Source: a virus
Virus record (IMG/VR): IMGVR_UViG_3300031963_000004
Location: 159,152 to 223,151 of that record
Reading direction: 5' to 3' (one strand)
DNA length: 64,000 nucleotides
Shown here piece after piece: positions 1 to 64,000 of the stretch. Made by a program: the position numbers and the translations under genes. The notes below the pieces were generated by a model, which was not told where the DNA came from, ran no database searches, and was given only the letters and a program-made list of their open reading frames with translations. Position 1 is the stretch's first letter, and each line of letters starts with the position of its first letter.

Positions 1-800
1 ATCCAAAAAACGATCACAAGTATGATTTTATTGTGGATATGCCACATGCTAGTATTGAAGATAGTCTAAAATACGCAGCAAAACCAAAGATAATCAAAGA
101 AGCTAAAGCTAATCGTGCAGCTAGATTATCTGTAGAAACAGGAACTACGGTTGATCCTAAGAAAGTACCAAACACAGATTTAGTGTTTAGAGTAATGACT
201 TGGGATCATGTTCCGGTTGCCCCTAAGCAACCCAGAAAGATTGATAAGAAGAAAAGTGCAAAAGACATTTTTGAGTTTGAAGAAATCGTTGACGAGGCGT
301 TTGTTGATCTAGAGGATCCAACTACAGCGGGAGAAGTTGATGATATGGTTCATATCAAAGTTAACTTTCCTCCTTTCCAACATTTTCGGATGGATGAAAA
401 CAAGTCGTTCCAATGCATAGGAAAAAGCCATTGGGAGGGTGACTTAACAACAGGCACCTTTAATAAAGATCACGGCAACATAACCAATAAGCTAGCCCGT
501 ATGTATATTATGTTATGTGAAAAATACGCTATGAAATATAATTGGCGTGGATATACGTACAATGATGAGATGCGTAATAGTGCCATTTTACAGTTAACCT
601 ATGTTGGGTTAAGATTCAATGAGGCAAAGTCGGCTAACCCATTCGCATATTATACTGCCGCAATCACTAATAGTTTTTGTAGAGTGTTGAATTCAGAAAA
701 ACGAAATCAAAACATTCGTGACGATATCTTAGAGATGAATGGACTAAATCCAAGTTGGAGTAGACAAGGGGCCGAAGGCTCAACCGTTTACGAAGAATAA
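1..800 (+). CDS. gp55: Late transcription sigma factor gp55-like (5' partial)
   Basis: Sigma-like factor that, in T4, directs host RNA polymerase to late promoters together with the sliding clamp. The C-terminal ~100 residues look like the gp55 core: a segment around 'MKYNWRGYTYNDEMRNSAIL', then 'FNEAKSANPFAYYTAAITNSF' features typical of sigma region 2 relatives. T4 gp55 is about 185 aa. Here the frame is at least 255 aa from a GTG at 33 and stays open to the left edge, so the true start probably lies outside the window. The N-terminal ~120 residues are charged, rich in Lys and Glu, and not recognised. NATAAATA/CTAAATA boxes before downstream virion genes fit its role. Identity is by motif recognition; the long N-terminal extension is unusual. 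Confidence 0.75.
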   Translation, partial: PKNDHKYDFIVDMPHASIEDSLKYAAKPKIIKEAKANRAARLSVETGTTVDPKKVPNTDLVFRVMTWDHVPVAPKQPRKIDKKKSAKDIFEFEEIVDEAFVDLEDPTTAGEVDDMVHIKVNFPPFQHFRMDENKSFQCIGKSHWEGDLTTGTFNKDHGNITNKLARMYIMLCEKYAMKYNWRGYTYNDEMRNSAILQLTYVGLRFNEAKSANPFAYYTAAITNSFCRVLNSEKRNQNIRDDILEMNGLNPSWSRQGAEGSTVYEE

Positions 801-844
801 CCAATGTAGTTGATTTGTTGTGCTAAAGTTGTTAATATATCCTT

Positions 845-1858
845 ATGGCAAATTTATTTAATAAAGCAGCAGTATTCACAGATATACATTTTGGTTTAAA
901 GTCAAATAGCTTACAGCACAATCAAGATTGTGAAAAGTTTGTAGATTGGTTTATCTCCCAAGCAAAGAAAGAAGGGTGTGAGACTTGTTTCTTCTTGGGA
1001 GATTATAACCATCACCGTGCTAGTATAAACATTCAGACCATGCAATATGGTTTAAGAGCATTGGAAAAACTTAATGATAATTTCAGTAGCGTCTATTTTA
1101 TCCCCGGTAATCATGATTTGTATTATAGGGATCGTCGTGATATACATTCAGTAGAGTGGGCTAAACATTTACCAAATGTAAAAATTATCAATGATTGGTT
1201 CGTAACAAACGATGTAGTCATTGCTCCATGGCTTGTACAAGAAGACTGGAAGCGTTTACAAAAGATGGGCGGCAAGTATCTATTCGGTCATTTTGAATTG
1301 CCTAGATTCTATATGAATGCTATGGTAGAGATGCCTGATCATGGTGAGCTTAATGATACGCATATGGTTGGCTTTGAAAAAGTATTCAGTGGTCATTTTC
1401 ATAAACGTCAAGCACGTAGTAATGTATGGTATATTGGTAACGCATTCCCGCATAACTATGCTGACGCAGGCGATGACGCTAGAGGCATGATGATACTTGA
1501 ATGGGGAAGTGAGCCAGAGTTTGTTAGTTGGCCAGATCAACCTAAATATCGTGTTTATAAACTAAGTGAAATTTTAGAAAATCCAGAAGGATTATTACTA
1601 AAAGATTCTCATGTAAGAGTTCATTTAGATATAGATATAAGTTACGAAGAGGCTAATTTCATTCGTGAGACACTAATACCACAACATAGTTTACGTGAAA
1701 TGGCATTGATACCAATGAAACTAGATACTATGGCAACTGATTACACAGGCGAATTAAAGTTTGAGTCAGTTGACCAAATTATACTTGATCAAATAAGTTC
1801 TATTGAAAGTGAATTTTATGATCAAAAGTTGTTGCTGGACATATATAGAAATCTATGA
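845..1858 (+). CDS. gp47: Recombination endonuclease subunit gp47 (Mre11-like phosphoesterase)
   Basis: Nuclease subunit of the gp46/gp47 complex, the phage equivalent of Mre11/Rad50 or SbcD/SbcC. It processes DNA ends for recombination-dependent replication. Calcineurin-type metallophosphoesterase motifs are visible: D13-x-H15, G52-D53, G88-N89-H90-D91, G148-H149 and G183-H184-F185-H186. The length of 337 aa is close to T4 gp47 (339 aa). Its stop overlaps the start of gp46 by 4 nt (ATGA at 1855-1858), implying translational coupling to its partner. There is no strong Shine-Dalgarno sequence before the ATG at 845. Confidence 0.93.
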   Translation: MANLFNKAAVFTDIHFGLKSNSLQHNQDCEKFVDWFISQAKKEGCETCFFLGDYNHHRASINIQTMQYGLRALEKLNDNFSSVYFIPGNHDLYYRDRRDIHSVEWAKHLPNVKIINDWFVTNDVVIAPWLVQEDWKRLQKMGGKYLFGHFELPRFYMNAMVEMPDHGELNDTHMVGFEKVFSGHFHKRQARSNVWYIGNAFPHNYADAGDDARGMMILEWGSEPEFVSWPDQPKYRVYKLSEILENPEGLLLKDSHVRVHLDIDISYEEANFIRETLIPQHSLREMALIPMKLDTMATDYTGELKFESVDQIILDQISSIESEFYDQKLLLDIYRNL

Positions 1859-3615
1859 TTTTATTAAAAAATATTACATTACGAAACTTTCTAAGTATCG
1901 GAGCAGTAACACAAGCAGTTGATTTTAACAGATCGGATTTAACTCTTATCTTAGGTGAAAACTTAGACCTAGGTGGCGACGGTGCCCGTAACGGTACGGG
2001 TAAAACCACATTGATTCAGGGACTCTGTTATGCGTTGTTCGGTAATCCAATCAATAACATTCGCAAAGATAATCTAGTAAATCGAACAAACGGTAAGGGT
2101 ATGTTAGTTACCCTAGAGTTTGAGGTTAACGGTGTTTCTTATAAAATAGAAAGAGGTCGTAAGCCGAATATACTTAGATTCTATGCAAACAATGAGCAAA
2201 CATCTAAAGATGATGCGCAGGGTGAAAATAAAGAAACGCAAGCTGAGATAGAAAAAGTCATTCACATGAGTTTGGATATGTTCAAGCATATCGTTGCGTT
2301 GAACACGTACTCTGAACCGTTCTTAGCTATGAAGGCTAACGACCAAAGAAACATCATTGAGCAATTACTTGGCATTACATTGTTAAGTGAGAAAGCAGAA
2401 GTAATTAAGGGCTTAATTAAAGATAGCAAAGATAATATTCAACAAGAGGAATTTAAAATAAAAGCTATTGAAGAAGCAAATAAAAGAGTTAAGGAGCAGA
2501 TTGATTCATTAAGACGCAGACAGACGCTTTGGAAGCAAAAGCATGAAACGGATTTGTCTGCTTTAGTTACAAAATATGATGAGTTGTCAAAGCTTGACAT
2601 TGCGATAGAGTTGAAGGCGCACAAAGACTTGGCAGCTTATAATGAGAAGGTTAAAGATAAGACCGAAAAACAAAAATGGTTGACAAGTGCTGAGCTTTCG
2701 TTAGCCAAAGAAAACAAGTTGTTAGAAAAGCTTAATCTTGAGGTTGAGAAATTAAGAAAACATGAATGTTATGCTTGTGGTCAAACAATGCATGACGCTA
2801 AGCATGAAGAGGTTCTTGCTAGCAAAGAAAAGCAGTTACAGGAAACTGCGTTGCAAGTTTTATCTACCTCAGGTCAAATAGATGAATTAATAACACAAAT
2901 TGCAGACATAGGCGACGTGGGTTCTATGCCTAAATGTTTCTATGATACTGAACAGTTGGCGTTCGAACACGCAGGTAAGATAACTAGCCTAGAAGAACAG
3001 ATTGCTAAAAAATCAGAAGAAACTGATCCATATGCAGAACAAATCACTGATATGGAAAATCAAGCATTACAAACTATAGACTTTGATGCAATCAATAAGA
3101 TTACTAGGGTTATGGAGCATCAAAAGTTCCTATTAGATTTGTTAACAAGCAAAGATAGTTTTGTTCGTAAAAAGATTATTGATCAGAACCTAAGTTATTT
3201 GAACGCAAGATTGACACACTATCTTGACAAGATTGGACTACCCCATCAAGTTATATTCTTAAATGATCTAACCGTAGAAATTACAGAGTTGGGTCGTGAA
3301 TTAGACTTTGATAACTTGTCTAGAGGTGAGCGTAATAGATTGATACTAGGATTAAGTTTTGCTTTTCGTGACGTGTGGGAGAACTTGTACACCCCAATCA
3401 ATGCATTGTTTATTGACGAATTAATTGACAGTGGTCTCGATACTATGGGCGTTGAAAATAGTATTGCGATTTTAAAAGATATGTCACGTAGACGACAAAA
3501 ATCTATTTGGTTAGTATCACATAGAGAAGAATTAGCAGGAAGGGTGCCTAGTGTCTTGAAGGTTATAAAAGAGGGTGGATTTACCTCATACTCATCCGCA
3601 GCCGAAATAGGATAA
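1855..3615 (+). CDS. gp46: Recombination endonuclease subunit gp46 (Rad50/SbcC-like ATPase)
   Basis: SMC-family ATPase subunit of the gp46/gp47 exonuclease. The Walker A motif (GARNGTGKTT) lies at residues 43-52. A central coiled coil of about residues 180-450 is split by a zinc-hook CxxC (C305-Y-A-C308). The ABC signature LSRGERNRL and the Walker B segment ALFIDELID are near the C-terminus (about residues 490-530). At 586 aa it is slightly longer than T4 gp46 (560 aa). It is translationally coupled to gp47 by ATGA overlap. Nothing suggests damage. Confidence 0.94.
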   Translation: MILLKNITLRNFLSIGAVTQAVDFNRSDLTLILGENLDLGGDGARNGTGKTTLIQGLCYALFGNPINNIRKDNLVNRTNGKGMLVTLEFEVNGVSYKIERGRKPNILRFYANNEQTSKDDAQGENKETQAEIEKVIHMSLDMFKHIVALNTYSEPFLAMKANDQRNIIEQLLGITLLSEKAEVIKGLIKDSKDNIQQEEFKIKAIEEANKRVKEQIDSLRRRQTLWKQKHETDLSALVTKYDELSKLDIAIELKAHKDLAAYNEKVKDKTEKQKWLTSAELSLAKENKLLEKLNLEVEKLRKHECYACGQTMHDAKHEEVLASKEKQLQETALQVLSTSGQIDELITQIADIGDVGSMPKCFYDTEQLAFEHAGKITSLEEQIAKKSEETDPYAEQITDMENQALQTIDFDAINKITRVMEHQKFLLDLLTSKDSFVRKKIIDQNLSYLNARLTHYLDKIGLPHQVIFLNDLTVEITELGRELDFDNLSRGERNRLILGLSFAFRDVWENLYTPINALFIDELIDSGLDTMGVENSIAILKDMSRRRQKSIWLVSHREELAGRVPSVLKVIKEGGFTSYSSAAEIG

Positions 3616-3629
3616 TTTTATGCAAATTT

Positions 3630-3637
3630 GATAAATA
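3630..3637 (+). promoter_or_regulatory. Putative late promoter box GATAAATA
   Basis: GATAAATA lies 27 nt before the HNH gene start and matches the T4-type late consensus NATAAATA read by gp55-bound polymerase. The same octamer stands before several virion genes in this window. A TSS about 6 nt downstream is inferred from T4. Confidence 0.5.
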
Positions 3638-3663
3638 AGAAGTGAATCCAAACAGGAGAACTT

Positions 3664-4311
3664 ATGTTTATCAAAAACGAATCATATATTAGATACTATG
3701 AAATAATTGAAAATGCAAATAAAATTTGCCCAAGAACTATAAAAAAGACTGAAGCAATGGAAATTAGAGGGTACATTGAAGATCATCACATCATACCTAA
3801 ATGTTTAGGTGGAAAAGATGTTCTTTCTAACAAAGTATGGTTAACCGCAGAAGAACATTTCATATGTCATAAACTACTCACAGAAATGACGGTTGACACT
3901 GCTAATGGTAAAATGTGGAGTGCATTGTGGCGAATGATGAATAAACAAAGCAAAAATCAATCACGTGATTATCAAATAGATGCAAAAGAATATGCAATAG
4001 CTAGAGAACAAAATGCAAAAAATCATAGCATTAGGATGCAAGGTAGTTTGAACCCGTTTCATAATAAAAAACATTCTGATTCTACTAAAGAAGTTATGTC
4101 TGCTAAGAAAAAAGGTAAATCATACGAAGAAATTTTTGGTGCGACTAAGGCAAAAGAAATGCGACTCCGCAGAAGTAAAGAATCATTAGGAAAATTAAAA
4201 GGTCCTCAACAAAAAATTAAATGTTTGCATTGCGGGTCTGAAGGTGGGTTAGGGATTATGAAACGGTGGCACGGTGATAGATGTAAAAATTTAAATAACA
4301 TACTAAAATGA
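3664..4311 (+). CDS. HNH endonuclease, probably a free-standing homing endonuclease
   Basis: DNA endonuclease of the HNH superfamily. The core is at residues 40-70: D40-H41-H42-I-I-P, a GG turn, N56, and E64-H65 followed by H69. Around residues 129-150 a NUMOD3-like DNA-binding segment (NPFHNKKHSDSTKE) is visible. The C-terminus has a zinc-finger pattern C187-x2-C190-x12-H203-x3-C207. Such genes are mobile in T4-like phages and usually sit between conserved genes. It has its own good RBS (AGGAG at 3655) and an upstream GATAAATA box, and its stop overlaps the next gene by ATGA (4308-4311). No interrupted gene or intron is seen, so it appears intergenic. Confidence 0.82.
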   Translation: MFIKNESYIRYYEIIENANKICPRTIKKTEAMEIRGYIEDHHIIPKCLGGKDVLSNKVWLTAEEHFICHKLLTEMTVDTANGKMWSALWRMMNKQSKNQSRDYQIDAKEYAIAREQNAKNHSIRMQGSLNPFHNKKHSDSTKEVMSAKKKGKSYEEIFGATKAKEMRLRRSKESLGKLKGPQQKIKCLHCGSEGGLGIMKRWHGDRCKNLNNILK

Positions 4312-4793
4312 AATCGACATTATATCTAGATATGGACGGGGTCGTAGCTGACTTCAACAAATATGCGTATGACGTATTACGTGCGCCACCAACTGAGGGA
4401 GTTTACCCTAATGAGAAGTGGGTTAAGTTGCGTGATAATGAAAGATTGTACAGAGATTTAGATAAAACTTCTTATGCGGATGAACTTATTGAGTTTTGTA
4501 GAGAGTTCGCATGGAACAAGTACAATTTAATATTTTTAACTGCTGTACCAAAAAACAATGACATGCATTGGTCATTCTACGATAAGGTAATGTGGGCGCA
4601 CAAACATTTTCCAAACATACCTGTTCACTTTGGTCCGTTTAGTAAAGATAAACATGTCCATTGTGTAATGGGAGACATATTAATTGATGACAGAACCAGC
4701 AACATAGAAGAATGGCGTAGTGCTGGTGGCATTGGAATACATCATAAAACATTTAAAGATACAATTGAACAACTAAAAAATCTGCAGGATTAA
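4308..4793 (+). CDS. HAD-superfamily 5'(3')-deoxyribonucleotidase-like phosphatase
   Basis: Likely hydrolyses nucleoside monophosphates, adjusting nucleotide pools during infection. Motif I is D8-M-D10-G-V at the N-terminus. A hydrophobic strand ending in LTAVP is the motif II position. Motif IV is G-D-I-L-I-D127-D128 near residues 122-128. The 161 aa length fits small NT5C/NagD-like phage enzymes without a large cap. The start overlaps the HNH stop by 4 nt, so translation is probably coupled. The substrate is inferred from the family. Confidence 0.8.
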   Translation: MKSTLYLDMDGVVADFNKYAYDVLRAPPTEGVYPNEKWVKLRDNERLYRDLDKTSYADELIEFCREFAWNKYNLIFLTAVPKNNDMHWSFYDKVMWAHKHFPNIPVHFGPFSKDKHVHCVMGDILIDDRTSNIEEWRSAGGIGIHHKTFKDTIEQLKNLQD

Positions 4794-4813
4794 GGAACTA
4801 GATAAGTAGACTC

Positions 4814-5374
4814 ATGCCATCACCACAGAAAGCTAAAGGATCAGGATTTGAGCGAGAAATTGCTAAGTATCTCAGTGAAACATACGGAGAGAGCTTTATT
4901 CGTGCGCCCGGATCCGGTGCTTATATAGGTGGCAAAAATCAGAATCGCACTCAGATATTACATGAGGGCCAGATTCGCAGTTTCAAAGGGGATATTGTTC
5001 CCGGAGAAAGTTTTCCAAAATTCAATGCAGAATGTAAGTTCTATAGTGACTTTGCATTTCATTTGTTGCTAACAGGTGAACATAAGGTTTTAGATGGTTG
5101 GATACAACAATTACTTGATGTAGCTGACCCGGGTGATTGCAACATACTTTTTATGAAGTTTAATAGAATAGGAAGATATGTAGCAGTGCAATGTCACTTA
5201 ACATGGATCATTGATAATTTTACTTTTTATGCAAGTAAAAAAGTTGGTGATTGGTATATAATAGAATTTGATCATTTTATGGCTCACAATAAAAATTTAC
5301 TCAAGGCATATTCAGGCAACACAGGCACATCAGACACCAAGTCAAGCACTTCATTACTTACAATAGACATTTAA
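4814..5374 (+). CDS. PD-(D/E)XK nuclease, possibly Holliday-junction-resolvase-like
   Basis: A 186-aa protein with a PD-(D/E)XK-type layout. An N-terminal helix carries a conserved Glu (GFERE, E13/E15), then a basic APGSGA turn, G59-D60, and E73-C-K75 after a strand. This arrangement is typical of small endonucleases and archaeal-type (Hjc-like) resolvases found in phages. Its position next to gp46/47 fits recombination or DNA processing. It is the last gene of the left plus-strand block. The specific activity (resolvase, recycling nuclease or other) cannot be decided from the sequence. Confidence 0.6.
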   Translation: MPSPQKAKGSGFEREIAKYLSETYGESFIRAPGSGAYIGGKNQNRTQILHEGQIRSFKGDIVPGESFPKFNAECKFYSDFAFHLLLTGEHKVLDGWIQQLLDVADPGDCNILFMKFNRIGRYVAVQCHLTWIIDNFTFYASKKVGDWYIIEFDHFMAHNKNLLKAYSGNTGTSDTKSSTSLLTIDI

Positions 5375-5832
5375 TACAATTCGACGGTCAAGTTGTTGAC
5401 CCTCCTTGAGGACGTACAGGTAGTGCTGTGCTGACGGATCTGGAGTACGCCTAAGATTAATCTTAGGGAACACCGACAGGGCAATCGTGTGGAGCGAACC
5501 CTGAATGAGTACATAGTTAACTTTGTCTTGCGACTATGTAACATGCGTTGCTGAGGCGTTATTTATAAGAAATAATAGTCTCACTACAGTCCCAATAAAC
5601 TTTACAGAGCAACCGGTGGCGATTGACAGCGAAAAGGGCTAGTTAGTCGGGGAATAGACAACATGGGTGACGGTCATGGCAAGTAACCTTTACCAATGGT
5701 AGTGCTGAATAGCACTACCATGGATTCAAATCGGCAATTAGTTAATATAATCCTATAATAAGAATAAGTCCGAACAAACGAATGAGCGATAGCGAATGAG
5801 TGTGAAGGACTTAGATTAGCGAAGCTAATCTC
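5375..5832. ncRNA. Hairpin-rich gene-free region, candidate structured RNA
   Basis: About 460 nt without an acceptable reading frame, between convergent genes, and visibly richer in G+C than its neighbours. Perfect or near-perfect hairpins include GGTCAA/TTGACC (5386-5401), CGTAC/GTACG (5413-5449), the 18-nt palindrome CCTAAGATTAATCTTAGG (5450-5467), an 8-bp stem TACATAGT/ACTATGTA (5510-5540), TTATTT/AAATAA (5559-5575), an 11-bp stem with GAAT loop (5696-5721), TAAGTCC/GGACTTA (5765-5813) and AGATTAGC/GCTAATCT (5813-5831). GGTAGTGCTG occurs twice (5419 and 5699 areas). No tRNA, tmRNA or RNase P signature was recognised. Whether it is transcribed, and from which strand, is unknown. Confidence 0.4.
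5813..5831 (-). terminator. Hairpin just after the gp26 operon, possible terminator
   Basis: The inverted repeat AGATTAGC / GCTAATCT with a 3-nt loop lies 1 nt beyond the minus-strand stop at 5833-5835. On the minus strand the loop is TTC, closed by C-G. No U-tract follows, so it may be an mRNA 3'-end stabiliser or part of the structured intergenic region rather than an intrinsic terminator. Confidence 0.35.
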
Positions 5833-6009
5833 TTAAAAGAATGGCATCTGAGATTTTTTTGTGGTTTCTAGGTTTTCTTCAATAATTTCGTTTAATGATT
5901 GGAGTTCTTCCGGGCTCATGTTTAATACATCTTCATAGGATACAGCTCCGCGCATATACCAGGCTATACGTTGTGCATTTTTCTTAATAGCCTTAACGTC
6001 TTTCTCCAT
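5833..6009 (-). CDS. Short frame after gp26, likely read as a -1 frameshift extension (gp51 position)
   Basis: A 58-aa frame from the only in-frame ATG (6009) to the TAA at 5835-5833. It is rich in Lys and Glu and contains WYMRGAVSYEDVLNMSPEEL, ending KKSQMPFF. Short proteins of this appearance follow gp26 in T4-like phages, and in T4 gene 51 (hub assembly) follows 26. The ATG has no useful Shine-Dalgarno sequence and sits in the strand of a stem-loop. The frame is open upstream through 6063 and begins inside the end of gp26 in the -1 frame. With frameshifting, 76 residues would be added to residue 276 of gp26, giving about 352 aa. The assignment to gp51 is positional, not by sequence identity. 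Confidence 0.65.
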   Translation of the reverse strand: MEKDVKAIKKNAQRIAWYMRGAVSYEDVLNMSPEELQSLNEIIEENLETTKKSQMPFF

Positions 6010-6018
6010 GCCTTCTAT

Positions 6019-6069
6019 AAGCTTCCCGATACCCTCGGAGTCGAGGTATAGAAGCTTTATTCGAAAAAA
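6019..6069 (-). promoter_or_regulatory. Programmed -1 ribosomal frameshift signal at the end of gp26
   Basis: On the minus strand the gp26 codons GAT TTT TTC GAA TAA contain the slippery heptamer T TTT TTC (6069-6063), one codon before the stop. After a 5-nt spacer (6062-6058) a stem-loop begins: AAGCTTC (6057-6051) pairs with GAAGCTT (6025-6019). Above it is an inner stem of ATACC-TCG with CGA-GGGTAT and an ACTC loop. A -1 slip keeps tRNA-Phe pairing in both sites and enters a frame open for 76 codons. All three canonical elements are seen directly; efficiency is unknown. Confidence 0.8.
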
Positions 6070-6890
6070 TCGCTGATGTTCAACGTGAATGGTTGATCAT
6101 ATTCATGCTTACAATGTGTACATGCAATATGTAATGGTTTAATTTGTGTGGTTTCTCTTAATTTAATGCTGGTTTCACGAATCATTTCAAAGGTTTTCTT
6201 ATCGGTATTATTGAGAAAATCTTTAATATAAGCCTTTTCAGATACTACTGCTTCAGGTGTAGCTATGTATTCTATAACATTAACTAATACATCAATTGTG
6301 CTGTCCCCGATTATTTTGAGAATTTCGGTACTTCTAGCCTCACGTTCTGGGCCTTCTTCCATAGAGTTTAGAGTGATAAATGCTCTTTGAATTTCTAATT
6401 GCCTTGCAGTGCTATTAGTAAGTTCTTTGTACATTAATGGTCTAAATTTAATACGTAAATTATCAATCATTAATGGTCTATCATAATCACCCGGGGCGAA
6501 GTTATTAAGTACAAAACTTAAATTTAATCCAAACTTACTATCTTCATTACAATTTGGACATGTAGTATCTAAATCCATATCATTACCATTAGTCGCTATT
6601 TTAATAGCAACTAATATAGCATCCAAATCAACACTGCTTATAGCCCATGGGTCTTTAATACTAGGTACACAACTGCGTATTATCTCAGCCACCGCTGATC
6701 CATTGTATAATGCATCAGGTGTTTTACTGGTTATCTCATCAATAGCAGTCATAGGATAAACTGGTAGTTCACCAGTTTCTGTCATAACCAAAACATCAGG
6801 ACCATATCCTTTCCCTTGAGTTGGTAATTTTAAATAGATTCCTGGTCTGCGAAAGTATTGCTTAAGTGGGTTATGTTCGATACTGCTCAT
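6057..6890 (-). CDS. gp26: Baseplate hub assembly protein gp26-like
   Basis: Resembles the T4 gp26 / T4-type baseplate protein family, which helps assemble the baseplate hub. The 277-aa protein has two CxxC pairs, C111-P-N-C114 and C257-T-H-C260, suggesting a zinc ribbon. N-terminal features include a FRRPGIYLKLPTQGKGY segment. It is longer than T4 gp26 (about 208 aa). The start is supported by AGGAGA 7 nt upstream on the minus strand. It is read divergently from the tail genes, with a CTAAATA box at 6945-6939. Its 3' end carries a frameshift signal that would fuse it to the next frame, as in lambda-type tail assembly chaperones. Family recognition is good; the exact role here is inferred. 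Confidence 0.78.
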   Translation of the reverse strand: MSSIEHNPLKQYFRRPGIYLKLPTQGKGYGPDVLVMTETGELPVYPMTAIDEITSKTPDALYNGSAVAEIIRSCVPSIKDPWAISSVDLDAILVAIKIATNGNDMDLDTTCPNCNEDSKFGLNLSFVLNNFAPGDYDRPLMIDNLRIKFRPLMYKELTNSTARQLEIQRAFITLNSMEEGPEREARSTEILKIIGDSTIDVLVNVIEYIATPEAVVSEKAYIKDFLNNTDKKTFEMIRETSIKLRETTQIKPLHIACTHCKHEYDQPFTLNISDFFE

Positions 6891-6920
6891 TCTATCTCCT
6901 AAAACGGTAATTTTTTGCGA

Positions 6921-6927
6921 CTAAATA
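6921..6927 (+). promoter_or_regulatory. Putative late promoter box CTAAATA (rightward)
   Basis: CTAAATA followed by TAATAGT lies 31 nt before the start at 6959. It forms one half of a divergent pair with 6945-6939. CTAAATA and NATAAATA are the variants repeated before virion genes here. Confidence 0.6.
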
Positions 6928-6938
6928 TAATAGTCAAA

Positions 6939-6945
6939 TATTTAG
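6939..6945 (-). promoter_or_regulatory. Putative late promoter box CTAAATA (leftward)
   Basis: The reverse complement reads CACTAAATATTTG. The box is 48 nt before the gp26 start at 6890 and 11 nt from the opposing plus-strand box, so two late promoters face away from each other. Confidence 0.6.
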
Positions 6946-6958
6946 TGGCAAAAAACAC

Positions 6959-9388
6959 ATGGCTGATATTCCTGATGACTTAAGAGATACAAGCGAAGAT
7001 GCTTCCAGAGCGGCTAGGGAAGCTGCCAACGCCCTACGTAGGGCAGTAGAAGCAGAAGCAGAAAAAAGAGAAAGAATAGAAAGAGCTAAAGCCGGAGTTG
7101 AGCAGTTAGCCGGAAGTGCCATATCCTTTTCAAGAACTTTAACTGAAAATTCGGGGAGTATGGGAAAATACGGATCTGCTATCGATCAAGCAGCTTCAGG
7201 GGTAGGTGATTTAGTAAGCTTGTTAGGACCTTTTGGTATAGTCGCAGGTTTATTAATAAAAGTTGTAGGTAAACTTGTAGGACAGGTTTTAAAAACAGAC
7301 GATACTCTTATTCAGGGGTATGACAAATTAGCAGAGATGGGAGGTGCTACTGCATTTAGCACCGACGGCTTAAGAGATTTAGCACTTGAAATGAAGTGGA
7401 CTGTTAGCGACGGTGCATTTACGCAACTAGTAGATGTGGTCGCTGAATTTGGTAACAACGTAACAGGATTGGGCACAACAGCTGGCGTTGGTATTAAAAA
7501 CTTCATGAAAATTGTCGAGATGGAACCTGTTGTTAGGGAAGAATTCACACGCTTAGGTATAGGACAAAAAAAGGTAGCGCAATTACAAGCTTCATATCTT
7601 GCTAATGAAATAAAATTAGGTGGCCGTAGATACAAAGATAATGAAACTTTAAGAAAAGAATCATTATCTTATATAAGAAATTTAGTTGAGTTAAGTGCCT
7701 TAACTGGTGAAAATATTGATGAGATTAAGAAAAGGCAAGAAAACGATTTAAAAGACATTGGATATAATCTAGCGTTGCAAGAAAGAATGCAACAAAAGAA
7801 TGGTCAACAACTTAAGTTGAATATTCAAAGAGGTGTTGAACTAGCAGGCCAAGTTGATGAAGGCTCACGTAAAGCAGTTATGGAAGTTGTTGCTAAGGGA
7901 TCTGCCGTTGGTCCTGCCGCTGCTGCGCTACAGCAACGATTTAGTATGGCTGGTTTAGATTTTGTAGAAACAGTGCAATCATTCGAAAAGGGAATGATTA
8001 AAGAAGATGAGTTTAGAAGAAGATTTCAACAAGCTAATAAGGCTACATTTGAAAAATTAGGAAAAGGATTCCAACTAGATGCGCAAGGTTTAAGCAATGT
8101 TTATGCGATTTCTGCAAAAACAATGGAATTCCAATCTAAAACGATTGGTGAAAACACATCGCAGCAAGTAAAAGACGATGTTAAAAATGTCAAAGATAGA
8201 AAAGACGAAATAAAAGATGGTCAAGTTGCGATTCAAGATGCAACTACTCAATTAACCAGAGCGTTTGATGAATTTATAAAATTAATTTCTGGACCTGTAC
8301 ATGCTGCATTCAAAGGATTAATTTATTCATTGCAGGCATTAACTAAAGGTATAACGAAGTTTGTAAATTTTATTGGCTTAGCTAAAAATTTCGGTGATAA
8401 GTCTAAAGTAGATCCTACTATGCCATTTGCGTTTGATTCTATTGAAGAATTACTTGATCAACAGATCGAATCAAATAAAGAAATGATTCGAATAGAAAAA
8501 TTATTTAAAGAAAAAGGAACATCACCTAAATCAAAATTTGAAGATCCAAATTCTGTAAAGGCCCTACTTAAGAATCCATCTTTAGTTAAAGAAAGATACA
8601 ACTATCTTGAAGCAGAAGAAACATACAGGGGAACAACCCAACAATTAGAAAAACTTTTAGGTACTGAAGGATATAAAAAAGCATTAGAAGAAAGAGAGAA
8701 AAATTTAAGAGAAGGTAAAACAAAAGAAGAAGCGGCAAATAAGGAAGCAGCGAAGAATCAGCAACCAAAAGAATCAGCTACCGCAAATACTGTTGGACCA
8801 CCTCAAACTCCTACAAGTACAACTACTGCGACGGTAAATACTAACGAACAACCAAGAACAAGTACATCTGCTCCTAGCAATGGTCAACAACCAACACAAA
8901 AATTTATGCGAGGTGGTATCGCTAGGAATCCAAATCAAGCTAATAGCCTTGTTTCACATTTAGGTGGAAATGCCAAAATACCTTTACCGAATGGTATTAA
9001 TTTACCAGCTGATGTTTCTTTATCTGAAGATTTACTATCAAAATTAATGTCAGCACAACCCGGTGCTAGTAATAACACTGACATTTTTGCATCACTTCAA
9101 AATGCTATGCAAAATATGAAAATAGATGCCGTACCTGCTAATTTTGAAATGAATAGTAAAAATATATTGAGAGATACGGATAATATGGATAGTATTACAG
9201 GTAACTATGCAGAAACACTTAAAAAATCAATTGATAATACTATTAAGATGCCCGAAAAATCTCAAATGAAATCTAATAATGTTAATGATATTTTATCTGT
9301 TATAGTTGAAAAAATGGATGTTTTAGCTAGTAAGATGAATGAAAACGTAGATAATCAATATACTACTTTACTAAAGAGTAGAAGATAA
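6959..9388 (+). CDS. Tail-interior / tape-measure-like virion protein, paralog 1
   Basis: An 809-aa protein with an N-terminal charged alpha-helical region (residues 1-60) and a hydrophobic helix at about 84-111 (LVSLLGPFGIVAGLLIKVVG). A long helical region follows with LVELSALTGENIDEIKKRQ around 240-260. A low-complexity Thr/Pro/Gln linker spans about 610-650, then an RGGIARNP motif and a short helical tail. The helical core matches that of the next gene (shared pattern LRESLxY...LxxLSALTGE), so the two are tandem paralogs. Hydrophobic helices and RGG motifs are common in phage tape-measure proteins. No enzymatic domain is seen here. The gene has almost no Shine-Dalgarno sequence and starts 31 nt after a late box. 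Confidence 0.55.
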   Translation: MADIPDDLRDTSEDASRAAREAANALRRAVEAEAEKRERIERAKAGVEQLAGSAISFSRTLTENSGSMGKYGSAIDQAASGVGDLVSLLGPFGIVAGLLIKVVGKLVGQVLKTDDTLIQGYDKLAEMGGATAFSTDGLRDLALEMKWTVSDGAFTQLVDVVAEFGNNVTGLGTTAGVGIKNFMKIVEMEPVVREEFTRLGIGQKKVAQLQASYLANEIKLGGRRYKDNETLRKESLSYIRNLVELSALTGENIDEIKKRQENDLKDIGYNLALQERMQQKNGQQLKLNIQRGVELAGQVDEGSRKAVMEVVAKGSAVGPAAAALQQRFSMAGLDFVETVQSFEKGMIKEDEFRRRFQQANKATFEKLGKGFQLDAQGLSNVYAISAKTMEFQSKTIGENTSQQVKDDVKNVKDRKDEIKDGQVAIQDATTQLTRAFDEFIKLISGPVHAAFKGLIYSLQALTKGITKFVNFIGLAKNFGDKSKVDPTMPFAFDSIEELLDQQIESNKEMIRIEKLFKEKGTSPKSKFEDPNSVKALLKNPSLVKERYNYLEAEETYRGTTQQLEKLLGTEGYKKALEEREKNLREGKTKEEAANKEAAKNQQPKESATANTVGPPQTPTSTTTATVNTNEQPRTSTSAPSNGQQPTQKFMRGGIARNPNQANSLVSHLGGNAKIPLPNGINLPADVSLSEDLLSKLMSAQPGASNNTDIFASLQNAMQNMKIDAVPANFEMNSKNILRDTDNMDSITGNYAETLKKSIDNTIKMPEKSQMKSNNVNDILSVIVEKMDVLASKMNENVDNQYTTLLKSRR

Positions 9389-9391
9389 TAC

Positions 9392-12154
9392 ATGGCAACT
9401 CCAGAAGAAATTAACAGAGAATTATCTAACCTAGCTAGATCGTTAGGTTCTGCCAGCGCAGATATTGCATCTGCTTCTAAAACTGCTGCAACAGGAGCAA
9501 ATGCAGTAAAACTATCTTTACAAACATTTGCCACTACTCTTAAATCAACTGCTTCTAGTATAAGTGATATAAACAGCGATTTTCAAAAATTTGATGGTGC
9601 AATTACTGCCACCTCAAATTCCATACAAAGATTTAGCGTATTTTTTGGAAAATATGGAATAGCATTTAAGGGAGTAATAAAAGGCTTTGAAGCAAGCTTA
9701 AAGTCAGTGACTCAGTTTGGTGAAAGCTTAACTCAATTTTATGATAGTGTATCGGCATTAGGAGTAACAGCAAGTAGAACTACAGATCAAATTCTTGATT
9801 TAATGCACCAAGCAGGATATACACTTGCTAATTCAAAAGAGTTTTATAAGCTAGTCAAAGATTCGGGAACAACTCTTACCTCATTAGGAGAAACATCGGC
9901 TAAAGGTTTAGATAGATTAGCAAGTGTTTTTAACGTTACCCAACTAGAAGGGGCGCAGGAAAGCTTTTTAAAGTTGGGTTTGGGTCCAAAAGAACTAAAC
10001 AAACTTCAATTAGAATATATTAAAAGTCAAGCTACAGTAGGATTAAAACTTACATCAAATGATAATCTATTGCGTGAAAGCTCATTAGAGTACGCAAAAT
10101 CTTTAACTAAGTTAAGTGCATTAACAGGTGAATCAAGAGATAAAGTTGCTCAAGAAATTGCTAAGAATCGCAAAGATATTAGGTACGCATTAAAAATTCA
10201 AGAACTTACAGCCAAAGGTAATCAAAAAGCTATTGATGCATTTGATAAGGCAGGAGCCATTGTTGGATTAAATTTAGGTGATGATTATAGTTCGGGATTA
10301 AGAGATTTCGTAGCTAATGGTACAGCTACTACCAAAGAAGGTGAAATGCTATTGTATAAAACTCAAGGACAAATTGCAAAATGGGTTCGTGATGTTGAAG
10401 CAGGAACAATGGATGAGGTTGAACTCGCAAGAAAAATAGCAAAAGCAGAACAACAATTTACGCAGGGCAATAGAGAAGCTTTAACCTTCAGTGATGAATT
10501 TAGAGAAAGAATGTCATCATCAGGTGATACTATCGCAGGCGCAACTAGATTATTAGAAATTAGAAGTAAAGAAGATGTTGATAAAATGGTAGAGGCTGCT
10601 GCTAAACGGGAGGATGCTAGAAAATCAAATCAAAGTGAAACAATAAATTTAGAGAGAAAAGCCAGTCATTTAAATGATAAACTAAGTCAAATGTTGTTTG
10701 GAACCGGCGTAGATGTTATACTTGGATTAATAGAAATTGTAAAGCAGACAGCAAGAGGTACTATTAAATTAGCACTTATGTTACCAATTGACGGGAAATT
10801 AGAAGAATCATTAAAAGAATTAGAAACTATTTTAAGTAGTAAGGATGGATTAGGAGAAACTAAAAAAGAACTAGATGGAAAAATTGATGAGATATCCAAA
10901 CAAATAAAAGATAGAGAAAATATAGCTAAATCAATTAAACTCTCTGAATCGGAATTAAAAGAAGCACAAGAAAGAAAAACAAAATTAGATGCAGACGTTC
11001 AAAAAGATCCAACAAGCGACCTAGCTAAAGAAACACAAAGAAATAACGAAATATTGATTGAGCGTAAACAAAGAGAAATTGAAATATTAAAACGTAAAGA
11101 AAAAGAATTAGAAGAAAAAAGAACCAAACAAGAACTTGAAAGAGATAGAAAAAAACTACTTGATCAAAGTCGTAGGGTAGAAAAAGAACGCAAGCAAACA
11201 ACTAAAGCGGATCAAACAGTTCCGCCCGTAAGAACAGACAAAAAAGATGATGGGAAAAGAAGACCATATAAGCCGCCTAAGATGGAGAGCGGTGAAGATG
11301 ATGATAGAACAATATACCCTGAGCTAGCACCTGTCAAAGGAAAGTTTAGTAACATAGATTATGTAGATGCTAGATTCCAAAAACAATTTCAAGGATTGAT
11401 TGATGAAATGGAAGAAAGGGGCTATAAGGTAAAAACACTAAGCGGTTATAGAAAACATAATACGGTTCGTGGAGGTCCTTATAGCGCACATGCCTTTGGT
11501 ATAGCCATTGATGTTAATGCTAAAGAAAACTGGGGTAACATGGATACTGGAGGTGAAGGACCAGTTAAAACTGACATGCCAGCATATTTTTCTCAATTAG
11601 CGAAAAAATATGGCTTAGGATGGGGTAAGGATTGGGGAGGTAAGTGGAAGGATCCTATGCATTTTAGCGGCATGCCTAAAGAGGGTGGTAGTTTAGTTAA
11701 GGGAACAAAACACATTTATCCTCAGTTTAAAAGAGGTGGCGTAGGTCAAGGTCCAGAATCTGGTTATGATGTTACACTACATGGTAGAGAGGCAATCGTC
11801 CCATTCAATGGAAAACCAATTCAAGTAAAGATTAATGACAAAAATCTTAAGATTGACCATAAGAAAAAGTTTAATGAATTAGCTGAAAGAGCTAATGAAA
11901 TGCGTCAAAAACTACAAGAAAAGACCAACAAAGTTGATCTAAAAGCTAAAGATACTACAGTAGATTTTACTGAGATAACCAATAATATTAAGGCAAAAAT
12001 AGTAAACTTAAATCAATTTTACCAAGAAAATCAAGAGGATACAGTAGATACATCATTAGCAGATGCGTTAGTTAATAAGCTTGAAAATATGATTTCTAGT
12101 GTGGATCGCAGCAATTCCATACACAACGATCTAAAAATGTATCTACGCAATTAA
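9392..12154 (+). CDS. Tape-measure-like virion protein with M15 (VanY-type) peptidase domain, paralog 2
   Basis: A 920-aa protein. Residues ~1-420 resemble the preceding gene, including RESSLEYAKSLTKLSALTGE. A coiled coil runs from ~470 to 610. A C-terminal M15 metallopeptidase domain spans ~650-775, with the zinc pattern H700-x6-D707 (SAHAFGIAIDVN) and H757 in DPMHF. This family cleaves peptidoglycan stem peptides. It is followed by RGGVGQG and HGREAIVPFNG, a motif common near the ends of tail tape-measure proteins, and a helical tail. Likely a tail-carried lysin that opens the cell wall during DNA entry. It lies 3 nt after its paralog and 15 nt before the portal gene. Confidence 0.65.
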   Translation: MATPEEINRELSNLARSLGSASADIASASKTAATGANAVKLSLQTFATTLKSTASSISDINSDFQKFDGAITATSNSIQRFSVFFGKYGIAFKGVIKGFEASLKSVTQFGESLTQFYDSVSALGVTASRTTDQILDLMHQAGYTLANSKEFYKLVKDSGTTLTSLGETSAKGLDRLASVFNVTQLEGAQESFLKLGLGPKELNKLQLEYIKSQATVGLKLTSNDNLLRESSLEYAKSLTKLSALTGESRDKVAQEIAKNRKDIRYALKIQELTAKGNQKAIDAFDKAGAIVGLNLGDDYSSGLRDFVANGTATTKEGEMLLYKTQGQIAKWVRDVEAGTMDEVELARKIAKAEQQFTQGNREALTFSDEFRERMSSSGDTIAGATRLLEIRSKEDVDKMVEAAAKREDARKSNQSETINLERKASHLNDKLSQMLFGTGVDVILGLIEIVKQTARGTIKLALMLPIDGKLEESLKELETILSSKDGLGETKKELDGKIDEISKQIKDRENIAKSIKLSESELKEAQERKTKLDADVQKDPTSDLAKETQRNNEILIERKQREIEILKRKEKELEEKRTKQELERDRKKLLDQSRRVEKERKQTTKADQTVPPVRTDKKDDGKRRPYKPPKMESGEDDDRTIYPELAPVKGKFSNIDYVDARFQKQFQGLIDEMEERGYKVKTLSGYRKHNTVRGGPYSAHAFGIAIDVNAKENWGNMDTGGEGPVKTDMPAYFSQLAKKYGLGWGKDWGGKWKDPMHFSGMPKEGGSLVKGTKHIYPQFKRGGVGQGPESGYDVTLHGREAIVPFNGKPIQVKINDKNLKIDHKKKFNELAERANEMRQKLQEKTNKVDLKAKDTTVDFTEITNNIKAKIVNLNQFYQENQEDTVDTSLADALVNKLENMISSVDRSNSIHNDLKMYLRN

Positions 12155-12156
12155 AC

Positions 12157-12164
12157 AATAAATA
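12157..12164 (+). promoter_or_regulatory. Putative late promoter box AATAAATA before gp20
   Basis: AATAAATA begins 13 nt before the portal start at 12170. It matches NATAAATA, but the leader would be extremely short if the TSS is ~6 nt downstream. Confidence 0.35.
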
Positions 12165-12169
12165 CAAGT

Positions 12170-13924
12170 ATGAAATATAAAAAGCGTTTTACGGCTGTTA
12201 ATACTACAGGGGCACTAAGCCCCATTTCTGGTTTTAACAGTAATTCCGATAATTGGAACAGCCCAACTGGTGGTTGGAACAATCAAGAATTTGGATACAA
12301 GAATTATCTAAGCAGATTGCCAGAAGTTTATACTGGACATCCTAATCGTATTGAAAGATATAACCAATACGAAATGATGGATGTAGATGCCGAAGTCAAT
12401 GCTTGTTTAGACATTATCGCTGAGTTCAGTACACAACTAAACGAACAAAATAGCACACCTTTTCACATTGATTTTAAAGAAGATCCTACTGAACACGAAG
12501 TAGAACTAATTAAAAAGCAACTACAACAATGGTGCAAACTCAATGAGTTTGACAACCGTATGTTTAAAATCTTCAGAAACACTATAAAGTACGGTGATCA
12601 AGTCTTTATCCGTGACCCTGAGAATTTTAAGTTATATTGGGTAGACATGACTAAAGTTGGCAAAGTAATTGTCAATGAAAGTACAGGTAAAGAACCTGAG
12701 CAGTATGTCATCAAAGACATTAACGTAAATTTACAGAATCTTTCAGTTGCAGCAAAGACTACAACAGATTTTCAAGCGCAACCCCCAACAGCAGGATATA
12801 GCGCGCCATATAGTTACACAGTTCCGAATGAGCCTTACGGTACCACAGGAAGTAGATTTAGTTTAGGACAAAATGAATCCGCAATAGATGCTAAACATAT
12901 TGTTCATCTAAGTTTAACAGAGGGGTTAGACAGATATTGGCCTTTTGGTCAAAGTATTTTAGAGAATATATTTAAAGTATACAAACAAAAAGAATTGCTG
13001 GAAGATGCTATTCTTATCTACCGTATTTCACGTGCTCCAGAGCGCAGAATGTTTAAGATTGATGTTGGTAATATGCCAAGTCATATGGCTATGGCTTTCG
13101 TTGACCGTGTTAAGAATGAGATTCATCAGCGTAGAATCCCAACAGTAGGTGGCGGTGGCGGCACAATGGATGCTACATATAATCCACTAAGTATCAATGA
13201 AGATTACTTCTTTCCTGTTACTGCTGACGGTCGTGGATCAAGCGTAGAAATACTACAGGGCGGTCAAAACTTAGGTGAGATTGATGACCTAAAATACTTC
13301 AATAATAGATTAGCACGTGGTCTACGTGTTCCAAGTAGTTACTTACCTACTGGACCTGATGATGGTCAAACACCATTAAATGATGGTCGTGTAGGTACTG
13401 CAATGATTCAGGAATTTAGATTTAATGAATATTGCAAGAGATTACAAAAGTCTGTCAGTCAACAAATAGATAATGAATTCAAGCTTTTCCTACGTTGGAG
13501 AGGGTTTAACATTGATTCTAGTTTGTTTGACTTACGATTCAATGAACCACAGAACTTTGCAGCATATCGCCAAAGTGAACTTGACACAGCAAGAGTAACA
13601 ACATTTGCTAGTATGGAAGCCTTCCCCTACATTAGTAAACGATTCGCACTCAAACGTTTCTTAGGATTGACTGAAGAAGAACTCAAAGAAAACGAAAAAA
13701 TGTGGGAAGAAGAAAGAGAAAAGCCTGATGATATGGAACCACAAGGCGGAGACCTACGTAACATCGGAGTTAGTGCAGGTGACATAGACACTGACTTAGA
13801 AAGTGCAGAAGGTATGGAACAAGGTCAAGATATGGGCCAACCTCCTGAAGTAGCCCCAGGTGTTATGGGTCCTGAATCAGCGCCCGCAATGGCACCACCA
13901 ATGGCTCCACCGGGCGCTATGTAA
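12170..13924 (+). CDS. gp20: Portal vertex protein gp20
   Basis: Dodecameric portal through which DNA is packaged and which nucleates prohead assembly. The 584-aa sequence has T4-type portal features: an N-terminal ERYNQYEMMDVDAEVNACLD segment, then IKYGDQVFIRDPE, then YRISRAPERRMFKIDVGNMP in the middle, and RLARGLRVPSSYLP before the C-terminal part. T4 gp20 is 524 aa; the additional length is partly a Pro/Met/Ala/Gly-rich tail. It begins the head gene cluster, followed by a small gene, an acidic core protein, gp21, gp22 and gp23, as in T4. Confidence 0.95.
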   Translation: MKYKKRFTAVNTTGALSPISGFNSNSDNWNSPTGGWNNQEFGYKNYLSRLPEVYTGHPNRIERYNQYEMMDVDAEVNACLDIIAEFSTQLNEQNSTPFHIDFKEDPTEHEVELIKKQLQQWCKLNEFDNRMFKIFRNTIKYGDQVFIRDPENFKLYWVDMTKVGKVIVNESTGKEPEQYVIKDINVNLQNLSVAAKTTTDFQAQPPTAGYSAPYSYTVPNEPYGTTGSRFSLGQNESAIDAKHIVHLSLTEGLDRYWPFGQSILENIFKVYKQKELLEDAILIYRISRAPERRMFKIDVGNMPSHMAMAFVDRVKNEIHQRRIPTVGGGGGTMDATYNPLSINEDYFFPVTADGRGSSVEILQGGQNLGEIDDLKYFNNRLARGLRVPSSYLPTGPDDGQTPLNDGRVGTAMIQEFRFNEYCKRLQKSVSQQIDNEFKLFLRWRGFNIDSSLFDLRFNEPQNFAAYRQSELDTARVTTFASMEAFPYISKRFALKRFLGLTEEELKENEKMWEEEREKPDDMEPQGGDLRNIGVSAGDIDTDLESAEGMEQGQDMGQPPEVAPGVMGPESAPAMAPPMAPPGAM

Positions 13925-13932
13925 GATAAATA
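13925..13932 (+). promoter_or_regulatory. Putative late promoter box GATAAATA
   Basis: GATAAATA lies immediately after the gp20 stop and 6 nt before the next ATG. It matches the late consensus, but the very short leader makes it weaker as a promoter for that gene alone. Confidence 0.35.
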
Positions 13933-13937
13933 ATAGT

Positions 13938-14162
13938 ATGAAACTTTTCGAAATGTTTGACAAAGCAGTACCAGGTTATCAGGATGAAAAAGACGATAAC
14001 AGCAAACCACGTTGGAAAGAAAGTCGCAAAACTAAACTCACATTACGCCAAATTCGTAAACTACGTAAGATGAATGATGTAAGAAATTACGAAAGGGCAC
14101 AAAAACTCAAAAAAATACGTAATCAATATAAACCAGCTGAACAGGCTGCGGCACCAATTTAA
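13938..14162 (+). CDS. Small basic protein between portal and prohead core genes
   Basis: A 74-aa, strongly basic protein: MKLFEMFDKAVPGY, then a Lys/Arg-rich helix (KLTLRQIRKLRKMNDVRNY) and an Ala/Pro end. The start at 13938 is preferred over an upstream in-frame ATG inside gp20, because this leaves the genes non-overlapping and the N-terminus looks natural. In T4 the small prohead core protein gp67 occupies this position. That equivalence is by position only; no sequence identity to gp67 was recognised. The charge opposes that of the very acidic next gene. Confidence 0.75.
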   Translation: MKLFEMFDKAVPGYQDEKDDNSKPRWKESRKTKLTLRQIRKLRKMNDVRNYERAQKLKKIRNQYKPAEQAAAPI

Positions 14163-14224
14163 TCCAAAATTTTTCAAAAAACGTAAAAAAATAGCACATT
14201 TTGAGCTGTTTTTAGTACTACTCG

Positions 14225-14231
14225 CTAAATA
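14225..14231 (+). promoter_or_regulatory. Putative late promoter box CTAAATA
   Basis: CTAAATA in the 104-nt gap before the prohead core gene, 36 nt before its RBS-ATG region at 14267. There is a good spacing for a short leader and an AGGAG RBS at about 14254. Confidence 0.6.
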
Positions 14232-14266
14232 AATTTACAAAGCCATTTCTATAGGAGAATTGAATA

Positions 14267-15136
14267 ATGGATAACAGAAAATTTGAACAACTTATTGATA
14301 TGATTATCAATGAGGAAGAAGATAAAGCACGTGCGTTATTTCACGATATCGTAGTAGAAAAAAGTCGTGAAATATATGAGTCCATGATGTACGCAGAAGG
14401 CGATATGCCCCATGGTGAAGTAGGTGATCTATTAGGTGAAATCGGAGCCGAAGTTGAGAGAGAAGAATCAGGCATGACCGAAGAAGATGATGAGTTTGCC
14501 GACATTGACGTTGATGACGAAGATGGTATGGGCGATGAGTCAGACATGGATATGGATATGGGCGACGGTGAAGAAGAATTAGAGGACCGTGTTGTTGATC
14601 TAGAAGATAAACTAGATATGCTAATGGCTGAGTTCGAAGAACTAATGGGCCAAGAAGGCGACATGGGCGATGAAGAAATGGGCGACATGGGCGATGAAGA
14701 ACAGTTTATGGAAGGCTCTCGTGACCCAGAAGGAGAAGAAGCAGTTGAAGAATCAGAAGCACTAGATGAAGAAGAAAATCTAGAAGAATCTGTTCAATTG
14801 AAAAAAGTTCCTGGCCTATATGACAGCAAAATAGGTGGTGATGACGGTCAGAACACAAAGAGTGTTGCACTAAGCAAGCCAAAAGTCACACAAACTGGCG
14901 CTAAAGCAGTTAACTTCTCAGGTGAGTCAAGTTCAGGTGGTACACAAGGTGGTGTATTAAACCCAAGTCCAAAGACAATTCCAGGTAGTTACAAGAACGC
15001 ACCAGGTGGTAAGAACTTTAGTGAAAAGGGCGAAGCAGCTCCTAAGCCAAAGCACGGTGAAGGAAGCCAAGGACAAAACAACAAGAGTATCGTTGGTGAG
15101 TCCAAGAAGTCCGTTAAGAAAATTATTAAGAAGTAA
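14267..15136 (+). CDS. Very acidic prohead core-like protein
   Basis: A 289-aa protein. A helical N-terminus (DKARALFHDIVVEKSREIYE, residues ~19-38) is followed by an extremely acidic stretch with repeated MGD, DMD and EE motifs (about residues 65-165). The C-terminal half is basic, Ser/Gly/Lys-rich, with a KKSVKKIIKK end. It lies between the portal and gp21, where T4 encodes the prohead core proteins gp67/gp68. The N-terminal motif recurs in this position in T4-like phages. Probably an internal core component degraded or trimmed by gp21; this is inferred from position and composition. It has a strong RBS (AGGAG). Confidence 0.6.
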   Translation: MDNRKFEQLIDMIINEEEDKARALFHDIVVEKSREIYESMMYAEGDMPHGEVGDLLGEIGAEVEREESGMTEEDDEFADIDVDDEDGMGDESDMDMDMGDGEEELEDRVVDLEDKLDMLMAEFEELMGQEGDMGDEEMGDMGDEEQFMEGSRDPEGEEAVEESEALDEEENLEESVQLKKVPGLYDSKIGGDDGQNTKSVALSKPKVTQTGAKAVNFSGESSSGGTQGGVLNPSPKTIPGSYKNAPGGKNFSEKGEAAPKPKHGEGSQGQNNKSIVGESKKSVKKIIKK

Positions 15137-15151
15137 GGAACTCTAAAACAA

Positions 15152-15787
15152 ATGGCTTTGTATCTTAGAGAAAACTTAACATTCGACCGTGCTAACATGG
15201 TCGTTGAAAGTATAGCAGATGGAGAGAACAAAAAGTCTCTCTATATGAAGGGTATTTTCATTCAGGGCGGGGTAAAGAACGCAAATGAGCGTGTTTACCC
15301 TGTTAATGAAATTGAAAATGCTGTGCAAACTCTAAATGAACAAATTCTTGAAGGCAACAGCGTTTTAGGCGAGGTTGACCACCCAGATGATTTAAAAATC
15401 AATTTAGACCGTGTGTCACACATGATTACTAATATGTGGATGGACGGTCCTAATGGTTTCGGTAAATTGAAAATATTACCAACTCCAATGGGACAACTTA
15501 TTTCAAGTATGTTAGAAGCTGGAGTGAAGTTAGGTGTTAGTAGTAGAGGAAGCGGCAACGTGGATGATACTACAGGTAAGGTTAGTGACTTTGAAATAGT
15601 CACTGTGGATATTGTCGCACAGCCTAGTGCGCCTAATGCTTATCCAAAAGCAATTTATGAAGGCATGATGAATATGAAGCATGGTCATAAGTTACTAGAA
15701 ATAGCAAAAGACGCACAAAACGACAAGAAAGTACAGAGATACCTGAAAGACGAAGTGGTTCGTCTTATCAAGGACCTCAAGATATAA
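15152..15787 (+). CDS. gp21: Prohead core protease gp21
   Basis: Serine protease that matures the T4-type prohead by cleaving scaffold and capsid proteins. The 211-aa protein contains H77 in GEVDHPDD, the nucleophile segment GVSSRGSG (S130/S131), and the third conserved segment TVDIVAQPSAPNA (D153). The N-terminal KGIFIQGGVKNANERVYP is typical of the family. The length matches T4 gp21 (212 aa). It is directly upstream of gp22, with 12 nt between genes. Confidence 0.93.
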   Translation: MALYLRENLTFDRANMVVESIADGENKKSLYMKGIFIQGGVKNANERVYPVNEIENAVQTLNEQILEGNSVLGEVDHPDDLKINLDRVSHMITNMWMDGPNGFGKLKILPTPMGQLISSMLEAGVKLGVSSRGSGNVDDTTGKVSDFEIVTVDIVAQPSAPNAYPKAIYEGMMNMKHGHKLLEIAKDAQNDKKVQRYLKDEVVRLIKDLKI

Positions 15788-15799
15788 GGGAGTTTAAGC

Positions 15800-16900
15800 A
15801 TGTTAGATGCTATCAAACCATTACTTGAGAGTGGTATCATTAACGAAGAAACCAGCCAAGCTATAAACGAGGCATGGGAATATAAGTTACATGAAGCCAA
15901 AGAACAAGTCCGTGCAGAACTACGTGAGGAATTCGCACAAAGATATGAACATGACAAGAATGTAATGGTGGAAGCCCTTGACAACATGATGACAGAGAGT
16001 TTATCACAAGAAATTGCAGAATTTCACAATGATAGACAAGCAATGAACGAAGACCGCGTTAAGGCACAATTAAAACTACGTGAAAACGCAAGTAAGTTCA
16101 ATGATTTTATGGTAACAAAATTAGCAGAAGAAATCAAAGAACTACGTAGTGATCGCCAAATACAAAAAGAAAGTCAACAAAAGCTAGAGCAATTTATTGT
16201 TCATGCACTTGCACGTGAAATTAAAGAATTCGCACAAGACAAGCAAGCAGTTGTTGAAGCTAAGGTTAAGTTGGTTGCTGAAGGACGCAAGCAATTAGTG
16301 GCATTGAAGCAAAAGTTCGTTGCCGAAAGCGCAAAGCGTATCAACAGTGCTGTTACATCACAACTTAAGGGTGAAATTGGTCAGTTGAAGGAAGATATCC
16401 AACTTGCACGTGAAAATGCATTTGGACGTAAAATCTTTGAAGCATATGCAAGCGAGTTTAGCGTAACTCATTTAAATGAGAAAGCGGAAACACGTAAGTT
16501 AATTAATGCATTAGAAGAAAAAGACCAACAACTAGCCGAGTCCATCGACCAAATCAACAGAGCGAGAGTTCTAGTTGAGAGTAAAGAACGTGAAGTTCGT
16601 GTAATTAAGGAAAGCAACCTTCGTGAAAAGACTATGGCAGATTTGCTAGGTCCATTAAACGAAGAAAAGGCTTCATTAATGAAGAACTTACTAGAAAGCG
16701 TCCAAACACATCGTTTACAGGCCGCTTTTGATAAGTATCTACCAGCAGTTCTTAATAACGGAACAGAAAAAACAACAAGTAGAAAACCTGTTTTAACTGA
16801 ATCAGTTAAGGAAGTTACTGGTGATAAAGCTGCAATCAAACCTAAAGTCGAAGAATCACGTGACAACGTGATCGACATTAAGCGTTTGGCAGGGCTTTAA
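15800..16900 (+). CDS. gp22: Prohead scaffold protein gp22
   Basis: Major internal scaffold (core) protein. The 366 aa are almost entirely predicted helix and coiled coil, with long runs of Glu, Lys, Gln and Ala and repeated EIKE/QDKQ-type heptads. The ending ...VIDIKRLAGL is short and conserved-looking. T4 gp22 is 269 aa, so this version is longer. It lies between gp21 and gp23, the canonical order. No Cys is obvious, and the composition fits proteolytic removal by gp21 after head assembly. Confidence 0.88.
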   Translation: MLDAIKPLLESGIINEETSQAINEAWEYKLHEAKEQVRAELREEFAQRYEHDKNVMVEALDNMMTESLSQEIAEFHNDRQAMNEDRVKAQLKLRENASKFNDFMVTKLAEEIKELRSDRQIQKESQQKLEQFIVHALAREIKEFAQDKQAVVEAKVKLVAEGRKQLVALKQKFVAESAKRINSAVTSQLKGEIGQLKEDIQLARENAFGRKIFEAYASEFSVTHLNEKAETRKLINALEEKDQQLAESIDQINRARVLVESKEREVRVIKESNLREKTMADLLGPLNEEKASLMKNLLESVQTHRLQAAFDKYLPAVLNNGTEKTTSRKPVLTESVKEVTGDKAAIKPKVEESRDNVIDIKRLAGL

Positions 16901-16929
16901 TTAGACATACGAATTAGGAGAAATATATT

Positions 16930-18126
16930 ATGTCACAAGTACTCTTAGAAAGCCGTTGGGACGAGACCAAAGAAGCTCTGTTAGAAGGCTTAAAGGCAAA
17001 TCGTCGTTCAACAATGGGTGTTCTTTTAGAAAACACTCGCAAGCAACTACTTGCTGAAAGTTCAGCAGGTACAACAACAGCTGGTAACATCGCTACATTA
17101 AACCGTGTAATTCTACCGGTTATCCGTCGTGTGATGCCTACTGTTATCGCTAATGAACTAGTCGGCGTTCAGCCAATGACTGGTCCAGTAGGCCAAATTC
17201 ATACACTACGTGTACGTTATGCAAACAGCTTAACAGACAACAGCGCAGCAGGTACAAGCGTTGTTGCAGGTGAAGAAGCACTATCACCATTCAAGATTGC
17301 TCAAGCATATTCACGTGCTAAGTCAGGTGATTCATCAACAAGTGGTTACACTGGTAACGATACTGCTGCTTTAGAAGGTAACGGCGGTAAGCAAATCAGC
17401 GTACAAATCTTACGTCAGGCTGTTGAAGCTAAGTCACGTAAGCTACAAGCTCGTTGGACATTCGAAGCTGCACAAGACGCTCAAAGCCAGCATGGTATTG
17501 ACGTTGAAGCAGAAATTATGGCAGCGTTAGCACAAGAAATTACTGCTGAAATCGATCAGGAAATCTTGCTATCACTACGTACATTAGCAACAACTGAATT
17601 TACATTCAACCAAGCTACAGTAAGCGGTACAGCTACTTATGTTGGTGACGAACACGCTGCATTAGCTGTTCTAATCAACCGTGTTGCTAACTTAATCGCT
17701 CAGCGTACACGTCGTGGCGCTGGTAACTGGGCAGTTGTTAGCTCAGCAGCATTGACTGTTCTACAGTCAGCTACAACTTCAGCATTTGCACGTACAACAG
17801 AAGGTACATTCGAAGCTCCTACAAACACTAAGTTTGTTGGTACATTGAATGGTGCTATGCGTGTGTTTGTTGATAGCTATGCTCCTGACACAACTCCAGT
17901 ACTAGTTGGTTACAAAGGATCAAGCGAAACTGACGCAGCAGCATTCTATTGCCCATACATTCCATTGATGAGCAGTGGTGTTGTTCTAGATCCATCAACA
18001 TTTGAGCCAGTAGTTAGCTTCATGACTCGTTATGGTTATATTGAGTTAACTAACACTGCATCAAGCTTCGGTAACGCGGCTGACTATGTTGGTGAAATCG
18101 CAGTAAGCAACCTAACATTCCAATAA
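16930..18126 (+). CDS. gp23: Major capsid protein gp23
   Basis: HK97-fold major capsid protein of T4-like phages. Recognisable segments include LNRVILPVIRRVMPTVIANELVGVQPM (residues ~57-83), MTGPVGQIHTLRVRY, and the C-terminal VSFMTRYGYIEL region. At 398 aa it is distinctly shorter than T4 gp23 (521 aa). The N-terminus has possible gp21 sites of the (L/I)xE type, such as LLE34 and LAE43, so removal of about 43 residues is plausible. A strong RBS (AGGAG at about 16916) precedes it and an intrinsic terminator follows, marking the end of the head operon. Confidence 0.95.
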   Translation: MSQVLLESRWDETKEALLEGLKANRRSTMGVLLENTRKQLLAESSAGTTTAGNIATLNRVILPVIRRVMPTVIANELVGVQPMTGPVGQIHTLRVRYANSLTDNSAAGTSVVAGEEALSPFKIAQAYSRAKSGDSSTSGYTGNDTAALEGNGGKQISVQILRQAVEAKSRKLQARWTFEAAQDAQSQHGIDVEAEIMAALAQEITAEIDQEILLSLRTLATTEFTFNQATVSGTATYVGDEHAALAVLINRVANLIAQRTRRGAGNWAVVSSAALTVLQSATTSAFARTTEGTFEAPTNTKFVGTLNGAMRVFVDSYAPDTTPVLVGYKGSSETDAAAFYCPYIPLMSSGVVLDPSTFEPVVSFMTRYGYIELTNTASSFGNAADYVGEIAVSNLTFQ

Positions 18127-18160
18127 TCTTTTATTCTCAATCGGGATGGGAAGAACAAGG

Positions 18161-18184
18161 AAGCGCACTTCGGTGCGCTTTTTT
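18161..18184 (+). terminator. Intrinsic terminator after gp23
   Basis: Perfect 8-bp stem AAGCGCAC / GTGCGCTT with a TTCG tetraloop, followed directly by a T run that continues from the stem. A second small hairpin ATGTT-GCGT-AACAT follows at about 18188-18201. Confidence 0.88.
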
Positions 18185-18217
18185 GTTATGTTGCGTAACA
18201 TATAAAGCCAAAATAGA

Positions 18218-18225
18218 GATAAATA
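18218..18225 (+). promoter_or_regulatory. Putative late promoter box GATAAATA at the start of the fibre locus
   Basis: GATAAATA follows the gp23 terminator and precedes the first fibre gene by 33 nt. It is the natural promoter for the adhesin locus. Confidence 0.65.
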
Positions 18226-18258
18226 AAGTATATTACTATATTTTTTACGGAAGAATTC

Positions 18259-18942
18259 ATGGCAGCAGAACCATTTAACTCAGCAGGCGGTTATACATAT
18301 GGTATACCTCCTCAACCACTCATAACATCAAACGGTAATCTTAGTGCAATAAACGCAACCTTTGCAAATGTTAACGTGTCTGGTAATCTTATCACTAGTG
18401 GAACAATAAGTGCGGATAATTTTATTGGAAACGTTCAAGGAAATATTACTGGTGATTTTGCAGTTGTGGGTCCGGACAAAGGTATTGTATATAATAAAGC
18501 TGGGATAATTTTTTCAGACGATAATTTTAAGTTTGACTATGCAAATGCTACTTTAAATTTAAATGGTAATCTAGTAACAAATAGTATTACGTTGGGGGTA
18601 GGACCTCTTGAATTTAGCAAAGCCATAGTGTTTAACGCAACAACAAACAGTAGCACACCAGAACAGCCCCTACATACAATAGCTGCTAACACAGTATCTT
18701 CAATTGACTATGTTGTTGTTGCAACTGATGCAACTGCTAACACAAGACAAACTAGTAAATTAATTGCAGGTGTTTTAGGTGACACCGTTGAGTATTTTGA
18801 ATACGGTACAATTGATATAAACGGTGGAGTATGCGATGTTAGAATCAAAAACGAAACAGGTAACGTCATACTGACTGTAAGCCCAATGACTTCTAATCAG
18901 ATCACCTATAAGATTATGGTGACTACAGTTAAAGAAGGATAA
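18259..18942 (+). CDS. Short tail-fibre protein with beta C-terminal domain
   Basis: A 227-aa protein. The N-terminus is FNSAGGYTYGIPPQPLITSNG, related to the GFSVGENP and GFSVGAYP starts of the next two genes. It is followed by Asn/Gly/Thr-rich shaft residues (NVSGNLITSGTISADNFIGN). The C-terminal ~90 residues (EYFEYGTIDINGG..., ITYKIMVTTVKEG) look like a small beta domain also seen at the ends of the fibres at 18952 and 26432. It appears to be a minimal member of the series. It probably attaches to the baseplate or another fibre; the function is inferred. Confidence 0.65.
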   Translation: MAAEPFNSAGGYTYGIPPQPLITSNGNLSAINATFANVNVSGNLITSGTISADNFIGNVQGNITGDFAVVGPDKGIVYNKAGIIFSDDNFKFDYANATLNLNGNLVTNSITLGVGPLEFSKAIVFNATTNSSTPEQPLHTIAANTVSSIDYVVVATDATANTRQTSKLIAGVLGDTVEYFEYGTIDINGGVCDVRIKNETGNVILTVSPMTSNQITYKIMVTTVKEG

Positions 18943-18951
18943 CAAAAAGAA

Positions 18952-21243
18952 ATGTCAATTAAAGCCCTTAACTCGGTTGCAGGTTTTTCGGTAGGGGAAA
19001 ATCCAACAGAAGTTATTTTAGCGAATGGCGATATTACCACAGGTAATGCTTTATTGTCAGGCAATGTTGTAACAGGTTCTATATTCACAGATGACTATCG
19101 CTATGCTAATGGAGCTCCCGTCGATTTCGCACAGCCTGCAGGAAACACATATCAGTTACAATATAATCTTAACGGTGACTTTGGAGCCACAGATTCACTT
19201 ACTTTTAATCCAATATCGAATACATTAAACGTTGCTAATGCAATTATAGCCGGAAACATAACATCAATTGGTAATGTTTCAGCACAATACTTTTTTGGCA
19301 ACGTTATAGGTAATATCGCAGGTAACTTAACAGTTCCTGGAATCAATACCTCTGTTATTTTTAATACTACTGGAACAGCAGATGCTACTGATGCGTTTAC
19401 ATTTAATAAAAATTTAAATGTATTAGACGTAAGAGGAACCATTCAATCACAAAATATAAGTGCAACACAGTCTATTGCTACAGAAAATATAATAGGCACA
19501 TTACAAACTCCTAATCAGCCTAATATTATACAATTAGGTAATTTAGGTAATTTAACTGTTAACACGTTTATAAACACTGATAGTATTACAGGTAATACTG
19601 CAAATTTTGCCAACGTTAATAGCAACAATATAACCAGTAATTCAATAACTAGTAATACAATTAATTCTGCTAATTTAAATGTTAGTCAAAATATAAGTGG
19701 TTTAAATCAAGAGTTGACTGGTAATCTATCTGTTTTAGGTAATGTAGCTGCTAATAACTATTCTGGAAATAATTTAAACATAAGCAATAACATTGCTGCG
19801 AACACCGGATCTTTTACAGGTAATCTATCAGCGGGAGAAACTTCAGTTACAGGAAATTTAACTACTACCGGTAACGTAACTGCTGATATCATAACTGCAA
19901 ATCAAATTGTTTTAACAAGTAACTTATCAGTTGGTGCATCATTATCTGCAAGCGACTTATCAGTTTCGGGTAACTTACAGGTAGGTAATTTAAGTATTAC
20001 CAGTACGATAAGTTCTAATTTAATACCTAATGTTAGTAACACCTATGTCATAGGTAATCAAGAAAATCGTTGGAGTAATTTATGGTTATCTAATGACGGT
20101 GTATATTTAGGTGATCTGCCTATCAAAAACGATAGCGATACCTTAGTTACTAATAATATCAGATCAAATGGTAACGTAACAACAACTAATTTAAATGTCA
20201 CTGGCGCAACAACTGCTACAGGTGATGTTAATATTACAGGAAATCTTACTGTTAACGGTAATACAAAATATGTGAATGTAGACACTGTTGCTATTAAAGA
20301 TCCTATAATACCAATTGGTGGTAGTACGAATGGTGCTAACGCAGAAGGGTATGACGGTAAAGATAGAGGTTTACTATTACAAAACTACACATCTGACGGA
20401 ACAGCCCCAGAAAATCAGTTCTTTGGTTGGAAAACTCAGGATCAAGAATTTATAGCAGTTTCAAATGTAGGAAGCTCACTAAACGAACTTATCATACCTA
20501 ATCATTTAGGTAACATTAGAGCAAACGTTTTCAAAGGTAATATTGAGGGCAGAGTTTTAACTGGTACTCAACCTAACATTACAAGTTTAGGTAACTTGAC
20601 CGGACTAAATGTTAATGGTAATTTAAATGTAACTGGTGTAGCAAATACTACAGCATTAAGAATAGCAAATACATTATATCCAACGACACCTGGCACAGAT
20701 GGTCAGGTATTAACAACAAATGGTGCTGGTTCAATATATTACACAACACCGATTACAGACGAATTATTTAACGGTACCAGTAACGTAAAAGTCAACGAAA
20801 ACAGTAATGTAACCATAAGTGTTAATGGAAACGCTAATGTACTTACAGTCACATCAAACACTGCGGAAGTTAATGGCACATTATTAGCAAATACAATATC
20901 AGGTTCTGAGTTTGTATTAGGTATTACTAAAGTTGGACACGCAACTGTTACAACTTCATCAACTGCGCTTAATCAAGTAATCGCTAGTATACCAATAGCT
21001 GATATCAGAGGGGCAGAATTTTTCATAAAAGGTGAAGAAAATTCGGGTGCTAAATATAGCGTTGAGTCTATATCTGCCGTACACAATGGTACTTCTGTAG
21101 AATTTTCAAAATACGGAGCTGTTAATTTAGGTGGGGCAACAGGTGCATTAAGTGTTAGATTAGCAGCAGGATTTTTACAATTAATAGTTACACCAAGCAG
21201 TAGTAACTCTACTAATTGGACTACACAATATAGGACAATTTAA
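18952..21243 (+). CDS. Tail-fibre protein with repeated NGN-type shaft modules
   Basis: A 763-aa protein. The N-terminus ALNSVAGFSVGENPTEVIL is shared in type with 18259 and 21250. A repetitive Asn-rich shaft (SITSNTINSANL-type repeats, residues ~150-420) includes an ENRWSNLWLSNDGVYLG segment. Then comes a conserved module around residues 440-520 with IKDPIIPIGGS, DRGLLLQNYT and FFGWKTQDQEF. A C-terminal beta domain of about 110 residues ends the protein. The IKDPI module occurs in seven places in the locus. Long, regular, mostly beta-forming shafts suggest trimeric fibres. Overlap-free, 9 nt after the previous gene. Confidence 0.7.
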   Translation: MSIKALNSVAGFSVGENPTEVILANGDITTGNALLSGNVVTGSIFTDDYRYANGAPVDFAQPAGNTYQLQYNLNGDFGATDSLTFNPISNTLNVANAIIAGNITSIGNVSAQYFFGNVIGNIAGNLTVPGINTSVIFNTTGTADATDAFTFNKNLNVLDVRGTIQSQNISATQSIATENIIGTLQTPNQPNIIQLGNLGNLTVNTFINTDSITGNTANFANVNSNNITSNSITSNTINSANLNVSQNISGLNQELTGNLSVLGNVAANNYSGNNLNISNNIAANTGSFTGNLSAGETSVTGNLTTTGNVTADIITANQIVLTSNLSVGASLSASDLSVSGNLQVGNLSITSTISSNLIPNVSNTYVIGNQENRWSNLWLSNDGVYLGDLPIKNDSDTLVTNNIRSNGNVTTTNLNVTGATTATGDVNITGNLTVNGNTKYVNVDTVAIKDPIIPIGGSTNGANAEGYDGKDRGLLLQNYTSDGTAPENQFFGWKTQDQEFIAVSNVGSSLNELIIPNHLGNIRANVFKGNIEGRVLTGTQPNITSLGNLTGLNVNGNLNVTGVANTTALRIANTLYPTTPGTDGQVLTTNGAGSIYYTTPITDELFNGTSNVKVNENSNVTISVNGNANVLTVTSNTAEVNGTLLANTISGSEFVLGITKVGHATVTTSSTALNQVIASIPIADIRGAEFFIKGEENSGAKYSVESISAVHNGTSVEFSKYGAVNLGGATGALSVRLAAGFLQLIVTPSSSNSTNWTTQYRTI

Positions 21244-21249
21244 AATTAA

Positions 21250-24200
21250 ATGGCATTAACTAAATTTAATTCAGAAGCAGGTTTTTCAGTAGGAGCATAT
21301 CCTGCTATAGACGTTATTGATCGTAATGCTAATATTACGGCTAACAGCCTGCAGGCTACTGGTGCTGTTGATTTAGGTATAATCGGCAACTTAACTATTA
21401 CTGGTGGTAACGCAGGTCAATATCTGCAAACTGATGGATCAGGAACATTAGTTTTTGCTAATGTTGATTTACCTTATGCAAGAGGTCCAAATCTTGCAGT
21501 ACAATATAACAACACTTCTGCATTCAGCGGTGACAATAACTTTACATACGATCCTACAACAGGTACAGTAAACGCTATCGCATTTGCGGGAGATGGTAGT
21601 AAACTTTCAGGTATAACAGGAGCAAACGTTGTTGGTGTAGTTGCAAATGCAAACTACGCAGCATTTGCAAACGTTACACTAAACTCATTAGCAGCTAACA
21701 CAACTCAATTCGTTATTGGTAACAGTCAACCAAATATTACCAACGTTGGTAATTTAGAGCAGCTTAATGTTACAGGTAATCTTTTAGCAGAGGCTTTGGT
21801 AGCGAATTCATCATTACTAGTTCAAGGCGATGCAACAATTAACGGTAATCTAGTTGTTCAAGGTACCGCAATATATTCAAACGTACAAACATTAAATGTT
21901 AAAGATCCTATACTAGAATTAGGTGGTGATCCATTTGGTGGCGCATTAGTAGCAAATGATTATATCAACCGCGGTATATTAGTTCATTACTATGATGGTA
22001 TCCCCCTTAAAGGTTTTATGGGTTGGGACAGTAATGCTAATGGGTATACTTTTGCCAGTAATATATCGCTAACTAATAATGAAGTAATCATTCATAATTT
22101 AGGTAACATTACAGCCCAAAACTTTATAGGTAACGGTGTAGGTATTACTGAGATAGAAGGCGGTAACGTTACAGGAATCGTAGCGAATGCTAACTTTGCT
22201 CAATACGGAAATTACGCAAGCTTTGCAGGAAATGTAACTGCATCAAATCAACCAAATATTACTACAGTTGGTAGTTTAGGTAATCTAACAGTTTTAGGTA
22301 CAAGTAATTTAGGAAACGCTGCTGTTGCTAATTTTTTAGTAGGAGACGGCGGTTATCTATCAAATATTAAAGGACCTAATGTTGTAGGCACAGTTGCAAA
22401 TGCTAACTATGCTCTTTATACAAACTACGCTAATACAGCAGAAACAGTAACAATAGGGGCACAGCCAAATATTACAAGTGTTGGCACATTAACAGGATTA
22501 AATGTTGATGGTATAATAACTGGTGATGAAGCAACCTTTGTTGATGACGTAACAGCAGCATATTTTATAGGTGATGGTTATCAACTATCAAACATCACAG
22601 GTGCTAATGTTACTGGCACGGTAGCAAATGCATCAAATGCTAATTCATCTCATTACGCTACACATGTATTAGGTGCAGAACAACCAAATATTACAAGCGT
22701 TGGCACATTAACAAGTTTAGCAGTCACAGGTAATATTTCAGGTAATGTAATTACTGGTAATTTATTTGTAGGTAACGGATCACACTTATCTAATATAACA
22801 GGCGCGAACGTAAGCGAAGTTCCAAATGCTAACTTTGCTACCTATTCAGGTCAGGCTAACAACGCAAACTTTGCAGGAAATGTCACAGTAGCAGATCAAC
22901 CTAATATTACAAGTTTAGGTACATTAGTAAGATTAGACATAACAGGTAACCTAACAGCAGGTAATGCTAATTTAGGTAACATGGTTAAGGCTAACTTTAT
23001 AGACGCAAATGGTTATTTCTTAACATATACAGCAGGGCCAAATGTTGTCGGTTTAGTTGCCAACGCTAATCACTCATGGCATTCAAATGCTGCTAACTTT
23101 GCTAATTTAGCCAGTTTTGCAAATACAGTTGTATTCGCTAATCAACCTAATATTACAAGTGTTGGTACACTAACTAATCTATCCGTATCCGGTAATATTA
23201 TATCCGGTAATGCTAGCCTAGGTAATTTTGTACAAGCTAATTTTTTCTCAGGCAATGGTTATTATCTAACAGATTTACAGGCAGCTAATATAGTAGGTAC
23301 TGTAGCAAACGCCAACTACGCAAATTTTGCAGGCAATGCTACACAAGCAAATCACGCTAATACAGCAAATACAGTTACCAATGCAGCACAACCTAATATT
23401 ACAAGTGTTGGCACATTAACTTCACTAACAGTATCAGGGAATGTTTCAGCACAAAATGCTAATTTAGGTAATATTGCTGTAGCAAACTTCTTTGTTGGTG
23501 ACGGAAGTAATCTATCTTTAATAAATGGTGCGAACGTAAGTGAAGTACCTAACGCTAATTTTGCAAGCTATTCTGAGCAAGCTAATAATGCTAATTATGC
23601 TACATCAGCGGTAACTGCGGGTACTGTAACAACAGCAGCACAGCCAAATATTACATCGGTCGGCACATTAACTGATTTAACCGTAACTGGTAATATAACA
23701 ACAGGTAATCTAGTAAGCTTGCTTGATGTTACAGCAGTAAACTATTTTGGTAATGCGTATAATTTATTTGATATAAATGGTGCAAATGTAAGTGAAGTTC
23801 CGAATGCTAACTTTGCTACTTACTCAGGTCAAGCAGACAATGCAAACACTGCGGTTAAAGTTACATCAAGCAGTCAACCTAATATTACTAGCGTAGGTTC
23901 ACTTGTTGACCTAGATGTTATTGGAAACATTTCTGTAGGTAATATTAATGATGCAGAAACAATAACAGCAACATTCTTTGTCGGTAGTGGCGCAAGTTTA
24001 AGTGATATCAACGGAGCAAACGTAAGCGAAGTAGCAAATGCAAATTACGCTACGTATTCAGGTCAAGCAGATAACGCAAATACTGCCGGAACAATAACAG
24101 CAAGTAGTCAACCTAATATTACCAGTGTCGGCACGTTAACTAGCTTATCGGTAACAGGTAATGTTAGTGCAGGAAATGTATTAGGTGGTAACGCAGTAAG

Positions 24201-26430
24201 TGCTAATTATTTTGTCGGTAACGGAGCATTTTTAACAGGTGTTATTACAGGAATTGATGATACTATTGCAAATGGTAATAGTAACATAACAATATTTGAA
24301 ACAAGCGTAGGACTTTCAGCTAACGGCGTAGCGAATGTAATGCTCATCGGTAAAGATACCGTTGACGTAATTGGATCAATAACAGCCACTGGTGATATAA
24401 CAGTAGACAATGTTATTTCAAATCTAATCACAGGTACATTAACAACTTCTGCGCAACCAAACATTACTACTGTAGGTACACTAGATGAATTAACTGTAGA
24501 CGGTAATGTAACAGCAAATTACTTTATAGGTAATGTAGTTGGTAATATACAAGGTACATTACAAGCACCTGGTGGCAATACACAAATACCATTTAATCAA
24601 AATGGTAATTTAGGTGCGACAGATAAACTTCAGTTCAATTACGCTACAAACACATTATCTGTAATAGGAAACATATCCACATCTAATAATCTTACTAGAG
24701 ATAGCAAGGTCGTTACTACATTCGTATCACAACCAACTGCCCCTACTAATGCTAAAATGGGTGATCAGTGGTATGACACTGATAACGATGTCATTTACCA
24801 GTACATATATAATGGCACAACATTTGCATGGATTGATATTAGCTCTGGCTTCACAAGTTCAGATGCGAATGCTATCCCACAAACATTAGCCTTAAGAGAT
24901 GATGAAGCTAATCTAAAAGCTAATGGTTTTGTTGGTAACACAATACAAGTAACTGATGCAGTTGTTACTGGAAACTTGACAGTAAGCGGCAACATAACCT
25001 ATGTAAGCACAACTAATATTGATGTAAAAGATCCTATTATAGAATTAGGCGGCGGACCTAATGGCGCAGCATTAACTCAAAATGACGGTTACGATAGAGG
25101 TAGCCTACTACATTTATATCAGGGCAGCAATACAGTTGACGCATTTATGGGTTGGGACAACTCAAATGCAGAATTTACACTAGCGAGTAACGTAACATTA
25201 GATAACAATGTAGTAACTATAAATCAGTTAGGCAATATCAGAGCGGCCTACTTTATTGGTGATGGTAGTCAATTAGCAAACATTCCTGCATCAGCGGTTC
25301 AAGGTGGAGTTGCTAGCGTAGATGCTAATATTACTTCAATTGTACCTGGTTCAGCTATTGGAGTATCTATGGATTATTCTGATCCATTATTTCCAGCAGG
25401 TAAGTTTATGATATATCAGTTAGGACCAGTTAGTTTGACAGTTACAAATAATTGGCAATCTAGTAGTTTGTCAAGTAAAAATGCATATGCTAATTTCTTA
25501 GCAAGCTCAATTAATACATCAAATGTTAGAATGACATTCTCATTGGCGAACGCGGTGTTTAATGTACAAAGCACCGATACAATTACGATCGGGGGTAGTG
25601 TGGTAACAGGAGCTAATTTATTAGCAATAGGAATAACAGGAAATAGCGGTACCTATACTATTCCTAGCGACTATTTCGCAGCAAGCGTACAAACAAATGC
25701 TACTAGTACAGTCAGTGCAAACTTAACTACATCTAGAGGTGTTTATACAGGAAGTGGCACTACACTTACTACAGCACAACCTGTGGCATACAATGTTAAC
25801 AGTATAACTGGTAGCTTCCCAGTAAGTTCTGTTCCTTATTGGAACTTGAATCAATCATTCAATTGGAGCGTAAGCGTTACAGGAACGACAGCTAGCGGTA
25901 ATTTAACATACAGCGGTGGCGTAGTAACTACAACTTCACTTTCTTCTACTGGTCAAACAAGTGGAACAAGTGGAAGTATTAACAGTACTAGCAGCTATAC
26001 TATTACAACAAATGATTACACAGGAGCAGGCTTGAACGGGTATGGAACTAGAACGATCCCTAATACAGTTAATGGTACAGTAAACGCAGCTACCAAATAC
26101 TATCCGTTGTTCTGGAAAATTACAGCGAATAGTACATTGCCTACATTTACTGTAACTGATAGTAGAAATAATAATAATTTTGCAATCAACCAAAGCGCAA
26201 ATACAAGTACGACAGTTTCAGATTATTTATGGATGGCAGTACCTAATTCGGGAAATGCAGCCACATTACAAAGTAGAACATTTAAACACATATTTGGAGG
26301 ATTCGATATTATAGATACGCCTACTGTTACAGGCACACAAACAATTTCTGCTAACGGAGAAAGCTATAATTATTCAATTTATGGTTTCTCAGGATTCAGC
26401 CAAACATCATCTATAATAGTGACATCATAA
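21250..26430 (+). CDS. Giant tail-fibre protein with 11 tandem shaft repeats
   Basis: A 1726-aa protein with N-terminus FNSEAGFSVGAYPAIDVI. A VKDPILELGG module spans ~217-290. The shaft (~160-1110) has eleven copies of a ~75-90-residue unit, each with QPNITSVGTLTxLxVxGN, an ANFFVGDG-type motif and NANFA/NANYA. A G-DQWYDTDNDVIYQY segment sits near 1175 and a second VKDPIIELGG module at ~1258-1335. The C-terminal ~360 residues (YQLGPVSL..., DTITIGGSV, TNDYTGAGLNGYGTRTIPN, YYPLFWKI) are closely matched in the 33493 gene. The repeats favour homologous recombination. The C-terminal domain may be the receptor-binding tip; this is inferred. Confidence 0.72.
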   Translation: MALTKFNSEAGFSVGAYPAIDVIDRNANITANSLQATGAVDLGIIGNLTITGGNAGQYLQTDGSGTLVFANVDLPYARGPNLAVQYNNTSAFSGDNNFTYDPTTGTVNAIAFAGDGSKLSGITGANVVGVVANANYAAFANVTLNSLAANTTQFVIGNSQPNITNVGNLEQLNVTGNLLAEALVANSSLLVQGDATINGNLVVQGTAIYSNVQTLNVKDPILELGGDPFGGALVANDYINRGILVHYYDGIPLKGFMGWDSNANGYTFASNISLTNNEVIIHNLGNITAQNFIGNGVGITEIEGGNVTGIVANANFAQYGNYASFAGNVTASNQPNITTVGSLGNLTVLGTSNLGNAAVANFLVGDGGYLSNIKGPNVVGTVANANYALYTNYANTAETVTIGAQPNITSVGTLTGLNVDGIITGDEATFVDDVTAAYFIGDGYQLSNITGANVTGTVANASNANSSHYATHVLGAEQPNITSVGTLTSLAVTGNISGNVITGNLFVGNGSHLSNITGANVSEVPNANFATYSGQANNANFAGNVTVADQPNITSLGTLVRLDITGNLTAGNANLGNMVKANFIDANGYFLTYTAGPNVVGLVANANHSWHSNAANFANLASFANTVVFANQPNITSVGTLTNLSVSGNIISGNASLGNFVQANFFSGNGYYLTDLQAANIVGTVANANYANFAGNATQANHANTANTVTNAAQPNITSVGTLTSLTVSGNVSAQNANLGNIAVANFFVGDGSNLSLINGANVSEVPNANFASYSEQANNANYATSAVTAGTVTTAAQPNITSVGTLTDLTVTGNITTGNLVSLLDVTAVNYFGNAYNLFDINGANVSEVPNANFATYSGQADNANTAVKVTSSSQPNITSVGSLVDLDVIGNISVGNINDAETITATFFVGSGASLSDINGANVSEVANANYATYSGQADNANTAGTITASSQPNITSVGTLTSLSVTGNVSAGNVLGGNAVSANYFVGNGAFLTGVITGIDDTIANGNSNITIFETSVGLSANGVANVMLIGKDTVDVIGSITATGDITVDNVISNLITGTLTTSAQPNITTVGTLDELTVDGNVTANYFIGNVVGNIQGTLQAPGGNTQIPFNQNGNLGATDKLQFNYATNTLSVIGNISTSNNLTRDSKVVTTFVSQPTAPTNAKMGDQWYDTDNDVIYQYIYNGTTFAWIDISSGFTSSDANAIPQTLALRDDEANLKANGFVGNTIQVTDAVVTGNLTVSGNITYVSTTNIDVKDPIIELGGGPNGAALTQNDGYDRGSLLHLYQGSNTVDAFMGWDNSNAEFTLASNVTLDNNVVTINQLGNIRAAYFIGDGSQLANIPASAVQGGVASVDANITSIVPGSAIGVSMDYSDPLFPAGKFMIYQLGPVSLTVTNNWQSSSLSSKNAYANFLASSINTSNVRMTFSLANAVFNVQSTDTITIGGSVVTGANLLAIGITGNSGTYTIPSDYFAASVQTNATSTVSANLTTSRGVYTGSGTTLTTAQPVAYNVNSITGSFPVSSVPYWNLNQSFNWSVSVTGTTASGNLTYSGGVVTTTSLSSTGQTSGTSGSINSTSSYTITTNDYTGAGLNGYGTRTIPNTVNGTVNAATKYYPLFWKITANSTLPTFTVTDSRNNNNFAINQSANTSTTVSDYLWMAVPNSGNAATLQSRTFKHIFGGFDIIDTPTVTGTQTISANGESYNYSIYGFSGFSQTSSIIVTS
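21590..24560 (+). repeat. Degenerate tandem repeats coding for QPNIT fibre modules
   Basis: Eleven recurrences of a DNA segment close to caacctaatattacaagtgt encode QPNITSVG. Spacing is roughly 220-290 bp, with surrounding motifs ANVxGTVANANYA and NANLGNxxxANFF. The copies diverge in codons, so they are not recent identical duplications. Confidence 0.8.
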
Positions 26431-26431
26431 A

Positions 26432-27493
26432 ATGGCAGCGGCAACACTTACCTTCCCCTCAGCAACGCTACTTAAAAATGTTGTAGATCCAGTAGATTTA
26501 CAGGACGCTGCTACCAAAAATTATGTTAATCAAGCACTTGGTGCTGGTGGTGCAAGCATAGGTGCTGCGGGCAGTAATACACAAATACAATTCAATAATG
26601 CAGGTACATTAGGAGCAAGTGCTAACCTAACATTTGATGGTAATTTACTAACAATTACAGGTAATATAAGTTCACTAAATGCTAATTTAGGAAACTTAAC
26701 TATCAGTAATTACTTTAGAGGCGTATTCGATGCTCAATCATCAAGTCAGCCCAACATTACCAGTTTAGGAACATTAACTGGATTAAATGTTGCAGGTAAT
26801 GTTGATGTTGGAAACTTAAATGTTACTGGTTCTATTTCAGGTAACGTCAGTGGATCCTTTACTGGTACAGTCAGTGCTCCGGGTGCAAATACTCAAATCG
26901 TATTTAATGATGATGGCACATCCAATGCTACGTCAGGACTTACTTTTGATAAATCTACGAATTTAATTACAGTAGCAGGAAATGCTAATGTTCAGGGTGG
27001 ACTAGTTACTATTGGCGGCGCAACTATTGCAGCTAATGTTTCTACAGGTAACGCAGCTATATTCCCAATAGCTATTTCTAATTTAACAGTAGGTGCTTTA
27101 GCAGGTAATATTACTATTGGATCAACCGGTGGCACTGTAACAGCAAGAGGCACACTTGTAGCTAATACTATTGTTGGTTCTAATGTAATAAGTAATAGTT
27201 CAAACATAGCAGTTACAACAGACACCGTAGTAGACCAGTTCAATCCAGCACTTTACAGAACCGCTAAATACTTAATCAAAGCTGGAAATGATGATGGATT
27301 CCAGTCAATTGAAGTGCTTTTGGTACACGACAATACAGACAGCTATATCACCATATATGGTGCAGTAAGTTCTACTGAATTTGACATTGTAGACTTGTCA
27401 AGTAATATTTCAGCAGGAAACGTAAAACTGTATGCGACCGGAAGCAACGCTAACACTGTGGTAAACATACTAAGCACATACGTTAAAGATTAA
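26432..27493 (+). CDS. Tail-fibre protein, DAATKxYV-start type
   Basis: A 353-aa protein. The N-terminus LTFPSATLLKNVVDPVDLQDAATKNYV is a common phage fibre start (DAATKxYV) and matches that of 35719. Two GANTQIVFN/GSNTQIQFN-type modules and one QPNITSLGTLTGL unit form the middle. The C-terminal ~95 residues (YRTAKYLIK, EVLLVHDNTDSYITIYGAV, GNVKLYATGSNANT) form a beta domain often found at the ends of fibre proteins of aquatic phages. It starts 1 nt after the giant fibre, as 35719 does after 33493, so the pair is a repeated cassette. Confidence 0.7.
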   Translation: MAAATLTFPSATLLKNVVDPVDLQDAATKNYVNQALGAGGASIGAAGSNTQIQFNNAGTLGASANLTFDGNLLTITGNISSLNANLGNLTISNYFRGVFDAQSSSQPNITSLGTLTGLNVAGNVDVGNLNVTGSISGNVSGSFTGTVSAPGANTQIVFNDDGTSNATSGLTFDKSTNLITVAGNANVQGGLVTIGGATIAANVSTGNAAIFPIAISNLTVGALAGNITIGSTGGTVTARGTLVANTIVGSNVISNSSNIAVTTDTVVDQFNPALYRTAKYLIKAGNDDGFQSIEVLLVHDNTDSYITIYGAVSSTEFDIVDLSSNISAGNVKLYATGSNANTVVNILSTYVKD

Positions 27494-27495
27494 CA

Positions 27496-28308
27496 ATGAC
27501 AACTAAGAATTTTAATGTAAAAAAGGGAATAACTACCGGTAACGTTAGGTTAGACGCCAACACTGGTAACATTGTAGGATCAAACGTAAATGCATCAAGT
27601 TTAGTTACAACATTAGACCTAGAAGTAACAGGGAATCTTAGATCAAATCTACGCCCAAACGCTAATGGTGTATTATCTTTGGGCAACTCTAGTGCAAGAT
27701 ATAAAGACCTGTATCTTTCAAACGTAGTTTATATAAACGATCAAAGTATTAGTGCAAATGCCACTACAACGACAATATCTGGTAACCTACAATTAACAGA
27801 TGCAAATATTGGAAATGTCGCAGTAGCAAATGCTAACATAGCATATCTTGAAACCGCAAATATTGTCGGAAATATTGCAAGCTTTAGCAACGTCACAATA
27901 GTAACTTTTGCTGCGAATCAAGCTAATGTTAATATATTAGCAGCTAACGTGATTACCGCAAATACAGGAAATATCACAAATCTGAATGTTTCTAATACAA
28001 TTGTAGCAAACAAAATTGAAGTTGATTTGGTTGAGGGCAATATATTCCGCGCAAATTCTGCGAATATAAAGACCATAATTAGTGATCAAATCACGGTAAA
28101 TAATCAGATTATCATAAATAGTACTACACAAGCTACCTCAACGACCACGGGAAGTTTCGTAACGGCGGGTGGTGCAGCAATTGGTAAAGATTTATATGTT
28201 GGTGGTTCCATACATTTAGCTAACGGAAACGGTGGCACAACAAGTAAGGGAATCATCAATTATAACGATGGAGTCAATAGCATTGACTTTGGATTTAACA
28301 ACACTTAA
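27496..28308 (+). CDS. Tail-fibre protein with NSxDFxFN ending
   Basis: A 270-aa protein. The N-terminus is KNFNVKKGITTGNVRLDANTG and an SSARYKDLYLSNVVYIND module lies at ~72-90. Asn/Ile/Ala-rich shaft repeats follow, with a C-terminal tail GKDLYVGGSIHLANGNGGTT ... NSIDFGFNN. The tail matches the end of the 1315-aa fibre at 29262 (GFANNNGGTAS ... NSLDFIFN). Both are followed by a small ARLxxxGTL protein, so this is one half of a repeated gene pair. Confidence 0.66.
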   Translation: MTTKNFNVKKGITTGNVRLDANTGNIVGSNVNASSLVTTLDLEVTGNLRSNLRPNANGVLSLGNSSARYKDLYLSNVVYINDQSISANATTTTISGNLQLTDANIGNVAVANANIAYLETANIVGNIASFSNVTIVTFAANQANVNILAANVITANTGNITNLNVSNTIVANKIEVDLVEGNIFRANSANIKTIISDQITVNNQIIINSTTQATSTTTGSFVTAGGAAIGKDLYVGGSIHLANGNGGTTSKGIINYNDGVNSIDFGFNNT

Positions 28309-28321
28309 TGGATAGACAAAT

Positions 28322-29221
28322 ATGCCTACAGTAGGAGCAAGACTAAAAAATGACGGAACTCTGCTTACAGCAGGGGAGTTTGAGGAAAATGGCATCAGCG
28401 GTGTTTCCCAAAGAGCATCTGGTCACGGAATAACCGTTGCAAATGTTTTTGCAGATGAGTTTGACGAAATTACACTTGGTGAAGGTGAACCTTCCGGTGG
28501 TTCAATAAAGCTCAATGGAACAACACAAAAAATAGACATTGCAGGTTCTGGAGATCTTCAGTTCGGCACCGGAGACTTTTGTGTAGAAGGTTGGTTCTAT
28601 CTAAGATCAACTGGATATACAAGACTTTGGTGTTTTCCTGACGGAGACAATGTTGAAGTAAACGGGACTAATGTATACTATTGGAACGGCGGCGGTAGTG
28701 TTGTAGCAAGTGGCAACAACACTGTACAACCATTTTCATGGTTCCACATTGCATTAGTTAAAAGTAGCGGAACCGTTACAGTTTACGTAAATGGTGTTTC
28801 AAAAATTACAGACAACAGCCCATTTAATTCACAGACATCACGTGCATTGAGTATAGGCGGAGAACTGACTGCTGGAGACATCACAGGACAAAGTGGTGCA
28901 TCAGGTGCAGATGGTTGGATGGACGGATACTTTACAAACTTTAGAATAGTGAAGGGCTCACCTGTATATACAGGTAACTTTAGCCCAGTTTATTCACCAT
29001 TAGAAAATATTACGAATACTAAACTATTGTTGAAAGTTTCAACACAGGCAAGTATGTTAACAGATTCATCTGGTACTGGTAAATCTGTAAGCAATGTGGG
29101 GAGTGCTATTTACGACGCATTGACACCACTATCAACTATATACAATGGCGCAATGAAACAAAAATCAAATGGAACATTGCAAGTTGCTTATGAGTTTGAT
29201 GAAGTTACAACTATAACTTAA
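28322..29221 (+). CDS. LamG-domain adhesin inside a small FDEVT-type scaffold
   Basis: A 299-aa protein. A short N-terminal part (ARLKNDGTL ... VFADEFDEITLGE, residues 1-57) and a short C-terminal part (MKQKSNGTLQVAYEFDEVTTIT, the last ~25) flank a complete LamG/concanavalin-like domain at ~60-250. That domain has LQFGTGDFCVEGWFYL, WFHIALVKSSGTVTVYVNGV and FTNFRIVKGSPVYTGNF. The two flanks together resemble the entire 77-aa protein at 33218, so the LamG domain looks inserted into that scaffold. LamG folds often bind carbohydrates, suggesting host-surface recognition. Confidence 0.72.
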   Translation: MPTVGARLKNDGTLLTAGEFEENGISGVSQRASGHGITVANVFADEFDEITLGEGEPSGGSIKLNGTTQKIDIAGSGDLQFGTGDFCVEGWFYLRSTGYTRLWCFPDGDNVEVNGTNVYYWNGGGSVVASGNNTVQPFSWFHIALVKSSGTVTVYVNGVSKITDNSPFNSQTSRALSIGGELTAGDITGQSGASGADGWMDGYFTNFRIVKGSPVYTGNFSPVYSPLENITNTKLLLKVSTQASMLTDSSGTGKSVSNVGSAIYDALTPLSTIYNGAMKQKSNGTLQVAYEFDEVTTIT

Positions 29222-29261
29222 ATCAAGTACAAAACTTTAAAACCTTAAAAGGAATAGAAAA

Positions 29262-32200
29262 ATGGCAAAATTAAAAGATGGTTCAAGAGTTTACGGTACT
29301 CTAACAGTCGATACAGCACTAACCGTAAGCACAGACGCAACTATTACTGGTAACCTTATTGTTGCTGGTAACACAGTTTATACAAACGTTGAAACATTAG
29401 CAGTAGAAGATCCGTTAATTTCGTTAGGTGGTCTTGCTAATGGTGCAGCACAAACATCAAACGATGGCAAGGATCGTGGTCTACAGTTACAATACTATGA
29501 TACAGCAGCTAAGACTGCATTTATGGGTTGGGACGCAAGTACCGGCGAATTCGCAGTAGCAAGTAATGTTACTATTTCAAATGAAGTTGTAACAGCATTC
29601 ACATATGGTAATCTAAAAGCTGATTACTTTATTGGTAATGGTAGTTCATTAGGTAGTATTACTGGTGCCAATGTTACTGGTACAGTATCTTCGGCTAACA
29701 ACTCAGCATACGCTGGAATCGTTACTGGTTCTGCACAAGGTAACATCACTAGTTTGGGTACATTAACAGGCCTAACAATTGGTAACGCCACAGCAAACTC
29801 TACATTTGGTAATGGTACTATTACTACTACCGGCGACGCTAATATTGGTGGTAATCTAACTGTTACAGGTAATACACAACTCGCTAACTTAAGCGTGTCT
29901 GGCACAATTTCTGGTAATTTCTCAGGAAACACAAGTGCACCTGGTTCAAATACACAAGTTGTATTCAACGATAACGGTACATCAAATGCAACAGCAGGAA
30001 TGACATTTGACAAAGGTTCAAATGCATTTACAGTTGCAGGCACAATCTCAGGTGGTAACTTAACTACAGCAGGCACACTAAATGTAACTGGTGATTCCAA
30101 CGTTGGTAATTTAGGTGCTAGTGGTATTGTAACAGCTATAGGTAATGTTAGTGGTGGTAACATCACAACAGCTGGTGTAGTTGACGCTACAGGCAATGTT
30201 AACGGTAGTCACTTAAATGCTGTAAATTCTGTAACAGCAGCTAACGCAACAATCACAAACAATATTGCAGCTACAAACGGCAACGTAACAGCAGGTGCAA
30301 ATGTAGTTGCAACAGGTAACGTTAGTGGTAATAATGTTAGTGCTACGCATCGTGTTAGCACAGCTAACCTAACAATCACAGGCGATGTCACTGGTCATTT
30401 AATTCCAGCAGCTAACGAAACTTATGATTTAGGTAACTCTGCAATGAAGTGGAGAGACTTATATCTATCAGGTACAAGTATTAAGTTAGGTGAGCAAACT
30501 ATAACATCTAACAGTGTTGGTACTAACTTTACCAATGCTATATTCTCAACATCAGCTACAGTTTCAGGTAATGTATCAGCAGGTAATGTAAGTGGTGGTA
30601 ATTTAGTTTCTGCTAACTACGTAACAGGTACATTAACAACAGCAGCACAGCCAAATATTACTAGTGTAGGTAACTTAACTGGATTGACAGTTAATGGTAA
30701 CATTTCTATCAGTAATGTAACAGGTACAAACGGTATTCTTGTTGACAACCTATACTATTCAAACGGTACAGCATGGGATTTACAACAAGCTGCTGGTAGT
30801 TCAGGTCAGATTCAATTTAATGATGGTAATAACTTCTCTGCAAGTGCTAACTTGTCATTTGATGGCACAACTAATGTATTGACTGTAACAGGTAATATTG
30901 GTGCATCTCATATTAGTGCATCAAATACTATTTCTGCTACAGGTAACGTAAGTGGTGGCAACATTACAACAGCAGGTGCAGTTGATGCAACTGGTAATGT
31001 AAGTGGTAGCAACTTAACAACAGCAGGTGTTGTAAGCGCAACAGGTAATGTTACTGGTGCAAACATCAATACAGCAGGTAATGTTTACGCTAACACCGCA
31101 CTTGTAACAGGTAATATAAGCTCAGCCGCTAACTTAAACGTTTCTGCTGCTAATATTGGATTTACCTCAACAAGCAACACAATTGACTTTAATGGTGCTA
31201 GACTTATTGATTTAGGTACACCAACTGATGGAACAGATGCAGCAACTAAGGCATATGTAGATGGTGTTGCTTCAGGTCTAACAGTTAAGGATAGTGTACG
31301 TGCTTTAGCAGCAACAAACATTGCTCTTGACGGATCCGTAACAACAGTTGATGGTGTTTCACTAAGCAATGGTGATCGTGTTCTTGTTAAAGGTCAAACA
31401 ACTGAAAGTGAAAATGGTATCTATGTAGCTAACACAGGTGGTTGGACACGCAGTGAAGATATGAATCTTGCTGCTGAATTCCCAAGTGCATTTACATTCG
31501 TTGAAGAAGGTACAAACTACGCCGACACTGGTTGGGTAATGACAACAAATGGTGCAATTACTGTTGGTACAACTAACATTGTTTGGACACAGTTCAGCGG
31601 TGCAGGAACATACCTAGCAGGTAATGGTATCAAACTTACTGGATCTACATTTGATGTTGAATATGATGATGTTACCATAAAGTTAAATAATAACGGTAAT
31701 TTATATATTCCAGGTAATATATCACTAAGCAATCCTAATATTGGTAATGCAACTGGTGTGAGTTTACTTCTAACTGGTGATGCAAACATTAGTGGTAATC
31801 TATATATCGGTGGCGTAACAATCGCTAACGGTAATATTAGTGCTCCTAACTTTGTCGGTAATGTTATCGGTGATGTACAAGGTAATATTTCTGGTAACAT
31901 CACAGTATCAGGTGGTGCAGGTGCTATTCAGTTCGCTAACGCAGCAAATGCATTAGTTTCTAGCTCAAGCTTGAACTTCAACACAACAGGTAATGTATTA
32001 ACAGTTGGTGCAAATGCTACAAACGGTACAGTTAGCGCAGGTTTCTTAACTGGTACATTAACAACAGCAGCACAGCCAAACATTACTAGTGTAGGTAACT
32101 TAACAAACTTGAATGTTGATGGTAATGTTGTAGCTAACGTGTTTAAGTCAGACAACTATCAGTATGCTAACGGTAGTCCAATCGACTTCCAAACAGCAGC

Positions 32201-33209
32201 TGGTAATAGTTTTGAAGTTCAGTTTAAGGCGAACGGTACTAATGACCTAGCAGCAAGCACAGCATTAACATTTAATAGCGACACAGCAATGTTGTCAATA
32301 ACAGGTAATGCTAAAGTTTCTACATTAAGCAATACACATGTTCTAGTTGCTGGTACAGATGGTCTATTGCAAGGAACATCAGGCTTAACATTTAGTGCTG
32401 CTAATTTAAGCGTTACAGGTAATGTTCATGCATCTGGTCAAGTAATGGCTGCTAATGTTAGAGCAAACAACTTAACTGCTACACATGTAACATTTGCTGG
32501 TGCAGATGGTTTAATAACAGGTAGCGGTAATCTAACATTCTCTACTGATACACTGTCAACAGTCAATATTACTGCTACAGGTGCAGCTAACGTAACTGGT
32601 AATATCTCAGCAGCAAATGGTAACTTAGGTAACTTAGTTACAGCTAACTATGTTGCAGGTACATTAACAACTAATGCACAGACTAACATTACTAGTGTTG
32701 GCACATTAACTAGTTTAGCAGTTAGTGGTGTAACAGACCTAAATACTGTAGCTAATGTAAGAATTGGTGGTGCAACAGCTGGTCAATACTTACAAGCGGT
32801 TGATAATGCAGGCAATGTAACATGGGCTACACTTGATTCAAGTATTATAGCAAATGGTACAAGCAATGTAACAATTGCAACTGCTAATGGCAATGTTGTA
32901 ACCAATGTTAATGGTAGCGCAATACTGACAGTTAGTGGCACAGGTGCTAACGTAACTGGTGTTATTACAGCAACAGGTAACGTTGATGCTAATAATATCA
33001 ATGCTTCTAATGTAATCACTGCTGCTGCTAATGTAGATTCTACAAGCTCTGTCACTGGTACAGTAAAAGTAACAGGTGGTATGTCAGCAACTGGTAATAT
33101 CTATACTGGTCAGTCAGTAGGATTTGCTAATAACAATGGTGGTACTGCAAGTGCAGCATATATTCAATTTAACGCTAGTGCGAATAGCTTAGACTTTATC
33201 TTTAATTAA
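29262..33209 (+). CDS. Large modular tail-fibre protein
   Basis: A 1315-aa protein. The N-terminus LKDGSRVYGTLTVDTAL is shared with 33493 (LQSGTRIYGNAIIDTQL). A VEDPLISLGG module spans ~45-120, AMKWRDLYLSGTSIKLG ~387-405, and a DAATKAYVDGVASGLTVKDSVRA region with GDRVLVKGQTTESENGIYV ~658-790. That last domain is a common fibre module. Repeated AxGNVSGGNITTAG and SNTQVVFN units form the rest, and it ends NSLDFIFN like 27496. It has a clear RBS (AAAGGAA at about 29248). A long trimeric fibre is likely; the attachment site is unknown. Confidence 0.72.
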   Translation: MAKLKDGSRVYGTLTVDTALTVSTDATITGNLIVAGNTVYTNVETLAVEDPLISLGGLANGAAQTSNDGKDRGLQLQYYDTAAKTAFMGWDASTGEFAVASNVTISNEVVTAFTYGNLKADYFIGNGSSLGSITGANVTGTVSSANNSAYAGIVTGSAQGNITSLGTLTGLTIGNATANSTFGNGTITTTGDANIGGNLTVTGNTQLANLSVSGTISGNFSGNTSAPGSNTQVVFNDNGTSNATAGMTFDKGSNAFTVAGTISGGNLTTAGTLNVTGDSNVGNLGASGIVTAIGNVSGGNITTAGVVDATGNVNGSHLNAVNSVTAANATITNNIAATNGNVTAGANVVATGNVSGNNVSATHRVSTANLTITGDVTGHLIPAANETYDLGNSAMKWRDLYLSGTSIKLGEQTITSNSVGTNFTNAIFSTSATVSGNVSAGNVSGGNLVSANYVTGTLTTAAQPNITSVGNLTGLTVNGNISISNVTGTNGILVDNLYYSNGTAWDLQQAAGSSGQIQFNDGNNFSASANLSFDGTTNVLTVTGNIGASHISASNTISATGNVSGGNITTAGAVDATGNVSGSNLTTAGVVSATGNVTGANINTAGNVYANTALVTGNISSAANLNVSAANIGFTSTSNTIDFNGARLIDLGTPTDGTDAATKAYVDGVASGLTVKDSVRALAATNIALDGSVTTVDGVSLSNGDRVLVKGQTTESENGIYVANTGGWTRSEDMNLAAEFPSAFTFVEEGTNYADTGWVMTTNGAITVGTTNIVWTQFSGAGTYLAGNGIKLTGSTFDVEYDDVTIKLNNNGNLYIPGNISLSNPNIGNATGVSLLLTGDANISGNLYIGGVTIANGNISAPNFVGNVIGDVQGNISGNITVSGGAGAIQFANAANALVSSSSLNFNTTGNVLTVGANATNGTVSAGFLTGTLTTAAQPNITSVGNLTNLNVDGNVVANVFKSDNYQYANGSPIDFQTAAGNSFEVQFKANGTNDLAASTALTFNSDTAMLSITGNAKVSTLSNTHVLVAGTDGLLQGTSGLTFSAANLSVTGNVHASGQVMAANVRANNLTATHVTFAGADGLITGSGNLTFSTDTLSTVNITATGAANVTGNISAANGNLGNLVTANYVAGTLTTNAQTNITSVGTLTSLAVSGVTDLNTVANVRIGGATAGQYLQAVDNAGNVTWATLDSSIIANGTSNVTIATANGNVVTNVNGSAILTVSGTGANVTGVITATGNVDANNINASNVITAAANVDSTSSVTGTVKVTGGMSATGNIYTGQSVGFANNNGGTASAAYIQFNASANSLDFIFN

Positions 33210-33217
33210 TAGGATAA

Positions 33218-33451
33218 ATGGCTAATATAGCGGCGAGATTGAATAAGACCGGAACACTCTACGCCAACCCTGAAGTTGGCGTAGTGTTTGATGAGGTTAC
33301 TAAATCATCCTTCAGCATATCACAGGAAGCTGTGTATGCTGGAGAGCTTGATGAAGTATCCGGCACAGATAACGGTCGTTCTATGCAGCAACTAAATACA
33401 GGGAGGCTTAAGATTTCCGGAGTTTTTGACGAAGTAACTGGAATATCATAA
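33218..33451 (+). CDS. Minimal ARLxxxGTL/FDEVT small virion protein
   Basis: A 77-aa protein: AARLNKTGTL, VVFDEVT, ELDEVS and ISGVFDEVTGIS. It follows a fibre ending NSLDFIFN, exactly as the LamG-carrying 28322 follows 27496. Aligned by eye, its halves match the flanks of that LamG protein, so it appears to be the same scaffold without the insert. It may be a small tip or cap protein for the preceding fibre; this is inferred. Confidence 0.62.
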   Translation: MANIAARLNKTGTLYANPEVGVVFDEVTKSSFSISQEAVYAGELDEVSGTDNGRSMQQLNTGRLKISGVFDEVTGIS

Positions 33452-33492
33452 GTAGTACATAAGTAGCAGTAGATAAAGGTTACAGCAAAACT

Positions 33493-35718
33493 ATGGCAAG
33501 GTTACAGTCAGGCACCAGAATATACGGAAACGCAATAATAGATACTCAGTTATCTATTGATGGTAATACTGCCGCAACTAGTAATACTACAGGCGCATTA
33601 AAAGTTTCAGGTGGTGTTGGAGTTGTAGGTAATATTTTTAGCTCCGGTATCATTTTTGGTATAGAAGCAAATTTAGGTAATTTAGTTTCAGCTAATTATT
33701 TGGCAGGAACACTAACCACATCAAATCAACCAAACATTACTAATATTGGTACATTAGGTAATGTTGTAGTCACAAACAACGCAAATGTAGGAACATTAAA
33801 CGCTACAAATGCTGTTATATCAGGTAACTTAGTAGTAAGTGGTAATACAACTTATGTTAATGTTACAACATTAGAAATTAAAGACACTATTATTGAACAA
33901 GGTGGCGGCGCAAATGGTGCGACATTAACTCTTGACGATAATAAAGATAGAGGAACGATCCTACACTATTATGATGGATCAGCAAAACAAGCATTTATGG
34001 GTTGGGATAATTCTAACTCAGAATTTGCTTTGGGAAGTAATGTAACAGTTTCTTTTGATGATCAAATAAATTTTTCTAATTTAGGTAATCTTAGATTAGA
34101 CACATTAATCGGTAAAGTAAGTGGTTATGCTAACACTGTTTCTGATAATGCTCAACCAAATATCACAAGTGTCGGCACATTATCAAGTCTAACTGTTTCT
34201 GGTAATCTTTCTACTGGTAATGCAAACTTAGGTAATTTAGCAAAAGCAAACTATTTTGAAGGTAATGGTCATTTATTAACTGGCGTCAAAACTTCAATAA
34301 TAGAAAATGGCACAAGTAATCTTAGAATCAATGGTGCTAATGCTAACGTCACGATTAATATAGATGGAACTACCAACATATTTGATATTGGTACATCCAA
34401 TACAACTATGAAAGGTGATTTCTTACCTAACACGACAGAAACACAAGATTTAGGTTCTTCTTCTAAAAAGTGGAGAGACCTATACTTAGCAGGCAATACA
34501 ATATTTTTAGGAAATGCTCAATTACAAGCAAACAACACGACATTTAAAGTAGCTAATGGTAACATCGAAGCTAACTTCTTTAAAGGTGATGGCAGTATGT
34601 TAACTAATTTACCTACTGGACTGGCATGTACTTTTATTACAAGTAATGTTACAAATTTTACTACTGGAGCAGATTTAGCCGTAGACGCTACTTATGGCAA
34701 TGCTCAATATCCAGGTGGTGTGTTTACCATCTATCAATTGGGCCCTGCTAACTTAACAGCAACGACACAATGGGCCAGTGGTAGCGCCAGTAAAAATCAA
34801 TATACCAACTTTTTAGAAAGTATTATTAATACTCAAAATATTAGATTGAGTTTATCTATATCAAACGCCAATTTTACTATACAATCATCTGACACTATAA
34901 CAATAGGTGGCTCAGTGATTACGGGTGCAAACATATTAGGTTTAGGAATTTCTGGTTCAAGTTCTACAATAACAATAGGCAGTGAATTAGTAAATGCGAA
35001 TGTTCAGTTAAATGCTACATCAACTGTTACTGCTAATTTAACAACTAGTAGAGGTGTTAAAACTGCTTCATCTACTACACTAACTACTGTTGCACCTGTT
35101 GCTTATAATGTCAATAGTATTGCAGCAAGCTTCCCACAAAGCTCGGTGCCTTATTTTAGTACAAATCAATCATTTAACTGGAATTTAAGTGTAACGGGTA
35201 CAACACAAAGTGGTAATTTAACTTATTCTACTGGCGCCGCGCAAGGTATAAGCTTGACAAGTGTTGGTGCTACTTCGGGCACAAGTACAAGTATAGATAG
35301 CACGATAGGTTATACAATTACAACAAACGATTATACTGGAGCAGGATTAAATGGTTATGGAACAAGAACAATACCTAATCCTGTTTCAGGCACAGTAAAT
35401 GCAGCTACGATATACTATCCATTGTTCTGGAAAATAACTAGCACTAATACTAGACCTACATTTACTACAAGTGATAATAGAAATTCGAATAACTATGCTA
35501 CAGGACAAGGTGCTACTACATCAGCAACAGAAACAGATTATTTATGGATAGCTACACCTACTAGCGCACAAAGAACATGGGGTTATACCTTCATTGGTTC
35601 CTTGGTTACACAAGATCCTGATGTACCGGGCGTACAACAAACGATTGCAGGACAGGTATATACAGTTTATGGATTTACGAATTTCTCAGCAGCAACATTT
35701 TTATATACGGTGACATAA
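33493..35718 (+). CDS. Tail-fibre protein, paralog of the 1726-aa fibre C-terminus
   Basis: A 741-aa protein with N-terminus RLQSGTRIYGNAIIDTQLS. An IKDTIIEQGG module lies at ~130-190 with DRGTILHYYDGSAKQAFMGW, two QPNIT units, and SSKKWRDLYLAGNTIFLG near 319. The C-terminal ~365 residues (YQLGPANL..., DTITIGGSVITGAN, TNDYTGAGLNGYGTRTIPN, YYPLFWKI) closely follow those of 21250. The next gene begins 1 nt later and is of the same type as the one following 21250. So this gene and 35719 duplicate the 21250-26432 pair. Confidence 0.7.
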   Translation: MARLQSGTRIYGNAIIDTQLSIDGNTAATSNTTGALKVSGGVGVVGNIFSSGIIFGIEANLGNLVSANYLAGTLTTSNQPNITNIGTLGNVVVTNNANVGTLNATNAVISGNLVVSGNTTYVNVTTLEIKDTIIEQGGGANGATLTLDDNKDRGTILHYYDGSAKQAFMGWDNSNSEFALGSNVTVSFDDQINFSNLGNLRLDTLIGKVSGYANTVSDNAQPNITSVGTLSSLTVSGNLSTGNANLGNLAKANYFEGNGHLLTGVKTSIIENGTSNLRINGANANVTINIDGTTNIFDIGTSNTTMKGDFLPNTTETQDLGSSSKKWRDLYLAGNTIFLGNAQLQANNTTFKVANGNIEANFFKGDGSMLTNLPTGLACTFITSNVTNFTTGADLAVDATYGNAQYPGGVFTIYQLGPANLTATTQWASGSASKNQYTNFLESIINTQNIRLSLSISNANFTIQSSDTITIGGSVITGANILGLGISGSSSTITIGSELVNANVQLNATSTVTANLTTSRGVKTASSTTLTTVAPVAYNVNSIAASFPQSSVPYFSTNQSFNWNLSVTGTTQSGNLTYSTGAAQGISLTSVGATSGTSTSIDSTIGYTITTNDYTGAGLNGYGTRTIPNPVSGTVNAATIYYPLFWKITSTNTRPTFTTSDNRNSNNYATGQGATTSATETDYLWIATPTSAQRTWGYTFIGSLVTQDPDVPGVQQTIAGQVYTVYGFTNFSAATFLYTVT

Positions 35719-37413
35719 ATGGCATTAACATTTCCAGCACCGGCCCAGATTAAAAATTTAAAAGATCCAACTGCTGCACAAGATGCAGCTACAAAAGCTT
35801 ATGTAGATAACGCTGTTTCTAATCCTACTGGAAATATCACAGTCGCTAATCTTTCTGTTACAGGTAGCTCTAATTTAGGTAATATAGCCGTAGCAAATTA
35901 CTTTACTGGCGATGGTTCTAATTTAACAACTATATCCGGTGCAAATGTTACAGGACAGGTAAGTAACTCACTAACTTCAAGCACCGTTTATAGCAGTTCT
36001 CAACCAAATATTACTAGTGTAGGCACACTAACAAGTTTAACTGTATCAGGAACAGTTAACTTAGGTAATATTTCTAATGTAAAAATATCAGGTGGTTCTA
36101 ACGCTTACATTTTAAGCACTGACGGTAATGGTAATTTAACATGGGTAGCACAACAAACTGCTAACTTAACAGGCTATGCTACAGAAACTTATGTTAGTAA
36201 CTCAATTGCAAACTTAATTAACTCTGCACCAGCATTGTTAGATACATTAGGAGAAATAAGCAACGCATTAGGTAATGATGCTAGTTTCTCTACTACAATC
36301 ACTAATACATTAGCTAATAAATTAAACACTAATGCGTTTAGTAATACAGCTAACACATGGTTAAGCACACAATCAACAAGCAATTTATCAGAAGGCACAA
36401 ATCTATACTATACGGTTGACAGAGCAAACACTGCTATCGATAACCGCGTAACAAAAACCTTTGTAGATAATTTAGGTGTTATAGCAAGTACTGTATCAAA
36501 CGCGGCACAACCTAATATTACTAGTGTTGGTAATTTAACTGGGTTGAACGTAACTGGTAACACAAGTTTTACAGGTGCAAATGTAAGTTTAGGTAATATA
36601 TCTAACTTAAAAATATTAGGTGGTTCTAGTAATCAATTCCTACAGACTGACGGAACAGGCAATCTTATTTGGGCTAATTCATCAGCAGCAGGAAATTTCA
36701 CAAATGCGATTTTTGTTGACACATTTACAGGCAATGGAGTACAAACAACTTTTACGTTAAGTGTAACCCCTAATAATATAAACGATACAACAGTTAATTA
36801 CAACGGTGCTACACTATTAAGAAATTCTTATTCATTAAATGGAGCAAACATTGTTTTTGGTAGTGCTCCTGCTAATGGTGCTCAACTAGAAGTTACCATA
36901 ACACAAATGTACGCTACTGGTACAGTTGACTATGTTACACGAACAGCAACAGGCAATGGAACAGGAAATACTTATACTGTAACTTCTGGTGCAAATGCAA
37001 ATACAGTTCTTGTCACACTTAATGGTATACTTCAAACACCAATAACTGATTATACAATATCAGGTAATACGCTCACATTTACTAGTCCCGTAAATAGCAA
37101 TGTTTCTATTCAAATACGTGAACTGCCAACAACAATAGCAGGTCCTAATTTAAGCAGTTATCTGCTTACTAACACGTTTAGTAATACTGCAAACGCATGG
37201 ATAAGTAATGTAGCTAATATTAACACAGCCGCAAATTTAACACTGACTGGTTCAACTATAAATTTAGGAAATGTAAGTAATGTTAAAATATTAGGAGGAA
37301 CTTTTGGACAATACCTACAAACTGATGGAAACGGTAATATAAGCTTTTCTAATGTATCGTCAGGTTCCACAACTGCTAAGTCTGCTGCGATAAATATGTT
37401 TTTAGGGTATTAA
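35719..37413 (+). CDS. Tail-fibre protein, DAATKxYV-start type, with SFTGNGVQTTFTL modules
   Basis: A 564-aa protein with N-terminus PAPAQIKNLKDPTAAQDAATK. An ALLDTLGEISNALGNDASFS module (~168-200) resembles the LDTLxELAxALGDDxxF module of many phage fibres. A VQTTFTLSVTP ... NYNGATLL module spans ~334-395, and a second GNTYTVTSGA ... LNGILQTPITDY unit ~410-470. The protein ends AAINMFLGY, comparable to AMSFLLGF of 39399; both precede a ~120-aa MANPNIV protein. Confidence 0.68.
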   Translation: MALTFPAPAQIKNLKDPTAAQDAATKAYVDNAVSNPTGNITVANLSVTGSSNLGNIAVANYFTGDGSNLTTISGANVTGQVSNSLTSSTVYSSSQPNITSVGTLTSLTVSGTVNLGNISNVKISGGSNAYILSTDGNGNLTWVAQQTANLTGYATETYVSNSIANLINSAPALLDTLGEISNALGNDASFSTTITNTLANKLNTNAFSNTANTWLSTQSTSNLSEGTNLYYTVDRANTAIDNRVTKTFVDNLGVIASTVSNAAQPNITSVGNLTGLNVTGNTSFTGANVSLGNISNLKILGGSSNQFLQTDGTGNLIWANSSAAGNFTNAIFVDTFTGNGVQTTFTLSVTPNNINDTTVNYNGATLLRNSYSLNGANIVFGSAPANGAQLEVTITQMYATGTVDYVTRTATGNGTGNTYTVTSGANANTVLVTLNGILQTPITDYTISGNTLTFTSPVNSNVSIQIRELPTTIAGPNLSSYLLTNTFSNTANAWISNVANINTAANLTLTGSTINLGNVSNVKILGGTFGQYLQTDGNGNISFSNVSSGSTTAKSAAINMFLGY

Positions 37414-37414
37414 A

Positions 37415-37786
37415 ATGGCAAATCCAAATATTGTAAATGCAACATCAATTTATGTAAGTACAACTTACCTGATTCCTACTGGAACAACCGCTACTACTTG
37501 GACAGGTCTCACACCTAGTGCCAACTCAGTCACAAAAATGGATAGCTTGACAGCAACAAACGTAACAAACACAGCGGCAACAATAACCGTTTCAATTAAT
37601 AGTGCAACAGGTGGCGGTGGTACTGCATATAGAATAGCCTTTCAATTACCTATCCCAGGGAATACCTCGTTGATGCTAGTTGACAAGGGTAATCCATTAT
37701 ATATTGGTGAGGGTCAGTCAGTCGTAGCCACATCCGGAACTAATAATGCTATTGAATTGGTGGCGAGTATACAGGTATTAAGTTAA
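37415..37786 (+). CDS. Small beta virion protein, MANPNIV family copy 1
   Basis: A 123-aa protein beginning MANPNIVNATSIY with a C-terminal part (DKGNPLYIGEGQSV...IELVASIQVLS). The sequences at 42792, 51838 and 59364 have the same length, start and end: xxxPxYLxEGDxLxxxxxxxNxLxxxxSxExxS. In each case the gene sits right after a fibre shaft and before a large outer protein. The pattern of alternating hydrophobic residues suggests an all-beta fold. It is probably a connector or capping protein between two adhesin parts; this is inferred from synteny. Confidence 0.66.
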   Translation: MANPNIVNATSIYVSTTYLIPTGTTATTWTGLTPSANSVTKMDSLTATNVTNTAATITVSINSATGGGGTAYRIAFQLPIPGNTSLMLVDKGNPLYIGEGQSVVATSGTNNAIELVASIQVLS

Positions 37787-37788
37787 TC

Positions 37789-38751
37789 ATGCCAACAAGA
37801 TATCCAGGACGACTATTATCTGCCACTAGACCAACAATTACTAGCAGTTCGTCAGGTGCAGGGATGTTTACTGGAACTGAAGTCACACAAGCCGTAGGTG
37901 AGAGAAAATGGCCGGGTTCAGCAGTTCCTGCGGATTATTTAATTGTTGCAGGCGGTGGAGGTGGAGGATATAATCGCGGTGGAGGTGGTGGCGCCGGAGG
38001 GTTAGTCGCAAGTTCCGCTGATATGATATTTGGCATTACATACACAATAACTGTAGGTGGAGGTGGTACAGGCGCGTCATCAGTTACACCAGTTGGGGGA
38101 ACCGGTCAAAATTCTTCTATTACAAGTTCTCACATTAATGTAACTGCTATAGGCGGTGGCGGTGGCGGCGGTCAGGTTGACGGGGTGCAAGCTACTGGTG
38201 GCGGATCAGGTGGCGGAGGAGCAGGTAATAAAGCCAATATAGGTGGCTCCGGAAGATTTGGACAAGGAAATAATGGCGGAATAGCATTACCTTCCGGCTC
38301 TACTCCAGGTGGAGCTGGAGGCGGCGGTGCTGGTAGTGTTGGTCAAAATGCTGTATCACAAACAGTTGCTGGTAATGGCGGTTCAGGGTCTGAATGGCCC
38401 ATAGGTTCAGGGATATATTATGCAGGTGGCGGTGGCGGTGGTGAGACAGGTGCAAATTTAACGCCGGAGACCCCAGGAAGTGGTGGTCTTGGCGGTGGCG
38501 GCGCCGGAGGTTCCGGATCAACGGGTTCAATGACATTTGGTGTATCAGGTACACCTAATACAGGCGGAGGCGGCGGCGGCCATGCAGCGTCTTCAGCTAC
38601 TACCGGAGGTGCAGGAGGCTCTGGTATTGTTATAATTAGATATCCATTATCATTACCGGTTGCAGCATCAACTACAGGTAGCCCAACCATTACAACTTCG
38701 GCTGGTTATAGAATTTACACCTTCACAGGTAGCGGATCAATTATATTTTAA
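37789..38751 (+). CDS. Glycine-rich adhesin with polyglycine-II-like domain
   Basis: A 320-aa protein. The N-terminal ~50 residues (PTRYPGRLLSATRPTITSSS) form a presumed anchor shared with 59735. Residues ~55-285 are extremely Gly-rich, with repeated GGGGGG, GGSGGGG and GGAGGGGAG runs separated by short loops. The end is STTGSPTITTSAGYRIYTFTGSGSIIF. Such runs resemble the polyglycine-II bundles of T-even gp38-type and S16-like tail-fibre adhesins, where the loops bind the receptor. Loop residues here (SSADMIF, NLTPET, SEWPIGS) would be candidates. The similarity is to composition and motif, not a proven homology. Confidence 0.6.
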   Translation: MPTRYPGRLLSATRPTITSSSSGAGMFTGTEVTQAVGERKWPGSAVPADYLIVAGGGGGGYNRGGGGGAGGLVASSADMIFGITYTITVGGGGTGASSVTPVGGTGQNSSITSSHINVTAIGGGGGGGQVDGVQATGGGSGGGGAGNKANIGGSGRFGQGNNGGIALPSGSTPGGAGGGGAGSVGQNAVSQTVAGNGGSGSEWPIGSGIYYAGGGGGGETGANLTPETPGSGGLGGGGAGGSGSTGSMTFGVSGTPNTGGGGGGHAASSATTGGAGGSGIVIIRYPLSLPVAASTTGSPTITTSAGYRIYTFTGSGSIIF

Positions 38752-38756
38752 AAATT

Positions 38757-38939
38757 ATGACTACTAAAGTATCTACAACAATGATTAATCAAACCGGTAA
38801 CGTATCGTTTACCGGTAGTAATGTTTCGTTTGGCGCAATTGGTAACCTACACGTGTCAGGTGGAAGCAATGGTCAATTTATAACCACTGTAGGAAATACG
38901 TATAGTTTAGGTAATGCAACTCAGAGTAGCATAACTTAA
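38757..38939 (+). CDS. Very short fibre-module protein
   Basis: A 60-aa protein, MTTKVSTTMINQTGNVSFTG..., made of one shaft-like module. It matches NVSFTGANVSLGNxxNLKIxGG present in several large fibres. It lies 5 nt after the Gly-rich gene. Its small size suggests either a real accessory peptide or the remains of a shortened fibre gene. Confidence 0.45.
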   Translation: MTTKVSTTMINQTGNVSFTGSNVSFGAIGNLHVSGGSNGQFITTVGNTYSLGNATQSSIT

Positions 38940-38962
38940 CTCAAAATACAAAGGAGAAAATA

Positions 38963-39337
38963 ATGGCACATTTTGCTAAATTAGATGAAAACAATGTAGT
39001 ACTAGAGGTTCATGTTGTAAACAACAATGAATTATTAGATGAGAACGGACAAGAGACTGAGCAAAAAGGTATTGACTTTTTAATCAGCTGGAGTCAAGGA
39101 TCACATACAAACTGGAAACAAACTAGTTATAACGGCAATTTTAGAAAAAATTATGCTGGTATAGGTTATAGCTATGATTCAGTACGTGATGCTTTTATAC
39201 CACCTAAACCATATAACAGTTGGATATTAAATGAAACTACTTGTAATTGGGAAAGCCCAGTACCTTATCCACAAGATGACAAGATGTATACATGGGATGA
39301 AGCTACTACTAGTTGGGTAGAGGTTGCGGGAGCTTAA
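38963..39337 (+). CDS. Conserved small virion-associated protein (MAHFAKLDENN family)
   Basis: A 124-aa protein beginning MAHFAKLDENNVVLEVHVVN, with TSYNGNFRKNYAGIGYSYD and AFIPPKPYNSW. Proteins of this appearance recur in phages from aquatic environments as uncharacterised structural or fibre-associated proteins. It has an RBS AGGAG at 38952. Unlike its neighbours it is not Asn/Thr repeat-rich but Trp/Tyr-rich. The function is unknown. Confidence 0.72.
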   Translation: MAHFAKLDENNVVLEVHVVNNNELLDENGQETEQKGIDFLISWSQGSHTNWKQTSYNGNFRKNYAGIGYSYDSVRDAFIPPKPYNSWILNETTCNWESPVPYPQDDKMYTWDEATTSWVEVAGA

Positions 39338-39366
39338 ATAGCACGATGTAACTCATTCCCAAAAAT

Positions 39367-39374
39367 GATAAATA
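39367..39374 (+). promoter_or_regulatory. Putative late promoter box GATAAATA
   Basis: GATAAATA in the 61-nt gap before the 1127-aa fibre gene, 25 nt before its ATG. It matches the recurrent late box. Confidence 0.6.
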
Positions 39375-39398
39375 TGAGATAAAGACAGGACCTTTTAA

Positions 39399-42300
39399 AT
39401 GCCCGCAATTACATTATTACAACCCTTTAACCTAGACGCTACTAAAGATTATACTTTTGGTAATGTTACCGCCAATGTAAAAACTGATAATTTGATGTAT
39501 GCTAATGGCACGCCCTATGTGTTGGGTGGTTCAGTAGCCGGTAGTAATACACAAGTACAATTTAATGACGCAAATGCTTTTGGAAGTAGCGCAAATTTTA
39601 CATTTGACAAATCTACCAACTCACTGAGTGTCACTAACATCATAGCTAATGGTGCAGGACTAACAAACATAGCAGGTGCTAATGTCACAGGATTTGTTCC
39701 AAATGCTAATGTAGCAAATACTGCATTTAGTGTAAGTGGTGGTAATGTAAGTGGACAGGTAGCAAATGCATTAGTCGCTGGTACTGTTTATACAAATGCA
39801 CAACCTAATATTACTAGTGTAGGAACTCTTACAAGTTTAACAGTGACTGGTGCATTAGCATCAGGTGATGCTACTGTCACAGGTAATTTAACTGTAAGTG
39901 GAACTACTATTACAGCAAATGTATCCTCTATTATTGTTAAAGATCCTATAATAGAACAGGGCGGAGAAGTATCAGGCGCACTAACAACAAATGACGGCAA
40001 AGATAGAGGTCAATTACTACATTATTATTCAGGCGGTGTTATTGATGCATTTATGGGTTGGGACAACTCCAATGCTGAATTTGCATTTGGCAGTAATGTC
40101 AGTGTAAGTTCAGAAGTTGTAACTTTCAACACATTAGGTAATTTAAGAGCAGGTGTTTACTTTGGTAATGGTAGTGGATTAACAAGCATAGCAGGAGCAA
40201 ACGTAACTGGATTTGTTCCAAACGCTAATGTAGCAAATACAGCTTATAGTGTCAGTGGTGCTAATGTATCAGGTGATGTAAGTGGCGCTAATCATGCAAA
40301 CGTAGCTGACTCAGCAAACAGTGTAGCCGGCGCAAACGTTACTGGTTTTGTAGCAAATGCAAATGTTGCGAATACAGCTTATAGCGTAAGTGGCGCTAAT
40401 GTATCAGGTGATGTTGCAGGTGCTAACCATGCTAATGTTGCAGATGTAGCAAACAGTGTAAGTGGTAGTAATGTAACTGGTCAAGTAGGTAACGCACTTG
40501 TGGCAGGTACAGTATACACTAACTCTCAACCAAATATTACCAGCATAGGTACATTAACTAGTTTAGATGTAAGTGGTAACGTTAGTTTTACCGGTGCAAA
40601 TGTAAGCTTAGGTAATGTAAGTAATTTAAAAATTGCCGGCGGTACTGCAAATTATGTGTTAAAAACAGATGGCGCAGGCAATTTAAGTTGGACATCAATT
40701 ACTAGTGGTACTGGTAATGCCAATGTTTCCGGTAGTAACACACAAATTCAATATAATGATGGTACAAATTTAGGTGCAAGTGCTAATTTAACATTTGATG
40801 TAACAACTAAAACATTAACCGTTGATAATCTAGTTGCAAATGGTGTAGGACTAACTTTTATCACTGGTGCAAATGTTAATGGATTTGTACCTAATGCTAA
40901 CGTTGCGAACACTGCATACAGCGTAAGTGGTGCAAATGTTTCAGGTGATGTTGCAGGTGCAAATCATGCAAACGTCGCAGATGTAGCAAACACTGTTGCT
41001 GGTGCAAACGTAACAGGTACAGTTGCAAACGCAACTTATGCAGTAACATCAGGTACATCATACAGTGTAAGTGGAAGCAATGTTTCTGGTGCTGTAGCTT
41101 ATGCGACTACTGCAAACAGTGTTGCTGGCGCTAATGTCAGTGGGCAAGTAGGCAACAGTTTAGTAGCAGGCACAGTATACACAAATGCACAGCCCAATAT
41201 TACTAGTGTTGGTACGCTAACAAGTTTAGATATTACAGGTAATGTGTCAGCAGGTAATGCTAATTTAGGTAATTTAGTTACTGCTAATTTCTTTACAGGT
41301 AATGGTAGTTTATTAACAAGCATTACAGGTGCTAACGTAACTGGTACAGTTGCAAACGCAAATTATTCAGTTTTTGCTGGAACTGCATATTTCGTATCAG
41401 GTTCTAATGTATCAGGTGAAGTTGCATTTGCAGCGACATCAAATAGTGTAGCCGGTGCTAATGTTTCAGGACAAGTAGGTAATGCATTAGTAGCTGGTAC
41501 CGTATACACAAATGCACAACCTAATATTACTAGCGTTGGCACATTAACAAGTTTAAGCGTTACAGGAAATTTAGTTGCAGGTAATATACAAAGCAATGCA
41601 ACGTTGACAGCAGTAGATGCGGTTATATCAGGTAACTTAACTGTATCAGGTACAACTACAACTGTTAATTCAACTACTACGCAAATTGTTGATCCATTGT
41701 TTGAGTTAGGTAGCGGAGCCAACGGTGCAGTACTAACAAGTAATGATGGAAAAGATAGAGGTACGCTATTACACTATTATACAGGATCAACAGCAACAGA
41801 TGCTTTTATTGGTTGGGACAACTCAAATGCAGAATTTGCTTTTGGTAGTAATGTAAGTGTTAGTAATGAAGTTGTAACCTTTAATACATTAGGTAATTTA
41901 CGTGCTGGCTTCTTCTTAGGAAACGGTAGCCAGTTAACTGGATTACCTGCTGGGTACACTAATACAGACGTAGCTAATTATTTACCTAATTATACAGGAA
42001 ATTTATCTGCCGGCAACGCTAATTTAGGTAATTTAGTTACAGCTAATTTCTTTAGCGGAAGCGGTAATTTACTATCAAATATTCAAGGATATAATGTTAG
42101 TGGGCAAGTAGGTAATGCTGCTGTAGCAAGCACTGTTTATACAAATGCGCAGCCAAATATAACCAGTGTTGGTACGTTGACAAGTCTAAATGTTACAGGT
42201 AATATAACATCAGGAAATGCTAATTTAGGAAACGCTGTCGCAGCTAATTTCTTTGTTGGTGATGGTAGTTTATTAACTGGTATAGCTAATGCGAGTTCAT

Positions 42301-42782
42301 CAGGGACGGCTAATACGGTTACTAATAATGCACAACCTAATATTACTAGCGTTGGTACATTAACAAGTTTAAATGTTAGTGGTAACGTAAGTTTCACTGG
42401 TGCTAATGTTAGTTTAGGCAGCGTTAGTAATTTGCATATTACTGGGGGAAGTTCAAGCCAGTTTTTACAAACAGACGGCTCTGGAAATTTAGTTTGGGCT
42501 AATCCAGTTGCATCTTTAGATATAACACAGGACTCATTTACAGGAAATGGGGTTCAAACTACATTTACTCTAAGTGTTACACCAAGTGATGAGAAACAAA
42601 TAACCGTTAATTACAACGGAGCAACAATGCTACGCAGCTCTTATACATTAAGTGGGGCTAATTTAGTATTTGATAGTCCACCTGCTAATAATTCATTACT
42701 AGAAGTAACGACCATCAATACATCTACTGAATTAGCAAGTGCAGGAAGACTAAGAGCAATGAGTTTTTTATTAGGATTTTAA
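39399..42782 (+). CDS. Large tail-fibre protein, LLQPFNLD-start type
   Basis: A 1127-aa protein. The N-terminus ITLLQPFNLDATKDYTFGN is nearly the same as that of 48725 (LLQPFNLDVTKEYVLG). It has six QPNITSVGTLTSL units and two VKDPIIEQGG/VDPLFELGSG modules with DRGQLLHYYSGG and DAFMGWDNS. Many ANVSGDVxGANHANVAD repeats follow. Near the end there is a VQTTFTLSVTPSDEKQITVNYNGATM module, then the ending AMSFLLGF. Its first module (SNTQVQFNDANAFGSSANF) recurs in 48725 and 56417. The next gene is a MANPNIV protein. Confidence 0.72.
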   Translation: MPAITLLQPFNLDATKDYTFGNVTANVKTDNLMYANGTPYVLGGSVAGSNTQVQFNDANAFGSSANFTFDKSTNSLSVTNIIANGAGLTNIAGANVTGFVPNANVANTAFSVSGGNVSGQVANALVAGTVYTNAQPNITSVGTLTSLTVTGALASGDATVTGNLTVSGTTITANVSSIIVKDPIIEQGGEVSGALTTNDGKDRGQLLHYYSGGVIDAFMGWDNSNAEFAFGSNVSVSSEVVTFNTLGNLRAGVYFGNGSGLTSIAGANVTGFVPNANVANTAYSVSGANVSGDVSGANHANVADSANSVAGANVTGFVANANVANTAYSVSGANVSGDVAGANHANVADVANSVSGSNVTGQVGNALVAGTVYTNSQPNITSIGTLTSLDVSGNVSFTGANVSLGNVSNLKIAGGTANYVLKTDGAGNLSWTSITSGTGNANVSGSNTQIQYNDGTNLGASANLTFDVTTKTLTVDNLVANGVGLTFITGANVNGFVPNANVANTAYSVSGANVSGDVAGANHANVADVANTVAGANVTGTVANATYAVTSGTSYSVSGSNVSGAVAYATTANSVAGANVSGQVGNSLVAGTVYTNAQPNITSVGTLTSLDITGNVSAGNANLGNLVTANFFTGNGSLLTSITGANVTGTVANANYSVFAGTAYFVSGSNVSGEVAFAATSNSVAGANVSGQVGNALVAGTVYTNAQPNITSVGTLTSLSVTGNLVAGNIQSNATLTAVDAVISGNLTVSGTTTTVNSTTTQIVDPLFELGSGANGAVLTSNDGKDRGTLLHYYTGSTATDAFIGWDNSNAEFAFGSNVSVSNEVVTFNTLGNLRAGFFLGNGSQLTGLPAGYTNTDVANYLPNYTGNLSAGNANLGNLVTANFFSGSGNLLSNIQGYNVSGQVGNAAVASTVYTNAQPNITSVGTLTSLNVTGNITSGNANLGNAVAANFFVGDGSLLTGIANASSSGTANTVTNNAQPNITSVGTLTSLNVSGNVSFTGANVSLGSVSNLHITGGSSSQFLQTDGSGNLVWANPVASLDITQDSFTGNGVQTTFTLSVTPSDEKQITVNYNGATMLRSSYTLSGANLVFDSPPANNSLLEVTTINTSTELASAGRLRAMSFLLGF

Positions 42783-42791
42783 GGAAAAATT

Positions 42792-43151
42792 ATGGCAAAT
42801 CCAAACATAGTAAGTATGTCATCAATGTATGGCAATTCCGCAGTTCAAAATGTTACTACAAGCGCAACTGCCGTAGTAACAAACAGTACTGCTAGTGGCA
42901 AAGTATATAGAGTTAATATGTTAGTAATCGCAAATATTGATTCAACTAATAGTGCGACTATAACAGTAGATTTATATAGAGCTAATTCTGCAACAAAATT
43001 AAGTAACGAAGTTATAATAGGTATTAATACAGCATTTACTCCAATAGACAAATCGTTAAGTTTATACTTATTAGAGGGAGATAGTTTAAGATTGACATCT
43101 AACGCTAATAGTAGATTACAGGCAGTTTGTAGTTGGGAGGAGATAGGATAA
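42792..43151 (+). CDS. Small beta virion protein, MANPNIV family copy 2
   Basis: A 119-aa protein beginning MANPNIVSMSSMYG and ending LYLLEGDSLRLTSNANSRLQAVCSWEEIG, clearly the same family as 37415. Here an RVNMLVIANIDSTNSATITVDL strand replaces the equivalent segment. It precedes the 1849-aa LamG protein by 1 nt, implying stoichiometric or coupled expression. Confidence 0.66.
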   Translation: MANPNIVSMSSMYGNSAVQNVTTSATAVVTNSTASGKVYRVNMLVIANIDSTNSATITVDLYRANSATKLSNEVIIGINTAFTPIDKSLSLYLLEGDSLRLTSNANSRLQAVCSWEEIG

Positions 43152-43152
43152 A

Positions 43153-46100
43153 ATGTTTAATAGTGGATTACTTGGGGATAGAGCCCCTGACGGATTTGGA
43201 ATAGTATCTAATGAATCTCAATTCATTCAAGCAAGTGATCCGCAACCTTCTATCTCAGGTTGGACAATTTCGGGCACTGACGATATAGCTCTTGACCCAC
43301 TTGGTGGTCAAACAGTTATAGTTAACGGGGGAGGATTTGTGGCAGGCTTAACAGTCACCGTCGACGGTACGATAGTGAGTCCTGTTACCCTATTAGGACC
43401 AACTCAAATATCATTTACAAGTATTCCTAGAGCAGGTGGATTGTATACATTGGCTGTATACAACACCAATGGAACAACAGCAATTCTTGTTCCTGGATTG
43501 TATTATTCAAGTATCCCAACATTTTCAACAGCTTCAGGTAACATAGGCACAAATTACGAAACACAGGCAATTAGTACTTCTGTAGTTGCTTCAAGTGATA
43601 CTGCTGTAACTTATAGTTTAGTGAGTGGCAGTCTACCTGCAGGGGCTACTCTCTATGCCAATGGTGTAATTTCGGGTACAAGTCCTACAGTTGGTAGTAG
43701 CACAACATATTCTTTTACAATAAAAGCAGAAGATGCAGAAAAGCAAGACGTGGTTCGTTCATTTACTTTAACTGTTAATCCTGATATTGTTAGCTGGAGT
43801 GCTCCGTCAGCGGATTCAGTCATTTCCACGTATGAATCCGTAGCCATAGCTAATACCACATTAACTGCAACAAACTTAGTTTCAGGAAACATTACTTATA
43901 CCGGAGCTAATCTACCTTCCGGTATCAGCATAACAGGTAATACTTTATCTGGTACTACAACAACTGTTGGAAATTCTGCCATAACATTAACTGCTACGTC
44001 AGCTAGCTCGACAAAAACTGCTAATAGGACAGCATATATTAATGTTCAACAAGATAGTGTTACATGGAGTAGTCCAGCTAATGCGTCTGTAATTACTACA
44101 TATGAATATGCACCAATCGCAAATACATCACTGTCAGCTACAAGTGCAGCTGGGTTCGGAGTTGAATATTCACAGAGTGGTGCACCTACTGGAGTTTCTA
44201 TTTCAGGTAATACATTAGCAGGTACATCAACTGTAGTTGGTAACGCTAACGTTACATTAACAGCAACCGCTAACACTACAAACAGAACTCAAACAAGAAC
44301 GGTATACGTTAATGTACAACAAGATGCAGTTACATTTAGTAATCCTGCAAATGCAACAACTGATTATACTTTAATACAAAACGAAGCTATGGATAATATT
44401 ACTTTAGCGGCAACTAGTGCTGCAGGATTTAATGTAAGTTATTCTGCGAATACTTTACCTACAGGAATATCATTAACTGGTAATACAATATCTGGTACAC
44501 CTACGGTAGTTGCAAATAGCTCATCATTAGTGACAGGAACATCGGCTACCTCAAATAGGACAACAACTAGAACTTTTAATTGGACAATAATATTACCATT
44601 GGACCAATTTTTTAGTACTAACGCTGCTTTAATAGCAACACCTTCAGATTCATTAACTTGGATTTCCGATGCAAGTACGAATAAGTTTGAATTGTCTATC
44701 GCAGGTGACGTTAGACCTTCAGCCAAAACCCCCTATAGTGATAACACAGTGTTATACCTACCCGGCGGTTCATCCTACATAACATTACCGGCTAATACCC
44801 CAAATCTACAATTTGGGACAGGGGACTGGACTATTGAATTTTGGGCAATGCCTGAAACCGATCCTAGTGGAGATGGCATAGAAGCTAATACATGGCTACT
44901 ATCTATAGGTAGTCAACTTAGAATAGGTTTGGGAGGTAATGCATATTGGTTACTTGGTATGGGCAGCGGCGGCGGCATTAATCCAGTTGTGTCAACTCTC
45001 GGGGGAGCCCAAATTGGTCTTTATAAAAACCAATGGACCCATTTAGCACTAACCAGAAAAGGGAACAATTTTACTTTTTGGGTTAATGGGATATATGGAT
45101 GGAATTATAATAATGCTGCGGTAGGCACAAATTTTACTGGTACTATAGCAATCGCTGATAATAGTTTAGGTAATGGACAAGGCACTAGATTTAATGGTTG
45201 GATTGCAGGACTTAGAATTTTAAAAGGAACTGCGTTATTTGATCCTAGTATTGCATGGCCGGCTAGATATGCAATTAGTTCAATGGCTAGTCCCTTTGCA
45301 AACATTACGAATACTGTGTTTAATTTAAGAGTCAGGGCGGACGGCACCTTAAGCGATATATCTGGTAATAATTACTCAGTAACTAAATTAGGGACTCCTA
45401 GAGCCACTAGTAATTTTGGACCATGGCTTGATACTAATGTAATTTCAGGTAGCGGTTATTTTGATGGTACTGGGGATTATTTGACCGCACCAGCAAACGC
45501 TGCTTTTGATTTTGGTACCGGAGACTTTACAATAGAGCTGTATTTTTATAGAAGCGGTATTAAAGGTAATTCATTTCATGATAATATAATCGGAAACAGG
45601 CCTACTAGTTTATCATCTGGACAATGGCATTTATTTGTTGGTCCGACTGCAGGTGGAGCATTCTCCCTTACAGCGAGAACACCGGCCGGAGATATAACAC
45701 TGAGCGGAGGAGTATGCATAGAAAATGCATGGAATCATTTGGCCGTAGTAAGAAACGGAACTTCGCTCTCACTATTTGTAAATGGAATAAATGTAAATTC
45801 AACAACAACATCTACTTCAATTGGAGATTCAGTAAGTAATCTAAGTATTGCTGCATTTAATGATGGTGCATTTCCAACAATTGGGTATGTATCTAACGTG
45901 CGTATCGTTAAAGGTACAGCAGTCTACACTGCAAACTTTACTGTACCAACATCACCCCTAACAGCAATTGCAAATACAAGTCTATTAACATTACAAAATA
46001 GAACTGATGAAGGTACAAGACGTTTTATTGAGTGTTCATCTAATAACTGGCCGCTTACAAGAACAGGTGGTGTATCACAAGGATCGTTCAGCCCATATGG

Positions 46101-48702
46101 TCAAACAGGTTTTTCATATTATTTTAACAATACTGCTTCATCAAGAATAATTATGCCTACTAGTGATGACTTAAAAATTGGTTCGTCAGATTTTACGATA
46201 GAATTTTGGGGATATTTGGAAGGAACTTCTGGTGGTATTTATGGCTCCGATCAAGATTCCTTGCAGATATTTTATGCTAGCGACACCTTACACTTAAACA
46301 AATTGATGTCAGCAGCAGTAGTAAACTTTTCATTAACTGGATATAAAAATAAATGGACTCATTACGCATTTTCTAAATCAGGTGGTACTACTAGAATGTT
46401 TTTTAATGGAGTGCAAGTGGCAAGCGCAGCAGATACTCAAAATTATGCAGGCCTTGGAAGTACCACAAGAATAGGTGGTATTGCAGATGGTACAGGTAAT
46501 CCACTTTACATGCGCGGATGGCTTTGTGATTTTCATGTTTTAAGAGGAACTGGTAAATATACTGCTAACTTTACGCCGCCAACAGGTTTAATAACTCCTA
46601 ATAGTAGTGGAACAGTACTATTAACAGCTAGATCAAATAGAATTGTTGATGATGGTCCTAATAGAACTAGTTTTACTAGTACTATAGGAGTGTCAACTCA
46701 ACCTTTCTCTCCATTTAGTCCTCAATTAGTAAGACCTACAGGATACAGCGTTTATTTTAATGGTAGTACTGATTTCCTTGATAACTCATTTGCAGGGTCT
46801 GCTGTGAGTTTTAGCAGTAATCCATTTACTATAGAATTTTGGATGTATCCTACAGTAGTTAATTCTACAACAAGAGCAATATTAGAAAATAGAGCAGCAG
46901 CAAGCGAACCTGTGCCCGTAATTAGTTTGAATACCTCTAATCAATTAATTTATTTTGTTTCTGGTAGTACACGAATCACAAGTTCAATAACTATATCAGC
47001 AAATACATGGTATCACGTAGCTTTAGTTAGAAATAGCGGAACAACGACGATGTATATCGATGGTACTAGCAGAGGAACATGGACAGATTCTACATCTTAT
47101 AGTAGTACATCAGTAGTTAGGATTGGTCAAGCATACACTACACCAAACAACAATTATGTAGGATATATCTGTGACTTACGTATAACTAATAACGTCGCAG
47201 TTTACACAGGTGCATTTGCAAGGCCAATTGGTCCGTTAGCTTTAACAGGAGCAGCATCAGCCTCTGCATATTCAAGCACCACAAACGTAAATACTACGTT
47301 TGATACGAATAGAGTTCTATTGCATGTATGCCAAGATTCTTGGTTTAGTGATAAAGGAGCACGATCATTTCTCACCAGAACTCCAAATGGAAGCACAGCA
47401 ATATCAACTTGGAATCCATTTCAACCAGCTACAACGACAACTTCAAGTGTTTCTTATTCAGGCTTAACAGTAGGAGGAAGTGCGTACTTTGATGGTACCG
47501 GTTATTTAGAAATGACAGACAATTCCTCATTGCAGTTCGGCACGGAAAACTTTTTTATTGAATTTTGGGCATATGCCACTACCTCATTAACAACTAATTA
47601 TATTATATCTCAATGGGGAAGTGCAAATAGAGGATGTATAGTAGGAGTGGGTGTAGTAACTTCAGGACAGATGGGAGCAGCATTCTCAACGACTGGAAGT
47701 GACAGTATTACGGTTAATGATACCGCTGCATTTCCTATAAACCAATGGGTCCATGTAGTTGTAGCAAGAACCACGACAACATTAGCGTTGTATGTAAACG
47801 GTCTTCGTAAGGGCACCGGAACGTTTGGAGCAGGTGCAACCGTATTCAATTCAACTAATAATATACGTATAGGTGCGCATTCCGATGGAGCAGCCAGTAA
47901 CTATTGGACAGGATACATTTCAGAATTACGTACAGGAAGGTCTCCTAACAACTTATATCCATATATGGCAGGATATACTTCTATTGGAATTCCTTATACC
48001 GCTATGAATCCAACGTCAACAATTACAACAAATAGCAATACTTTCGCTTTCCCTATGCCTCAAACTACTCTAGCATTGAGTTTTGACAATGCCGGAATAG
48101 TAAATGCAACAAATAAAAGTAATTTTGTAACTAATGGGTCTGTAAAAACAACAAACGTTAATACTAAATTTGGGAATAATGCTTTAAGATTTACTTCGGC
48201 AACATCTGATTATATAAATCCAGTAGCAGGTACATACCCTATACCTGCACAGTATCAACTAGGAACAGGTGATTTTACTATCGAATTTTGGATTAATTTT
48301 GTTACAGTTGGTTCTTTCCAATATATAGTTGATTTTAGACCAGAATCACTTGAAGGTGCGTACCCAACAATTTACATGAACTCATCTAGTAAATTAATAT
48401 ATTTTGCAAATAGTAGTGATAGAATCACCGGGACTACAACGATGGTGACTAATACATGGTACCATGTAGCAGTAGTTAGAAGCAGTGGCTCAACAAAATT
48501 GTACGTGAATGGAGCTAATGAAGGGTCTACGTACACTGATGCTACCGATTATTTAGGAACAGCAAGCAGACCTAGACTAGGAAGCAATAGCAATTTTACA
48601 GGTAATTATTTAAACGCATATATCGATGATTTTAGAATAAGCAGAATTGCTAGATATACAACTAACTTTAGCGTACCAACCCGCGCCTATTTTACACTAT
48701 AA
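43153..48702 (+). CDS. Giant adhesin: IPT/Ig repeats followed by six LamG domains
   Basis: At 1849 aa this is the largest protein in the window. The N-terminus carries an IPT/TIG-like domain (~35-120, GGQTVIVNGGGFVAGLTVTV), a putative-Ig (He_PIG-like) unit at ~125-215 (YSLVSGSLPAG...GVISGTSP), and three more related Ig units to ~485. Six LamG-like domains begin near residues 529, 769, 987, 1196, 1442 and 1675. Each carries FGTGDxTIEFW, WxHxAxxR and YxNG motifs, and most end in a LRIxKGTAxYTxxF strand. The most likely role is carbohydrate or surface binding at the tail tip. A close architectural relative begins at 60965. Confidence 0.72.
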   Translation: MFNSGLLGDRAPDGFGIVSNESQFIQASDPQPSISGWTISGTDDIALDPLGGQTVIVNGGGFVAGLTVTVDGTIVSPVTLLGPTQISFTSIPRAGGLYTLAVYNTNGTTAILVPGLYYSSIPTFSTASGNIGTNYETQAISTSVVASSDTAVTYSLVSGSLPAGATLYANGVISGTSPTVGSSTTYSFTIKAEDAEKQDVVRSFTLTVNPDIVSWSAPSADSVISTYESVAIANTTLTATNLVSGNITYTGANLPSGISITGNTLSGTTTTVGNSAITLTATSASSTKTANRTAYINVQQDSVTWSSPANASVITTYEYAPIANTSLSATSAAGFGVEYSQSGAPTGVSISGNTLAGTSTVVGNANVTLTATANTTNRTQTRTVYVNVQQDAVTFSNPANATTDYTLIQNEAMDNITLAATSAAGFNVSYSANTLPTGISLTGNTISGTPTVVANSSSLVTGTSATSNRTTTRTFNWTIILPLDQFFSTNAALIATPSDSLTWISDASTNKFELSIAGDVRPSAKTPYSDNTVLYLPGGSSYITLPANTPNLQFGTGDWTIEFWAMPETDPSGDGIEANTWLLSIGSQLRIGLGGNAYWLLGMGSGGGINPVVSTLGGAQIGLYKNQWTHLALTRKGNNFTFWVNGIYGWNYNNAAVGTNFTGTIAIADNSLGNGQGTRFNGWIAGLRILKGTALFDPSIAWPARYAISSMASPFANITNTVFNLRVRADGTLSDISGNNYSVTKLGTPRATSNFGPWLDTNVISGSGYFDGTGDYLTAPANAAFDFGTGDFTIELYFYRSGIKGNSFHDNIIGNRPTSLSSGQWHLFVGPTAGGAFSLTARTPAGDITLSGGVCIENAWNHLAVVRNGTSLSLFVNGINVNSTTTSTSIGDSVSNLSIAAFNDGAFPTIGYVSNVRIVKGTAVYTANFTVPTSPLTAIANTSLLTLQNRTDEGTRRFIECSSNNWPLTRTGGVSQGSFSPYGQTGFSYYFNNTASSRIIMPTSDDLKIGSSDFTIEFWGYLEGTSGGIYGSDQDSLQIFYASDTLHLNKLMSAAVVNFSLTGYKNKWTHYAFSKSGGTTRMFFNGVQVASAADTQNYAGLGSTTRIGGIADGTGNPLYMRGWLCDFHVLRGTGKYTANFTPPTGLITPNSSGTVLLTARSNRIVDDGPNRTSFTSTIGVSTQPFSPFSPQLVRPTGYSVYFNGSTDFLDNSFAGSAVSFSSNPFTIEFWMYPTVVNSTTRAILENRAAASEPVPVISLNTSNQLIYFVSGSTRITSSITISANTWYHVALVRNSGTTTMYIDGTSRGTWTDSTSYSSTSVVRIGQAYTTPNNNYVGYICDLRITNNVAVYTGAFARPIGPLALTGAASASAYSSTTNVNTTFDTNRVLLHVCQDSWFSDKGARSFLTRTPNGSTAISTWNPFQPATTTTSSVSYSGLTVGGSAYFDGTGYLEMTDNSSLQFGTENFFIEFWAYATTSLTTNYIISQWGSANRGCIVGVGVVTSGQMGAAFSTTGSDSITVNDTAAFPINQWVHVVVARTTTTLALYVNGLRKGTGTFGAGATVFNSTNNIRIGAHSDGAASNYWTGYISELRTGRSPNNLYPYMAGYTSIGIPYTAMNPTSTITTNSNTFAFPMPQTTLALSFDNAGIVNATNKSNFVTNGSVKTTNVNTKFGNNALRFTSATSDYINPVAGTYPIPAQYQLGTGDFTIEFWINFVTVGSFQYIVDFRPESLEGAYPTIYMNSSSKLIYFANSSDRITGTTTMVTNTWYHVAVVRSSGSTKLYVNGANEGSTYTDATDYLGTASRPRLGSNSNFTGNYLNAYIDDFRISRIARYTTNFSVPTRAYFTL

Positions 48703-48724
48703 TAAAAATTAAGTAAAGTAATTA

Positions 48725-51571
48725 ATGGAAAACTCAAAATTATTACAACCCTTTAACTTAGACGTTACTAAGGAATATGTTCTTGGTACTGTAGTAGCAA
48801 ACATCAAAACAAATAACTTGATGTATGCAAATGGGGTTCCTTATACTTTTTCTACACCGCCCGGCGGCAGTAACACACAAATTCAATTTAATAATAGTGG
48901 ATCATTTGGCTCAAGTGCAAACTTAATTTTTAATGCAGATACTAAAACACTGGTTGTAGATAACATATCTGCTAACGGTTCAGGATTGTCATCAATATCC
49001 GGTGCTAATGTAACCGGTGCCGTAGCCAATGCAACATATGCTGTAGATTCAGGTACCGCACAAACAGCACTAAGTGTATCAGGCGGAAATGTTAGTGGTC
49101 AAGTAGGTAACGCATTAGTAGCAGGCACTGTTTATACAAATGCACAACCTAACATTACTAGTGTTGGTACATTAGGTAATTTAACTGTAACCACAAATGC
49201 TGCAATCGGAAATGTAAAGACAGATAACCTTTTATATAGTAATGGTAATCCTTGGACCTTTTCGTCAAACCCAGCTGGATCAAATACAGAACTTCAGTAT
49301 AATAATGCAGGTGCATTAGGTGCGAGTGCAAATCTAGTTTTTAATACAAGTACAAAAACATTAACAGTTGATAAAATTTCTGCTAATGGTGCAGGATTGT
49401 CATCACTATCTGGTGCTAATGTAAGTGGTGCAGTTGCAAATGCAACATATGCAACTGATTCAGGCACAGCACAAACAGCAGTAAGTGTTGCTGGCGCAAA
49501 TGTCACAGGCCAAGTTAATAATGCAGCTATAGCAGGAACTGTTTACACTAATGCTCAACCAAATATTACAAGTGTAGGTAATTTAACAACTTTAACTGTA
49601 ACAGGTGAATCAAATTTAGGTAATATAGGCAATGTTAAAATTACAGGTGGTAGTAACGGATACATATTACAAACAGACGGTAATGGTAATTTAAGTTGGG
49701 GTAGTAGTGCAGGAACTACAGTAGGTGATCTGTATTTTGATTCATTCGTTGCGAATGGAACACAGACTATCTTCACATTAAATCAGACTCCTGAAGCAAA
49801 AAAATATATAAGTGTTTACATAGACAGTACATATCAACCTAACGAAGCTTATACATTAACAGGGAATACTGTTACTTTCGTAGAAGCTCCTGATGCAAAC
49901 AGTGTAATTGAAATTAGAACTAACAATCCTGGCACTATTACAAGTGCAAGTACTTCAGGCACAGTTACAACAAACGCACAACCAAACATTACGAGCGTGG
50001 GTAATCTAACTAGCTTAACAATGTCAGGTAACATAATACCTAGCGTTAGTAATACATACAGCTTAGGTAATTCAACTAACAGATTTAAAGATTTATTTTT
50101 AGAAGGTAATACAATTTATTTAGGTAACACTGCATTATCGTCTGAAGATGTACTACCATTTAATTTAACTATTGCACCTGAAGTTCTCACGATTAATGCA
50201 AATGGATCAGGTCCTGGTAATGACATACATTGGTTATGGACATGGACTCAGAGTTCATTGCCATATGCCAGAACTAGTATTACTAATCAACAACAGATAC
50301 AAGTTCCTTTATACAGACAAGGAACTTACCAAGTCAACAACTTTGCTAATGAAATACATGGCAATTTGGATCAAAGACATGGATTATATCTTAAATGGGT
50401 AGATGGTGCAGGTCTAGATAATTTAGTAAGTTGGGCTGTAAATGCAGGTAACGTAACATTCAGTCACCCTGATATCAATGGTGGTGCTAACACCACAGTT
50501 CAACGATTAAATATTTCGGTTCCAGCGAATATAACAATACCAACATTAAATCTACCAAGCAACGTAACGTACAACGTTGCTGCAAATGGCAGTAGTGCAT
50601 TTAGTATTAGTGGAAGTGGTGTCGGTGAAAACAGAAACATAGGACCATTATATCGCGGCGCAACTTATACATTTAATCTAGATACTTCATTATCAAATCA
50701 TCCATTCTATATTACAACTGATAATGGCACTGGATTCGTCGCTAATCAGTATGTAGGAGAATATACCACTGGTATTACTGGTTCTAGAGGTAATGGTGCT
50801 TCGGGTGCTAATGTTCTAACATTTACTGTAGCAAATAATGCGCCTGACACATTATTCTATCAATGTGGTCATCATTCAGGTATGCGTGGTGCTATCACAA
50901 TTAAAAATTTAGCTGTAGAAACCAATATTAACGGTAATCCGGTGCTTTATTTTCAGCACGGTAAAGAAGGACATAAGACACCAGTAGAGATAAGACCAAT
51001 ACCAAGTATGGTCAATCAGATGTGTCTTGTATATGATGCTTCTTCAGGTCAATTCGTACCTCAGGACTTAGCAACATATGTTGAGAACACACCAAGCTTT
51101 AAAAATAAAATTCAAGAAGTAGCCGGTACAGCTACATTAATAGCCCCGAGTGGCGTCGCGGTTGTTCCTACAGTCATGGTAGTTGAAGATGTAAGTTACT
51201 TACCTTTAGTTGATAACACAAATGGTGACTTAGCGTTTGACGCATACACAGATACATTATATATTTGGGAAACTAATTCATGGCGTAGCACAAAATCTGC
51301 ATTGAATCTAGCTGCATATTCAGGAGCAGTTAGTTTTACAGGCTCTAATGTCAGTTTAGGCAATGTAGCTAATCTTAAGATTTACGGTGGTGCTGCTAAT
51401 CAATTTCTTAAAACAGATGGCGCTGGAAACTTAACATGGGTATCTCAAAGTTCAGGTGGTCTTACGATTGGTAGACAGACAGGTAATGCGTTAAGCGTTA
51501 GCATATCTGCTGGTAATGTAGCAATCTTGACCAGAGCGACAGGCAACTTTAATGTCCCAGTGAATTCATAA
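48725..51571 (+). CDS. Tail-fibre protein with cupredoxin-like domain, LLQPFNLD type
   Basis: A 948-aa protein. The LLQPFNLDVTKEYVLG start is followed by two GSNTQIQFN/GSNTELQYN modules and a YFDSFVANGTQTIFTLN module. Then comes TNRFKDLFLEGNTIYLG near 460 and a block of ~430 residues nearly repeated in 56417. Inside it, residues ~620-725 form a cupredoxin-like domain with H659 (NHPFYI), C714, H717 and M720 in YQCGHHSGMRG, the type-1 copper ligand set. A conserved FQHGKEGHKTPVEIRPIPSM region follows. Whether copper is bound is unknown. Confidence 0.7.
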   Translation: MENSKLLQPFNLDVTKEYVLGTVVANIKTNNLMYANGVPYTFSTPPGGSNTQIQFNNSGSFGSSANLIFNADTKTLVVDNISANGSGLSSISGANVTGAVANATYAVDSGTAQTALSVSGGNVSGQVGNALVAGTVYTNAQPNITSVGTLGNLTVTTNAAIGNVKTDNLLYSNGNPWTFSSNPAGSNTELQYNNAGALGASANLVFNTSTKTLTVDKISANGAGLSSLSGANVSGAVANATYATDSGTAQTAVSVAGANVTGQVNNAAIAGTVYTNAQPNITSVGNLTTLTVTGESNLGNIGNVKITGGSNGYILQTDGNGNLSWGSSAGTTVGDLYFDSFVANGTQTIFTLNQTPEAKKYISVYIDSTYQPNEAYTLTGNTVTFVEAPDANSVIEIRTNNPGTITSASTSGTVTTNAQPNITSVGNLTSLTMSGNIIPSVSNTYSLGNSTNRFKDLFLEGNTIYLGNTALSSEDVLPFNLTIAPEVLTINANGSGPGNDIHWLWTWTQSSLPYARTSITNQQQIQVPLYRQGTYQVNNFANEIHGNLDQRHGLYLKWVDGAGLDNLVSWAVNAGNVTFSHPDINGGANTTVQRLNISVPANITIPTLNLPSNVTYNVAANGSSAFSISGSGVGENRNIGPLYRGATYTFNLDTSLSNHPFYITTDNGTGFVANQYVGEYTTGITGSRGNGASGANVLTFTVANNAPDTLFYQCGHHSGMRGAITIKNLAVETNINGNPVLYFQHGKEGHKTPVEIRPIPSMVNQMCLVYDASSGQFVPQDLATYVENTPSFKNKIQEVAGTATLIAPSGVAVVPTVMVVEDVSYLPLVDNTNGDLAFDAYTDTLYIWETNSWRSTKSALNLAAYSGAVSFTGSNVSLGNVANLKIYGGAANQFLKTDGAGNLTWVSQSSGGLTIGRQTGNALSVSISAGNVAILTRATGNFNVPVNS
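50010..51290 (+). repeat. Long paralogous segment, copy 1 (pair 57920-59230)
   Basis: Coding segment running from TSLTMSGNIIPSVSNTYSLG through the cupredoxin-like domain to IWETNSWRSTKS. It is matched almost residue for residue in the 56417 gene, with many identical DNA stretches. It is a likely site for recombination between the two fibres. Confidence 0.75.
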
Positions 51572-51587
51572 GAATAGGAAAAAATCC

Positions 51588-51595
51588 GATAAATA
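51588..51595 (+). promoter_or_regulatory. Putative late promoter box GATAAATA
   Basis: GATAAATA between the 948-aa fibre and the 70-aa protein, 19 nt before the ATG at 51614. Same octamer as at 18218 and 39367. Confidence 0.55.
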
Positions 51596-51613
51596 TAGAA
51601 ATAGGACAAACTT

Positions 51614-51826
51614 ATGGCTAATAGAATACCTTTAATAGTTAACCCATCTGCATCTCAGATACAAGAACTTCCTGCAGGTGACACACTAGATTTAAGCAAT
51701 TGTACAATAGCTTCAGACGCTATTACAGTTTCAGGAAATTTAACAGTATCTGGTAATATAATTGGTAATGCTATTGATAGACATGTTGTTAGATCAACAA
51801 TAATATCCTCAATAATTGATATATAA
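51614..51826 (+). CDS. Small MANRIPLIV virion protein
   Basis: A 70-aa protein, MANRIPLIVNPSASQIQELP, then a short shaft segment (TVSGNLTVSGNIIGN) and a hydrophobic tail. The MANRIPLIV...QIQELP start is frequently seen in structural proteins of aquatic T4-like phages. Here it is only the head of such a protein: a minimal version without a long shaft. It might be truncated or a genuine small connector. Confidence 0.6.
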   Translation: MANRIPLIVNPSASQIQELPAGDTLDLSNCTIASDAITVSGNLTVSGNIIGNAIDRHVVRSTIISSIIDI

Positions 51827-51837
51827 AAGGAACACAG

Positions 51838-52194
51838 ATGGCAAATCCAAATCTTGCATCAGTAACGAACATAAAAGCAGACTCATTGTTTGTAAACTTA
51901 ACTACCTCTGACACTCAAATTTTAGAGAACGCAGCAGCCAGCAATCAACTAGTTAAAGTCTCTGCATTAATAGTAGCTAATAAAGCTACTTCTCCTGCTT
52001 CAGTCACATTACAAGTAAGACGCAGTGCAGCAGATTTCCCTATAGCATGGCAAATCTTAATACCTGCAAACTCTACTGTAGTCATTGTTGGAAAAGATGC
52101 ACCAATATACTTAGGAGAAGGTGATGCACTACGAGGTTTAGCAAGCGCAAACTCAGCATTAGTACTAACAGTAAGTTTCGAAACTCTATCATAA
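51838..52194 (+). CDS. Small beta virion protein, MANPNIV family copy 3
   Basis: A 118-aa protein beginning MANPNLASVTNIKADSLFVN and ending DAPIYLGEGDALRGLASANSALVLTVSFETLS. It shares the length, N-terminus and YLGEGD-type C-terminal motif with the copies at 37415, 42792 and 59364. It has an RBS AAGGA at 51827 and is directly followed by the 1305-aa LamG protein. Confidence 0.66.
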   Translation: MANPNLASVTNIKADSLFVNLTTSDTQILENAAASNQLVKVSALIVANKATSPASVTLQVRRSAADFPIAWQILIPANSTVVIVGKDAPIYLGEGDALRGLASANSALVLTVSFETLS

Positions 52195-52195
52195 T

Positions 52196-55100
52196 ATGAG
52201 AAATAATAGATACAAAGGTGGTTTTCCTGTTGACAAACTTGATGGCAGATCAGGTGTTTTTACAGCAGATGATATAGATGCATTAAAAAGAAAATCATTA
52301 AGTACTTGGCCTGCGCCGAATCAAAATGATACTAGCCAAACTGTTTGGCCTTCAGGTCCAGATAGAGATCCATATTATTCGCAAGTAGTTTGGCATTTAA
52401 CTGATGCTATTGAGGAACAACCTGCGGGCGCAATGCATGACCACAGCGGTAAAAATCACGAAGCACATTATATAAAGCCTAGAAATGATTGGCCATATGG
52501 CAGTCCCTTTCATGCAGGACCTAAACACTTTCATAGCACATACTTTAATGACCAATGCTATCGTGTCACAGATACAGCTAGTTTAAGATTAGGTACAACT
52601 GCATTTACAATTGAATTTTGGGCATGCCTACATAGAAATGATGCGACTGAACATTACATCATAGGTAAGGGTGGGCAGGCAGGAAGAACATCCGGTACCG
52701 GTTGGGTAGTATATTTAACTAGCACATATATTTTAGGATATTACGATGCTGTAGGTAATGTGAGTATACAAGGTGCTAGTGCATTAAACAGAGATCAGTG
52801 GTATCACATTGCAATTGTTCGTACAAGCACAAGTTCAAACGATACAAGAATATATGTAGATGGTGCACTTTACGCCACAGGAACATCTTCAGGTAATTTT
52901 ACAGATACAAATACATTATACATAGGCAGAGACAGAGTAGATACCGCTAGTTCTGCATATTATGGAAAATTAACTGACATTAGAATTAGCAGTGGAGCTG
53001 TTTATACAGCAGCATTTACAAGACCTTCAACTCCATTGACAATGGCAAGTCCTGCACTGTTGACGATTGGTGCTATAGAACCATGGCATCCTAATAGTCC
53101 ATTATGGCAAAGAGAAGGTTTAACCATATCACTGAATAGTTCGCAGGTAATGCGATTAAACGATACACCATTCATGAATAAAGCCACTAATCCATATTTA
53201 GGTAGAGGTTTTCATTCTGTGTCTATGTTAGATGGCACATGGTTTAGACTGAAAGATTATACAGCAGGTGGATTAAATCATCTTAATTTTGGCACCGGTC
53301 CTTTTACGGTTGAAGCTTGGGTAAGAATGGGTGATGCTAGAGGTTATTTCCCACTATGCGGCAAAGGTACAGGCAATGCAGGTGCAGCAGGCTCAACGGG
53401 CTGGTCAGCATACATAGATGGTAACTTTAGACCTGTATGGAGTGACGGTGCAACACAGCATACTGGTAATACAACTACCCATGCTATATACCACAGTGGT
53501 TGGTATCATATCGCATATGTGAGAGAGAGTACAGCAACTAACGGATTTAAAATTTATGTCAATGGTTATCTAGCATATACAGGTACATGCTCAACTAACT
53601 ACAATGATAGCAATGATGTAAACATGTTTGCAACACGAAATGTTGAATTGGCAGCGGCTGCGAGTTCAATGTGTTGTTTAAAAATTAGCAAGACTGCAAG
53701 ATATACTTCTGCTTTTGGTATTAATCCTCAAAGTAATGGGGTATCAACATTTATTGATAATGTTTGCACAACAACAAATGATGCTAACACATCATTTTTA
53801 TCCTTCGGCGCAGGAAATCTAACTAGAGAAATTCCAATGGATGGTGGTTGGATAAATGATGGATATGGACAATATAGTTTTAGAGAGGTTTTAGGTCATC
53901 AATACTTTGGTGAAAAACACATAACATCAAGAACAAGCACAAGTACGACAGGTAATTACGGTGGTCACTCATCATATTTTTATAACGGTTCTCAACAGGT
54001 AATTAAGGCAAGAACAACAACAGGTGATTTTAGTTTTGGAACTGGTGATTTTAGTATAGAATTTTTTGTTACTTCAAATTGGCGTAACTCAGAAGGTAAT
54101 TCATTCATCATAACTTTCTTTGATACACGGAATTGGTTCAACGATGCAGGAATCGTACTTCAATCAGGTGATGGTTTGCGTGGATTTGAAGTTATAACAA
54201 ACAATACAATGGTTTTAACTACTCATCGTGGTCTTTGGGGAGACACAAGAAAATGGACACACGTTGTTGTTCAAAGAACTAATGGTAGTATAGCATTATA
54301 TGTAAATGGTAAAAAAGAAGCAGAAAGTCGTTTTACTAGTTCAATTGACGCACCACAAAATAGAATACACATCGGTAATGGTTCTTATATAAATTTACGC
54401 TATGCTAATGGGTTTTGGGGTCATATCAGTAATTTCAGAATCGTTAAAGGTGTTTCTGCGTACGGGGCGTATAGCGGCGGTGTAGGAGTTAACCCATCAT
54501 CAATTTTTGTTCCTACTAAGCCAATGGATATTACTGCAAATACTGTATTCTATAGTTTATGTAATGCAACTTTAAGAGATGAAACAGGTAGAAATGATGT
54601 TGTTGCAGGTGGCTGGAATAATTTAAATGAAAATTTAACAAGTGCATGGGACGTTTATAGTGGATCAACGTATAATCCCTTTGATCCAGAAACTGATTTT
54701 CCAACTTTTTATGATACTCAATTTATGGGGTCAAATCAATATCCTAATTGGAACAATGGTATGCACGCCCATTTACCAGAAACCTCAAACAACAACTCAT
54801 TCGCACCAACGTTAGGTTGGATACCAAGAATGAGTCGTGCTTGGACTATTGAACAATATTTTTATGTGCATGAAGTTAATCCAGGTAGTCCAAGCTCCCA
54901 TGGACAACATCAGTGTGCGGATTCTAATGGTCATTCAGGTTGGAATTTCAGTTACCATTTAAATAATGCTGCAACACCTGCTGCATCTAGAAACGATGTT
55001 AGTTTCCGTATGTTTTTAGGCACAACGAATTATCAGCAGCTTGCTACAAGTGGAAATACAGGAAATCTTCAGCCACATTCTTGGAATCATATGGCAGTTC

Positions 55101-56113
55101 AATTTGACCCAACAAGAACAAACAGAATGGCTTTATTTATAAATGGTAGAAGAGTCGCACAACAAACAACAGCTTTTAGTCAGTCTACCCGTGCAGATAT
55201 AACTTATCATATACGACAGTATAACGGTGGCGGTCCTATGAGAATTAGTGATGTTGCTAGATATAACAACGACTCAACAACTATTACTGTACCAAAGGGC
55301 AAATGGGTATACGATCAAAACACATATATCCTCTCATATGCCACAGCCCCTATGTTAGATTCATCAAATAGAGCATATTATTATTACTATGGCGTATTAC
55401 CAGATGCGCAACACAAAAAGTTTGGTAAAGCAAGTATTAAATTCCCTAACGATGCTACCAATACAACACACGTTTGTAGGATTGGCTCAGACGAACCTTG
55501 GTGGGGTACAAGACATAAGGATGTTCGCAGAGAAGATTTGACATTTGAATGTTGGGCTTCTTGGCATGATTTAGCATCAGGTGGTTCAAACTTTATGACT
55601 GCTACTGAAGGAGCATGTTTGTTCCATTATAATAATGCCCTTTGGGTGGGAATAAACCCAGCTGGGTATTGGCAGATTTTAGTTAGAGGCAGCAACACAA
55701 CTTACTCAACTTTTACATCAGGTGTTCAAGTCGCCTTAAGGAGTTCAGGAAATATGGATTTCGTTGCTGTATGCAGATCAGGAAAGAATTGGATACTTTG
55801 GATTAACGGAGTTCAACAAGTAATTTGTATGGCAAACAACCAGGGAACATATTCGTCGAATGGTCCACCAACTACAGCTAATGGAACATTGTCACTTAAC
55901 CATGATTGGGATATGTACACTTGGAGTAACTTGATGTTAGGAGCTGATTATTACGCCAATCAATCTTCAAAATGGTGCGGAAATATGCAAGATTTTAGAT
56001 TTACGCAAAACATTTCAAGATATTCTACAAGAGTATTAAATGGGATAGCGACCATGTGTCATAATGGTACAGATATACCAGCATTACCAACTAAACCATT
56101 TCCAACAAGATGA
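52196..56113 (+). CDS. Large adhesin with short anchor and about five LamG-like domains
   Basis: A 1305-aa protein. The N-terminal ~45 residues (NRYKGGFPVDKLDGRSGVF) follow the pattern of the anchor segment in 59735 and 37789 (RYxGxxxxxxRxxxxxSGxF...W). LamG-like domains begin near residues 113, 338, 591, 878 and 1076. They have LGTTAFTIEFWACL, WYHIAIVRTSTSS, FGTGDFSIEFFV and WTHVVVQRTNGSIALYVNG. It is more Trp-rich than other fibres. Probably a surface-glycan-binding outer part mounted on the preceding fibre complex; this is inferred. The stop overlaps the next start (ATGA, 56110-56113). Confidence 0.7.
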   Translation: MRNNRYKGGFPVDKLDGRSGVFTADDIDALKRKSLSTWPAPNQNDTSQTVWPSGPDRDPYYSQVVWHLTDAIEEQPAGAMHDHSGKNHEAHYIKPRNDWPYGSPFHAGPKHFHSTYFNDQCYRVTDTASLRLGTTAFTIEFWACLHRNDATEHYIIGKGGQAGRTSGTGWVVYLTSTYILGYYDAVGNVSIQGASALNRDQWYHIAIVRTSTSSNDTRIYVDGALYATGTSSGNFTDTNTLYIGRDRVDTASSAYYGKLTDIRISSGAVYTAAFTRPSTPLTMASPALLTIGAIEPWHPNSPLWQREGLTISLNSSQVMRLNDTPFMNKATNPYLGRGFHSVSMLDGTWFRLKDYTAGGLNHLNFGTGPFTVEAWVRMGDARGYFPLCGKGTGNAGAAGSTGWSAYIDGNFRPVWSDGATQHTGNTTTHAIYHSGWYHIAYVRESTATNGFKIYVNGYLAYTGTCSTNYNDSNDVNMFATRNVELAAAASSMCCLKISKTARYTSAFGINPQSNGVSTFIDNVCTTTNDANTSFLSFGAGNLTREIPMDGGWINDGYGQYSFREVLGHQYFGEKHITSRTSTSTTGNYGGHSSYFYNGSQQVIKARTTTGDFSFGTGDFSIEFFVTSNWRNSEGNSFIITFFDTRNWFNDAGIVLQSGDGLRGFEVITNNTMVLTTHRGLWGDTRKWTHVVVQRTNGSIALYVNGKKEAESRFTSSIDAPQNRIHIGNGSYINLRYANGFWGHISNFRIVKGVSAYGAYSGGVGVNPSSIFVPTKPMDITANTVFYSLCNATLRDETGRNDVVAGGWNNLNENLTSAWDVYSGSTYNPFDPETDFPTFYDTQFMGSNQYPNWNNGMHAHLPETSNNNSFAPTLGWIPRMSRAWTIEQYFYVHEVNPGSPSSHGQHQCADSNGHSGWNFSYHLNNAATPAASRNDVSFRMFLGTTNYQQLATSGNTGNLQPHSWNHMAVQFDPTRTNRMALFINGRRVAQQTTAFSQSTRADITYHIRQYNGGGPMRISDVARYNNDSTTITVPKGKWVYDQNTYILSYATAPMLDSSNRAYYYYYGVLPDAQHKKFGKASIKFPNDATNTTHVCRIGSDEPWWGTRHKDVRREDLTFECWASWHDLASGGSNFMTATEGACLFHYNNALWVGINPAGYWQILVRGSNTTYSTFTSGVQVALRSSGNMDFVAVCRSGKNWILWINGVQQVICMANNQGTYSSNGPPTTANGTLSLNHDWDMYTWSNLMLGADYYANQSSKWCGNMQDFRFTQNISRYSTRVLNGIATMCHNGTDIPALPTKPFPTR

Positions 56114-56337
56114 TTACTTTAGCAAATATTATTCCTAGAGAACCTAATGACGGTGACACTGTAAACATAGAGGATGTCATCTTTACTTATAATAAGTCAG
56201 AAAATCATTGGACCCATGACGACTACCAAGAAGAAAATAGATTCGACTATAATCCATATATGCTATATGGAACAATGACGGTTCTGATTAAAAAGACACT
56301 TATAGACGAAAAATCTTGGTGGATGAAAATAGTCTAG
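56110..56337 (+). CDS. Short uncharacterised protein coupled to the LamG adhesin
   Basis: A 75-aa protein starting MITLANIIPREPNDGDTVNI, with YNKSENHWTHDDYQEE and a Trp/Lys-rich end. The ATGA overlap with the preceding gene suggests translational coupling. No family is recognised. It is not repeat-rich, and may be an assembly factor or small adaptor for the LamG protein. Confidence 0.55.
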   Translation: MITLANIIPREPNDGDTVNIEDVIFTYNKSENHWTHDDYQEENRFDYNPYMLYGTMTVLIKKTLIDEKSWWMKIV

Positions 56338-56372
56338 AAAGCTGACCCAGTCCTGATCTTAGTAATTTTAAG

Positions 56373-56379
56373 CTAAATA
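56373..56379 (+). promoter_or_regulatory. Putative late promoter box CTAAATA
   Basis: CTAAATA in the 79-nt gap before the 981-aa fibre, 38 nt before the ATG at 56417. It is the same variant as at 6921, 6945 (minus) and 14225. Confidence 0.6.
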
Positions 56380-56416
56380 CATTATAGGTGCAAAAATTCA
56401 TTTTTGAGACATTATA

Positions 56417-59362
56417 ATGGCTACATTAGGACGCATAAAACCCCGAAATTTTGATACAACTGGTGACTACGTTGCGAATAGTTTGACAACGGCCGGCAAT
56501 GTAAGTGCTGGAAACATTAGAACCAACAATATTTTAACCGCCAATGGCACTCCGTACAATATTGTACAGGGGGCAGCAGGATCAAATACTCAACTTCAAT
56601 TCAACGATGCAAATAGTTTTGCTGGATCAGCAAATCTTACATTTGATAAAACTACTAATACTTTATCTGTCACTAATATCACAACAACTGGTACAGCAAA
56701 CTTAGGTAGTGTATCAAATGTCAAAATTACCGGAGGCAGTAACGCTCAGCTAATAAGTACAGACGGTAATGGTAACTTAAGTTTTGTAAATCAAGTAAGT
56801 CTAACAGGTTACGCTACAGAAACTTATGTTGGTAATGCAATAGCGAATCTAGTAAATTCTGCACCAGCTGTACTAGATACATTAGGTGAAATAAGCAATG
56901 CGTTAGGTAACGATGCAAGTTTCTCTACTTCAATAACAAACAGTTTAGCAAATAAGTTAAACACAAATGCGTTTAGCAATACAGCAAATGATTGGGCCGC
57001 AAATTATTTACCAAACTATTCAGGTAACCTGTCAGCAAATGCATTCACTACAACAGGCAATGTAACAGCTAATTTCTTTATCGGTAATGGTAGTCAACTG
57101 ACTGGATTACCTGCTAGTTATTCTGACACTAATGTTGCTGCTTACTTACCAAATTATACAGGTAATGTTTCTGCTAATTTCTTTATTGGTAATGGTAGTC
57201 AACTTACTGGTATTACCGCAACCTCAGCACAAACTGTCACAACAAACGCACAACCAAATATTACAAGTGTTGGTACATTAACAAGTTTAAGTGTTACGGG
57301 TAATGTAAGCTTCACTGGAGCTAATGTAAGTTTAGGCAATGTAAGTAATTTAAAAATAACTGGTGGTTCTGCCAACCAAGTTTTAAAAACTGACGGATCA
57401 GGTAATTTAAGTTGGGCTGCACAAGAAACCCCGGTAGCTTCAGTATCACTTGATAGCTTTACTGGAGATGGATCTCAAACAGCTTTCACACTTACTACAA
57501 CACCTGCCGGTGAAAATCAATTAGTAGTTAACGTTGACGGTGTATTACAACTTAAAACAGCTTATAGCTTAACAGGCAATGTAATAACATTTACAAGTGC
57601 ACCTGATAACGGAGTACCAATTGAAGTACAAGCTTTTGCCTTTAGTGGCGCAGCAGCATCAATTAATTTATGGTCATATACTGGTAACGGAGTACAAACA
57701 GTTTTCAATGTTTCATCTACCGCTACTGCAAATAGTTTAATTGTAACTGAAAACGGCATTTTACAGATGCCAATTACAGACTACACAGTTTCAAATAGCG
57801 CAGTAAATTTTGCTGGTGCCCCTGCAAATAACATATCAATACAAATTCGTGAGTTACCCTCATTACTCTCAGCCACCTCAGTTAGCGCACAAACAGTTAC
57901 AACAAATGCACAACCTAATATTACTAGTGTAGGTAATTTAACAAGTTTAACAATGGCGGGTAACATTATACCTGCAACAACAAACACATATAGTTTAGGT
58001 AACACTACAAATAGATTTAAAGATTTATATTTAGAAGGTAATACAATATATTTAGGTAATACAGCATTATCATCAGAGGATGTATTACCATTTAATCTTA
58101 CAATTCAACCTGAAGTTCTTACTATCAATACAGATGGATCTGGCCCAGGTAACGACATTATGTGGTTATGGACATGGACTCAAAGTTCACTGCCATATGC
58201 AAGAACTAGTATTACTAATCAACAACAAATACAAGTACCTCTCTATAAGCAGGGAACATATCAAGTTAATAACTTTGCAAATGAAATACACGGTAACTTA
58301 GATCAAAGACACGGGTTATACCTAAAGTGGGTAGATGGCGCCGGACTAGATAATTTAGTCAGTTGGGCAAACAATGTAGGTAACGTTACACACAGTCATC
58401 CTAACATTAATGGCGGTGCTAACACCACTGTACAAAGATTAAACATCTCAGTGCCATCTACTGTAACACCTCCAACTCTAACTATACCAACAGGTGTCAG
58501 TTATAATGTTGCTGCAAATGGAAGTGGTGCTTATAGTATTAGTGGAAGTGGCGTAGGTGAAAACAGAAATATAGGTCCATTATACCGTGGTGCTACCTAT
58601 ACCTTTAACTTAGATAGTTCACTTGCTAGTCATCCTTTCTATATAACAACAGATAACGGCACTGGATTCGTTTCGGGTCAGTACGTAGGTGAGTATACAA
58701 CAGGAGTTACTGGCTCTAGAGGAAACGGGCAGTCAGGTTATGAAACATTAACTTTCACTGTAGCTAATAATGCTCCTGACACTTTATATTATCAGTGCGG
58801 CAATCATGCACCTATGCGCGGTGCTATAACGATTAAAAACTTAGCAGTTGAAACAAATGTCAATGGTAATTATGTTCTTTATTTCCAACACATGAAAGAG
58901 GGACATAAAACACCAGTAGAAATAAGACCAATACCAAGCATGGTGAATCAAATGTGTCTTGTATACGATGCAACAGCAGGACAATTCGTACCACAAGATA
59001 TGGCAACATATATTGAAAATACCCCAAGCTTTAAGAATAAGATTCAGGAAGTAGCTGGTACTGCTACATTAATTGCTCCTAGTGGTGTTGCTGTAGTTCC
59101 AACAGTGTTAGTTGTAGAAGATGTAAGCTACTTGCCATTAGTTGATAATAGCAATGGCGATTTAGCTTTTGATGCATATACTAATACTTTATATGTTTGG
59201 GAAACTAATGCATGGCGCAATACCAAACCAACATCTAGTTTTAGTGTAGCAGGAAACATAACTGCAACTAATTTCATAGGTAATGGTAGTCAATTAACAG
59301 GAATTTCAGCTGGCGTAAGTGAAGCCAGAGTAGTAGGTTATAATTTAGTATTCGGAGGATAA
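56417..59362 (+). CDS. Tail-fibre protein with cupredoxin-like domain, paralog of 48725
   Basis: A 981-aa protein. The N-terminus is TLGRIKPRNFDTTGDYVANS. It has a GSNTQLQFNDANSFAGSANL module, then AVLDTLGEISNALGNDASFS (~155-190) as in 35719. Two extension modules of the type QTAFTLTTTPAGENQ ... NVDGVLQ and VFNVSSTATANSLIVTENGIL follow. The long segment shared with 48725 includes the cupredoxin-like domain, with H739 and C794, H797, M800 in YQCGNHAPMRG. The end is SEARVVGYNLVFGG. It follows a CTAAATA box and precedes the fourth MANPNIV-type gene by 1 nt. Confidence 0.7.
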   Translation: MATLGRIKPRNFDTTGDYVANSLTTAGNVSAGNIRTNNILTANGTPYNIVQGAAGSNTQLQFNDANSFAGSANLTFDKTTNTLSVTNITTTGTANLGSVSNVKITGGSNAQLISTDGNGNLSFVNQVSLTGYATETYVGNAIANLVNSAPAVLDTLGEISNALGNDASFSTSITNSLANKLNTNAFSNTANDWAANYLPNYSGNLSANAFTTTGNVTANFFIGNGSQLTGLPASYSDTNVAAYLPNYTGNVSANFFIGNGSQLTGITATSAQTVTTNAQPNITSVGTLTSLSVTGNVSFTGANVSLGNVSNLKITGGSANQVLKTDGSGNLSWAAQETPVASVSLDSFTGDGSQTAFTLTTTPAGENQLVVNVDGVLQLKTAYSLTGNVITFTSAPDNGVPIEVQAFAFSGAAASINLWSYTGNGVQTVFNVSSTATANSLIVTENGILQMPITDYTVSNSAVNFAGAPANNISIQIRELPSLLSATSVSAQTVTTNAQPNITSVGNLTSLTMAGNIIPATTNTYSLGNTTNRFKDLYLEGNTIYLGNTALSSEDVLPFNLTIQPEVLTINTDGSGPGNDIMWLWTWTQSSLPYARTSITNQQQIQVPLYKQGTYQVNNFANEIHGNLDQRHGLYLKWVDGAGLDNLVSWANNVGNVTHSHPNINGGANTTVQRLNISVPSTVTPPTLTIPTGVSYNVAANGSGAYSISGSGVGENRNIGPLYRGATYTFNLDSSLASHPFYITTDNGTGFVSGQYVGEYTTGVTGSRGNGQSGYETLTFTVANNAPDTLYYQCGNHAPMRGAITIKNLAVETNVNGNYVLYFQHMKEGHKTPVEIRPIPSMVNQMCLVYDATAGQFVPQDMATYIENTPSFKNKIQEVAGTATLIAPSGVAVVPTVLVVEDVSYLPLVDNSNGDLAFDAYTNTLYVWETNAWRNTKPTSSFSVAGNITATNFIGNGSQLTGISAGVSEARVVGYNLVFGG
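57920..59230 (+). repeat. Long paralogous segment, copy 2 (pair 50010-51290)
   Basis: Matches copy 1 from TSLTMAGNIIPATTNTYSLG through the cupredoxin-like domain to VWETNAWRNTKP. Differences are mostly synonymous or conservative, and copper-ligand positions are kept in both. Confidence 0.75.
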
Positions 59363-59363
59363 A

Positions 59364-59735
59364 ATGGCTGCACCAAATTTAATAGGCGCAACGACAATAA
59401 ACGGTAAAACAACAGGTGCAAACTTAACATCAACTAGCGCCACAACAGTATTAAACAATCCAGCAAGTTCAGGTAAATGTTTAAAAGTTAATACACTAAA
59501 TGTTTCAAATTATACAGGAACAGCAGCAAATGTAACAATTAATTTTAACAATGCTGCTAACTTAACTGGTACATCATTTAGTATTGCAGGAGGTGTCAGC
59601 GTACCTGCATATTCTACATTAAATGTGATAGATAAAACAAGTCAATACTATCTAGAAGAAAATAACAGTTTGGGTGCTACAGCAGGTACTGCAAACGCAT
59701 TAATCGTTACTGTGAGCTACGAGGACATTAGCTAA
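59364..59735 (+). CDS. Small beta virion protein, MANPNIV family copy 4
   Basis: A 123-aa protein, MAAPNLIGATTINGKTTGAN, ending QYYLEENNSLGATAGTANALIVTVSYEDIS. It is the most diverged N-terminus of the four, but the same length, position and C-terminal pattern hold. Its stop overlaps the start of the next gene by one base (59735). Confidence 0.64.
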   Translation: MAAPNLIGATTINGKTTGANLTSTSATTVLNNPASSGKCLKVNTLNVSNYTGTAANVTINFNNAANLTGTSFSIAGGVSVPAYSTLNVIDKTSQYYLEENNSLGATAGTANALIVTVSYEDIS

Positions 59736-60952
59736 TGCCAAAAAGATATACTGGTGGAATAATTTCTGCAACACGACCTACTGTTACTAATAGTAGTGCT
59801 AGCGGAATGTTTTCTGCTAGTGAAGCTATTCAATATACTGCTAGTGGTACTTGGTCAGGTTTGCCTGGACCTCCAACTAATGTAAGTGCAACAAGAGGCA
59901 ACATGCAAGCCACAATTACATTTACTCCCCCTGCTTCAAATGGTGGAACTGCTATTACTTCATATATAGTAACTGCAATGCCGGGTAATATTACTGCTAC
60001 TGGCGCTAGTAGTCCTATTACCGTAACAGGATTAACAAATGGAACAAGCTATTCTTTTACTGTCAAATCAGTTAATGCAAGAGGAGCGTCAGCAGACTCA
60101 TCTTCTAGCTTATCTGTAACACCGGGTAATCCACCTACATCACTTGAGTATCTAATAATTGCGGGCGGTGGCGGAGGTGGTGCCAGCTTAGGTGGTGGTG
60201 GAGGTGGCGGAGGAGCTGGCGGCTATAGAACAGCCTCTGGTTATTCTGTCACATCAGGGGTTAATTACAGCGTGAGTGTGGGCGGCGGTGGCGCAGGTGG
60301 AGGTCCAAGTGTCTCTAACGGAAGTGACAGTAGCTTTGGTCCAATCAATTTGTTTATCACATCGACAGGCGGGGGCAGAGGAGGAAGTGCTTTAGCTACT
60401 ACAGGTAGTGGTGGTTCAGGTGGAGGGGGAGGTGGCGGTGGAACCGTTGCTTCAGGTACAGGTACAGCTGGTGAGGGAAATAACGGCGGAGCATTTAATG
60501 GATTTGTCGGAGGTGGAGGTGGTGGCGCAGGTGCTGCAGGCTCAGCTGGTACTGGTAGCAATAGAGCCCGAGGAGGAGCAGGTGGCGCCGGAGCTACTTC
60601 TTCAATAACAGGTACGGCAGTTACAAGAGCTGGTGGAGGTGGCGGAGGAACCAATACTGATGGTTCTATGGCAACTTCAGACGGTGGCTCAGGTGGCGGT
60701 GGTTTTGGTTCAGGTTTCCCAATACAAACAGGTGGTAACGGAACAACAAACACCGGTAGTGGAGGTGGCGGTGGCGCACAAAATGGAGCAGGAAGTTATG
60801 CTTCGGGTGGTTCGGGTGGTTCGGGTATTGTTATACTTAGATATCTATCAAGCTTTGATGATCCGTCATCTACTACAGGTAGCCCAACAGTTACAACTGC
60901 TAGCGGCTATAAAATATACCAATTTACCGGTAACGGATCAATAACATTTTAA
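59735..60952 (+). CDS. Adhesin with anchor, FN3 domain and glycine-rich region
   Basis: A 405-aa protein. The anchor-like N-terminus KRYTGGIISATRPTVTNSS is very close to that of 37789. A fibronectin type III-like domain spans ~46-138 (PPTNVSATRGNMQATITFTPP, TSYSFTVKSVNARGAS). A Gly-rich region follows (~142-375) with GGGGGG, GGSGG and GGAGGAG runs. The end STTGSPTVTTASGYKIYQFTGNGSITF matches the end of 37789. So the FN3 domain is an insertion relative to its paralog. Gly-rich runs suggest a polyglycine-II-like receptor-binding domain; this is inferred. Confidence 0.62.
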   Translation: MPKRYTGGIISATRPTVTNSSASGMFSASEAIQYTASGTWSGLPGPPTNVSATRGNMQATITFTPPASNGGTAITSYIVTAMPGNITATGASSPITVTGLTNGTSYSFTVKSVNARGASADSSSSLSVTPGNPPTSLEYLIIAGGGGGGASLGGGGGGGGAGGYRTASGYSVTSGVNYSVSVGGGGAGGGPSVSNGSDSSFGPINLFITSTGGGRGGSALATTGSGGSGGGGGGGGTVASGTGTAGEGNNGGAFNGFVGGGGGGAGAAGSAGTGSNRARGGAGGAGATSSITGTAVTRAGGGGGGTNTDGSMATSDGGSGGGGFGSGFPIQTGGNGTTNTGSGGGGGAQNGAGSYASGGSGGSGIVILRYLSSFDDPSSTTGSPTVTTASGYKIYQFTGNGSITF

Positions 60953-60964
60953 CAGTTTTATATT

Positions 60965-63900
60965 ATGACAACACAGATTACAACGGATAATATTGCTTCA
61001 ACAACACTAGATGTAATTTCTGGTGTAAAAGTTTCTGCCATCGTATATTCTGACAACGATACTGCTGCTGACCCTGCAGGAGGACAAACTATAACACTGA
61101 ATGGTGTAGGATTCAAAGCGACTCCTACTGTTATCGTGAATGGTGTAAGTGCAGGTGTTGTTACATTTGTTTCTGGTACAGAAATAACATTTACCGCACC
61201 TGCAAATAATGCAGGTACTTATGTAATTTATGTTGTTAATCCAGATGGTGCTACTGCTATTGTTATACCAGGTATTAGTTATAGTGGAACCCCTACTTGG
61301 AGTACAGCCGCCGGAACTTTAGGAAATATAACTGAAACACAAGCAATTAGTAATACAGTAACAGCGACAGGTGATGTACCAATTTCTTATAGTTTACAAA
61401 GTGGTACACTACCACCTGGATCATCATTAAATTCTGCAAATGGTTTAATTAGTGGTACAACTGCGGCTACAGGAAGTCCTACAACGTATACATTTACAAT
61501 TCGTGCAAGTGACGCACAAAATCAAGATACAGATAGACAATTTAGTTTAACAATTAATCCAGACGTAGTAACATGGAGTAGTCCAGCAAATAATGCTACA
61601 GTTAGTGCAAATACAAATACTGCCTTGTCAAATGTAACACTAAGTGCAACAAGCTCAGCTGGATATGGAATTACATACACAGCCGATACATTACCAACTG
61701 GTTTAAGTATTAGTGGTGCAAACATTACTGGTACACCAACAGTCATAGCTAACACCACAACTACACTAACTGCTACAGCAGCAACTACTAATAGAACTGC
61801 AACACGTACTATTAACTGGGTAATTTCTGTAGCTAATGACTCATACTTTAATTATACAACATTATTGTTAAATGCTGAAACTGTCACAGCTAATGTTTGG
61901 AACGATGATGCAAGTACGAATAAGTTTGTAGTAACAGTAAACGGTGATACAAGACCAATGGCATTCAGTCCATATGAAATTGTATGGAGTGGTCAATTTG
62001 ACGGTACTAATGATTATATTTCAACACCAGCTAATTCTGCGTTTAGTTTTGGTACAGGCGATTTTACTATAGAATGTTTTATGAGGACTACTGATAACTC
62101 ATTAGCTCCTGGTGGGTACTCACGATCAATAATGTATATTGGAGATTTTGATTTTTATCTTAGAATAACAGCGTATCATGGAGGAACAGACGGTGCTTTG
62201 AGAGTAGCTGGATTATCTGATGGGTCTACTGTTAGTCTTAAAGATGGTGTATGGCATCACGTAGCACTTGTAAGAGAATCAAACACTATCAGATTATGGA
62301 TAGATGGCATTTATCAAACATCAGGATCAGGTACAACATATTCTACAAATCATACAAATGTAGACACTAATGTTGTAGGTGGTAGATCAAATCCAATTGG
62401 TGGATATTTTAATGGTAATATAAGCAATGTTAGAGTAGTTAAAGGTACTGCGGTCTATACAGGTACAAGTAATTTTACTGTTCCAACTTCACCACTAACA
62501 GCGGTTACCGGAACAAGTTTATTAACTTGCGCAAGAAATAGATTTATAGATGCAAGCACAAACGCTCTTGCCATAACAGTTAATGATGCTCCTATTATCA
62601 GTAATTTTGCACCATTGATTGAAACAGATGTAGTAACAGGTAGTGGTTATTTTGATGGTACAGGAGATTTTCTGACACTTCCTAGTAACGCTGCGTTTTC
62701 TTTTGGTACGGGTAGTTTTACAGTAGAAGCGTGGGTCTATTTAACTGCAACTCAAAATTTTGGCATTATCTTCTTATCTTCAACTACAGGAACTGGAGAT
62801 TCACTTCATGTTCAAATTAATAGTACAAATAGAGTAAGAATCACAAACGCAAGTACAGAATTTTTATTAGCTACGAATGCTATTCCTCTTAATGCTTGGA
62901 CACATATTGCTGTTGTACGAAATGGAACCACGCTTTCAATTTATCAAAATGGTGTATTAAACGGTAGCACAACCAATTCTACTAATTTTATTCAAAACGG
63001 TGCTACGGTAGGTTATGAAATGATCGGCGGTAGTTTTTATTTTACTGGCTACATATCTAATCTTCGTGTAATTAAAGATACAGCACTTTACACCTCCACA
63101 TTTACTCCGCCGACTTCACCATTAACTGCAATAGCAAACACAAGTTTATTAACATTACAATCACGTATTGGTGAAAACAATAATAGATTTGTTGATACTT
63201 CTGGATTGAATAATATTATCACTAGAAATGGTAATACAACACAAGGTACATTTAGTCCATATAGTTTAACAGGGTGGAGTAATTTTTTCGATGGTACTGG
63301 AGATTATTTAACTGTTGCTAACAATGCAGCATTAGACTTACCAGTGGACTTTACTATTGAGTTTTGGTTAAATCTTGCAAACGTCACATCTACATGGCAA
63401 ACAATTATTAGTAGAGCATATGGTTATGCTGGAGGGTGGAGATTATATAAAGATCAAACGGACCCAGAATTACGATGGTATCATGGCAGTACCAGTACAA
63501 TATTGACAACGAATTCAGGTATTATAAACAATGTTTGGAGTCACGTGGCAGTAGTTAGACAAGGAACTACATTAACAATTTATGTGAATGGTATAGCTAA
63601 AGGATCAGCAACAAACTCCACAAATTACACACCCGGAAATTATAGTTTAGAAATTGGATCTGGAGTTGTTACGTCTGGTTACCCCATGACTGGTTATATT
63701 TCAAATTTGCGTATCGTAAAGGGAACCGCAGTCTACACTGCAAGCTTCACCCCACCTACATCACCATTAACAGCAATAGCAAACACAAGTTTATTAACTT
63801 GTCAAAGTAATAGATTAGTAGATAATAGTGCAAATAACTTCGCAATAACTAGGAACGGTGATGTAAGCGTACAAAGCTTTAGTCCATTCTCTCCTTCAGT

Positions 63901-64000
63901 AATAACACCAACAAGCTATAGTGGTTATTTTGATGGTACTGGGGATTATTTAAATTCATCAACTTCTTCTCTAGTCGCGCCAACAGGAGACTTTACTATT
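60965..64000 (+). CDS. Giant adhesin with IPT/Ig and LamG domains (3' partial)
   Basis: Open from the ATG at 60965 to the right edge (1012 codons, no stop), so the gene continues beyond the window. It begins MTTQITTDNIASTTLDVISG. An IPT/TIG-like domain spans ~25-105 (GGQTITLNGVGFKATPTVIV) and a He_PIG-like unit ~112-200 (YSLQSGTLPPG). One Ig unit reaches ~290. LamG domains begin near 342, 558, 772 and 985, the last cut off, with FGTGDFTIECFM, WHHVALVRESN and NVRVVKGTAVYTG. The architecture follows the 1849-aa gene at 43153 with fewer Ig units so far. Confidence 0.72.
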   Translation, partial: MTTQITTDNIASTTLDVISGVKVSAIVYSDNDTAADPAGGQTITLNGVGFKATPTVIVNGVSAGVVTFVSGTEITFTAPANNAGTYVIYVVNPDGATAIVIPGISYSGTPTWSTAAGTLGNITETQAISNTVTATGDVPISYSLQSGTLPPGSSLNSANGLISGTTAATGSPTTYTFTIRASDAQNQDTDRQFSLTINPDVVTWSSPANNATVSANTNTALSNVTLSATSSAGYGITYTADTLPTGLSISGANITGTPTVIANTTTTLTATAATTNRTATRTINWVISVANDSYFNYTTLLLNAETVTANVWNDDASTNKFVVTVNGDTRPMAFSPYEIVWSGQFDGTNDYISTPANSAFSFGTGDFTIECFMRTTDNSLAPGGYSRSIMYIGDFDFYLRITAYHGGTDGALRVAGLSDGSTVSLKDGVWHHVALVRESNTIRLWIDGIYQTSGSGTTYSTNHTNVDTNVVGGRSNPIGGYFNGNISNVRVVKGTAVYTGTSNFTVPTSPLTAVTGTSLLTCARNRFIDASTNALAITVNDAPIISNFAPLIETDVVTGSGYFDGTGDFLTLPSNAAFSFGTGSFTVEAWVYLTATQNFGIIFLSSTTGTGDSLHVQINSTNRVRITNASTEFLLATNAIPLNAWTHIAVVRNGTTLSIYQNGVLNGSTTNSTNFIQNGATVGYEMIGGSFYFTGYISNLRVIKDTALYTSTFTPPTSPLTAIANTSLLTLQSRIGENNNRFVDTSGLNNIITRNGNTTQGTFSPYSLTGWSNFFDGTGDYLTVANNAALDLPVDFTIEFWLNLANVTSTWQTIISRAYGYAGGWRLYKDQTDPELRWYHGSTSTILTTNSGIINNVWSHVAVVRQGTTLTIYVNGIAKGSATNSTNYTPGNYSLEIGSGVVTSGYPMTGYISNLRIVKGTAVYTASFTPPTSPLTAIANTSLLTCQSNRLVDNSANNFAITRNGDVSVQSFSPFSPSVITPTSYSGYFDGTGDYLNSSTSSLVAPTGDFTI

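Follow-up and report, generated by a model that had tools for sequence, protein, structure and literature searches.

A probable three-part system for docking tailed-phage receptor-binding proteins, centred on the MANPNIV protein family

Among the closest described counterparts of the locus discussed here are the adhesins of T-even phages. In S16, T2 and PP01, the Gly-rich adhesin gp38 docks by its N-terminus to the tip of the gp37 fibre, and exchanging the N-terminal 113 residues of PP01 gp38 for those of T2 gp38 makes it compatible with T2 gp37 again (PMC12892980). Modular tailspikes – e.g. the receptor-binding proteins of Klebsiella phages (PMC8262889) – combine a constant N-terminal attachment region with a variable C-terminal specificity module, and in Alteromonas phages A5 and V22 host-recognition genes have been exchanged between phages of different morphology (PMC10579305). 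Small partner proteins of fibres are known as well. In Pam3, the partner is gp25, which combines a β-sandwich domain with a C-terminal helical domain that mediates its trimerisation; together with the Gly-rich fibre gp24, a single chain with a helical shaft of its own, it makes up a 3:3 complex, and gp25 was not detected in virions (PMC9608196). In the head spike of RcGTA, the fibre Rcc01080 is held through an N-terminal peptide, IALGLGLGL, by the pentameric jelly-roll base Rcc01079, located on the capsid (PMC7296036).

The locus described here is of an already known kind, that of modular receptor-binding proteins, and differs from the known members of that kind in having a separate connector, a tagged fibre shaft and an anchor that can be split. 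We consider it probable that its genes encode a kit of three parts by which tailed phages dock their receptor-binding proteins, with the MANPNIV protein at its centre. In the proposed mechanism, a fibre shaft of almost any sequence would end in a short, alternating-hydrophobic C-terminal tag, TGKAIAMAIVFGG, and this tag would be taken up by the MANPNIV protein, a β protein of ~120 residues, probably jelly-roll-like, serving as a virion connector. Each of the one to three adhesins encoded behind MANPNIV would plug into the same connector by a bipartite anchor of ~40 residues (NGGIIG plus ASGVWxL...WP) and turn a replaceable receptor-binding domain to the outside. Recombination in the conserved run of tag end, connector and anchor could change either the shaft or the effector independently. 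We infer that the MANPNIV protein physically binds both the tag and the anchor, that the complex sits at the distal tip of the fibre, and that the effectors bind the host.

The window – the whole stretch of DNA analysed, 64 kb long – is the final part of a 223,151-bp viral record. Compared with GenBank phages, its first 24 kb gave one distant DNA match, to the capsid gene of a Vibrio jumbo phage (72% over ~600 bp). From ~33.5 kb onward there are four cassettes, clearly related to one another and all on the + strand, in which a long fibre-like protein is followed by a MANPNIV protein of ~120 aa and then by an effector; in a family-profile search, the 223-kb record has four MANPNIV genes, all within the window. 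In cassette 1, a fibre-like protein with PHROG tail-fibre matches (35719..37413) precedes a connector of 123 aa (37415..37786; family profile E 2.3e-32) and adhesin 1 (37789..38751), whose first ~43 aa (37789-37917) constitute the anchor (HMM E 3.2e-5) ahead of a Gly_rich_2 domain (E 3.4e-23). Cassette 2 comprises a fibre-like protein (39399..42782), a connector of 119 aa (42792..43151; E 2.8e-47) and an effector with He_PIG and six LamG_3 domains (43153..48702). A short fibre-like ORF of 70 aa (51614..51826) lies directly before the connector of cassette 3 (51838..52194; 118 aa; E 2.7e-38), and the adhesin that follows (52196..56113) carries five LamG_3 domains (E 9.3e-47) behind a putative diverged anchor of ~39 aa (52196-52312). 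Cassette 4 consists of a fibre-like protein, again with PHROG tail-fibre matches (56417..59362), a connector of 123 aa (59364..59735; E 2.9e-38) and adhesin 4 (59735..60952), which has its anchor in the first 42 aa (59735-59860; E 1.8e-11), followed by an fn3 (E 1.3e-10) and a Gly_rich_2 domain (E 3.1e-16). A lead towards cupredoxin domains in the fibres was dropped, as Pfam and the PDB gave no support.

The preliminary description of this DNA, whose coordinates and ORFs were correct, had proposed a constant socket with interchangeable outer domains for the proteins at 37789, 52196 and 59735, each directly behind a MANPNIV-type gene. That gene order is real and confirmed by profile, and the outer domains do differ as claimed (Gly_rich_2, five LamG, and fn3 plus Gly_rich_2, respectively). 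The N-terminus common to 37789 and 59735 is 50% identical over 42 aa (E 5.7e-9 within the virus record), and with an anchor HMM built from 26 sequences, none of them from the window, 0 of 5000 shuffled N-termini reach the score of either protein. For 52196, said to carry a diverged version, the evidence is borderline, and so is the outcome of the refuting condition set in the preliminary description, a lack of significance for this likeness; at database level its E of about 5-14 is not significant, and the comparison with shuffled sequences is suggestive. The score of its N-terminus is reached by 7 of 5000 shuffles of itself with the seed HMM (p 0.0014) and by 59 of 10000 with the iterated HMM (p 0.006). 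It also fits a loose anchor pattern – a post hoc one, drawn up after 52196 had been seen – which matches 115 of 7782 ORFs; of these, 113 are HMM anchors, which leaves 52196 and L061:6363, each located immediately behind a MANPNIV gene. Bridging relatives of the 52196 N-terminus were not found in the viral contigs. With moderate confidence, we take it to be probably a diverged anchor. The effector at 43153, behind a further MANPNIV gene (42792) and absent from the preliminary description, is without a significant anchor: its MFNSGLLG bears a weak likeness to the first anchor half (p 0.09-0.16), and a search for the second half within the protein found none.

A shared N-terminus of this kind might reflect recent duplication within the phage together with the common ancestry of Gly-rich and LamG proteins, without any docking function; the four window cassettes are, after all, clearly related, and such proteins are common in aquatic phages. 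The preliminary description had itself made its idea depend on the anchor recurring beyond this phage. It clearly does: a profile free of window sequences finds it in more than 100 viral contigs, with many different C-terminal domains attached and few unexplained matches among 5423 ORFs, and its carriers include phage DSL-LC04 (with two anchor genes), HTVC033P and S-SKS1 (in a split version) and phage-like contigs of bacterial assemblies. As the anchor recurs with unrelated effectors, stays with the connector when the effector changes and is retained when split, duplication without docking is very improbable.

The association of anchor and connector was approached from both sides. With the four MANPNIV proteins as queries, at least 80 viral loci were retrieved, in which the ORF directly behind MANPNIV usually starts NGGIIGP...SASGIWsLxxxq......WP and mostly overlaps it by 4 bp of the ATGA type; among the matches listed, 53 anchor genes come after MANPNIV and 23 after another anchor gene. 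A search with anchors only, giving 80 loci, found 64 of 68 non-redundant anchors directly after MANPNIV – though the queries themselves derived from MANPNIV loci, and the first set already contained 7 of these 80 contigs – and the remaining four after an anchor gene (one), at a contig edge (one) and elsewhere (two). The MANPNIV gene also occurs, mostly in the same order, in nine contigs of bacterial assemblies (binned as Proteobacteria, Bacteroidota, Verrucomicrobia and Epulopiscium), which are probably phage contigs. Some MANPNIV genes elsewhere precede unrelated proteins (e.g. at loci L032, L077 and L165), and natural MANPNIV–anchor fusions were not found among the ORFs searched. Neither Pfam nor NCBIfam yielded a curated model for connector or anchor, matches to PHROGs were weak and of unknown function, and the tag and connector strings had no match in the literature searched.

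A third constant part, missed in the preliminary description, lies at the end of the upstream fibre. The gene before MANPNIV varies in length and sequence, yet its extreme C-terminus is constant, (T)GKAIAMAIVFGG. A regular expression for this tag matches at the C-terminus of 94 ORFs and internally in 0, and a matrix derived from one half of the cases recognises 40 of 74 held-out upstream ORFs versus 3 of 2621 controls; the three are themselves fibres, encoded farther upstream in the same clusters. In the pelagiphage HTVC033P, gp66 – annotated as a tail fibre – ends in SVGKAIAMAIVFG directly before gp65, which starts MATPNIV, and the end of the Bellamy short fibre is SPGKAIALSMVFG. The tag of the window phage is weak. 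Its first two fibres end in ..TTAKSAAINMFLGY (cassette 1; within the top 1.7% of control ORFs by tag score) and ..GRLRAMSFLLGF (cassette 2; top 1.3%), with SAAINMFLGY and RLRAMSFLLGF as the stretches falling in this top 1.3-1.7%. The fibre of cassette 4 ends in ..SEARVVGYNLVFGG, tag-like by eye, and the score of its VVGYNLVFGG is not significant (p 0.095); on frame reading, the end of the short ORF before the third connector, ..HVVRSTIISSIIDI, is unrecognisable as a tag.

The AF2 model of the cassette 4 connector (59364; pLDDT 93) is all-β apart from one short turn, with a flexible N-terminus whose MAxPN motif is the most conserved part of the family. Homology with a solved protein was considered and rejected, sequence and fold matches being weak (Foldseek against the PDB: E about 1e-3, TM <= about 0.66). 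Among predicted viral structures, the matches include many virion structural proteins of cyanophages, ~110 aa long, and relatives of the MANPNIV protein likewise carry, at the level of annotation, the name 'virion structural protein'. One of these, from HTVC010P, matches the family profile (E 2.8e-7) and follows a gene ending in ALAIALG, itself behind a putative tail fibre.

Genes for small fibre chaperones often adjoin those of the fibres themselves, and the MANPNIV protein might be such a transient assembly factor (like Tfa/gp57A or Pam3 gp25), with anchor and tag as its recognition signals. The resemblance to Pam3 gp24/gp25 and the Tfa family extends to a Gly-rich receptor-binding fold related to the effector here and to a small partner gene adjoining it, and the β-sandwich of gp25, together with the failure to detect it in virions, would suit a chaperone. 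However, the MANPNIV model is without a helical trimerisation domain like that of gp25, its gene sits between its two putative partners rather than behind them, its relatives are annotated as virion structural proteins, and a permanent joint agrees well with how strongly the ends of both partners are conserved. No chaperone family in Pfam, PHROGs or NCBIfam gave a significant match, and for Pam3 neither a tag, nor an anchor, nor a separate adhesin gene has been described; we regard a chaperone role as unlikely.

Alternatively, the cassettes could encode spikes of the head vertex, in which MANPNIV would form a capsid-bound base ring, the fibre tag would be plugged in as in RcGTA and the adhesin would be attached too. 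Both systems would then have a small jelly-roll protein holding an alternating-hydrophobic terminal fibre peptide, and the RcGTA peptide is indeed very like AIAMAIVFG in its pattern; one of 62 MANPNIV members also weakly matches the NCBIfam spike_base model (NF048002; E 0.0043), and the weak Foldseek matches of MANPNIV include pentameric proteins. Yet profile–profile comparison (hhalign) with three spike-base proteins was negative (probability 0.7%), and on this result the homology with the RcGTA base hinted at by the NCBIfam match, itself short of the family cut-off, was rejected. The peptide is N-terminal in RcGTA but C-terminal in the MANPNIV cassettes, an exchangeable anchor–adhesin has not been described for RcGTA, and the upstream genes match tail-fibre families, the one in HTVC033P being an annotated tail fibre. 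A place on the head is quite improbable, and a connector at the fibre remains our preferred reading, with the RcGTA spike as a physical precedent for the proposed joint.

The anchor itself is more elaborate than the preliminary description had it. In HTVC033P (gp64 and gp62), S-SKS1 (two genes) and the contigs L171 and L172, it is split into an NGGIIG-like start and an ASGVWxL...W half some 240-300 residues further on; a Gly-rich or LamG domain lies between the two halves, and a second effector stands behind them in all but L172. As read from these sequences, the anchor is bipartite, with room for entire effector domains between NGGIIG and ASGVWxL...WP. That both halves are retained 240-300 residues apart is most readily accounted for if they pack against each other once the protein is folded.

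In the AF2 model of adhesin 1 (37789), the Gly-rich part reaches ~95 pLDDT (81-98 in ten-residue blocks) and the anchor 45-65, with one short helix. Predicted disorder of the anchor beside a well-modelled domain is what one would expect to see in a peptide folding upon its partner. For the Gly-rich domain, the best matches in the PDB are the tail tip of Bxb1 and, at a weak level, the tail fibre of Pam3 (7ypx); S16 gp38 is not among the best 50 structure matches of the model, and many anchor proteins carry LamG or other domains instead. T-even gp37/gp38 is a functional precedent: there too an adhesin gene lies downstream of the fibre gene, and the N-terminus sets compatibility, as it would in the proposed kit. 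But S16 has no connector gene (gp37 stops at L174:41795, with gp38 beginning at L174:41823), its gp37 is without a C-terminal tag, and neither protein matches anchor or MANPNIV. Effectors of the MANPNIV cassettes, unlike those of T-even phages, also include LamG, FN3 and others, and the anchor, of ~40 aa, is splittable. Homology between the anchor and the S16 gp38 N-terminus was rejected, the anchor HMMs giving nothing above noise, and the GP38 domain is absent in a Pfam scan of 106 anchor proteins.

Behind these 106 anchors, the same scan found Gly_rich_2 (69), fn3 (19), LamG_3 (11), DUF7483 (4) and SPRY (3), with RCC1, F5/8C and fibrinogen-C as singles. In pairs whose connectors are 85-93% identical, the anchors are 77% identical, the first 40 residues of the effector 51% and its residues 101-200 40%, against a shuffled baseline of 22% for 40-residue stretches and with Gly-rich composition inflating the effector values; the last 14 residues of the fibre are 56% identical and the preceding 40 residues 27%. 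The clearest replacement is that between L131, with a LamG effector, and L133, with a Gly-rich one, whose connectors and anchors are each 93% identical in residues. Nucleotide identity between the two rises from 0.54-0.56 for the body of the fibre to 0.68 for its final 60 bp, stands at 0.89 for connector and anchor alike, and falls to 0.51 for the effector (shuffled baseline 0.56), leaving an island of ~510 bp at 89% with unrelated flanks. Across loci, connector similarity correlates slightly more with that of the anchor (Spearman 0.25) than with that of the effector (0.19).

Such comparisons of sequence establish the three constant parts, their order, the boundaries between constant and variable stretches and the replacement of effectors. 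Because relatives exchange the effector while connector and anchor stay almost the same – and given the recurrence after MANPNIV and the varied C-terminal domains – the earlier idea of a constant socket with a variable effector is right in outline and smaller than what the wider set of phages indicates. A constant N-terminus with an exchangeable remainder, as seen in the relatives, is the architecture by which modular receptor-binding proteins are recognised; in comparison with modular tailspikes, the separate connector and the tagged fibre are constant as well, and behind a single connector there can be several adhesins whose anchors differ. A5 and V22 share a whole module of fibre and chaperone (PMC10579305), whereas in the MANPNIV kit the joint is constant and both sides vary.

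More tentatively, with a little less than an even chance in our estimation, the kit may be a plug standard that is widespread among aquatic tailed phages, whatever their genome size or host phylum – tag, jelly-roll adaptor, bipartite anchor with one effector slot between its halves and one behind them, and position-specific anchors building an ordered tip of up to three different adhesins – whose parts unrelated phages trade. If the docking kit is real, tag, connector and anchor would offer a sequence handle for the receptor-binding proteins of uncultured aquatic phages, as well as of cultured relatives infecting SAR11 and Synechococcus, most of whose adhesins lack annotation, and would explain the exchange of host-recognition islands between unrelated phages.

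In arrays with several anchor genes behind one connector, anchors tend to agree by position. In 31 of 44 cases the closest anchor on a different contig holds the same rank (shuffles: mean 18.2, maximum 33, n=500), which is suggestive, without being proof, of distinct sites for up to three adhesins. In the arrays L037, L038, L039, L046 and L059, the anchor reads ..AYGxW... at position 1, ..SDxW... at position 2 and ..NGxW or SGIW at position 3, the last mostly with KKxKR.

The MAHFAKLDENNVV.. protein (38963-39337), possibly an assembly partner, matches phrog_7759 (E 7.9e-49; unknown function) and also lies beside the cassettes (each a fibre-like gene, the connector MANPNIV and an effector, usually an anchor-bearing adhesin) at the related loci L003, L166, L171 and L173 and, as gp63, in the cultured pelagiphage HTVC033P. 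A diverged form adjoins the cassettes in L172 and Melnitz.

Directly after adhesin 4, a further He_PIG/LamG protein (60965-64000, continuing past the record end) has a layout related to that of the cassette-2 effector at 43153; no MANPNIV gene precedes it. The fibre-like proteins at 48725-51571 and 56417-59362 have in common a long block that includes a sequence like SNHPFY...FYQCGHHSGMRGAI. The spacing of His, Cys, His and Met in this sequence resembles a cupredoxin copper site, a likeness that no Pfam or PDB match supports.

Since fibres with a clear C-terminal tag also occur at least one gene upstream of MANPNIV rather than immediately beside it (L014:3109-4080, L148:1792-3147 and L050:1274-4444), several tagged fibres may use one connector. 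Diverged MANPNIV-like proteins (~110 aa) are found in addition to MANPNIV, near other fibre-like genes of the same phages (L011:1769-2104, L066:1571-1903, L079:1471-1806, and L177:4974-5318 and 8607-8939); many pelagiphages and cyanophages also carry such proteins, annotated as virion structural proteins.
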